Part shown: one piece after another, positions 1-64,000 of the stretch
Numbering within the stretch: the stretch's first letter is position 1
Layout: every line of letters starts with the position of its first letter
NCBI RefSeq assembly: GCF_037038585.1
Contig: NC_092522.1
Location: 124,602,661 to 124,666,660 of the forward strand
Length of the DNA: 64,000 bases
Origin: Patagioenas fasciata
Taxonomy: Eukaryota > Chordata > Aves > Columbiformes > Columbidae
Reading direction: 5' to 3'
Program-made: the position numbers and the translations under genes
Notes under the pieces: generated by a model
The model's database searches: none
Told to the model about the DNA's origin: nothing
The model's input: only the letters and a program-made list of their open reading frames with translations

Positions 1-1822
1 CCCTGGGCGCTGAGGATGGGACACGACACCTGCGAGGTCTCACTGTCCCCAGGCCTACTGGACCGCGTGGAGACCGTGCTGGGGAGAGACCCGCCCTGGC
101 CAGCCGGCTGCAGGTCTGCGCTGCCGGCACCGCCGCGTTTTGTGCAAGGCTGCTGCTCAGGAGAAGCCCTGATGTCCTGCCCATCCAGTCCCATCTGTCC
201 CTGTGGTGTCCTGAGGACAGCGTACGGGGCTTTCGAGCTTTTGCTGCCCGAAAGGCTTATGGGCTCGTCGCGGTCCGCGTGGCTCCTTTGGCCGAGCAGC
301 TGGTCTTTCTCCCACGTGTAGACTGGCTTCCCACCGATGACCAGCTCAAATTTCAGTTCCAGCTTCATCTCCACCACTTGGCCCTTGGCCACCACCAGGT
401 AGTATCCGTGGAGGAAGACGACCAGCATGGGCAGGTCCTGTTGTTCCTGGGGCTCGCTGCAGTGCGGGCAGCTGCTGGTGACGCACCGACGGCACTGCAG
501 GCAGACCAGATATTCTCTGCTCTTGGATTTGTGCAAGGCTGGAGTCGCGCTCTTCTGAGATGTTGCCTTTGGCTCCTCCATCAGGTCGTGGCAGACTTTG
601 GTCATGTCCAGGGAGTCCATCAGGGATCTGCTGAGCTCTTCCATGTTACCGATGGAGTGCTGGTTCCTGGGGAGCTCGGAGCTGCTGTCAGCACGGGAAC
701 GTCCACCTGGAGCCTTGTTTTCTGTCTCCTGGGGGAGCTCCCTTGCAGAGGCTGCTTCCCCACCGCAGCTGCTTCTCCACGATTCTCCTTGCTGGGGAAT
801 GCACTGGCTGTGGGGGAAAGAGCGGCTGGACTGTGGGGGCTGCTGTGGGGCAGGACAGACCCAGCACCCTCTCTCTGCCTTCTCCCGTCCCATGGGAGAT
901 CTCCCAGCTCCCCGGTGCCAGCCCTGCCAGCTCTGGGATCGCTGGCTGAGCTGGGGACCTGGGGACACGGGCCAAGCCCAGCCCAGCAGCGTGAGGGCAG
1001 AACGAGGGGCTGGGAACCTTCAGCCCAAGGCAGGGGCTCCCGAGGGGCTGCCCCTGCAGGGAAGGGCTCTCCTTACCCAGACCTGGAGCTCTCTGCAGAC
1101 ACCTCCTTGCTTTCACAGGGCTCTGGCTGCGATGGGCTCCCTTGGCCGGGAGCCGCAGTCTTGACCAGGGCAGCTCTGGGACGGGGCTGCTTCCCCATGG
1201 GGTCCGTCCCTCTGCTGCTCTGAGGTTTCATCCTCACAGAGGTGCCCTGTCCGCAGGAAGCAAAGCCCGGGTCAGTGTGGGGTGTCCCCCCTCGGCCAGG
1301 AAACAAGGACCCTGGGAAGGGTGGCTGGAGTGACAGGGACAGGAGTGGCCCAGCCCCAAGCCTGGTGCCCAGCGGAGGTGGCTCGGTGGCTCCATGGCAG
1401 GGGCCCGGCTGGGTGGGCAATGGCCACTGCTCACTGTTCCCTCCCAAAACGGGGCCCAGGACAGACACTGACCTTGGCCTTGATGTTGCTGGCCCAACGG
1501 GCCATGTAGATGCTCACACCCATGCTGCCCAGCGAGGTGATGATGCGGGGCAGCAGGATGTTGCAGAGGATCCAGACAGTCAGGAAGAAGATGAAGATCA
1601 GCAGGATCAGCTGCCAATCCCCCATGTTCCTGACGCAGCGCCTGAATCTCCTCTGGGGTCTCTGCAGGACAAGGGGATGTGCAAAGTGTCAGCTGGGGAG
1701 GCCGAGAAACCCGGCGAGATCCCCGGGGCGAGGAGAGGTTGGGGTGACACCGAAGCACCCGCTCCTACCTGCGCCTTTGCTTTTCTTTCCATCTCTGATG
1801 TGCTTTCCACACACTTGCCCAT
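1..1822 (-). CDS. Array gene copy 1, uncharacterised membrane-anchored Cys-cluster protein (3' end outside window)
   Basis: Inferred coding exons, read on the minus strand, are 1822-1769, 1661-1473, 1246-1077 and 807 to the window edge. Splice sites are consensus-like (CAG|GTAGGA, AAG|GTCAGT, GG|GTAAGG) and all phases agree. The start at 1822 is chosen because exon 1 joins in frame to exon 2, adding 30 residues ahead of the internal MGDWQ methionine at 1625. The product begins MGKCVESTSEME. This copy has the Ile variant in the membrane segment (TVWILC) and the MKPQSSRG variant of exon 3, both shared with copy 3. The C-terminal part of the last exon is off the window. Function unknown. Confidence 0.7.
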
Positions 1823-1889
1823 CTCACTTGCTCGCTTGCTCACTGGCTCGCGTGCAGTCAAAGTGACACCTGAGCCTCCCCGAAACCCA

Positions 1890-1929
1890 CTTAAATAGGG
1901 GCCACGTTTGTGATGCACCGGTGACATCA
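1890..1929 (-). promoter_or_regulatory. TATA-like box and CRE-like octamer, array gene copy 1
   Basis: On the minus strand CTATTTAAG (1898-1890) lies 68 bases upstream of the start codon. The octamer TGATGTCA (1929-1922) lies a further 24 bases upstream and is one base from the cAMP response element TGACGTCA. Such TATA plus CRE pairs are known from CREM-driven haploid germ-cell promoters; use here is inference. Confidence 0.5.
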
Positions 1930-2744
1930 CAGTGACACACAAGGGCTGCCCGGTGACCCAGGGCTGAGCTGGCACAGGGGATGGTGCAGCCGCCCCAGAG
2001 AGCCCCTGTGTCAGGGTTTGGGGGACACAGCCCAGGGCCTGCAGGGAGCAGCCCCATGGGGAGCCAGAGCGGCCACCCCAGGGGCAGGGGGTTCCCAGCA
2101 GCCAGGGACCCTGCGCTGGTCTCTCGGCCCCTCTCCTGCCCCAGGGATCCTGGCCAGGCCCTGGGACACCCTGTTGTGGCGACAGGGAGGCCTGAGGGGG
2201 AAGGATGGGCGTGGGTTGGGCCAGTTCCCCTCAGGGCTCCTCAGGGAAATGCCCATCCCCCCGCAGGTACCCCCTCAGGAGCCGCCAGGGTGACTTTTGT
2301 GGCCAACGCTCCCTACGCTGCCCTGGCCTTGGTGTGGAGGAGCCCGTCGACCTGGGACCGGCCATGGGCCGGGGTGGCCGGTCCCCTCCCTCAGTGCCGG
2401 CGGGTGCGAGTCTCTGTGTCCCCAGCTGGCCACAATGGTCCCTGCACTTTGGTCTTCAGGCCAGCAGTGCGGCTGCAGAACAACATCAAAGATCTATTTA
2501 GGCAGGCGATAATCTACACACAGGCTTTCTTCTGACCAGAAAAGAGAACCATCTAGAAATTCGGTTTATCCAAAGTTACTGAACAATCTGCCAACACTAA
2601 AGAACATTAAACAACACGGATTCGGGTACAGTTTGGGAGTTTAGTTACTACACATCTGATTCAAATTCGAGGAATCCCAAATCTCTGTCATGATGGTTCA
2701 AAATGTGCACCTTCCGACTTCTCCAAAGTGAGAACTCTCAGGGG

Positions 2745-3079
2745 TCACAGAATCCCAGAATCTCAGGGGTTGAAGGGACCTGGAAAGCTCATCCAGTGCA
2801 ATCCCCCCATGGAGCAGGAACACCCAGCTGAGGTTCCACAGGAAGGTGTCCAGGCGGGTTTGAATGTCTGCAGAGAAGGAGACTCCACAACCTCCCTGGG
2901 CAGCCTGGGCCAGGCTCTGACACCCTCACCCCCAACAAGTTGCTTCTCAAATTTAAGTGGAACCTCCTGTGTTCCAGTTTGTACCCATTGCCCCTTGTCC
3001 TGTCACTGGCTGTCACCCAGAAGAGCCTGGCTCCGTCCTCCTGACACTGCCCCTTTCCATATAGATCACCATTAATGAG
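2745..3079 (-). mobile_element. CR1 LINE 3' fragment (array copy 1)
   Basis: Reverse complement of a CR1 3' end: the plus strand starts TCACAGAATCCCAGAAT, followed by the CATCCAGTGCAATCCCC and CTGGGCAGCCTGGGCCAGG blocks. It is cut at 3079, where an AT-rich tract starts the next array unit. The copy at the array end (25754-26330) continues further, so the cut is a duplication junction rather than normal CR1 truncation. Confidence 0.85.
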
Positions 3080-3352
3080 GTCATTATTTTAATTATTAAT
3101 TAATCATCATTAATTTCCCCAGAGCAGAAGGGTCCCCTCTGGCCATGCAAGGTGCGAATGGGTGGTAAGAAGTGTTTAGTGTGGGACAGCCCGGCTGCAT
3201 TCGTGGATGGGAGAGGCTGGAGGGGCCCTGGAGATGTTTAATTCTACAGCAGGGTGGCCGTGAGCCTGGGGTGGCTCAGTCCTACACCACGTGGACATGG
3301 GGCAGAGCCTTCCCTGGTGACCACCAGCTGCCCTTCCCCAGCCACAACTCAC

Positions 3353-3442
3353 CCCAAAGACGGAGTCGAGCTTCATGAGGATGCGGTCGTTCCTCCCCAG
3401 CGCTTGCAGGAGCCTCAGCTGCTTGCCCTCCAGCAGGAAACC
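3353..3442 (-). other. Symmetric 90-nt exon-like segment, array copy 2
   Basis: On the minus strand a pyrimidine-rich acceptor (TGCCTCCCAAG) is followed by exactly 30 codons, GFLLEGKQ...MKLDSVFG, and then the donor GTGAGT. The exon is phase 0 at both ends. It lies downstream of the poly(A) signal of the array gene in the same copy and upstream of the promoter of copy 1, so it probably belongs to another gene caught in the duplication. This copy has GRNDRI where copies 3 to 5 have GRDERI. No partner exon was found and the protein was not recognised. Confidence 0.5.
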
Positions 3443-3789
3443 CTTGGGAGGCAGGCAGAGAAGAGGGTGAGGAGAAACAGCGAGCGCCTGCATTCCCGCC
3501 GCGAAGCCAGCCCGTGCCACACTGCGGCTGTGCCGCCCTGCGGGGACAGACCGAGCGGGCAGCGGCTGCCAAGGGTGAGGGGGCTCTGGAGCAGCCTCCC
3601 AGCACAGAGGAGAGATGGAGCTATCAGCACGGTGATGCCGAAAGAACATCATGGTCCGAAGCTCTTGCTGACTGTCCCCAGAGATGAGGAACAGCCTGGA
3701 GTATCAGACGGAGAAGCCTGGGCTTATTCTGGTCTGGGCAGCCTTGGATTTGGGCAGCAGGGCTGTGCCTGCCAGTACCTTCATTAGCA

Positions 3790-4275
3790 TCACACAATCA
3801 TAGAATCATTTTAGTTGGAAAAGACCCTCAAGAACATCAAGTCCAAGCATTAACCTCACATTGGCACTGCCCCATGTCCCTGAGAACCTCATGTCCGTCT
3901 GTCCAGCCCTGCAGGGATGGTGACTCCAGCACTGCCCTGGGCAGCCTGTTCCAATGCCCCACAGCCCTTTGGGGAAGAAATTGTTCCCAGATCCAACCTC
4001 AACCTCCCCTGGCGCAACTTGAGGCCGTTTCCTCTGCTCCTGGCGCTTGTTCCTGGGGAGCAGAGCCCGACCCCCCTGGCTCCAAGCTCCTTTCAGGCAG
4101 TTCAGAGATCAGAAGGTCTCCCCTCAGCTCCCGTTCTCCAGCTGAACCCCCCAGGTCCCTCAGCCGCTCCCATCACACTTGTGCTCCAGCCCCTCACCAG
4201 CTCCGCTCCCTTCTCTCCACTCGCTCCAGCACTTCGAAGTCTCTCCTGCAGTGAGGGACCAAAGGCTGCCAGGAC
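3790..4275 (-). mobile_element. CR1 LINE 3' fragment (array copy 2)
   Basis: Antisense CR1 3' region: CATAGAATCATTTTAGTTGG, then the GTCCGTCTGTCCAGCCC and GGGGAAGAAATTGTTCCC blocks typical of avian CR1 3' ends. Present in every complete array copy, so it predates the amplification. The left border has a clear CR1 3' terminus; the right border is approximate. Confidence 0.85.
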
Positions 4276-4849
4276 TAGGGCAGCTCTCCAGCACTGGATG
4301 CCTTGAAAGACCCACATGCACAGAGACAGCTGGTTCCTCAGGACCATGGGGGCCAAGGGACAGTTTCTCAGCCTCCTCTGCAGGGGAATTATCCCTACGT
4401 GACCTTGCTTTGTGCTGGCAAAAGGTGCTGTGCTCACAGGAGGAAGCTTTCACCACTGATGGATGATGTTCTCCTACTCGCCATAGCTGGGATACATCCA
4501 TACCCACCTGAGGAAGGTGGAAGAGCTTTCCCACCTCCTCCCAGCGACCATTGGTGGGGAGTAACATCCGCGAGCCCGATCTGAGAGGCACGGACGATTA
4601 AGGGGGTCAGGACAGAGTTATTGATGTTGAGAAGTGGCCCCAGGGCCCTGGGAGAGCTCGCTGGGTGCTGTGTGCTCTGCGCTGCTGGTCCTGGCTGGGT
4701 CAGCAGAGCCCTGTGAGGCGGCACAGGGGCTGTGCCAGGATCCCGCTGTGCACAGCGCCTGCCCCCGCCAGCCCCGCGGAGCCTGGAGCTTGTTCTCCCT
4801 GTTTAGTCCAGAAACAAAGAGCTCTTCAGACTGTTTCAAGGATTGCAGA

Positions 4850-4855
4850 GTTTAA
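4850..4855 (-). terminator. Candidate poly(A) signal of array gene copy 2
   Basis: ATTAAA on the minus strand, 506 bases after the stop codon at 5361. It is conserved at the same place in copies 3, 4 and 5. A 3' UTR of about 0.5 kb is inferred. Confidence 0.4.
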
Positions 4856-5360
4856 TGGTGAGAGAAGCGTGGTGTCAGCGCCGAGTTCTCCGCTCACAGC
4901 TGCTCGAGGCCTCCAGAGGCGGCAGGCGGATCTTTGCTCCATCCCAGCAGAGCTCGAGGCGCTTGGGGGCTCCTCCTGTCCTTGGGCCGGAGCTGCACAG
5001 GGAGCAAACGAGTCGGGGGTGTGAGCAGCAGCATGGGGCGTCTCCTGGGCCCCAGCAGGGTGGGGGCAGCTGGCTCAGTGCACACGGGAACCAGCGGCCA
5101 TCTGCTGGAGCACCTCCATGGGCCAAGGGGACCCAGCTGGTGGGGAGTCAGCACTTTGTGTCACCCCCATCCAAACCAGCACCAGCAGAAGCCACCCCGT
5201 CTGCCAGCGCCACCCCAACACTCCACAGGACCTCGTCCTGCAGAAACACCTCCCCACCAACCTGGCTCTGACAGCTGCACGGGACAGCCCGGCCCCGGCC
5301 TCCCACGCTGCGCCGCCCCTGCCCACGCTCCTCGCCGTCCCATCTCGTTCTGCCAAAGCT

Positions 5361-7585
5361 CTACACCACCACCTCTGTGATGTGCAGAAGAGCGTCAGCC
5401 CTGCGCTGGAGATCCAGTCGCACCATCTGCTCCCACTCCATGGCGTCTGTGGGTTCCGAGTTCCCAGCGATGCAGAAATACTTCAGTGCAGCCCTCAGTC
5501 TCCTTTTCACGTTGGCCCAGGAGTACCGGATGCGCTGCTGCCGACTGAAGCCCGGCTCCAAGCCCTTGAACCCCACTGCTGGCAGCGGCTCCAGCGCAGC
5601 CCTGCGCAGGCGCTCCAGGGCCACAGGGGTAGGGGGCTGTGCCCTTGCGGGCCAGAGATACGTGGGCAACGTGTTGGGGAGAGGCTCCCCCTGCCCAGCC
5701 GGCTGCAGGTCTGGCGCAGCCCTTGTGTCCTTCTTGGCCAGTCCTGTCTGTCCCTCTGGTGTCCCCTGGGCGCTGAGGATGGGACACGACACCTGCGAGG
5801 TCTCACTGTCCCCAGGCCTACTGGACCGCGTGGAGACCGTGCTGGGGAGAGACCCCCCCTGGCCAGCCGGCTGCAGGTCTGTGCTGCCGGCACCGCCGCG
5901 TTTTGTGCAAGGCTGCTGCTCAGGAGAAGCCCTGATGTCCTGCCCATCCAGTCCCATCTGTCCCTGTGGTGTCCTGAGGACAGCGTACGGGGCTTTTGAG
6001 CTTTTGCTGCCCGAAAGGCTTATGGGCTCGTCGCGGTCCGCGTGGCTCCTTTGGCCGAGCAGCTGGTCTTTCTCCCACGTGTAGACTGGCTTCCCACCGA
6101 TGACCAGCTCAAATTTCAGTTCCAGCTTCATCTCCACCACTTGGCCCTTGGCCACCACCAGGTAGTACCCGTGGAGGAAGACGACCAGCATGGGCAGGTC
6201 CTGTTGTTCCTGGGGCTCGCTGCAGTGCGGGCAGCTGCTGGTGACGCACCGACGGCACTGCAGGCAGACCAGATATTCTCTGCTCTTGGATTTGCGCAAG
6301 GCTGGAGTCGCGCTCTTCTGAGATGTTGCCTTTGGCTCCTCCATCAGGTCGTGGCAGACTTTGGTCATGTCCAGGGACTCCATCAGGGATCTGCTGAGCT
6401 CTTCCATGTTACCGATGGAGTGCTGGTTCCTGGGGAGCTCGGAGCTGCTGTCAGCACGGGAACGTCCACCTGGAGCCTTGTTTTCTGTCTCCTGGGGGAG
6501 CTCCCTTGCAGAGGCTGCTTCCCCATTGCAGCTGCTTCTCCACGATTCTCCTTGCTGGGGAATGCACTGGCTGTGGGGGAAAGAGCGGCTGGACTGTGGG
6601 GGCTGCTGTGGGGCAGGACAGACCCAGCACCCTCTCTCTGCCTTCTCCCGTCCCATGGGAGATCTCCCAGCTCCCCGGTGCCAGCCCTGCCAGCTCTGGG
6701 ATCGCAGGCTGAGCTGGGGACCTGGGGACACGGGCCAAGCCTAGCCCAGCAGCGTGAGGGCAGAACGAGGGGCTGGGAACCTTCAGCCCAAGGCAGGGGC
6801 TCCCGAGGGGCTGCCCCTGCAGGGAAGGGCTCTCCTTACCCAGACCTGGAGCTCTCTGCAGACACCTCCTTGCTTTCACAGGGCTCTGGCTGCGATGGGC
6901 TCCCTTGGCCGGGAGCCGCAGTCTTGCCCGGGGCAGCTCTGGGACGGGGCTGCTTCCCCATGGGGTCCGTCCCTCTGCTGCTCTTAAGTCTCTTCCTCAC
7001 ACACGTGCCCTGTCCGCAGGAAGCAAAGCCCGGGTCAGTGTGGGGTGTCCCTCCTCGGCCAGGAAACAAGGACCCTGGGAAGGGTGGCTGGAGTGACAGG
7101 GACAGGAGTGGCCCAGCCCCAAGCCTGGTGCCCAGCGGAGGTGGCTCGGTGGCTCCAGGGCAGGGGCCCGGCTGGGTGGGCAATGGCCACTGCTCACTGT
7201 TCCCTCCCAAAACGGGGCCCAGGACAGACACTGACCTTGGCCTTGATGTTGCTGGCCCAACGGGCCATGTAGATGCTCACACCCATGCTGCCCAGCGAGG
7301 TGATGATGCGGGGCAGCAGGATGTTGCAGAGGACCCAGACAGTCAGGAAGAAGATGAAGATCAGCAGGATCAGCTGCCAATCCCCCATGTTCCTGACGCA
7401 GCGCCTGAATCTCCTCTGGGGTCTCTGCAGGACAAGGGGATGTGCAAAGTGTCAGCTGGGGAGGCCGAGAAACCCGGCGAGATCCCCGGGGCGAGGAGAG
7501 GTTGGGGTGACACCGAAGCACCCGCTCCTACCTGCGCCTTTGCTTTTCTTTCCATCTCTGATGTGTTTTCCACACACTTGCCCAT
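5361..7585 (-). CDS. Array gene copy 2, uncharacterised membrane-anchored Cys-cluster protein, intact
   Basis: Exons on the minus strand are 7585-7532 (54 nt), 7424-7236 (189 nt), 7009-6840 (170 nt) and 6570-5361 (1210 nt). All junction phases match and give 540 residues plus a TAG stop. Visible parts: MGKCVENT N-terminus (Gly2 and Cys4 could be acylated); basic run RPQRRFRRCVRN at 19-30; one hydrophobic segment around 34-56 (LILLIFIFFLTVWVLC); a polar Ser/Pro/Arg-rich region; five cysteines at about 240, 243, 246, 251 and 254; a hydrophobic strand-like block (LPMLVVFLHGYYLVVA) near 263-278; two partial repeats ending in DLQPAGQG; and a basic segment near residue 490-512. The start is chosen for the in-frame splice; MGDWQ at 7388 is an internal alternative. 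The acceptor of the last exon is the best polypyrimidine site in the correct phase but is a prediction. No family recognised; single-pass membrane location is inferred. Confidence 0.72.
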
Positions 7586-7652
7586 CTCGCTTGCTCGCTT
7601 GCTCACTGGCTCGCGTGCAGTCGAAGTGACACCTGAGCCTCCCCAAAACCCA

Positions 7653-7692
7653 CTTAAATAGGGGCCACGTTTGTGATGCACCGGTGACATCA
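7653..7692 (-). promoter_or_regulatory. TATA-like box and CRE-like octamer, array gene copy 2
   Basis: Same arrangement as in copy 1: CTATTTAAG upstream of the start at 7585, and TGATGTCA a further 24 bases upstream. Base-for-base retention in all five copies is consistent with recent duplication and does not by itself show selection. Confidence 0.5.
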
Positions 7693-8509
7693 CAGTGACA
7701 CACAAGGGCTGCCCGGTGACCCAGGGCTGAGCTGGCACAGGGGATGGTGCAGCCGCCCCAGAGAGCCCCTGTGTCAGGGTTTGGGGGACACAGCCCAGGG
7801 CCTGCAGGGAGCAGCCCCATGGGGAGCCAGAGCGGCCATCCCCAGGGGCAGGGGGTTCCCAGCAGCCAGGGACCCTGCGCTGGTCTCTCGGCCCCTCTCC
7901 TGCCCCAGGGATCCTGGCCAGGCCCTGGGACACCCTGTTGTGGCGACAGGGAGGCCTGAGGGAGAAGGATGGGGGTGGGTTGGGCCAGTTCCCCTCAGGG
8001 CTCCTCAGGGAAATGCCCATCCCCCCGCAGGTACCCCCTCAGGAGCCGCCAGGGTGACTTTTGTGGCCAACGCTCCCTGTGCTGCCCTGGCCTTGGTGTG
8101 GAGGAGCCCGTCGACCTGGGACCGGCCATGGGCCGGGGTGGCCGGTCCCCTCCCTCGGTGCCGGCGGGTGCGAGTCTCTGTGTCCCCAGCTGGCCACAAT
8201 GGTCCCTGCACTTTGGTCTTCAGGCCAGCAGTGCGGCTGCAGAACAACATCAAAGATCTATTTAGGCAGGCGATAATCTACACACAGGCTTTCTTCTGTC
8301 CAGAAAAAGAGAACCATCTAGAAATTCGGTTTATCCAAAGTTACTGAACAATCTGCCAACACTAAAGAACATTAAACAACACGGATTCGGGTACAGTTTG
8401 GGAGTTTAGTTACTACACATCTCATTCAAATTCGAGGAACCCCAAATCTCTGTCATGATGGTTCGAAACGTGCACCTTCCGACTTCTCCAAAGTGAGAAC
8501 TCTCAGGGG

Positions 8510-8845
8510 TCACAGAATCCCAGAATGTCAGGGGTTGGAAGGGCCCTGGAAAGCTCATCCAGTGCAATCCCCCCATGGAGCAGGAACACCCAGCTGAGGT
8601 TCCACAGGAAGGGGTCCAGGCGGGTTTGAATGTCTGCAGAGAAGGAGACTCCACAACCTCCCTGGGCAGCCTGGGCCAGGCTCTGACACCCTCACCCCCA
8701 ACAAGTTGCTTCTCCTCTTTCAGTGGAACCTCCTGTGTTCCAGTTTGCACCCATTGCCCCTTGTCCTGTCACTGGTTGTCACCCAGAAGAGCCTGGCTCC
8801 GTCCTCCTGACAGTGCCCCTTTCCATATAGATCACCATTAATGAG
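8510..8845 (-). mobile_element. CR1 LINE 3' fragment ending at array junction (copy 2)
   Basis: Antisense CR1 3' end matching the fragment at 2745-3079. It stops at the junction with the AT-rich start of copy 3. Confidence 0.85.
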
Positions 8846-9123
8846 GTCATTATTTTAATTATTAATTAATCATCATTAATTTCCCCAGAGCAGAAGGGTC
8901 CCCTCTGGCCATGCCACGCAAGGTGCGAATGGGTGGTAAGAAGTGTTTAGTGTGGGACAGCCCGGGTGTATTTGTGGATGGGAGAGGCTGGAGGGGCCCT
9001 GGAGATGTTTAATTCTACAGCAGGGTGGCCGTGAGCCTGGGGTGGCTCAGTCCTGCACCACGTGGACATGGGGCAGAGCCTTCCCTGGTGACCACCAGCT
9101 GCCCTTCCCCAGCCACAACTCAC

Positions 9124-9213
9124 CCCAAAGACGGAGTCGAGCTTCATGAGGATGCGCTCGTCCCTCCCCAGCGCTTGCAGGAGCCTCAGCTGCTTGCCCT
9201 CCAGCAGGAAACC
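9124..9213 (-). other. Symmetric 90-nt exon-like segment, array copy 3
   Basis: Same 30-codon phase 0 segment with intact acceptor and GTGAGT donor. Reads GRDERILMKLDSVFG at its C-terminal end. Confidence 0.5.
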
Positions 9214-9560
9214 CTTGGGAGGCAGGCAGAGAAGAGGGTGAGGAGAAACAGCGAGCGCCTGCATTCCCGCCGCGAAGCCAGCCCGTGCCACACTGCGGCT
9301 GTGCCGCCCTGCGGGGACAGACCGAGCGGGCAGCGGCTGCCAAGGGTGAGGGGGCTCTGGAGCAGCCTCCCAGCACAAAGGAGAGATGGAGCTATCAGCA
9401 CGGTGATGCCAAAAGAACATCATGGTCTGAAGCTCTTGCTGACTGTCCCCAGAGATGAGGAACAGCCTCGAGCATCAGATGGAGAAGCCTGGGCTTATTC
9501 TGGTCTGGGCAGCCTTGGATTTGGGCAGCAGGGCTGTGCCTGCCAGTACCTTCATTAGCA

Positions 9561-10046
9561 TCACACAATCATAGAATCATTTTAGTTGGAAAAGACCCTC
9601 AAGAGCATCAAGTCCAAGCATTAACCTCACATTGGCACTGCCCCATGTCCCTGAGAACCTCATGTCCGTCTGTCCAGCCCTCCAGGGATGGTGACTCCAG
9701 CACTGCCCTGGGCAGCCTGTTCCAATGCCCCACAGCCCTTTGGGGAAGAAATTGTTCCCAGATCCAACCTCAACCTCCCCTGGCGCAACTTGAGGCCGTT
9801 TCCTCTGCTCCTGGCGCTTGTTCCTGGGGAGCAGAGCCCGACCCCCCTGGCTCCAAGCTCCTTTCAGGCAGTTCAGAGATCAGAAGGTCTCCCCTCAGCT
9901 CCTGTTCTCCAGCTGAACCCCCCAGCTCCCTCAGCCGCTCCCATCACACTTGTGCTCCAGCCCCTCACCAGCTCCATTCCCTTCTCTCCACTCGCTCCAG
10001 CACTTCGAAGTCTCTCCTGCAGTGAGGGACCAAAGGCTGCCAGGAC
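9561..10046 (-). mobile_element. CR1 LINE 3' fragment (array copy 3)
   Basis: Orthologous to the CR1 at 3790-4275 within the duplicated unit. Confidence 0.85.
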
Positions 10047-10618
10047 TAGGGCAGCTCTCCAGCTCTGGATGCCTTGAAAGACCCACATGCACAGAGACAG
10101 CTGGTTCCTCAGGACCATGGGGGCCAAGGGACAGTTTCTCAGCCTCCTCTGCAGGGGAATTATCCCTACGTGACCTTGCTTTGTGCTGGCAAAAGGTGCT
10201 GTGCTCACAGGAGGAAGCTTTCACCACTGATGGATGACGTTCTCCTACTCGCCATAGCTGGGATACATCCATACCCACCTGAGGAAGGTGGAAGAGCTTT
10301 CCCACCTCCTCCCAGCGACCGTTGGTGGGGAGTAACATCCGCGAGCCCGATCTGAGAGGCACGGACGATTAAGGGGGTCAGGGCAGAGTTATTGATGTTG
10401 AGAAGTGGCCCCAGGGCCCTGGGAGAGCTCACTGGGTGCTGTGTGCTCTGCGCTGCTGGTCCTGGCTGGGTCAGCAGAGCCCTGTGAGGCGGCACAGGGG
10501 CTGTGCCAGGATCCCGCTGTGCATAGCGCCCCCCGCCAGCCCCGCGGAGCCTGGAGCTTGTTCTCCCTGTTTAGTCCAGAAACAAAGAGCTCTTGAGACT
10601 GTTTCAAGGATTGCAGAG

Positions 10619-10624
10619 TTTAAT
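10619..10624 (-). terminator. Candidate poly(A) signal of array gene copy 3
   Basis: ATTAAA on the minus strand about 505 bases downstream of the stop at 11129. Confidence 0.4.
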
Positions 10625-11128
10625 GGTGAGAGAAGCATGGTGTCAGCGCCGAGTTCTCCGCTCACAGCTGCTCGAGGCCTCCAGAGGCGGCAGGCGGATC
10701 TTCGCTCCATCCCAGCAGAGCTCCAGGCGCTTGGGGGCTCCTCCTGTCCTTGGGCCGGGGCTGCACAGGGAGCAAACGAGTCGGGGGTGTGAGCAGCAGC
10801 ATGGGGCGTCTCCTGGGCCCCAGCAGGGTGGGGGCAGCTGGCTCAGCGCACACGGGAACCAGCGGCCACCTGCTGGAGCACCTCCATGGGCCAAGGGGAC
10901 CCAGCTGGTGGGGAGTCAGCACTTTGTGTCACCCCCATCCAAACCAGCACCAGCAGAAGCCACCCCGTCTGCCAGCGCCACCCCAACACTCCACAGGACC
11001 TCGTCCTGCAGAAACATCTCCCCACCAACCTGGCTCTGACAGCTGCACGGGACAGCCCGGCCCCGGCCTCCCACGCTGCGCCGCCCCTGCCCACGCTCCT
11101 CGCCGTCCCATCTCGTTCTGCCAAAGCT

Positions 11129-13353
11129 CTACACCACCACCTCTGTGATGTGCAGAAGAGCGTCAGCCCTGCGCTGGAGATCCAGTCGCACCATCTGCTC
11201 CCACTCCATGGCGTCTGTGGGTTCCGAGTTCCCAGCGATGCAGAAATACTTCAGTGCAGCCCTCAGTCTCCTTTTCACGTTGGCCCAGGAGTACCGGATG
11301 CGCTGCTGCCGACTGAAGCCCGGCTCCAAGCCCTTGAACCCCACTGCTGGCAGCGGCTCCAGCGCAGCCCTGCGCAGCCGCTCCAGGGCCACAGGGGTAG
11401 GGGGCTGTGCCCATGCGGGCCAGAGATACGTGGGCAACGTGTTGGGGAGAGGTTCCCCCTGCCCAGCCGGCTGCAGGTCTGGCGCAGCCCTTGTGTCCTT
11501 CTTGGCCAGTCCTGTCTGTCCCTCTGGTGTCCCCTGGGCGCTGAGGATGGGACACGACACCTGCGAGGTCTCACTGTCCCCAGGCCTACTGGACCGCGTG
11601 GAGACCGTGCTGGGGAGAGACCCGCCCTGGCCAGCCGGCTGCAGGTCTGCGCTGCCGGCACCGCCGCGTTTTGTGCAAGGCTGCTGCTCAGGAGAAGCCC
11701 TGATGTCCTGCCCATCCAGTCCCATCTGTCCCTGTGGTGTCCTGAGGACAGCGTACGGGGCTTTCGAGCTTTTGCTGCCCGAAAGGCTTATGGGCTCGTC
11801 GCGGTCCGCGTGGCTCCTTTGGCCGAGCAGCTGGTCTTTCTCCCACGTGTAGACTGGCTTCCCACCGATGACCAGCTCAAATTTCAGTTCCAGCTTCATC
11901 TCCACCACTTGGCCCTTGGCCACCACCAGGTAGTATCCGTGGAGGAAGACGACCAGCATGGGCAGGTCCTGTTGTTCCTGGGGCTCGCTGCAGTGCGGGC
12001 AGCTGCTGGTGACGCACCGACGGCACTGCAGGCAGACCAGATATTCTCTGCTCTTGGATTTGTGCAAGGCTGGAGTCGCGCTCTTCTGAGATGTTGCCTT
12101 TGGCTCCTCCATCAGGTCGTGGCAGACTTTGGTCATGTCCAGGGAGTCCATCAGGGATCTGCTGAGCTCTTCCATGTTACCGATGGAGTGCTGGTTCCTG
12201 GGGAGCTCGGAGCTGCTGTCAGCACGGGAACGTCCACCTGGAGCCTTGTTTTCTGTCTCCTGGGGGAGCTCCCTTGCAGAGGCTGCTTCCCCATCGCAGC
12301 TGCTTCTCCACGATTCTCCTTGCTGGGGAATGCACTGGCTGTGGGGGAAAGAGCGGCTGGACTGTGGGGGCTGCTGTGGGGCAGGACAGACCCAGCACCC
12401 TCTCTCTGCCTTCTCCCGTCCCATGGGAGATCTCCCAGCTCCCCGGTGCCAGCCCTGCCAGCTCTGGGATCGCTGGCTGAGCTGGGGACCTGGGGACACG
12501 GGCCAAGCCCAGCCCAGCAGCGTGAGGGCAGAACGAGGGGCTGGGAACCTTGAGCCCAAGGCAGGGGCTCCCGAGGGGCTGCCCCTGCAGGGAAGGGCTC
12601 TCCTTACCCAGACCTGGAGCTCTCTGCAGACACCTCCTTGCTTTCACAGGGCTCTGGTTGCGATGGGCTCCCTTGGCCGGGAGCCGCAGTCTTGCCCAGG
12701 GCAGCTCTGGGACGGGGCTGCTTCCCCATGGGGTCCGTCCCTCTGCTGCTCTGAGGTTTCATCCTCACAGAGGTGCCCTGTCCGCAGGAAGCAAAGCCCG
12801 GGTCAGTGTGGGGTGTCCCCCCTCGGCCAGGAAACAAGGACCCTGGGAAGGGTGGCTGGAGTGACAGGGACAGGAGTGGCCCAGCCCCAAGCCTGGTGCC
12901 CAGCGGAGGTGGCTCGGTGGCTCCATGGCAGGGGCCCGGCTGGGTGGGCAATGGCCACTGCTCACTGTTCCCTCCCAAAACGGGGCCCAGGACAGACACT
13001 GACCTTGGCCTTGATGTTGCTGGCCCAACGGGCCATGTAGATGCTCACACCCATGCTGCCCAGCGAGGTGATGATGCGGGGCAGCAGGATGTTGCAGAGG
13101 ATCCAGACAGTCAGGAAGAAGATGAAGATCAGCAGGATCAGCTGCCAATCCCCCATGTTCCTGACGCAGCGCCTGAATCTCCTCTGGGGTCTCTGCAGGA
13201 CAAGGGGATGTGCAAAGTGTCAGCTGGGGAGGCCGAGAAACCCGGCGAGATCCCCGGGGCGAGGAGAGGTTGGGGTGACACCGAAGCACCCGCTCCTACC
13301 TGCGCCTTTGCTTTTCTTTCCATCTCTGATGTGCTTTCCACACACTTGCCCAT
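11129..13353 (-). CDS. Array gene copy 3, uncharacterised membrane-anchored Cys-cluster protein, intact
   Basis: Exons on the minus strand are 13353-13300, 13192-13004, 12777-12608 and 12338-11129, with the same phases as copy 2 and 540 residues. It carries the copy 1 type of sequence: MGKCVEST, TVWILC, and GTSVRMKPQ at the start of exon 3, against GTCVRKRLK in copies 2, 4 and 5. The reading frame is open throughout and the cysteine cluster is intact. Function not recognised; see copy 2 for domain layout. Confidence 0.72.
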
Positions 13354-13420
13354 CTCGCTTGCTCGCTTGCTCACTGGCTCGCGTGCAGTCAAAGTGACAC
13401 CTGAGCCTCCCCGAAACCCA

Positions 13421-13460
13421 CTTAAATAGGGGCCACGTTTGTGATGCACCGGTGACATCA
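13421..13460 (-). promoter_or_regulatory. TATA-like box and CRE-like octamer, array gene copy 3
   Basis: CTATTTAAG 68 bases upstream of the start at 13353, with TGATGTCA upstream of it, as in the other copies. Confidence 0.5.
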
Positions 13461-14276
13461 CAGTGACACACAAGGGCTGCCCGGTGACCCAGGGCTGAGC
13501 TGGCACAGGGGATGGTGCAGCCGCCCCAGAGAGCCCCTGTGTCAGGGTTTGGGGGACACAGCCCAGGGCCTGCAGGGAGCAGCCCCATGGGGAGCCAGAG
13601 CGGCCACCCCAGGGGCAGGGGGTTCCCAGCAGCCAGGGACCCTGCGCTGGTCTCTCAGCCCCTCTCCTGCCCCAGGGATCCTGGCCAGGCCCTGGGACAC
13701 CCTGTTGTGGCGACAGGGAGGCCTGAGGGGGAAGGATGGGCGTGGGTTGGGCCAGTTCCCCTCAGGGCTCCTCAGGGAAATGCCCATCCCCCCGCAGGTA
13801 CCCCCTCAGGAGCCGCCAGGGTGACTTTTGTGGCCAACGCTCCCTACGCTGCCCTGGCCTTGGTGTGGAGGAGCCCGTCGACCTGGGACCGGCCATGGGC
13901 CAGGGTGGCCGGTCCCCTCCCTCGGTGCCGGCGGGTGCGAGTCTCTGTGTCCCCAGCTGGCCACAATGGTCCCTGCACTTTGGTCTTCAGGCCAGCAGTG
14001 CGGCTGCAGAACAACATCAAAGATCTATTTAGGCAGGCGATAATCTACACACAGGCTTTCTTCTGACCAGAAAAAGAGAACCATCTAGAAATTCGGTTTA
14101 TCCAAAGTTACTGAACACTCTGCCAACACTAAGGAACATTAAACAACGCGGATTTGGGTACAGTTTGGGAGTTGAGTTACTACACATCTCATTCAAATTC
14201 GAGGAACCCCAAATCTCTGTCATGATGGTTCAAAACGTGCACCTTCCGACTTCTCCAAAGTGAGAACTCTCAGGGG

Positions 14277-14611
14277 TCACAGAATCCCAGAATCTCAGGG
14301 GTTGGAAGGGTCCTGTAACGCGCAACCAGTGCAATCCCCCCATGGAGCAGGAACACCCAGCTGAGGTTCCACAGGAAGGGGTCCAGGCGGGTTTGAATGG
14401 CTGCAGAGAAGGAGACTCCACAACCTCCCTGGGCAGCCTGGGCCAGGCTCTGACACCCTCACCCCAAACAAGTTGCTTCTCTAAATTTAAGTGGAACCTC
14501 CTGTGTTTCAGTTTGTACCCATCGCCCTTGTCCTATCACTGGTTGTCACCCAGAAGAGCCTGGCTCCGTCCTCCTGCACTGCCCCTTTCCATATAGATCA
14601 CCATTAATGAG
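14277..14611 (-). mobile_element. CR1 LINE 3' fragment ending at array junction (copy 3)
   Basis: Antisense CR1 3' end, same element as 2745-3079, with a few more differences than the other copies. Confidence 0.83.
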
Positions 14612-14884
14612 GTCATTATTTTAATTATTAATTAATCATCATTAATTTTTCCAGAGCAGAAGGGTCTCCTCTGGCCATGCAAGGTGCGAATGGGTGGTAA
14701 GAAGTGTTTAGTGTGGGACAGCCCGGCTGCATTTGTGGGTGGGAGAGGCTGGAGGGGCCATGGAGATGTTTAATTCTACACCAGGGTGGCCGTGAGCCTG
14801 GGGTGGCTCAGTCCTGCACCACGTGGACATGGGGCAGAGCCTTCCCTGGTGACCACCAGCTGCCCTTCCCCAGCCACAACTCAC

Positions 14885-14974
14885 CCCAAAGACGGAGTCG
14901 AGCTTCATGAGGATGCGCTCGTCCCTCCCCAGCGCTTGCAGGAGCCTCAGCTGCTTGCCCTCCAGCAGGAAACC
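14885..14974 (-). other. Symmetric 90-nt exon-like segment, array copy 4
   Basis: Same 30-codon phase 0 segment with intact splice sites. Identical in protein to copy 3. Confidence 0.5.
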
Positions 14975-15321
14975 CTTGGGAGGCAGGCAGAGAAGAGGGT
15001 GAGGAGAAACAGCGAGCGCCTGCATTCCCGCCGCGAAGCCAGCCCGTGCCACACTGCGGCTGTGCCGCCCTGCGGGGACAGACCGAGCGGGCAGCGGCTG
15101 CCAAGGGTGAGGGGGCTCTGGAGCAGCCTCCCAGCACAGAGGAGAGATGGAGCTATCAGCACGGTGATGCCAAAAGGACCTCATGGTCTGAAGCTCTTGC
15201 TGACTGTCCCCAGAGATGAGGAACAGCCTGGAGCACCAGATGGAGAAGCCTGGGCTTATTCTGGTCTGGGCAGCCTTGGATTTGGGCAGCAGGGCTGTGC
15301 CTGCCAGTACCTTCATTAGCA

Positions 15322-15807
15322 TCACACAATCATAGAATCATTTTAGTTGGAAAAGACCCTCAGGAACATCAAGTCCAAGCATTAACCTCACATTGGCACT
15401 GCCCCATGTCCCTGAGAACCTCATGTCCGTCTGTCCAGCCCTGCAGGGATGGTGACTCCAGCACTGCCCTGGGCAGCCTGTTCCAATGCCCCACAGCCCT
15501 TTGGGGAAGAAATTGTTCCCAGATCCAACCTCAACCTCCCCTGGCGCAACTTGAGGCCGTTTCCTCTGCTCCTGGCGCTTGTTCCTGGGGAGCAGAGCCC
15601 GACCCCCCTGGCCCCAAGCTCCTTTCAGGCAGTTCAGAGATCAGAAGGTCTCCCCTCAGCTCCCGTTCTCCAGCTGAACCCCCCAGCTCCCTCAGCCGCT
15701 CCCATCACACTTGTGCTCCAGCCCCTCACCAGCTCCATTCCCTTCTCTCCACTCGCTCCAGCACTTCGAAGTCTCTCCTGCAGTGAGGGACCAAAGGCTG
15801 CCAGGAC
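15322..15807 (-). mobile_element. CR1 LINE 3' fragment (array copy 4)
   Basis: Orthologous to the CR1 at 3790-4275 within the duplicated unit. Confidence 0.85.
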
Positions 15808-16356
15808 TAGGGCAGCTCTCCAGCTCTGGATGCCTTGAAAGACCCACATGCACAGAGACAGCTGGTTCCTCAGGACCATGGGGGCCAAGGGACAGTTTCT
15901 CAGCCTCCTCTGCAGGGGAATTATCCCTACGTGACCTTGCTTTGTGCTGGCAAAAGGTGCTGTGCTCACAGGAGGAAGCTTTCACCACTGATGGATGATG
16001 TTCTCCTTCTCCCCACCTGAGGAAGGTGGAAGAGCTTTCCAACCTCCTCCCAGCGACCGTTGGTGGGGAGTAACATCCGCGAGCCGGATCTGAGGGGCAC
16101 GGACGATTAAGGGGGTCAGGGCACAGTTATTGATGTTGAGAAGTGGCCCCAGGGCCCTGGGAGAGCTCACTGGGTGCTGTGTGCTCTGCGCTGCTGGTCC
16201 TGGCTGGGTCAGCAGAGCCCTGTGAGGCGGCACAGGGGCTGTGCCAGGATCCCGCTGTGCACAGCGCCCCCCGCCAGCCCCGCGGAGCCTGGAGCTTGTT
16301 CCCCCGGTTTAGTCCAGAAATGAAGAGCTCTTGAGACTGTTTCAAAGATTGCAGAG

Positions 16357-16362
16357 TTTAAT
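16357..16362 (-). terminator. Candidate poly(A) signal of array gene copy 4
   Basis: ATTAAA on the minus strand about 505 bases downstream of the normal stop at 16867. Confidence 0.4.
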
Positions 16363-16866
16363 GGTGAGAGAAGCATGGTGTCAGCGCCGAGTTCTCCGCT
16401 CACAGCTGCTCGAGGCCTCCAGAGGCGGCAGGCGGATCTTCGCTCCATCCCAGCAGAGCTCGAGGCGCTTGGGGGCTCCTCCTGTCCTTGGGCCGGGGCT
16501 GCAGAGGGAGCAAACGAGTCGGGGGTGTGAGCAGCAGCATGGGGCGTCTCCTGGGCCCCAGCAGGGTGGGGGCAGCTGGCTCAACGCACACGGGAACCAG
16601 CGGCCATCTGCTGGAGCACCTCCATGGGCCAAGGGGACCCAGCTGGTGGGGAGTCAGCACTTTGTGTCACCCCCATCCAAACCAGCACCAGCAGAAGCCA
16701 CCCCGTCTGCCAGCGCCACCCCAACACTCCACAGGACCTCGTCCTGCAGAAACACCTCCCCACCAACCTGGCTCTGACAGCTGCACGGGACAGCCCGGCC
16801 CCGGCCTCCCACGCTGCGCCGCCCCTGCCCACGCTCCTCGCCGTCCCATCTCGTTCTGCCAAAGCT

Positions 16867-19091
16867 CTACACCACCACCTCTGTGATGTGCAGAAGAGCG
16901 TCAGCCCTGCGCTGGAGATCCAGTCGCACCATCTGCTCCCACTCCATGGCGTCTGTGGGTTCCGAGTTCCCAGCGATGCAGAAATACTTCAGTGCAGCCC
17001 TCAGTCTCCTTTTCACGTTGGCCCAGGAGTACCGGATGCGCTGCTGCCGACTGAAGCCCGGCTCCAAGCCCTTCAACCCCACTGCTGGCAGCGGCTCCAG
17101 CGCAGCCCTGCGCAGCCGCTCCAGGGCCACAGGGGTAGGGGGCTGTGCCCATGCGGGCCAGAGATACGTGGGCAACGTGTTGGGGAGAGGCTCCCCCTGC
17201 CCAGCCGGCTGCAGGTCTGGCGCAGCCCTTGTGTCCTTCTTGGCCAGTCCTGTCCGTCGCTCTGGTGTCCCCTGGGCGCTGAGGATGGGACACGACACCT
17301 GCGAGGTCTCAATGTCCCCAGGGCTACTGGACCGCGTGGAGACCGTGCTGGGGAGAGACCCCCCCTGGCCAGCCGGCTGCAGGTCTGCGCTGCCGGCACC
17401 GCCGCGTTTTGTGCAAGGCTGCTGCTCAGGAGAAGCCCTGATGTCCTGCCCATCCAGTCCCATCTGTCCCTGTGGTGTCCTGAGGACAGCGTACGGGGCT
17501 TTCGAGCTTTTGCTGCCCGAAAGGCTTATGGGCTCGTCGCGGTCCGTGTGGCTCCTTTGGCCGAGCAGCTGGTCTTTCTCCCACGTGTAGACTGGCTTCC
17601 CACCGATGACCAGCTCAAATTTCAGTTCCAGCTTCATCTCCACCACTTGGCCCTTGGCCACCACCAGGTAGTATCCGTGGAGGAAGACGACCAGCATGGG
17701 CAGGTCCTGTTGTTCCTGGGGCTCGCTGCAGTGCGGGCAGCTGCTGGTGACGCACCGACGGCACTGCAGGCAGACCAGATATTCTCTGCTCTTGGATTTG
17801 TGCAAGGCTGGAGTCGCGCTCTTCTAAGATGTTGCCTTTGGCTCCTCCATCAGGTCGTGGCAGACTTTGGTCATGTCCAGGGACTCCATCAGGGATTTGC
17901 TGAGCTCCTCCATGTTGCCGATGGAGTGGCGGTTCCTGGGGAGCTCAGAGCTGCTGTCAGCACGGGAACGTCCACCTGGAGCCTTGTTTTCTGTCTCCTG
18001 GGGGAGCTCCCTTGCAGAGGCTGCTTCCCCATCGCAGCTGCTTCTCCACGATTCTCCTTGCTGGGGAATGCACTGGCTGTGGGGGAAAGAGCGGCTGGAC
18101 TGTGGGGGCTGCTGTGGGGCAGGACAGACCCAGCACCCTCTCTCTGCCTTCTCCCGTCCCATGGGAGATCTCCCAGCTCCCCGGTGCCAGCCCTGCCAGC
18201 TCTGGGATTGCTGGCTGAGCTGGGGACCTGGGGACACGGGCCAAGCCCAGCCCAGCAGCGTGAGGGCAGAACGAGGGGCTGGGAACCTTCAGCCCAAGGC
18301 AGGGGCTCCCGAGGGGCTCCCCCTGCAGGGAAGGGCTCTCCTTACCCAGACCTGGAGCTCTCTGCACACACCTCCTTGCTTTCACAGGGCTCTGGCTGCG
18401 ATGGGCTCCCTTGGCCGGGAGCCGCAGTCTTGCCCAGGGCAGCTCTGGGACGGGGCTGCTTCCCCATGGGGTCCGTCCCTCTGCTGCTCTTAAGTCTCTT
18501 CCTCACACAGGTGCCCTGTCCGCAGGAAGCAAAGCCCGGGTCAGTGTGGGGTGTCCCCCCTCGGCCAGGAAACAAGGACCCTGGGAAGGGTGGCTGGAGT
18601 GACAGGGACAGGAGTGGCCCAGCCCCAAGCCTGGTGCCCAGCGGAGGTGGCTCGGTGGCTCCAGGGCAGGGGCCCGGCTGGGTGGGCAATGGGCACTGCT
18701 CACTGTTCCCTCCCAAAACGGGGCCCAGGACAGACACTGACCTTGGCCTTGATGTTGCTGGCCCAACGGGCCATGTAGATGCTCACACCCATGCTGCCCA
18801 GCGAGGTGATGATGCGGGGCAGCAGGATGTTGCAGAGGACCCAGACAGTCAGGAAGAAGATGAAGATCAGCAGGATCAGCTGCCAATCCCCCATGTTCCT
18901 GACGCAGCGCCTGAATCTCCTCTGGGGTCTCTGCAGGACAAGGGGATGTGCAAAGTGTCAGCTGGGGAGGCCGAGAAACCCGGCGAGATCCCCGGGGCGA
19001 GGAGAGGTTGGGGTGACACCGAAGCACCCGCTCCTACCTGCGCCTTTGCTTTTCTTTCCATCTCTGATGTGTTTTTCACACACTTGCCCAT
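16867..19091 (-). pseudogene. Array gene copy 4, truncated by a nonsense codon
   Basis: Exons on the minus strand are 19091-19038, 18930-18742, 18515-18346 and 18076-16867. Splice sites and promoter are retained. In the last exon the CAG codon found in the other copies (in the motif KATSQKS) is TAG at 17826-17824, so the product would stop after about 221 of 540 residues. That removes the cysteine cluster and everything after it. Downstream the frame is still open to the normal stop, so the change looks recent. It begins MGKCVKNT. It could still make a short membrane-anchored product, or the base could be an assembly or allelic difference. Confidence 0.65.
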
Positions 19092-19158
19092 CTCGCTTGC
19101 TCGCTTGCTCACTGGCTCGCGTGCAGTCGAAGTGACACCTGAGCCTCCCCGAAACCCA

Positions 19159-19198
19159 CTTAAATAGGGGCCACGTTTGTGATGCACCGGTGACATCA
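19159..19198 (-). promoter_or_regulatory. TATA-like box and CRE-like octamer, array gene copy 4
   Basis: Same CTATTTAAG and TGATGTCA pair as in the intact copies, although this gene copy has a premature stop. Confidence 0.5.
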
Positions 19199-20015
19199 CA
19201 GTGACACACAAGGGCTGCCCGGTGCCCCAGGGCTGAGCTGTCGCAGGGGATGGTGCAGCCGCCCCAGAGAGCCCCTGTGTCAGGGTTTGGGGGACACAGC
19301 CCAGGGCCTGCAGGGAGCAGCCCCATGGGGAGCCAGAGCGGCCATCCCCAGGGGCAGGGTGTTCCCAGCAGCCAGGGACCCTGCGCTGGTCTCTCAGCCC
19401 CTCTCCTGCCCCAGGGATCCTGGCCAGGCCCTGGGACACCCTGTTGTGGCGGCAGGGAGGCCTGAGGGGGAAGGATGGGCGTGGGTTGGGCCAGTTCCCC
19501 TCAGGGCTCCTCAGGGAAATGCCCATCCCCCCGCAGGTACCCCCTCAGGAGCCGCCAGGGTGACTTTTGTGGCCAGCGCTCCCTACGCTGCCCTGGCCTT
19601 GGTGTGGAGGAGCCCGTCGACCTGGGACCGGCCATGGGCCGGGGTGGCCGGTCCCCTCCCTCGGTGCCGGCGGGTGCGAGTCTCTGTGTCCCCAGCTGGC
19701 CACAATGGTCCCTGCACTTTGGTCTTCAGGCCAGCAGTGCGGCTGCAGAACAACATCAAAGATCTATTTAGGCAGGCGATAATCTACACACAGGCTTTCT
19801 TCTGACCAGAAAAAGAGAACCATCTAGAAATTCGGTTTATCCAAAGTTACTGAACACTCTGCCAACACTAAAGAACATTAAACAACACGGATTCGGGTAC
19901 AGTTTGGGAGTTTAGTTACTACACATCTGATTCAAATTCGAGGAATCCCAAATCTCTGTCATGATGGTTCAAAATGTGCACCTTCCGACTTTTCCAAAGT
20001 GAGAACTCTCAGGGG

Positions 20016-20350
20016 TCACAGAATCCCAGAGTGTCAGGGGTTGAAGGGCCCTGGAAAGCTCATCCAGTGCAATCCCCCCATGGAGCAGGAACACCCAGCT
20101 GAGGTTCCACAGGAAGGTGTCCAGGCGGGTTTGAATGTCTGCAGAGAAGGAGACTCCACAACCTCCCTGGGCAGCCTGGGCCAGGCTCTGCCACCCTCAC
20201 CCCCAACAAGTTGCTTCTCAAATTTAATTGGAACCTCCTGTGTTCCAGTTTGCACCCATTGCCCCTTGTCCTGTCACTGGCTGTCACCCAGAAGAGCCTG
20301 GCTCCGTCCTCCTGACACTGCCCCTTTCCATATAGATCACCATTAATGAG
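20016..20350 (-). mobile_element. CR1 LINE 3' fragment ending at array junction (copy 4)
   Basis: Antisense CR1 3' end, same element as 2745-3079. Confidence 0.85.
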
Positions 20351-20623
20351 CTCATTATTTTAATTATTAATTAATCATCATTAATTTCCCCAGAGCAGAA
20401 GGGTCCCCTCTGGCCATGCAAGGTGCGAATGGGTGGCAAGAAGTGTTTAGTGTGGGACATCTCGGGTGTATTTGTGGATGGGAGAGGCTGGAGGGGCCCT
20501 GGAGATGTTTAATTCTACACCAGGGTGGCCGTGAGCCTGGGGTGGCTCAGTCCTACACCACGTGGACATGGGGCAAAGCCTTCCCTGGTGACCACCAGCT
20601 GCCCTTCCCCAGCCACAACTCAC

Positions 20624-20713
20624 CCCAAAGACGGAGTTGAGCTTCATGAGGATGCGCTCGTCCCTCCCCAGCGCTTGCAGGAGCCTCAGCTGCTTGCCCT
20701 CCAGCAGGAAACC
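20624..20713 (-). other. Symmetric 90-nt exon-like segment, array copy 5
   Basis: Same 30-codon phase 0 segment; reads MKLNSVFG where the others have MKLDSVFG. Donor GTGAGT is kept; the acceptor region has one base change (GTCTCCCAAG). Confidence 0.48.
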
Positions 20714-21059
20714 CTTGGGAGACAGGCAGAGAAGAGGGTGAGGAGAAACAGCGAGCGCCTGCATTCCCGCCGCGAAGCCAGCCCGTGCCACACTGCGGCT
20801 GTGCCGCCCTGCGGGGACAGACCGAGCGGGCAGCGGCTGCCAAGGTGAGGGGGCTCTGGAGCAGCCTCCCAGCACAGAGGAGAGATGGAGCTATCAGCAC
20901 GGTGATGCCAAAAGGACCTCATGGTCTGAAGCTCTTGCTGACTGTCCCCAGAGATGAGGAACAGCCTGGAGCATCAGATGGAGAAGCCTGGGCTTATTCT
21001 GGTCTGGGCAGCCTTGGATTTGGGCAGCAGGGCTGTGCCTGCCAGTACCTTCATTAGCA

Positions 21060-21545
21060 TCACACAATCATAGAATCATTTTAGTTGGAAAAGACCCTCA
21101 AGAACATCAAGTCCAAGCATTAACCTCACATTGGCACTGCCCCATGTCCCTGAGAACCTCATGTCCGTCTGTCCAGCCCTCCAGGGATGGTGACTCCAGC
21201 ACTGCCCTGGGCAGCCTGTTCCAATGCCCCACAGCCCTTTGGGGAAGAAATTGTTCCCAGATCCAACCTCAACCTCCCCTGGTGCAACTTGAGGCCGTTT
21301 CCTCTGCTCCTGGCGCTTGTTCCTGGGGAGCAGAGCCCGACCCCCCTGGCTCCAAGCTCCTTTCAGGCAGTTCAGAGATCAGAAGGTCTCCCCTCAGCTC
21401 CTGTTCTCCAGCTGAACCCCCCAGCTCCCTCAGCCGCTCCCATCACACTTGTGCTCCAGCCCCTCACCAGCTCCGTTCCCTTCTCTCCACTCGCTCCAGC
21501 ACTTCGAAGTCTCTCCTGCAGTGAGGGACCACAGGCTGCCAGGAC
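21060..21545 (-). mobile_element. CR1 LINE 3' fragment (array copy 5)
   Basis: Orthologous to the CR1 at 3790-4275 within the duplicated unit. Confidence 0.85.
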
Positions 21546-22094
21546 TAGGGCAGCTCTCCAGCTCTGGATGCCTTGAAAGACCCACATGCACAAAGACAGC
21601 TGGTTCCTCAGGACCATGGGGGCCAAGGGACAGTTTCTCAGCCTCCTCTGCAGGGGAATTATCCCTACGTGACCTTGCTTTGTGCTGGCAAAAGGTGCTG
21701 TGCTCACAGGAGGAAGCTTTCACCACTGATGGATGATGTTCTCCTTCTCCCCACCTGAGAAAGGTGGAAGAGCTTTCCCACCTCCTCCCAGCGACCGTTG
21801 GTGGGGAGTAACATCCGCGAGCCCGATCTGAGGGGCACGGACGATTAAGGGGGTCAGGGCACAGTTATTGATGTTGAGAAGTGGCCCCAGGGCCCTGGGA
21901 GAGCTCGCTGGGTGCTGTGTGCTCTGCGCTGCTGGTCCTGGCTGGGTCAGCAGAGCCCTGTGAGGCGGCACAGGGGCTGTGCCAGGATCCCGCTGTGCAC
22001 AGCGCCCCCCGCCAGCCCCGCGGAGCCTGGAGCTTGTTCTTCCTGTTTAGTCCAGAAACAAAGAGCTCTTGAGACTGTTTCAAGGATTGCAGAG

Positions 22095-22100
22095 TTTAAT
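22095..22100 (-). terminator. Candidate poly(A) signal of array gene copy 5
   Basis: ATTAAA on the minus strand about 505 bases downstream of the stop at 22605. Confidence 0.4.
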
Positions 22101-22604
22101 GGTGAGAGAAGCATGGTGTCAGCGCCGAGTTCTCCGCTCACAGCTGCTCGAGGCCTCCAGAGGCGGCAGGCGGATCTTCGCTCCATCCCAGCAGAGCTCC
22201 AGGCGCTTGGGGGCTCCTCCTGTCCTTGGGCCGGGGCTGCACAGGGAGCAAACGAGTCGGGGGTGTGAGCAGCAGCATGGGGCGTCTCCTGGGCCCCAGC
22301 AGGGTGGGGGCAGCTGGCTCAGTGCACACGGGAACCAGCGGCCATCTGCTGGAGCACCTCCATGGGCCAAGGGGACCCAGCTGGTGGGGAGTCAGCACTT
22401 TGTGTCACCCCCACCCAAACCAGCACCAGCAGAGTTCACCCCGTCTGCCAGCGCCACCCCAACACTCCACAGGACCTCGTCCTGCAGAAACACCTCCCCA
22501 CCAACCTGGCTCTGACAGCTGCACGGGACAGCCCGGCCCCGGCCTCCCACGCTGCGCCGCCCCTGCTCACGCTCCTCGCCGTCCCATCTCGTTCTGCCAA
22601 AGCT

Positions 22605-24829
22605 CTACACCACCACCTCTGTGATGTGCAGAAGAGCGTCAGCCCTGCGCTGGAGATCTAGTCGCACCATCTGCTCCCACTCCATGGCGTCTGTGGGTTC
22701 CGAGTTCCCAGCGATGCAGAAATACTTCAGTGCAGCCCTCAGTCTCCTTTTCACGTTGGCCCAGGAGTACCGGATGCGCTGCTGCCGACTGAAGCCCGGC
22801 TCCAAGCCCTTGAACCCCACTGCTGGCAGCGGCTCCAGCGCAGCCCTGCGCAGGCGCTCCAGGGCCACAGGGGTAGGGGGCTGTGCCCATGCGGGCCAGA
22901 GATACGTGGGCAACGTGTTGGGGAGAGGTTCCCCCTGCCCAGCCGGCTGCAGGTCTGGCGCAGCCCTTGTGTCCTTCTTGGCCAGTCCTGTCCGTCCCTC
23001 TGGTGTCCCCTGGGCGCTGAGGATGGGACACGACACCTGCGAGGTCTCACTGTCCCCAGGGCTACTGGACCGCGTGGAGACCGTGCTGGGGAGAGACCCC
23101 CCCTGCCCAGCCGGCTGCCGGTCTGCGCTGCCGGCACCGCTGCGTTTTGTGCAAGGCTGCTGCTCAGGAGAAGCCCTGATGTCCTGCCCATCCAGTCCCA
23201 TCTGTCCCTGTGGTGTCCTGAGGACAGTGTATGGGGCTTTCGAGCTTTTGCTGCCCGAAAGGCTTATGGGCTCGTCGCGGTCCGTGTGGCTCCTTTGGCC
23301 GAGCAGCTGGTCTTTCTCCCACGTGTAGACTGGCTTCCCACCGATGACCAGCTCAAATTTCAGTTCCAGCTTCATCTCCACCACTTGGCCCTTGGCCACC
23401 ACCAGGTAGTATCCGTGGAGGAAGACGACCAGCATGGGCAGGTCCTGTTGTTCCTGGGGCTCGCTGCAGTGCGGGCAGCTGCTGGTGACGCACCGACGGC
23501 ACTGCAGGCAGACCAGATATTCTCTGCTCTTGGATTTGTGCAAGGCTGGAGTCGCGCTCTTCTGAGATGTTGCCTTTGGCTCCTCCATCAGGTCGTGGCA
23601 GACTTTGGTCATGTCCAGGGACTCCATCAGGGATTTGCTGAGCTCCTCCATGTTGCCGATGGAGTGCTGGTTCCTGGGGAGCTCAGAGCTGCTGTCAGCA
23701 TGGGAACGTCCACCTGGAGCCTTGTTTTCTGATTCCTGGGGTAGCTCCCTTGCAGGGGCTGCTTCCCCATCGCAGCTGCTTCTCCACAATTCTCCTCGCT
23801 GGGGAACGCACTGGCTGTGGGGGAAAGAGCGGCTGGACTGTGGGGGCTGCTGTGGGGCAGGACAGACCCAGCACCCTCTCTCTGCCTTCTCTCGTCCCAT
23901 GGGAGATCTCCCAGCTCCCCGGTGCCAGCCCTGCCAGCTCTGGGATCGCTGGCTGAGCTGGGGACCTGGGGACACGGGCCAAGCCCAGCCCAGCAGCGTG
24001 AGGGCAGAACGAGGGGCTGGGAACCTTCAGCCCAAGGCAGGGGCTCCCGAGGGGCTGCCCCTGCAGGGAAGGGCTCTCCTTACCCAGACCTGGAGCTCTC
24101 TGCAGACACCTCCTTGCTTTCACAGGGCTCTGGCTGCGATGGGCTCCCTTGGCCGGGAGCCGCAGTCTTGCCCAGGGCAGCTCTGGGACGGGGCTGCTTC
24201 CCCATGGGGTCCGTCCCTCTGCTGCTCTTAAGTCTCTTCCTCACACACGTGCCCTGTCCGCAGGAAGCAAAGCCCGGGTCAGTGTGGGGTGTCCCCCCTT
24301 GGCCAGAAAACAAGGACCCTGGGAAGGGTGGCTGGAGTGACAGGGACAGGAGTGGCCCAGCCCCAAGCCTGGTGCCCAGCGGAGGTGGCTCGGTGGCTCC
24401 AGGGCAGGGGCCCGGCTGGGTGGGCAACGGCCACTGCTCACTGTTCCCTCCCAAAACAGGGCCCAGGACAGACACTGACCTTGGCCTTGATGTTGCTGGC
24501 CCAACGGGCCATGTAGATGCTCACACCCATGCTGCCCAGCGAGGTGATGATGCGGGGCAGCAGGATGTTGCAGAGGACCCAGACAGTCAGGAAGAAGATG
24601 AAGATCAGCAGGATCAGCTGCCAATCCCCCATGTTCCTGACGCAGCGCCTGAATCTCCTCTGGGGTCTCTGCAGGACAAGGGGATGTGCAAAGTGTCAGC
24701 TGCGGAGGCCGAGAAACCCGGCGAGATCCCCGGGGCGAGGAGAGGTTGGGGTGACACCGAAGCACCCGCTCCTACCTGCGCCTTTGCTTTTCCTTCCGTC
24801 ACTGATGTGTTTTTCACACACTTGCCCAT
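22605..24829 (-). CDS. Array gene copy 5, uncharacterised membrane-anchored Cys-cluster protein, intact
   Basis: Exons on the minus strand are 24829-24776, 24668-24480, 24253-24084 and 23814-22605, same phases as copy 2, 540 residues. It is the most diverged intact copy near the N-terminus: MGKCVKNTSVTEGKAKAQ against MGKCVENTSEMERKAKAQ in copy 2, plus several replacements at the start of the last exon (QCVPQRGELW). The cysteine cluster and C-terminal block are intact. It is the copy nearest PTK2B and is oriented away from it. Confidence 0.72.
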
Positions 24830-24896
24830 CTCGCTTGCTCGCTTGCTCACTGGCTCGCGTGCAGTCAAAGTGACACCTGAGCCTCCCCGAAACCCA

Positions 24897-24936
24897 CTTA
24901 AATAGGGGCCACGTTTGTGATGCACCGGTGACATCA
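24897..24936 (-). promoter_or_regulatory. TATA-like box and CRE-like octamer, array gene copy 5
   Basis: CTATTTAAG 68 bases upstream of the start at 24829, with TGATGTCA upstream of it. Confidence 0.5.
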
Positions 24937-25753
24937 CAGTGACACACAAGGGCTGCCCGGTGACCCAGGGCTGAGCTGTCGCAGGGGATGGTGCAGCCGC
25001 CCCAGAGAGCCCCTGTGTCAGGGTTTGGGGGACACAGCCCAGGGCCTGCAGGGAGCAGCCCCATGGGGAGCCAGAGCGGCCATCCCCAGGGGCAGGGTGT
25101 TCCCAGCAGCCAGGGACCCTGCGCTGGTCTCTCGGCCCCTCTCCTGCCCCAGGGATCCTGGCCAGGCCCTGGGACACCCTGTTGTGGCGGCAGGGAGGCC
25201 TGAGGGGGAAGGATGGGCGTGGGTTGGGCCAGTTCCCCTCAGGGCTCCTCAGGGAAATGCCCATCCCCCCGCAGGTACCCCCTCAGGAGCCGCCAGGGTG
25301 ACTTTTGTGGCCAACGCTCCCTACGCTGCCCTGGCCTTGGTGTGGAGGAGCCCGTCGACCTGGGACCGGCCATGGGCCAGGGTGGCCGGTCCCCTCCCTC
25401 AGTGCCGGCGGGTGCGAGTCTCTGTGTCCCCAGCTGGCCACAATGGTCCCTGCACTTTGGTCTTCAGGCCAGCAGTGCGGCTGCAGAACAACATCAAAGA
25501 TCTATTTAGGCAGGCGATAATCTACACACAGGCTTTCTTCTGACCAGAAAAAGAGAACCATCTAGAAATTCGGTTTATCCAAAGTTACTGAACAATCTGC
25601 CAACACTAAAGAACATTAAACAATACGGATTCGGGTACAGTTTGGGAGTTGAGTTACTACACATCTGATTCAAATTCAAGGAATCCCAAATCTTTGTCAT
25701 GATGGTTCAAAATGTGCACCTTCCGACTTCTCCAAAGTGTGAACTCCCAGGGG

Positions 25754-26330
25754 TCACAGTATCACAGTAGATTTGGGTTTGGAAGGGCCCTGGAAAGCTC
25801 ATCCAGTGCAATCCCCCCATGGAGCAGGAACACCCAGCTGAGGTTCCACAGGAAGGTGTCCAGGCGGGTTTGAATGTCTGCAGAGAAGGAGACTCCACAA
25901 CCTCCCTGGGCAGCCTGGGCCAGGCTCTGCCACCCTCACCCCCAACAAGTTGCTTCTCATCTTTAAGTGGAACCTCTTGTGTTCCAGTTTGCACCCATTG
26001 CCCCTTGTCCTGTCACTGGTTGTCACCCAGAAGAGCCTGGCTCCATCCTCCTGACACTCCCCCTTCCCATATTGATCCCCAGGAATGAGTCCCCCCTCAG
26101 TCTCCTCTTCTCCAGCTCCAGAGCCCCAGCTCCCTCAGCCTTTCCTCACACGGGAGATGCTCCACTCCCTCCAGCATCTTGGTGGCTGCGCTGGACTCTC
26201 TGCAGCAGTTCCCTGTCCTTCTGGAGCTGAGGGGCCACAACTGGACACAAGATTCCAGGTGTGGTCTCCCCAGGCAGAGCAGAGGGGCAGGAGAACCTCT
26301 CTGACCTACTGACCACCCCCTTCTAACCCA
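25754..26330 (-). mobile_element. CR1 LINE fragment spanning the right end of the array
   Basis: Antisense CR1. The part to 26089 matches the CR1 ends inside the array; the remainder (GAGTCCCCCCTCAGTCTCC and on) continues as ordinary CR1 sequence. This is the uninterrupted form of the element in which the array junctions lie. Confidence 0.85.
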
Positions 26331-26560
26331 CCCCAGGTACCATTGGCCTTCCTGGCCACAAGGGCCCAGTGCTGGCTCATGGTCACCCTGCTGTCCCCAG
26401 GACCCCCAACTCCCTTTCCCCTACACTGCTCTCTAATAGTCCCAGAAGACCACAGAACAACTGAATGTTAGGGACTGGAAGGGACCTCAAAAGATCATCT
26501 AGTCCAATCCCCCAAGATCACTCACCAGGTCACCAAGATGGCCACATCCTCAAGGAACAT
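26331..26560. other. Intergenic, CR1-like scrap
   Basis: Contains a short antisense CR1 3' terminus (about 26449-26515, with GGGACTGGAAGGGACCTC). Nothing else recognised. Confidence 0.5.
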
Positions 26561-26845
26561 TCCTTACATGCCATTCCAGTCTGAGGAGGAAAACCTCCCA
26601 CCGCAGATCTGCTGCTCCAAGGACACAAACTCACTGAAGGATTCTGGCAGCTCCTTTTATCCCCCAAGGTGAATCTCTGTTGTTGCCATTTATGGTCAGT
26701 GATCTAGAAACTTCTCTCAGCTGAGGCGTTTCATTGGTCAAGGGCCCTGTCTGTTGACCAGGGGGCGGGTACATGACCATAGTGGTCTGTGGGTGGAGAA
26801 GCTTCTGGTACTTTCCGGGTGGTGTTTGTGGGGGTGAACCTGCCA
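26560..26845 (-). mobile_element. Probable LTR remnant (avian ERV-like)
   Basis: On the minus strand a TATA-like GGATAAAAGGAGC lies in unique sequence of LTR-like composition between CR1 pieces. No internal retroviral region is seen next to it. Borders are approximate, and it is old and fragmentary. Family not assigned. Confidence 0.3.
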
Positions 26846-27410
26846 CAAATGGGGCATCCCTGGAGACATCCCAGGCTGGACGGGGCTCTGAGCAACCCGA
26901 GCTGGTGAAGATGTCCCTGTCATGGCAGGGGGGCACAGGGGGAGGTGGGAAGGCCCCTTCAACCCAAACTGTTCTGTGATTCTGTGAGAATTCACGATCT
27001 ACCGTGCAAGGTCCTGCACCTGGGTGGGGGCAACCCCGGTATCGGTCCAGGCTGGGGATGCAGGGATGGGGAGCAGCCCCAGGAGAAGGGCTTGGGGTGC
27101 TGGGTGAGACATTGGCCATGACCCGGCCGTGTGCGCTGGCAGCCCAGAACCCACCCGTGTCCTGGGCTGTGTCCCCAGCCCCGTGAGCAGCAGGTTTGGG
27201 GGGATTGTGCCCCTCTGCTCCGCTCTGGTGAGACCCCCCTGCAGTGCTGGTCCAGCTCTGGGTCCTCAGCACAGGACACACATGGAGCTGCTGGAGAGGG
27301 GCCAGAGGAGCCCCAGGAATGACCCGAGGCTGGAACAGCTCTGCTGGGAGGACAGGCTGAGAGAGTTGGGGGGTTCAGCTGGAGAAGAGAAGCTCTGGGG
27401 AGACCTTAGT
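26845..27410 (+). mobile_element. CR1 LINE fragments, two pieces in sense orientation
   Basis: A CR1 3' end (about 26845-26985, ending CTGTTCTGTGATTCTGTG) is followed by a piece from further 5' in the element (27005-27410, starting AAGGTCCTGCACCTGGG). The pieces are out of order, so they are two insertions or a rearranged one. The second matches part of the CR1 at 43245-44278. Confidence 0.8.
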
Positions 27411-27666
27411 GCGGCCCATCCCCAGCACCCCCCTTTGGTGGACACCTTTGGGTCCTGCTTGGCTCCTGTCCCACCCGCCCGGGCAGGAGAGAGGACACGC
27501 AGGTGGCAGAGCTGCTTGGAGGGGACTCCAGCCAGGAGGCTCAGCTCCCTGGGAAGGTAACGTCACTGTGATCTTCAAGAAGGACCTGAGAAAGAAGGGT
27601 TCTGGGGGACATCCAGGGCATCCTGGGGACATCTTGGCAGCAGCCCCCCAATCCCAGCCTCCTTCC

Positions 27667-27715
27667 GTCTCCATGGCAACCGTAGATACAAATACCGTGG
27701 CAACCCCATGGCAAC
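27667..27715. promoter_or_regulatory. Cluster of RFX X-box-like motifs
   Basis: GTCTCCATGGCAAC at 27667-27680 fits the RFX X-box pattern GTNNCC-AT-GGNAAC. Two further half-site-like motifs follow: GTGGCAAC (27697-27704) and CCATGGCAAC (27706-27715). RFX factors act on ciliary, testis and MHC II promoters; activity here is inferred only. Confidence 0.4.
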
Positions 27716-29430
27716 AGCTCAGGCAATGGCACCAGTTCCTGCAGCCTGGAGCCGGGTGGTTGCCCGGGTGTGCTGAAGCTGGAGACCTCTTCTTCTGCAC
27801 TTCATGGCCACCATCCTTCCAAGCCTGCAGTGGTCACCACCAGTAGCTCCAGATGGAAGAGAAAGGGTGGTCCTGCTGCCCTGAGGTGACCAGACATGGT
27901 GGTCTCAGCCTCATCCATCATCCTTGGGCTGGGGTTGCATGTCCCCCAGCCTGGCACAGTCCTGCCTCTCCAGGTCTGCATCAGTGGCTTCATGTCCAAC
28001 CTGGACCTCAGGGAGCCCCTTTCAGAGGACACTTATTTGCCCTGGGACAGGACCCAAAGGCCCCCTCCAAAGTGGGGCGTTGGGAAAGGATTTTGGCGTT
28101 GTTCTGGCAGGATCTTGACTCTGCTGGGCTGAGTGAACCCACCATGGAGGGATCGAGACCCCAGGAGGGTGGTGGCTGCACTGGGTGAGGGACACCGGTG
28201 TCACGGCAGAAGAGCCCAGGGCCCAGCGAGCCAAGCAGCCTCCTCGCCAGGGACCGTCAGATGGTGAAAGAAGAGCAGATCCAGCCCCGTGTTGGGTGCT
28301 TTTCCCCATATCGGGTGCTTTCCTGCAAATCCTCAGGGCCTGACCCCCGTCCCCTTCCAGCCCTGGTGGCCTCACCCTACTGCTCCCGAGGGCTGGGGGG
28401 TGCTGGTTGGGAGCACCCACAGGGACCCTCCGTGCTCCCGGGGGTGGTGATGGAGCACTAGCGCTTGTCTTGGCTCCTTCCGACAGCTCCCAAAAACCAC
28501 CCCAGCACCCCGCATCCTGCTCCACCCATGGCTCAGCACCCTGTCTCCCCCAGACCCCCCCCACTCCTGCTGTTTCTAGGGGCTTGGGGTCTGAGCCATT
28601 TGGGAAAAGGATTTGTCGCCCCCTGCAGGTGAAAACAAGATTGGTTATCAAAGTGAATAATAAAAATAACCGCTTTGCTGGAACTCACTATAGGTTGTGG
28701 GGGCTGAGGGGAGCCCCACACACCCCGGGGTGCTGTGGGGGGGCCAGAGGGTATCTCTCCATCTCGGGTTGACCAACCTCAAGGTGGCAGCAATAACCTG
28801 CAGCATCCCTCTGCCCTCTTGGAATAAGTGGGGGCTGCTCCATCCAACCCTCCTGGCTCAGAGGACACCCCCCACTGCCTCTCCTGGCATCATCTCCCCA
28901 CGATGCAACTTCTTCTGCTCCTTCTTGGTGCCACCAAAGAGCTTGTGGTGGCTCTGGAGCTGCAACCCGTGTCCTTCTCCATCACCTCCGGCGCCGGCCC
29001 TGCTCCCTGGCAAAAGTAAGTTGGTGCTTTTCTCCCTCCCGCAGCCCCGTGCTGGGATGCTCGAAGCCTTTTATTGAAGCATCGCTCCCTAGTGATGGGA
29101 GAGCTGCTATTAATAAATCCCGTCAGATTTTATCGCTTCTCTCTGTGCCAATGAAGAGGGTGGTTTGGGGAAAGGGGGAGGCGGTGGGAGGGGGGGGGAA
29201 ACCTGTTTCTCTCGAGCGTTTCGTAGCTACGAGCTCGCCCTCGGTGCAGGAGCATGGGATGGCTCAGCAGGCTGTTCAGCCAGCTTTCCTGTAAGTCACA
29301 GGGCTGGATCCTCTGGGGGGGGCTTGTGGGGGTCTCTTGGGGTAATTTCGGCAGGGATTAGCAGGGGGAAAGGGTTGCACTGCTCCCTGGGGGGCTGTGC
29401 TGCTGTGGGTGCAGGAACAGCGCGCCAGGG
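27716..29430. other. Intergenic DNA, no gene supported
   Basis: GC-rich unique sequence. One weak exon candidate on the plus strand starts at 28903 (MQLLLLLLG, hydrophobic) and ends at a GTAAGT donor at 29016, without any supporting partner exon. Confidence 0.5.
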
Positions 29431-29800
29431 TCTCTCCCAAATGTTTGGAGCCCAGGCGGCATCTTGGGAGCGCATGGGCGGGATGGGATGGGCGCAAGGG
29501 GATGGAGAGGGAAAGGGGTGCACGGCACCAGTGCGCCCCCCCGGCTCCGCAACAGCGAGCAGAAGGGTCCCCGCAGCCGGTGGTCTCCCTTTGCCCCCCC
29601 AGCTGCCCCCTTTGCCCCCTCTGCCCCTTGCCGGGGGATGCGGAGGCGGCTCCATCCCTTTGACGATATTTAGGCGTTTCGATCGCTGGCTGGCGTCGGG
29701 CAGGAGAGTGGGCGCAGGCTGGCAGCGCCGCGCTCCGTGCGTGGGAGGGCGGCTGCGGGAGCTCCGGGCACGGCTGCCGGGCTGGGAACAGGGTGACAAT
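29430..29800. promoter_or_regulatory. CpG-dense patch, possible promoter island
   Basis: Many CpG dinucleotides, densest around 29690-29790 (GGCAGCGCCGCGCTCCGTGC). Unmethylated CpG islands mark vertebrate promoters, so this may be an upstream start site of PTK2B or of an unseen transcript. No exon could be tied to it. Confidence 0.35.
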
Positions 29801-31515
29801 GGTTGACACGTGTCCGTCCGAAGCTCTCCTGGCCCTGCAGAGGGTCTTGCTCATGTCCAGAGGCTTTTTGGCCTCTGCCTCTTCTCCCATCCATCTCCTG
29901 GGGTCCCCTCTGTGCTGTCTTAGGGATGTTCCAACTGTGCCAGCGGCTGTAGCCAGATGGGACCGTGTCCGGGTGTAGCATCAGTCGCTCCCAGGCATCA
30001 CACCTCGTGGGGGGTTAATTTGGGGAGCAGGGGGAGCTGAGCTGCTAAGGGAGATGGGGTGACAGCTGCCTCTGAACACCTCTCCAAGGCAGGGGACGCC
30101 CACACAGGGGACCCCACTGTGCTGGGGAGCAGCCACCAATGGGGTGACCCCGCAAGGCACCCACTGAGCAATGGATGGGGGAAGCCCGGGGGGGCTGCAG
30201 CTCCCTGGGACCCCACAAACCCCAGCTTGGGATTTGGGGAACTGCTTCACCCCACTGCTTCCCTGTTCCTGCTCGGCACAGGGTGCCCCCCACCGCCTCC
30301 AGTGCTCCGTGGGATCGTGGCTGCCCCACTGCATGGCGGGGGGCACGGGCTGCACCCCATCGCTCCCCTCTTCCTCCAGCTCTTCATCAGCCCTGCGGCA
30401 TCCCCAGAGCTGCCCAAACCACCCTGGGGTCAGGTTTTCTGGGGATGTCCAGCCATGGGGGGGTCCTCAGAGCAGAGTTAAAGCAGCGTTAAGGGGCGGC
30501 CTGGTGCACCCCAGAAGCAGGGAGCTGTTGCTGTGCCCTGGGGGTGTGACAGTGCCGGACAGCCACTCCATGAGGAGAAACATCGTCCCCTGTGGCTCTT
30601 GCACCATCTTCCTTCCTGCTCCCTCGGGTTCTTCCGCAGTGCTGGGGTGGTTTTTGGGGGACACCCTTGCGGCGGGAGCCCCATGGGCAGCCTGCCAGCT
30701 CCTCCCAGGTACAAGCAGGACCAGCTCCAGTGCCAGCTGCCTTGGGCTCCCTGCCCAAATTCCTGCCTGATCCCACAACCTGCCCCAACCCGCCCGCAGG
30801 GAAAGGCTGGGTGGGCAACCGAGGGGTCCCGGGCCTTCCTCGCCTTCCTCTTCCTCCTTGGCACCGCCAGCCCCGGCGAGCCCGTTCCGGAAGCGGGCGG
30901 CGGGAGGAGTGGTTTCACCCGTGCCAACCCACGGGACACGCACCCACCGGGACAACCGGCCCCGCCGGCCACACCACCGCCTGTCCCTGCCACCAGCTGG
31001 GGGGCCAAAGCACCCCCGCCAAGGTGAGAGTCTCAGCTTCCCCCCGGGGGACACCTGGGTGCCGCGGAAACAGGGAGAGCAGAGCGAGGACAGGCGGGGT
31101 GTGGGTGCAGGAGAGAGGCACCACTACCCCTGTTGGGGGTCCCCGTGTGGATGGGACAGCGGTGTCGGGGTGCTCGGGAGCTCAGGGACAGGGCACAGCG
31201 ATCGGGAGGTGCCCCGGCTCTGCTGTCTCAATATTTGCCCAGCGGCGGGGCGGTTCCTGCTGGTGAACGTGTCCGTCTGTGCTCCCCGGCATAGCACAGC
31301 GGGCAAAGTCGGAGGCGGGAGCATTGTTGTCCAAGGAGGCTGATGGAACAACCCCGTGTGCTTATTCCTGGGGTGGGATGCAGCTGGGGATGCATCATCC
31401 TGGCAGAGGGCCCCCCTGGGACACGCTGCTCCTCCTGCCCCAGCCCCGGTCGGGTCCCTCTGCTCCGTACCCCCCAGCTGGAAAGGACTGGATCCCCCAG
31501 GACAGGAACAGCAGG
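29801..31515. other. Intergenic DNA, nothing recognised
   Basis: GC-rich unique sequence with many chance open frames on both strands. No splice-consistent or family-like coding seen. Confidence 0.5.
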
Positions 31516-31519
31516 GGAT

Positions 31520-31735
31520 TTTTGATGCTGAGGGTGGTGAGAGCCTGGCCCAGGTTGGGCAGAGAGGTGGTGGATGAACCATCCCTGGAGACATCCCAGG
31601 CCAGGCTGGACGGGGCTCTGAGCAACCTGAGCTGCTGAAGATGTCCCTGCTCATGGCAGGGGGGGCACTGGGGGAGCTTTAATGGTCCCTTCAATCCAAA
31701 CCACCCTGTGATTCGCTGATTCTGTGACTCTATGT
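31520..31735 (+). mobile_element. CR1 LINE 3' fragment
   Basis: Sense CR1 3' end: GGTGGTGAGAGCCTGGCCC through GTCCCTTCAATCCAAACC and a CTGATTCTGTGACTC terminus. Confidence 0.85.
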
Positions 31736-33340
31736 CTGGCGTCTTGTCCAGGGATCGGGAAGGACTTGAGAGGCTTGGAGGTGCCACATGGAGCTGGGAT
31801 TGTCCCCAGGAGGTGGCAGGGAGACGGTGACATTGTGTGCATGCTGATGGTGGGACCACAGGGGATGAGACACCGACGTTAGGGCAGGGAGGTGGGGAGA
31901 GGTCAGCGGCGGTGGCTTCATGGGCAAGGTGATGCTGCGAGGCTCCTCCAGCCCTTTGTTGACTTAAAACTGCACCCAGCACAGGGGTCTTTGCAGGACG
32001 AGGTGACCCTGATGTCTGTCGGGGAGGGGACAGTGTCCCGTTGCATCTGTCACATACCCCTCCTTGCTGTCACTGCAAAGAACGGGCAGGGATGCGCAGT
32101 GTGTGTGTGCACGGGGAACACACCCTGGCTTTAACCAGTGATGCTTTGCACACACTAGTGACACACACACGTGCGGGGGCACAAGTGCCACCCGTCCCCA
32201 GGCTCTACGTTCCCATGCCTTCACGCTCACCTATTATTAATATCCAGCATCAAAGGTTCTTCCAGGCGCTGGGGGCTGGGAAAAGCAGTGTCTGAATCAC
32301 TTTGCGTTTTCCCCGGCTGGGTTATTACTCATCAGGGCAGATGGAGCTGGGGGCCTTCCCTGCAAAGCCGTGCGCGTGTTGGAAATGGCAAGGGTGGCAG
32401 AGCCTGTGCGATCCCCACGTCTCCTCCACCGAGGCATCGGGGTAAAACCCAGCACAAAACCCCAGGGAGACCTTTTTCTGGGGAATACGGGGGAAAAATG
32501 GCGTTTTTCCCCAGGAAAATCCTCCCGTGGCTGCTGTGGGACAGCGCTGGTGGCATCGCAGTGAAGTCACTGTGCTCTGTTTGGGGAAGCGGCTTCAAAG
32601 GGGGAACAGGAACATGACACGTTGGAGATGTGGCTCCCGTCAGCCCTGCGGGGAAGCCTCGCCGGACTCAGTTTCGGGGCGGTTTGCTATGTTTCATGTT
32701 AAAAAATGGCTAAAAAAAGCCCCCAGCTTTCAGCAGAACTGGTTCCTGTGGAGGGAAAGCCCAGCAGCCACGTTCCCCGGCTGTAGCCACCAGCGCGGCA
32801 GCTTGGCCGGTGCGCCGGGCTGAGCCGGGACGGCTGTGATGTGCAGAGAGGGGCTGGGGGGAAGGAAGTGCTGCAGATTTGAGTACGGGCTGTTTCGCTG
32901 GTCTGTGCACCCCGGAGGCCGCAGCTTTGAGCAAAGAGCCGCTTGAAGGCATGAAAAACACGACATTTTTAGGGTGAGAGTTATTTCATCCCGGGGGAAA
33001 ACCAAAACCAGGGGTCTCAGAGTGTCCACTTTGCTCCTTAGAGCTGCACAGTGATGCGCTGCCCCCGGGAGGTGATTTCCGTGGAGGTTTTGGGCATCTT
33101 GGCCCTGTTAATTGCTGCAGGAGAGCTCTGCCTGTCCCTTGTCCCTGCCTGTCCTCTGCTCTTGTCCCTGCCTGCCCCCTGCTCTTGTCCCTGCATGTCC
33201 CCTGCCCTTGTCCCTGCCTGTCCCCTGCCCTGTCCCTGCTTGCCATGGGCAACCTGACCTCAATCTTGTGTTCTAAGGTGGCCCCAGTGAGTGTCACCTG
33301 GGGTGCTCGAGCTCTGAGGCTCGAGCAGAGTGTGGCACTC
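31736..33340. other. Intergenic DNA, nothing recognised
   Basis: Unique sequence with a short CA-rich stretch near 32153 and a run of CTTGTCCCTGCCTGTCCCC-type repeats at about 33130-33240. Confidence 0.5.
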
Positions 33341-33344
33341 CCTG

Positions 33345-35925
33345 AAACGCTGCACACCCCGAAACGCTGCACACCCCGACATGTCGCACGCTTTTATCTT
33401 TGCATGGCATGACCAGCCACACCGCACACTTTGCCCTGTTGCACACCCGGCCACGCTGCACATCTTGCCACGTTGCACACCTGGCCAAGCTGCGTGCCCA
33501 GCACACGGTGCCGTGTTGCACACCCTGCCGCGTTGAACACTGTGCTATGTTGCACATGCACACCCAGGCATGTTGTACGTGCACACCCCGGCATGTTGCA
33601 CACCCAGCCATGTTGCACACTGTGCCACGCTGCACATCTTACCACATCTCACTCCTGGCCTAGCTGCATGCTCAGCCATGCTGCACTTGCACACCTGGCC
33701 ACATTGCACACTGTGCCATGTTACACATGCACACCCAACTGTGCTGCACTTGCACACCCGGCTGCATTGCACACTGTGCCATGTTACACATGCACACCCA
33801 GCCACGCTGCACTTGCACACCCGGCCACATTGCACACTGTGCCATGTTACACATGCACACCCAGCCGTGCTGCACTTGCACACCCGACCACATTGCACAC
33901 TGTGCCATGTTACACATGCACACCCAACCGTGCTGCACTTGCACACCCGGCCACATTGCACACTGTGCCATGTTACACATGCACACCCAGCCGTGCTGCA
34001 CTTGCACACCCGGCCACATTGCACACTGTGCCATGTTACACATGCACACCCAGCCATGCTGCACTTGCACACCCGGCCACATTGCACACTGTGCCATGTT
34101 GCACGTGCACACCCAGCCACGCTGCACACTGTGCCATGTTGCACATGCACACCCAGCCACACTCCACTTGCATACCCAGACACGTTGCACATACAGCCGT
34201 GTTGCACATGCACACCCAGCCACGCTACACACCCAGACACGTTGCACACTGTGCCATGTTGCACATGCCACATGCACACCCAGACACATTGCACTTGCAC
34301 ACCGAGCCACGTTGCACTGTCCCTTGTCATTGTCGCTGCTTGCCATGTTGCACATACAGCCATGTTACACATGCACACCCAGCCACGTTACACATGCACA
34401 CCCAGCCACGCTGCACACCCAGCCGTGCTGCACATTGTGCTGCACTGCACATCTTGCCGCACTGCACACGCAGCCACGCTGCACGCTCAGCCATGCTGCA
34501 CGCTGTGTCACGCTGCACGCTGTGTCACGCTGCACGCTGTCACGCTGCACGTGCACACCTGCTCACGCTGCCCACCCAGTCGTGCTGCACGCTGTGCTAC
34601 GTTGCACACCTGGCCACATTGCATGCTTTGCCACACTCTGTGGACCAACCACACTTCACACCGTGCCCTGTTGCACACCCTGCCATGCTGCACGCCGTGC
34701 CATACTGCACACCGTGCCATACTGCACATCCCGCCATACTGCACACCGTGCCATACTGCACACCGTGCCATACTGCACATCCCGCCATACTGCACACCAT
34801 GCCATACTGCACACCGTGCCATACTGCACATCCTGCCATACTGCACACCGTGCCATACTGCACGCCCTGCCATACTGCACACCCTGCCATACTGCACACC
34901 GTGCCATACTGCACACCGTGCCATACTACATGCCCTGCCATACTGCATGCCCTGCCATACTCCACACCATGCCATCCTGCACACCATGCCATACTGCACG
35001 CCGTGCCACACTGCACACCGTGCCATACTGCACACCGTGCCATAATGCCATACTGTACACTATGCCATACTACATGCCCTGCCATACTGCATGCCATACC
35101 ATACTGCACACCCTGCCATACTGCACACCGTGCCATACTACATGCCCTGCCATACTGCACGCCCTGCCATACTGCACGCCGTGCCATACTGCACACCATG
35201 CCATACTGTACACCATGCCATACTACATGCCCTGCCATACTGCACGCCCTGCCATACTGCATGCCATACCATACTGCACACCCTACCATACTGCACACCG
35301 TGCCATACTACATGCCCTGCCATACTGCACGCCCTGCCATACTGCATGCCATACCATACTGCACACCCTACCATACTGCACGCCGTGCCATACTGCACAC
35401 CCTGCCATACTGCACACCGTGCCATACTACATGCCCTGCCATACTGCACGCCCTGCCATACTGCACGCCGTGCCATACTGCACACCATGCCATACTGTAC
35501 ACCATGCCATACTACATGCCCTGCCATACTGCACGCCCTGCCATACTGCATGCCATACCATACTGCACACCCTGCCATACTGCACAACCTGCCATACTGT
35601 ACACCATGCCATACTGCACGCCATACCATACTGCACACCATGCCATACTGTACACCCTGCCATACTACATGCCCTGCCATACTGCACGCCCTGCCATACT
35701 GCACACCCTGCCATACTGCACACCGTGCCACACTGCACGCCATGCCATACTGCACACCCTGCCATACTGCACACCATGCCATACTGCACGCCGTACCATA
35801 CTGCACACCGTGCCATACTGCACACAGTGCCATACTGCACACCGTACCATACTGCACACCACGCCATACTGCACACCATGACACATCGCACATCTTGCCA
35901 CGCTGCCCACCCAGCCGCGTTGCAC
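33345..35925. repeat. 17-bp minisatellite array with a 63-bp higher-order section
   Basis: Degenerate units of the type CCATGTTGCACACCCAG (17 bp). From about 33700 to 34100 the variants recur with a 63-bp period (GTGCCATGTTACACATGC). From about 34680 to 35880 the unit is CCATACTGCACACCGTG and close variants. Open frames of up to about 800 codons across it arise from absence of stops in the repeat and are not genes. Confidence 0.93.
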
Positions 35926-36029
35926 GTCCCGCTCCCCCTGCCCAGCTATACCCCGTGCAAACCAACCCCAGGGCCGCCATCCCTTCCCTTGGCGTTGAGC
36001 AGCTGCCACGGTTTCACCCGAGCTGGTAA

Positions 36030-36660
36030 TGTAATATAAGAGCTGCTTGCTCACCCCTGAATAGGAGAGAGAATTGAAAGGGAAGGGAGAAACTTGTGGA
36101 TCGAGATGAACCGTTTAATAGAACAGCAAAATACTAATACACTATGAGTAATAAGATGTATACAATAGAAATAGAACATAAAGTAAAAGATGCTCAGTGC
36201 AATTGCTCAGGAACTGTCTGCACCGAGCAGCCAGTCCCAGGCAGCAGAACCTGGTCCCGAACAGCTGATTTGGGGAGAAAAGAGAGAAAAAGGCAGAAAG
36301 GCCCAGATTCCTCTGCAAAAAAGGCTGATGAAAGGCTGAAATGAATAAACTCCCAAACAGTTCTCCATCCTGGTTCCAAAAAACCCTAAGGTGAAAGATT
36401 CCCGACTCTCCTTAAATAGGAAGCGTGATGCTGATGGCACGGAATATTGTCACTGATCAGCCCGATGTCAACCAAGGTCTGTCCCATGGCGTCCCCTTCC
36501 CGCTGCCCCACACCTATGGGCAGAGACCTGGGCTCTCAGAAAACAGCAATCAAAACTATCCTGGGGTGTTACCCGCGTGTTCCCAAACTGAACGTGAACA
36601 GTGACTGCGCTGGCTGTGAAAAGGAAAGGTTTCTAACTGCATGGAGAAAATATAACTAAT
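36030..36660 (-). mobile_element. Probable solo LTR of an avian endogenous retrovirus
   Basis: A lower-GC block of typical LTR composition. On the minus strand a TATA-like CCTATTTAAGGAGAG is followed about 200 bases later by an AT-rich part with TTGTATACATCTTATTAC. No internal region follows. Appears to be a single old LTR; borders approximate and family not assigned. Confidence 0.45.
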
Positions 36661-39180
36661 TAATTAATTAGCTAATTAATTAATTTGCAGTCAAACCAGG
36701 AGGAGGAAGGGGATTTGCCTTCCCCTCCCTCTGCCACTAGAGCCAGAGGCAAAATACCTGCCAGGATCTGGCCTGGCCCCATGGGGCCCTGCTGGGGCGG
36801 CTTCCAGCACCCGGGGAATTTCCCCTTGGCAGAAATTGGGTTGTTTTGCTGCCCGGTTTGATCTCCAGAGGCTGAAACACCGAGGGATTTCAGGTGGGAA
36901 ATCCCCACACCCTTCCCCTTGCAGAGATGGCACCGGATGCTCTGTAGCATCCCTGGCATCCCAAGGGGGGTGACATGGAATGAAGCCACATCTCCCCCCC
37001 TGAGACCTGCACTCCTGGCCACGAGTCAAAAAAACCCCTTGACATGAAAAATTAGACACCTCATACTGAAAGAAGTTTAGAAATTGAGGGAGGTAAAGGG
37101 GGATAAACATTGATATTTGGCCTGTGCTGGTCCATCTGCAGCTCAGGTTGGGTGGGCAGAGCGTTGAAGGCGCCTCAGGGCATCACTTGGTTTATATTTA
37201 ATTTAAAAAAAAAAGTGATTTAAAATGCTTATCTGTCTAAGAAAAGGGCTGAAAACTTTGCAAAGAGACTTCCAGTTTGGTGGCGAGCAGGTTTTGCGTA
37301 ACCCCGTGCGGCTACGTGATAGCACCCCATGGAAATGATTGCCGAGCAAGAGAAGAAAATGCTTAATTAAATGACAGCAATGAATTTCCCCCCGATCTCA
37401 GCTGAATTCCCCTGCAAACTTCCCACATTTTGCAAACCCAGCCCAGCGTGCTGGGACCGCGCAGCTCCAACCCGGGCTTGGGAGGTGGTTGCGAAGCCAT
37501 ATAGGGCAGTATAGATAATTCAGTGTGACCGCGACCGAGGGCTTTTCCAGGCTGTGGCGGAGCAGCTGGGGCTTGAAATTCCCATTTGATGCAGGGGAAG
37601 GGCTGGAGGAGCTGGAGCTTTGCACCCAGGTGGGAAATTTCTACCCCCAAAATGCCACAGCCCCACCAGGAGTTTTGCAGATGAGTTTCCTTCAGCAAGC
37701 TGAGATGAATATAAGCGGAATTAATGTCAGCACCCGGGGTTTCTACCCCAGACCCTCTTTTTTCCTTCCCCTTTCCCAAAATGAAGCATGAGCAGCATCT
37801 CCCGTGGTCCCCAGGGTTGCCTGGCGACCGGGAGTGATGCTTAGCGACCAGGGCCAAAAAGTGATGCTGCGAGCCCTCTCCTGCTCCGGTTCCTTCTCCC
37901 CCAGCAAGGTTCCTGGGAAATACGCCCACCCTGCTCCTGGGAAGCTGATTTCCCTCCCCAAGGGGCGGCTTTGATGCTGCTATGGGGTTATTTTTAGCCC
38001 GGTGACATTTTGTGAGCTGGGGTGGTTTGGTTTTGGGGGGAAGGCTGAGCCCCACCACCCCTTGGCCTGGGGATGCTGCTCAGCTCTGTCCTCTCGCATC
38101 ACCCTGGAACAAAAAGCATCTCCCGCATCCCTCCTCAATGCTTTTGCATCGCTTCCCCGGGCTGATTTTGGGCGCTTTTCCAGCCTATTGGCACGTTTGA
38201 CCCTTTTCCTGACACCACAGTCGCATCGTTCTGGCTGGGGCGGTGTTGGACCCGTTTGCGGTGTGGAGGTGCAAGAAAAAAAGCACGGACCAAATGATAA
38301 TTCCATTATTAATTGCAGGAGTGAGTGGGAGCTGCAGGATGATCCCGTGATACAGGATTGAAGCACCAGAGCCATGGGACCTTGATCCCAGGTTTCAGAG
38401 CCTCCCCGTGACCCTTTTTGTGCCTGGCAGCTGCAGGGGGGTATGAAACCACAGCTTTGCCGGATCAGCTGTGAGTTGTGTCTCTCCGACCATAAAAGAT
38501 GAGGGATTTTGGGTGGACCCCTTGTCCCACAAAGCTGCTCGGGGGGTGTCTTTTCCCCCTGTGGGATTGCACCTGGTTGGATCAGCGGAGGTACCGATGG
38601 CTCTGGCATGGCAGGAAGATCTCAATAGGGGTGCGGACCAGAAGGGATGGTTGTAGCGAACTTTGCATCTGAAACCCGGGCAGTCTGCCCTGGGAGAGGA
38701 TGCTATGCCCCCCCACAGCTATAGGGCCCACAAATACTTGGGGGGTGCTTGCAGAGCTTCCCTGGCTGGGGAGGAGGTGGCCAGGAGCAGTTAGCAGTGC
38801 TCAGAGGGGACATGTTGTCCTCAAGACTGGGTACCACGTTGGTCACGGCCAAACAAAAGCGGGGTTGGGGGTCCCTGAGCCCCTCACCGTGATGCATCCT
38901 CATGGGGAGCCCCACACGGGCATCCTGTCACCTCGGGGATCCGCAGCCTGTTGTCCCCATCTCCCGGTGAGCCCTTCCTCCCCAGATGGTCCTGCCTCAT
39001 CCCATCCCTGCTCCAGACAGGCAGTGCCGCTCGGCGCCGGGAACATGGAGATCTGTGCCCGTGCCTGAGTCAGCCCCTCCGGCTGAGCTGCCGCGCGTGG
39101 GCTGTGCCGGCAGCTCGCCGGCTGTTGTTGTTAATTCCCCGGGAACGTGTCGCCGGTGCCGGCCGTCGCATGGGCTGACG
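36661..39180. other. Intergenic DNA with one X-box-like motif
   Basis: Starts with an AT-rich TTAATTAA tract (36655-36690). Otherwise unique sequence. GTTGCCTGGCGAC at 37816-37828 reads GTCGCCAGGCAAC on the minus strand, an RFX X-box-like motif. No coding exon supported. Confidence 0.45.
39035..39180. promoter_or_regulatory. CpG-dense patch with AP-1 motif
   Basis: Short CpG-rich stretch (GCTGCCGCGCGTGG, GTCGCCGGTGCCGG) containing TGAGTCA (39066-39072), the AP-1 consensus. A possible PTK2B upstream promoter or enhancer; no exon assigned. Confidence 0.3.
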
Positions 39181-39184
39181 GGGT

Positions 39185-40345
39185 GCAGGTCGCAGTCACC
39201 GCGTTGGGATGGGAGGTGGGATGTGGGGGAAAATGGGATGCGGGGTGGGAGATGGGGGGTGATGGGATGCAGGGAGAGGTGGGATGGGAGAGGGGATGCA
39301 GGGGGAGATAGGATGGGAGATGAGATGTGAGATGGGATGCAGGGGGAGATGGGATGCAGGATGGGAGATGGGATGCAGCTGACGATGGAATGTGGGGGAA
39401 AATGGGATGCAGGATGGGAGATGGGATGTGTGGGGTGATGGGATGTGTGGGGTGATGGGATGCAGGGAGAGATGGGATGGGAGATGGGATGCAGGGGGAG
39501 ATGGGATGCAGGATGGGAGATGGGATGCAGCAGACGATGGGATGTGGGGGAAAATGGGATGCAGGATGGGAGATGGGATGTGTGGGGTGATGGGATGTGT
39601 GGGGTGATGGGATGCAGGGAGAGATGGGATGGGAGATGGGATGCAGGGGGAGATGGGATGCAGGATGGGAGATGGGATGCAGCAGACGATGGGATGTGGG
39701 GGAAAATGGGATGCAGGATGGGAGATGGGATGTGGAAGGTGATGGGATGTGTGGGGTGATGGGATGTGTGGGGTGATGGGATGCAGGGAGAGATGGGATG
39801 GGAGATGGGATGCAGGGGGAGATGTGGTGCAGGATGGGAGATGGGATGCAGCAGACGATGGGATGTGGGGGAAAATGGGATGCAGGATGGGAGATGGGAT
39901 GTGGAAGGTGATGGGATGTGTGGGGTGATGGGATGCAGGGAGACATGGGATGGGAGGTGGGATGCTGCAGGTGATGCGATGCAAGAGGAGATCAGATGCA
40001 TGGAGAGATGGGGTGCAGGAGGAGATGGAATGGGAGATGGGGTGCAGGGGGAGATTGGATGGGGCCTGGTGATATTCAGGGAGAAATGGGATGTGGGATG
40101 GGAGATGAGATGCATGGAGACATGGGATGCAGGAGGAGATGGGATGCAGGGGGTGATGGGATACAGAGGGATATAGGATGATGGGGGAGATGGGATATGG
40201 GGGTGATGGCACGCGGGGCGAGGAGAAGGGATGCAGGAGGTGCTGGGATGCAGGAGGTGTTGGGATGCAGGGAGAGATGAGATGCAGGGGGTGATGTGGT
40301 ATAGGGGGGTGATGTGACGCAGGGGAAGGTGGGATGTGGGTCCAT
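39185..40345. repeat. GATGGGATG-type minisatellite with 152/169-bp higher-order period
   Basis: Purine-rich units such as GATGGGATGCAGG and GATGGGAGATGGGATG. A longer block marked by GACGATGG recurs at about 39388, 39540, 39692 and 39861, that is 152, 152 and 169 bases apart; the last step is one 17-bp unit longer. Confidence 0.92.
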
Positions 40346-41010
40346 GCCCAGCCCTGCACCCAAAACCAACCCCACCGATGTTTTCCCAGTCTGAAAAATG
40401 TGGGAGCCTGCCTGGAGAGGGGGATACTCCCCCACAGGAGATAGAACGAGGGGTCCTGGGCTGCTGTTGTAGCAGGATGGTGTCAGATGGACGGAAACAT
40501 GATGGAACCTGAGAGTTTGGGGGGACACTCGTCATCTGCTGGGGGTGATTGCAGCTGTTGTGGGGAGCTGCTGCACTGGGCATGGGGGTGTCAGTGGGGG
40601 GCTGTGTTTTGGGGTCTCTCAGCAGAGCGGATGGTGCTTCTATACCTGCTTCAAACCCCCCTCAGGCGGCCAGGCAGGAGCCTGTGTCATTTCCTTTAGC
40701 TTTGCGAAACACAGGTTTCCTCTGCGGGGACATCACGTGAGGAGCCCTCGGTCCCCATCCTCCCCCAGTGCTGCCTGCCTGGGCTGGGGGACAGGGACAG
40801 CGGGACCCTCCCAGTGCCCCCAGCCAGCTCCCACCGCTGGGCCACTCTCCCACCTCCCATCCCACCTCCAAGGGCTGTTGCATCCCAGCATTGTCTTGCG
40901 TTTTCCAGGGATGTGTCAGGTCCAGCTGGTGTGAAAACCCACAGGGATGAACCCTCGTTGGTGGGAATGGGGAGAGATGCCCCGGGGGGCAGAATGGGGG
41001 ATGGAGGACG
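40346..41010. other. Intergenic DNA, nothing recognised
   Basis: GC-rich unique sequence without supported coding. Confidence 0.5.
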
Positions 41011-41013
41011 GGG

Positions 41014-41086
41014 GTGGGATGGGATGGGATGGGATGGGGTGGAATGGAATGGAATGGAATGGAATGGAATGGAATGGAATGGAATG
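41014..41086. repeat. Pentamer repeat GGGAT then GGAAT
   Basis: About five GGGAT units followed by nine GGAAT units (41041-41085). GGAAT is the core of vertebrate satellite II/III-like pentamer DNA; here it is only a short tract. Confidence 0.9.
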
Positions 41087-43020
41087 CAGGACCCCCCGCA
41101 GAGGTTTGTACCAGGCTGGAGCTCAGCTCCCAGCTGTCACCGAGGTCCCAGCAGCACCCTGAGGACACTCACCGTGTTTCTGTGTCACTGACCCTCCATA
41201 CCTGGCCAGGATCTACATCAGGACGGCAAAACCCTGCTTCCCGCTGGGGACAGGGCTGGAGTGATGGATGGGAGCTGGGCAAGGCAGATTTGGGGTAGAT
41301 ACAGAGAATAAGAGATAAAGCTGGGAGCTCCCACCCCCTCTCCCAGTGAAATGGTGGAAACTCACTGGTTTCGGTGGCGGAGCAGGGCTGGAGTGTGGTG
41401 CCAAACAGGGGGAGAGCCCGGCTGTTCCCTGGGGAACCGAGCAATAAAGCCGTGAGTCATTTAAATACCTGCATAGATAGGGGAAGGGCCGGGGGCAGAG
41501 CAGGCAGCCCTGCCTGCTGGGGCCCTGCCTGTGCATCCTGTCCCCTGCCTTTGGGGTGGCTCCGGCTGGGCTGGGGTCCCCACGCTGTGGGTGGACAACG
41601 GGGACAGAGTTGCATGGAGCCAGGATCCAACTTGGCCGAGAAAAGGGGATGAGGATGGTCCAAAGCGGGGTGCGCTGGGTCCCGGCGTGAGGGATGATGG
41701 AGCCCACGGGGCTGGTTGGCAGCCAGAGACCCTCCTGGGTGACCAGGGTGAGTCACAAGTCCCCATTGTCCCCATCCTCTGCTTCCCACGGGGTCCTCGC
41801 GTTGCATCCCCCCCGTGTTTTGGGGTTGCGGCATCGCTCGGTGGGCTTTGGGGTTTGCGGAGGAGGGGGATGCGCGCTGCCTGCATCTGCTGCCTGCTGC
41901 CTGCGTCTGCCACCCCGCACTGCGACCACCCAGACGAGTTGGTCCCGGACTGGGTGGGCCGTGCCTCAGTTTCCCCATCCGTATGCCGGGCTCAAGCAGC
42001 CGCTTGCGGCACGCGTGTGAGCCTGCCTACGCGTGGGCTCTGCCTGCTGCCTGCCTGCAGCCTGCCTGCTGCCTGCTGCCTGCCCGCTGCCTGCCCGCTG
42101 CCTGCTGCCGGGGTGCTACGCAAATGCCTCTGCGCACACTTATCAGCCGCAGCAGGAAGCGCCCGCTCCGTCAGCGCGGCCTCGCCGTGGGGACACAGGG
42201 GACGGCCACCTTGCTGTAAGTGTCACTTGCCTCCTGCTCCCCCATCCCTGGGCACCCCGGGGTGTGACGGTGCGACCGAGACCCTCACCACAAGGTGAGT
42301 GGAGGGCTGAGCGCTTGCACCCTCATCACACAGAATCAGGGAAGGGGATGGGGGGGTTCAGTGTGTCCCTGGGGCAGGACGAGGTGGGGGCCGCCAGCCC
42401 AGGTGTGTCGGGGTCTGGGCTGGAGCTGGAGGAAGCGGCACTTGGGGCACCGAACTTTTCCGAGAGTGTGCGAGTGACCGGAAAAAAACTTCCTGGTCTG
42501 TGCTGTGTTGGGTGCGGGACGGGGGTGGCTCCGAGCGGCCGCGGGGCCGTTCCGGGCTGTCACCCGCAGGAGAAGGGAACAGGGGCTGGTGGGGGGGACA
42601 CGGAGGGTGCAGCGAGGGGACACTGGTGGTGGTGGAAGCTCTCGGTTTCATTTCATGGGCTCCTCCGTCACCATCTACCCGACTGGGGCTGCATCGTGTC
42701 TGACATGGTTTGGGACAAATCTGGGGTCCCATGGGATGTGCCCCCACCCTGGAAGGGAGGTAGTGCCTTTGCTGCCATCCCCAGCTTTATTTTGAACTAA
42801 TATCTTGGCCCAGGCAAGGTGGGGATGTTTCCAGGGGGGTACAAGGGCTGTGAGACTTGGGGTGCTTGGCTGGGGGGCCTGGAGCTGTCCCTTGCGTCTA
42901 TGCTGGGCTTGAGGGGACATCAAAACGTGGGATGTGCCCTTGTTCACCCCAGTGGCCTCCAGCCCTGTCAGACTCTGGTCAGGATGGTCAGAGGTGCTGC
43001 CGAGGGACAGCGGGATGCTC
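41087..43020. other. Intergenic DNA with a CCTGCTG-rich stretch
   Basis: Includes a GCCTGCTGCCTGCCTG repeat at about 42040-42115. No exon could be supported. Confidence 0.5.
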
Positions 43021-43024
43021 CCTG

Positions 43025-43215
43025 GGAGCTGTTGTTATCCATGGGTTGTTATCCATGGGATGTTATCCATGGGATACTCTCTGCAGGATGCTGGTATCCA
43101 TGGGATATTATCCATAGGATACTCTCTGCAGGATGCTGGTATGCATGGGGTGGTATCCATGGGATGCTCTCCACAGGATGCTGGTATCCATGGGATGCTC
43201 CCTGTGGGATGCAGA
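43025..43215. repeat. ATCCATGGGATG minisatellite, left part
   Basis: Units around TTATCCATGGGATG and CTGCAGGATGCTGGTATCC. The same motif resumes at 44280-44345 on the other side of the CR1 at 43245-44278. Confidence 0.85.
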
Positions 43216-43244
43216 GGTATGGATTTGATGGGCGGGCTGTTCGG

Positions 43245-44278
43245 CGGATGAGGAACTGACTGGATGGTTGAACCCAGAGAGTGGTGGTCAATGGCACAAT
43301 GTCTGGATGGACACCAGTGACAAGTGGTGTCCCTTGGGGATCTGTGCTGGGACCAAGACTAATTAATATCTTCATCAATGACACAGTGGGATCGAGAGCA
43401 CCCGCAGCAAGGTTGCGGGTGACACCAAGCTGAGTGGTGCAGGGGACACACCTGAGGGATGGGATCCACCCAGAGGGACCTGGACAAGCTGGAGCAGTGG
43501 GGCCATGTGGACATCATGAGGTTCAACAAGGCCAAGTGCAAGGTCCTGCACCTGGGTCAGGGCAACCCCGGTATCGGTCCAGGCTGGGGGTGCAGGGATG
43601 GGGAGCAGCCCCAGGAGAAGGACTTGGGGTGCTGGGGTGAGACATTGGCCATGACCCGGCCGTGTGCGCTGGCAGCCCAGAACCCACCCGTGTCCTGGGC
43701 TGCGTCCCCAGCCCCGTGAGCAGCAGGTTTGGGGGGGATTGTGCCCCTCTGCTCCGCTCTGGTGAGACCCCCCTGCAGTGCTGGTCCAGCTCTGGGTCCT
43801 CAGCACAGGACACACATGGAGCTGCTGGAGAGGGGCCAGAGGAGCCCCAGGAATGACCCGAGGCTGGAACAGCTCTGCTGGGAGGACAGGCTGAGAGAGT
43901 TGGGGGGTTCAGCTGGAGAGGAGAAGCTCGGGGAGACCTTAGTGTGGCCTTTCAGTGCTTAAAAGGGGTTGAGAAGAAAGATGGGGACAGACTTTTGAGC
44001 AGGGCCTGTTGTGATAGGACAAGGAGTAATGGGTTTAAACTAAAGGAGGGAGATTCAGGCGGAACAGAATGCAGAAATTGTTTGTGCTGAGGGTGGTGAG
44101 AGCCTGGCCCAGGTTGGCCAGAGAGGTGGTGGATGAACCATCCCTGAAGACATCCCAGGCCAGGCTGGACGGGGCTCTGAGCAACCTGAGCTGCTGAAGA
44201 TGTCCCTGCTCATGGCAGGGGGGGCTGGGGGATCTTTAATGGTCCCTTCAACCCAAACCATCCTGTGATTCTGTGATG
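43245..44278 (+). mobile_element. CR1 LINE 3' portion (about 1.0 kb)
   Basis: Sense CR1. The 5' part reads like the end of the reverse transcriptase frame (GATCTGTGCTGGGACC; CATCTTCATCAATGAC region); the 3' end is CATCCTGTGATTCTGTGATG. Longest CR1 in the window. It is 5'-truncated as is usual for CR1, and lies inside a minisatellite. Confidence 0.9.
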
Positions 44279-44279
44279 C

Positions 44280-44345
44280 CATTACCCATGGGATGTTATC
44301 CATGAGATGCGCCCTGCAGGATGCTGTTATCCATGGGATGCTCTC
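44280..44345. repeat. ATCCATGGGATG minisatellite, right part
   Basis: Continuation of the array at 43025-43215 after the CR1 insertion. Confidence 0.8.
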
Positions 44346-45930
44346 TCTCTGCATCCTGCTCCTCAGCAGCATCATTCCTCAATGCAGGGACACAAACGGG
44401 ATATCCAGCCCCAGCCTTGACCCCACGGGTTCCCCGAGAGGGCAAGAGGACAAACTGTGGGCACGGGGAAAGCAGAAAATGAAGAGAAAGTGGGGAAAAA
44501 GAAGAACTAGAGCAAAACATTCCCCGCACATGCTCTGAGAAATGCCGGCTTCCTAAGTCAGCAACTCCCGTGCTCAACCAGGGGCTGAGTTCCCTCTCCC
44601 TGGGGCCTGGCTTGGGTCGTTGTCCCCACTGCGACATCCCCTGCGAGGGTCCCTCTGATACAGGATGCAGGATTTGCTTTTTAGATACGTATTTTAGATA
44701 TGTCTCGGAGGAGAAGCTCTTTGGGTACCAGCATCCTCCACAGAGCTGCAGCAAAGCCTCAAGTGGAACATTTCTGCGCCTGCTACCGAGCTGGGACAGG
44801 GGATTTACTGATTTTACTTTATCCTCTTGCTGGTTGATCCCCATTTAGCAGAAATGAAGGGGTGAATTGAATAGTTTTTCTCCTTAGAGGGCTGGCATGC
44901 TGGTCCTGCTCTGACACCATCCTCAGCTCTTTGCTGTTTCTCACCGCTCTAATTCTAATGTATCAACTCAGTAGAGATCAAGGTCTGTGCTTCTAACAGT
45001 TGCTAGGATAAATGCTTAACAACATATACTTTTATCTGGCTTAAAGGATGGGACATTCAGGGGGATTGCTCCCAAGTTCCTGAAATTGTGCATGCAGAGA
45101 AGTTTCAAAGCCTTAATGTTCAACATGACTATAAATTATTTATATCTGTCATCATGATGGCTGATCAACTTCTATCTGTCTTTTGAAATTTAATCAAAGT
45201 GGATTGGATAAAACTAAATGGAAGGTTTATTTATGTGGTCGTGAGTTAACTTCCAGGGGTGTTAAGGCTGTATTTTATTCAGGAGAAGGAACGTTTCATA
45301 TACAACTTCACTGCTTTGGTTTTGTGTTTTGAGTCATCGCAGTTCACATCCCTGTGCCCGCCGAGCTGTGTGCGGAGGCGAGGATGCTGCTGCCTCGCTC
45401 AGCTTCACGTTGAGCATCCCATCTCCATCGTACCCACGCTCCATCGCAACCGTGGGGATACGGAGCCTTTTTGCCTGTTCCCTTACCTGGAAAACAAAGT
45501 TTGGGGCTGTCCGCGTGTTGTACCCACAGCAAACCCCTTTGCACGGACCCTAAAGCGTCAGGTGATGCCGTGTGTATTTTTAGGCCGGTGACTCAAGCAA
45601 GATGCTTTAAAAAGACGACGGTGGCGGGGGGACAGCACACGGCGTCCCCATAGCACGCGGGGCTGTCATTGTAAAACCGCCGGGATGCACCCTGCAAACG
45701 ATGGTGCGATCCCAGCGAGGAGCAAGGAACAGGGAGAGAAAAGCTGGATTTGGGAAGGGTCCCTGCTGCCATCTCCTTGCTGTAGGTTTTTTCTTGCTGT
45801 AGGGTTTTTCTTGTTGCAGAGTTTTATTTCTTTGCTCTTGGTTTTGCAGAGGTCGGTGATGGGGCAGTGGCTGCAGCCCCCGCCTGCTCTTCGTGCTTGT
45901 GGTGTGGGACAAGTGGCCTTGAAGGGACAG
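44346..45930. other. Intergenic DNA, lower GC, nothing recognised
   Basis: The stretch 44860-45320 is AT-richer than most of the window. No exon, RNA gene or repeat identified. Confidence 0.5.
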
Positions 45931-45934
45931 GGTT

Positions 45935-46013
45935 TAGTGCCAGTGTTGGGTTAATGGTTGGACTCGATGCTCTTGAGGGTCTTTTCCAACCAAAATGATT
46001 CTGTGCTTTATGT
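45935..46013 (+). mobile_element. CR1 LINE 3' tip, sense
   Basis: Ends with GGTCTTTTCCAACCAAAATG and ATTCTGTGCTTTATG. Faces the antisense CR1 at 46055. Confidence 0.75.
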
Positions 46014-46054
46014 TTGGGCTGGGGTGGCTGATGTTGATGAGCACCGGTCCTGAG

Positions 46055-46370
46055 AGAACCACAGAATCAGTTTGATTGGAAAAGCTCTTCAAGATCCTCA
46101 AGTCCAATCATTAAATGAACCCTGGCACTGCCCCACGTCCCTGAGAACCTCATGTCCGTCTGTCCAGCCCTCCAGGGATGGTGACTCCAGCACTGCCCTG
46201 GGCAGCCTGTTCCAATGCCCCACAGCCCTTTGGGGAAGAAATTGTTCCCCACATCCAACCTCAACCTCCCCTGGCGCAACTTGAGGCCGTTTCCTCTGCT
46301 CCTGGCGCTTGTTCCTGGGGAGCAGAGCCCGACCCCCCTGGCTCCAAGCTCCTTTCAGGTGGTGCAGAGG
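46055..46370 (-). mobile_element. CR1 LINE 3' fragment, antisense
   Basis: Starts CCACAGAATCAGTTTGATTGG, then the GTCCGTCTGTCCAGCCC and GGGGAAGAAATTGTTCCC blocks. Closely related to the internal CR1 of the array units. Confidence 0.87.
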
Positions 46371-47635
46371 GTGATTGCCGTGTTGCAAACCCCAGTGGCA
46401 CACACGAGAGCTGTGACGCTCCTGTTTGTTTAATCAGTAACTCAAGGACCGAGCTGAGCTGGGCTCCAGCTCAGAAACAGCCTAATGGGTGAACTTCCGT
46501 ATTTTTCTATATTTATTATTTTTATTGCACACCTACAAAAGAGTGGTTCGGAGCAGCTCTTTGCAAACCCGAATTTACCGCGGGGCTGGCTGCAGGTGAA
46601 GGGATGTGCTGGCTGGTTTTCTGCTCATTGAGGTTCCCTGCAAAGCTCGGTGCTGGCCTGAGAAACCAGCAACAAGGCTGAGACAAACCCTGTGCCCTTG
46701 CTGGGCTTATGTGAGCTGAGTTTACCCGGTCTCAGCTGGCTCCATGTCGAGAGAGGTGGGGAAAACAGCCCAGAGCATCCTCCGTGCCACCCCAAAATCC
46801 ACCCGAAGAGGAAAAGTTTGAATAAACCAAGCCCCACACATCCCATTCAACTCTTTTTCTCAGCGAAAGAAATACTCAAAACCACTTCCCTTCTGGCTCA
46901 AATGACACTTTTTGAGCTGGCTTCTGGGTTTTGTCCCCTCTAAAAATAAAAGAGCACATTGATATAAACCAGTATCACCCTTCTAGCTGAGAAGGAACTG
47001 GCTTGTTCACCCCAGTTTGCTCTTTAATGGGTTTTCTATGCAAAACTCTCTGCTAAAATGCAGCTACATTGGGGGGTCACGTTGTTGACCCCCAGCTGCA
47101 GGTCCCTGTACTGGGATGGTGCAGCCTGAAGCTTTTACCTGGGTTTTATGGGGGGAGAAAATGGTGAGTGCTGGGGACGCAGGGGTCCCTGGAGGTAACA
47201 GGGACACAGGTATTGCTCTGGAGGTGATGGGGACACAGAGATGTTGGTCTGGAGGTGACAGGGACACAAAGGTGCTGCCTGGAGGAGAAGGGACATAGAG
47301 GTGATGGGACACAGAAGTTCTGCTCTGGAGGTGACAAGGACACAGAGATGTTGCTCTGGAGGTGACAAGGACACCAGGCTCTGCCAGAGGTGCTGGGCTG
47401 GGTGACACTGGTGGCCGTGCGCGACCGGGGCTGTGTGACAGGACACAGGCCACCCTTGTCCCATTCTGTTGTCCCTCCCCACCTCTGCCTCCATCTCTCC
47501 ATCCCTTCCATCCATCCCTTCCCCGTGCACTCCAGGGTGTCCTCACTGTCCCCACCTGCCTCCCCCATCCCCCTGACCCTCTCCCAACCCCGTCCCCAGG
47601 GTCCCCGAGGTGCCAGCGCGCTGTCTGTCCCGCAG
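46371..47635. other. PTK2B 5' flank or upstream intron, with a small minisatellite
   Basis: Contains a CTGGAGGTGACAGGGACACA-type repeat at about 47190-47370. The first coding exon of PTK2B begins at an acceptor at 47635, so at least one non-coding exon should lie upstream in this window or beyond; I could not place it. Confidence 0.5.
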
Positions 47636-47676
47636 GGAAGGGATGCTCAGCCCCTAGCACCCCCGGCGTGGTGACA

Positions 47677-63992
<16,316 letters not shown>

Positions 63993-64000
63993 GTGAGGAG

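Follow-up and report, generated by a model that had tools for sequence, protein, structure and literature searches.

Does the repeated gene unit in a 64,000-nucleotide stretch of a Patagioenas fasciata chromosome (the window) represent a genuine tandem amplification, and if so, from what did it grow and what keeps its copies? Self-BLAST of the window shows that positions 5764–26089 are matched by 1–20350 at 98.06%, with homology stopping at 26089, and pairwise unit identity is 97.53–99.09% (ten pairs, of which the four with the leftmost unit span only that unit's 3,079 bases), bearing out an earlier claim of at least 4.5 near-identical units. The ~4.5 head-to-tail units within 1–26089 are also marked by MGDWQ codons on the minus strand at 1625, 7388, 13156, 18894 and 24632, exactly where the preliminary description had placed all five, with spacings of 5763, 5768, 5738 and 5738 bp. 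Exact 24-mers repeated at a lag of 5.7–5.8 kb number 14,210 in this part of the window, and 0 in 20 of 20 first-order Markov simulations. The locus is thus a head-to-tail repetition of a unit with a whole gene, a tandemly amplified gene array, and the array in the pigeon chromosome, with at least five near-identical gene copies, is genuine.

The gene, on the minus strand, was modelled as an open spliced frame of four coding exons and 540 aa (Table 1). The preliminary description had a complete gene in every unit, which is true of three copies, full-length and open, and fails for two: in c4 an in-frame TAG follows the first 221 of 540 codons, with the remainder of exon 4 still there, and c1 leaves the window. 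MGDWQ, which had been read as the start, sits in coding exon 2 of the model, and the true start is probably MGKC, 30 codons upstream, judging from five relatives annotated from MGK in exon 1 (P0002, P0004, P0006, P0014, P0017); a start at MGDWQ stays conceivable because two others, P0003 and P0016, are annotated from the equivalent MGEW. MGDW at the N-terminus is a motif of connexins. A connexin was rejected as a candidate, with no connexin match in P0001, a relative that contains that exon.

Table 1 Features of the array and its surroundings in the window.
Feature	Position	Strand	Remarks
Tandem array, ~4.5 units	1..26089	.	Spacing 5738–5768 bp; passes beyond left edge of window
Copy c1	1..1822	-	Exons 1822–1769, 1661–1473, 1246–1077, 807 to window start; 406 open codons, 3' end beyond window
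Copy c2	5361..7585	-	Exons 7585–7532, 7424–7236, 7009–6840, 6570–5361; 540 aa, open
Copy c3	11129..13353	-	Exons 13353–13300, 13192–13004, 12777–12608, 12338–11129; 540 aa, open
Copy c4	16867..19091	-	Exons 19091–19038, 18930–18742, 18515–18346, exon 4 from 18076; in-frame stop at 17824 (221 aa)
Copy c5	22605..24829	-	Exons 24829–24776, 24668–24480, 24253–24084, 23814–22605; 540 aa, open
Promoter block of c5	24898..24936	-	TGATGTCA 24936–24929, TATTTAA 24904–24898
Promoter blocks of other copies	19198–19160, 13460–13422, 7692–7654, 1929–1891	-	Same elements as c5 block
Stray DRC1 exon	20621..20713	-	Residues 514–543 of P. fasciata DRC1 (P0043); AG and GT borders
Further stray DRC1 exons	14882–14974, 9121–9213, 3350–3442	-	Other full units
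CR1-like fragment a	20016..20354, also 2745–3083, 8510–8849, 14277–14615	-	Borders from match to 57401–57739
CR1-like fragment b, another subfamily	21060..21550	-	In unit; borders approximate, by eye
CR1-like element, right array edge	25775..26239	-	Unit homology ends inside at 26089; element continues to at least 26239
PTK2B (Pyk2) kinase exon(s) in reading frame	60137..60646	+	Right-hand neighbour gene, outside array

Counted from the ATG of MGK, TGATGTCA lies at -107 and TATTTAA at -75 in all five copies, and the proposed CRE-like promoter holds as a statement on sequence. TGAYGTCA has five matches in the 64 kb, near the number expected by chance (mean 4.06; at least five in 38 of 100 shuffles), and therefore only the position and conservation of the CRE-like element carry weight. 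The block with both elements is better kept to cormorant than the protein is.

In the protein, the best 19-residue hydropathy windows, with a mean of 2.9, lie in exon 2, against 1.5 for the next best past residue 75, making the suggested membrane protein probable. The 540 aa contain this one strongly hydrophobic stretch and a Cys-bearing core, in which three Cys are invariant across 34 aligned sequences. The product is probably a single-pass membrane protein, its helix N-terminal, its Cys-bearing core small and its tails long and disordered. The AlphaFold2 model of c3 exon 4, from an alignment that took in 33 of the 42 family proteins, has a mean pLDDT of 53 and is confident mainly at residues 52–172; Foldseek matched it to nothing in the PDB at E ≤ 0.001, and we therefore claim no fold for the exon-4 protein. 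A PDB sequence search with the c5 exon-4 ORF returned nothing below E 0.36. Among five window ORFs, 25 of the 42 family proteins and three short window peptides, no Pfam family reached its cut-off; the matches below it were to DUF4679, Lipoprotein_15, RhoGEF67_u1, Zn_ribbon_15, SAB, NinF, DUF3039, TMEM9 and several Fer4 models (best, Fer4_10 in P0021, E 4.4e-4). DUF4679 (PF15728) resembles the Haliaeetus protein P0010 around its Cys-rich core (E 4.2e-4, 19.9 bits), but this score lies under the Pfam cut-off of 27 bits, the window proteins have no match, two of 15 members of set A1 match at all, and none of the 25 family proteins and five window ORFs scanned reaches the curated cut-off. P0009 carries a precomputed Pfam label, PF27961; our own scan of it at E ≤ 1 returned no family.

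Relatives were found in many birds, so far birds only, with no function on record for them there. The closest protein found, P0001, comes from Patagioenas fasciata itself (98%) and is likely to be a sixth copy, because it departs from each of the four window copies compared by 14–20 residues; it may instead be an allele of another individual. In a core tree of 18 sequences (14 of the 42 family proteins and four of the five window copies), with local supports of 0.75–0.91 around type A and labels that may have shifted on rerooting, the window copies group with the type-A gene of Columba livia (LOC110364792, P0003) and C. guinea (Q9233_017370, P0002), for which identity over the exon-4 query is 82 and 83%. 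Because the Columba gene stands apart, in the same tree, from the cluster that the four window copies form with P0001, the expansion is lineage-specific, as had been supposed; the Columba genes differ further in that their records say uncharacterized or hypothetical, and an array is known here for the window genes only. Types A, B and C separated before the Columba–Patagioenas split, because each contains both genera in this tree. Type B (C. livia LOC110356082, Patagioenas AV530_009680) and type C (P0009, C. livia Q9966_015372) belong to the same family, but their exon-4 protein is just 40–64% identical to that of the window gene; in type C P0009 the promoter-to-exon-1 stretch is 91–95% identical over 79 residues of translation. 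In C. livia, types A and B have 105 of 108 residues in common in exons 2–3 but only 66 of 112 in their cores.

The copies vary in a way that bears on why they are there. Among the four full units, coding sequence is variable at 52 of 1623 sites and noncoding sequence at 116 of 3766 (P = 0.80, counted without gapped columns and without the CR1-like stretch), and variable sites fall 13:15:17 over codon positions 1:2:3 in c2, c3 and c5; coding sequence varies as much as noncoding, and constraint therefore gives no sign of present function. Together with the early stop in one of four full-length genes, these even counts argue against a simple 'amplified because useful' account. Pooled dN/dS is 0.64 (six pairs among c2–c5), and in the three full-length pairs, at 0.57–0.64, it is not significantly below 1 (P 0.21–0.28), the few differences between copies giving such tests little power. 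All this would suit an array that arose incidentally from recombination in DNA rich in repeats, with most copies becoming pseudogenes, a possibility of less than even chance; however, the 540-codon frame and modelled splice sites are kept in three of four full-length copies, and the conservation of the promoter block to cormorant and the invariance of the core Cys also count against neutral decay.

Selection for dosage or diversification of a reproductive protein might instead retain and expand the copies, which we think rather unlikely. Exon 4 is only 33–43% identical to hawks and cormorant, against a conserved promoter, and two locus names apiece occur in Buteo, Accipiter and Spheniscus; the CRE-like and TATA layout and an excess of nonsynonymous over synonymous change in exons 1–3 (dN/dS 0.87–2.65 for five pairs, the remaining one of the six having a dS of zero; 0–2 synonymous changes per pair) would also fit. 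Yet whole-gene dN/dS stays below 1 in full-length pairs, and exceeds it in only two of ten pairs (1.03 and 1.18), both involving the partial c1. The exon-3 excess looks to be largely one conversion-like patch, SVRMKPQ in c1 and c3 and CVRKRLK in c2, c4 and c5, the former resembling SMRMKPQ in P0009, a type C protein from the same species. CRE and TATA elements, moreover, do not predict CREM control (PMC3091680).

Mis-assembly or unpurged haplotypes repeating one gene could account for near-identical units but are very improbable, because each full unit has 33–61 singleton differences of its own, and the unequal spacings, the stop peculiar to c4, the distance of the annotated P0001 from each compared copy and the consecutive locus tags of the C. 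livia type B and type C paralogues (Q9966_015373 and Q9966_015372) likewise speak against them.

Signs of exchange run through the array. U0 (3,079 bases) is nearest U2 rather than its neighbour U1 (99.09 versus 98.54%), near the unit end it is nearer U3 (over columns 5100–5700 it differs from U2 at 8 and 11 positions and from U3 at 1 and 7), and two-against-two site patterns among U1–U4 are of three kinds (23, 10 and 9 occurrences), a picture to be expected where units are mixed by exchange or conversion. DRC1 is a gene of the dynein regulatory complex, and all four full units additionally hold a single stray exon of it, 90–97% identical to P. fasciata DRC1. In tblastn of six DRC1 proteins this exon is the only significant piece (E at most 4e-10), no other match in the window being better than E 0.039, which speaks against a DRC1 gene or whole-gene pseudogene in the unit. 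A PDB search with the exon gave a weak DRC1 match (E 0.052; 0.2 with a longer query), which tblastn upholds. DRC1 pieces also occur inside the family proteins P0016 (29 residues, 90–100% to three DRC1s) and P0011 (19–20 residues, 75–84%). P. fasciata DRC1 and the array share one record of 126,428,221 bases.

The unit also carries the CR1-like fragments a and b; that they form one interrupted element was dropped on sequence inspection, because b has its own 3' part. The edge copy differs from the internal consensus by 9, 0, 0, 3, 3 and 7 positions over six successive 58-column segments; as it departs at both ends, one clean crossover is an insufficient explanation.

Our preferred reading, which we hold to be very probable, is that a type-A member of a fast-evolving bird gene family was genuinely amplified in tandem, and fairly recently. 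The first duplication would have come from unequal crossing-over between CR1-like repeats flanking a block in which the gene was accompanied by one DRC1 exon; the array would then have lengthened by more unequal exchange, and gene conversion would uphold the likeness of its units. The right array edge, inside a CR1-like element, counts for the CR1 step; the left edge lies outside the window, and the second breakpoint is not visible. As for the protein, male germ cells or ciliated cells would, tentatively, be the likeliest place for its role. An unlikely extension is an undescribed avian reproductive gene family grown in and around the DRC1 locus and independently re-amplified in several bird lineages. 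Its paralogues would be homogenised in promoter, membrane helix and exons 1–3 but diverge in the Cys-rich core; repeated duplication from that locus would have left the stray DRC1 exons as scars, which could splice into its transcripts. Literature searches with six locus names of the family found no paper, and among the matches listed for bird testis gene duplication no title concerned this family; searches on DUF4679 and on DRC1/PTK2B/chicken chromosome 3 found nothing related, and on CR1 recombination nothing was found.

The array is a clear case of recent local amplification, and its DRC1 exon is a scar by which its origin can be traced. Short-read genomes readily collapse tandem copies as similar as these, and families of this kind can therefore be missed. 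If expressed in testis, the gene would be a candidate for sperm competition in birds that evolves fast and varies in copy number; the features seen that bear on CREM-controlled spermatid genes are sequence motifs. Overall, the array is an ordinary lineage-specific tandem expansion, recent and local. Like such gene families in general, it has tandem units, signs of exchange or conversion and an occasional broken copy, but the pigeon units differ in holding, additionally, one stray DRC1 exon, an unusual link.

The tandem amplification claimed in the preliminary description is borne out, as the five MGDWQ landmarks lie exactly where it placed them, on the minus strand and with regular head-to-tail spacing (5763, 5768, 5738 and 5738 bases), and units are 97.53–99.09% identical across ten pairwise comparisons. 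Comparing the window with itself, a check which that description had proposed, reveals one long diagonal (1–20350 against 5764–26089, 98.06% identity) plus shorter diagonals at offsets of two, three and four units, and no 24-mer recurred at the unit lag in 20 Markov simulations of the array. The pigeon array is a real, ordinary, lineage-specific tandem expansion.

Features of the window and its predicted genes
Feature	Positions	Strand	Remark
MGDWQ landmarks	1625, 7388, 13156, 18894, 24632	minus	
Coding exons, full-length copies		minus	54, 189, 170, 1210 bases
Coding exons, c5	24829-24776, 24668-24480, 24253-24084, 23814-22605	minus	
Dispersed repeat	27004-27416, 43536-43949		two copies, 97.6% identical, 16.5 kb apart
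Long minisatellite stretches	33433-35916, 39205-40336, 50267-52268, 54023-56202, 58859-59824, 61588-62224		in and upstream of PTK2B
PTK2B (Pyk2) exons	56900-62400	plus	right of array, opposite to array genes
PTK2B kinase part	60137-60646		matches PTK2B chains in PDB
CR1-like element	57401-57739		beside PTK2B exons

Our gene model is predicted from relatives and splice consensus rather than from transcripts. Each unit had been said to hold a complete gene, which is true of c2, c3 and c5, where the frame is open for 540 residues, but not of c4, which ends in a stop after 221; all 406 codons of c1 inside the window are open. ATTAAA lies 504 bases past the stop codon in the three copies examined (c5, c3 and c2). 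The proposed MGDWQ start is favoured by two relatives, P0003 (C. livia type A) and P0016 (C. livia type C), annotated from the equivalent MGEW, but five others (P0002, C. guinea type A, and P0004, P0006, P0014 and P0017) begin at the MGK of our model. For P0001, the nearest P. fasciata protein, the annotated start lies further upstream, where the frame of c1 and c3 is interrupted. Exon 2 holds the strongest hydrophobic stretch (computed on c3), and three of the four columns invariant across 34 aligned sequences are cysteines. To the right of the array, the FERM and further kinase parts of PTK2B were identified by eye among the ORFs listed.

Searching with the c5 exon-4 protein (residues 79–431 of its ORF; 7,994 candidates scored) retrieved 16 relatives at E ≤ 0.001, the closest being an annotated P. 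fasciata protein (98% identity), with Columba type A at 82–83%, a second pigeon type at 62–64%, the third-type P0009 at 40%, the shorter third-type P0016 at 53% (36% of the query covered), and hawks and cormorant at 33–43%, mostly across about half of it. A profile search (7,992 candidates) returned 40 proteins at E ≤ 0.01 and extended the range to eagles, owls, storks, penguins, cranes, a shearwater, turkey and pheasant; no mammals appeared among the family matches, in a search that can detect a relative only through short exact words in common. Named members are all 'uncharacterized' or 'hypothetical' except one crane protein, 'KIND domain-containing' in UniRef, in which a Pfam scan shows no domain. 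No description of this bird family was found in the literature searched.

In a tree of a 115-residue core from 14 of the 42 family proteins (c4, whose coverage was insufficient, was left out), each of types A, B and C includes both Columba and Patagioenas, and P0001 and four window copies fall beside Columba type A. One mitochondrial study (PMC5080718) dates the split between the Patagioenas and passenger pigeon lineage and Old World pigeons to ~16.2 Mya (95% CI 11.7–20.5), noting that it had earlier been put at about 35 Mya; the origin or homogenisation of the array copies would postdate that split. C. livia types A and B are identical at 105 of 108 residues in exons 2–3 against 66 of 112 in their cores, and for C. 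livia type A and c3 the counts are 84/108 and 99/115; the 5' half of the gene was therefore probably homogenised within Columba. Within the array, variable sites are equally frequent in coding (52/1623) and noncoding (116/3766) sequence (P = 0.80, excluding gapped columns and the CR1-like stretch). dN/dS is 0.57–0.64 for three full-length pairs, 0.41–1.18 for all ten copy pairs and, where computable, 0.87–2.65 for exons 1–3 alone, with 0–2 synonymous changes per pair; much of this last excess is one exon-3 patch that c1 and c3 have in common and that looks like the same species' type C, as conversion would leave.

Homology to internal units stops at 26089, within an element, presumably CR1, that runs on, and at the equivalent point internal copies pass into other DNA. 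Because the break falls inside this CR1-like element, unequal exchange between two such copies could have produced the right edge as seen, the left end lying beyond the window's left edge. However, differences between the edge copy and the internal consensus lie mainly towards both ends (9, 0, 0, 3, 3 and 7 in six 58-column segments), which a single clean crossover would not account for. The CR1-like element beside PTK2B ends at nearly the same position within the repeat as fragment a, one of two CR1-like fragments inside the units.

All four full units also carry, downstream of the gene and on the same strand, an exon-like DRC1 piece that is bordered by AG and GT and codes for 30 residues, 90–97% identical to residues 514–543 of P. 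fasciata DRC1; elsewhere in the window, no match to DRC1 reached significance (the best had E 0.039). A comparison of the 42 family proteins with DRC1 showed that P0016 ends in 29 residues of DRC1 (100% to C. livia P0044) and that the first 19 residues of Buteo P0011 resemble the DRC1 start (84% to P. fasciata DRC1, P0043). In P. fasciata and in Caloenas, DRC1 is on a record as long as the one bearing family members (126,428,221 and 122,862,783, respectively), so they are probably on one chromosome in each; for C. livia Q9966-tagged proteins, the record lengths differ. We infer that the family arose by duplication from the DRC1 locus or its vicinity. The annotated P0043 contains a 93-residue stretch twice, beginning directly after the exon scattered through the array, as if DRC1's own exons were duplicated.

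The CRE-like promoter of the preliminary description holds as sequence, with TGATGTCA at -107 and TATTTAA at -75 in five of five copies. Cormorant P0013 is annotated with an N-terminal extension that matches translated pigeon DNA from -127 to -13 at 29 of 38 residues (score 147, against 51 for the best of 200 base shuffles), and crane P0031 (22/41) and hawk P0012 (15/17) agree; in pigeon, the matching frame is not continuous with the MGK start. Since pigeon and cormorant exon-4 proteins are only 33% identical, promoter and leader are, judged by sequence, better conserved than the protein. The DRC1 scar and this conserved promoter deserve to be followed up, and the promoter does not establish the site of expression, because in mouse spermatids CREM control is predicted by neither CRE nor TATA (PMC3091680).
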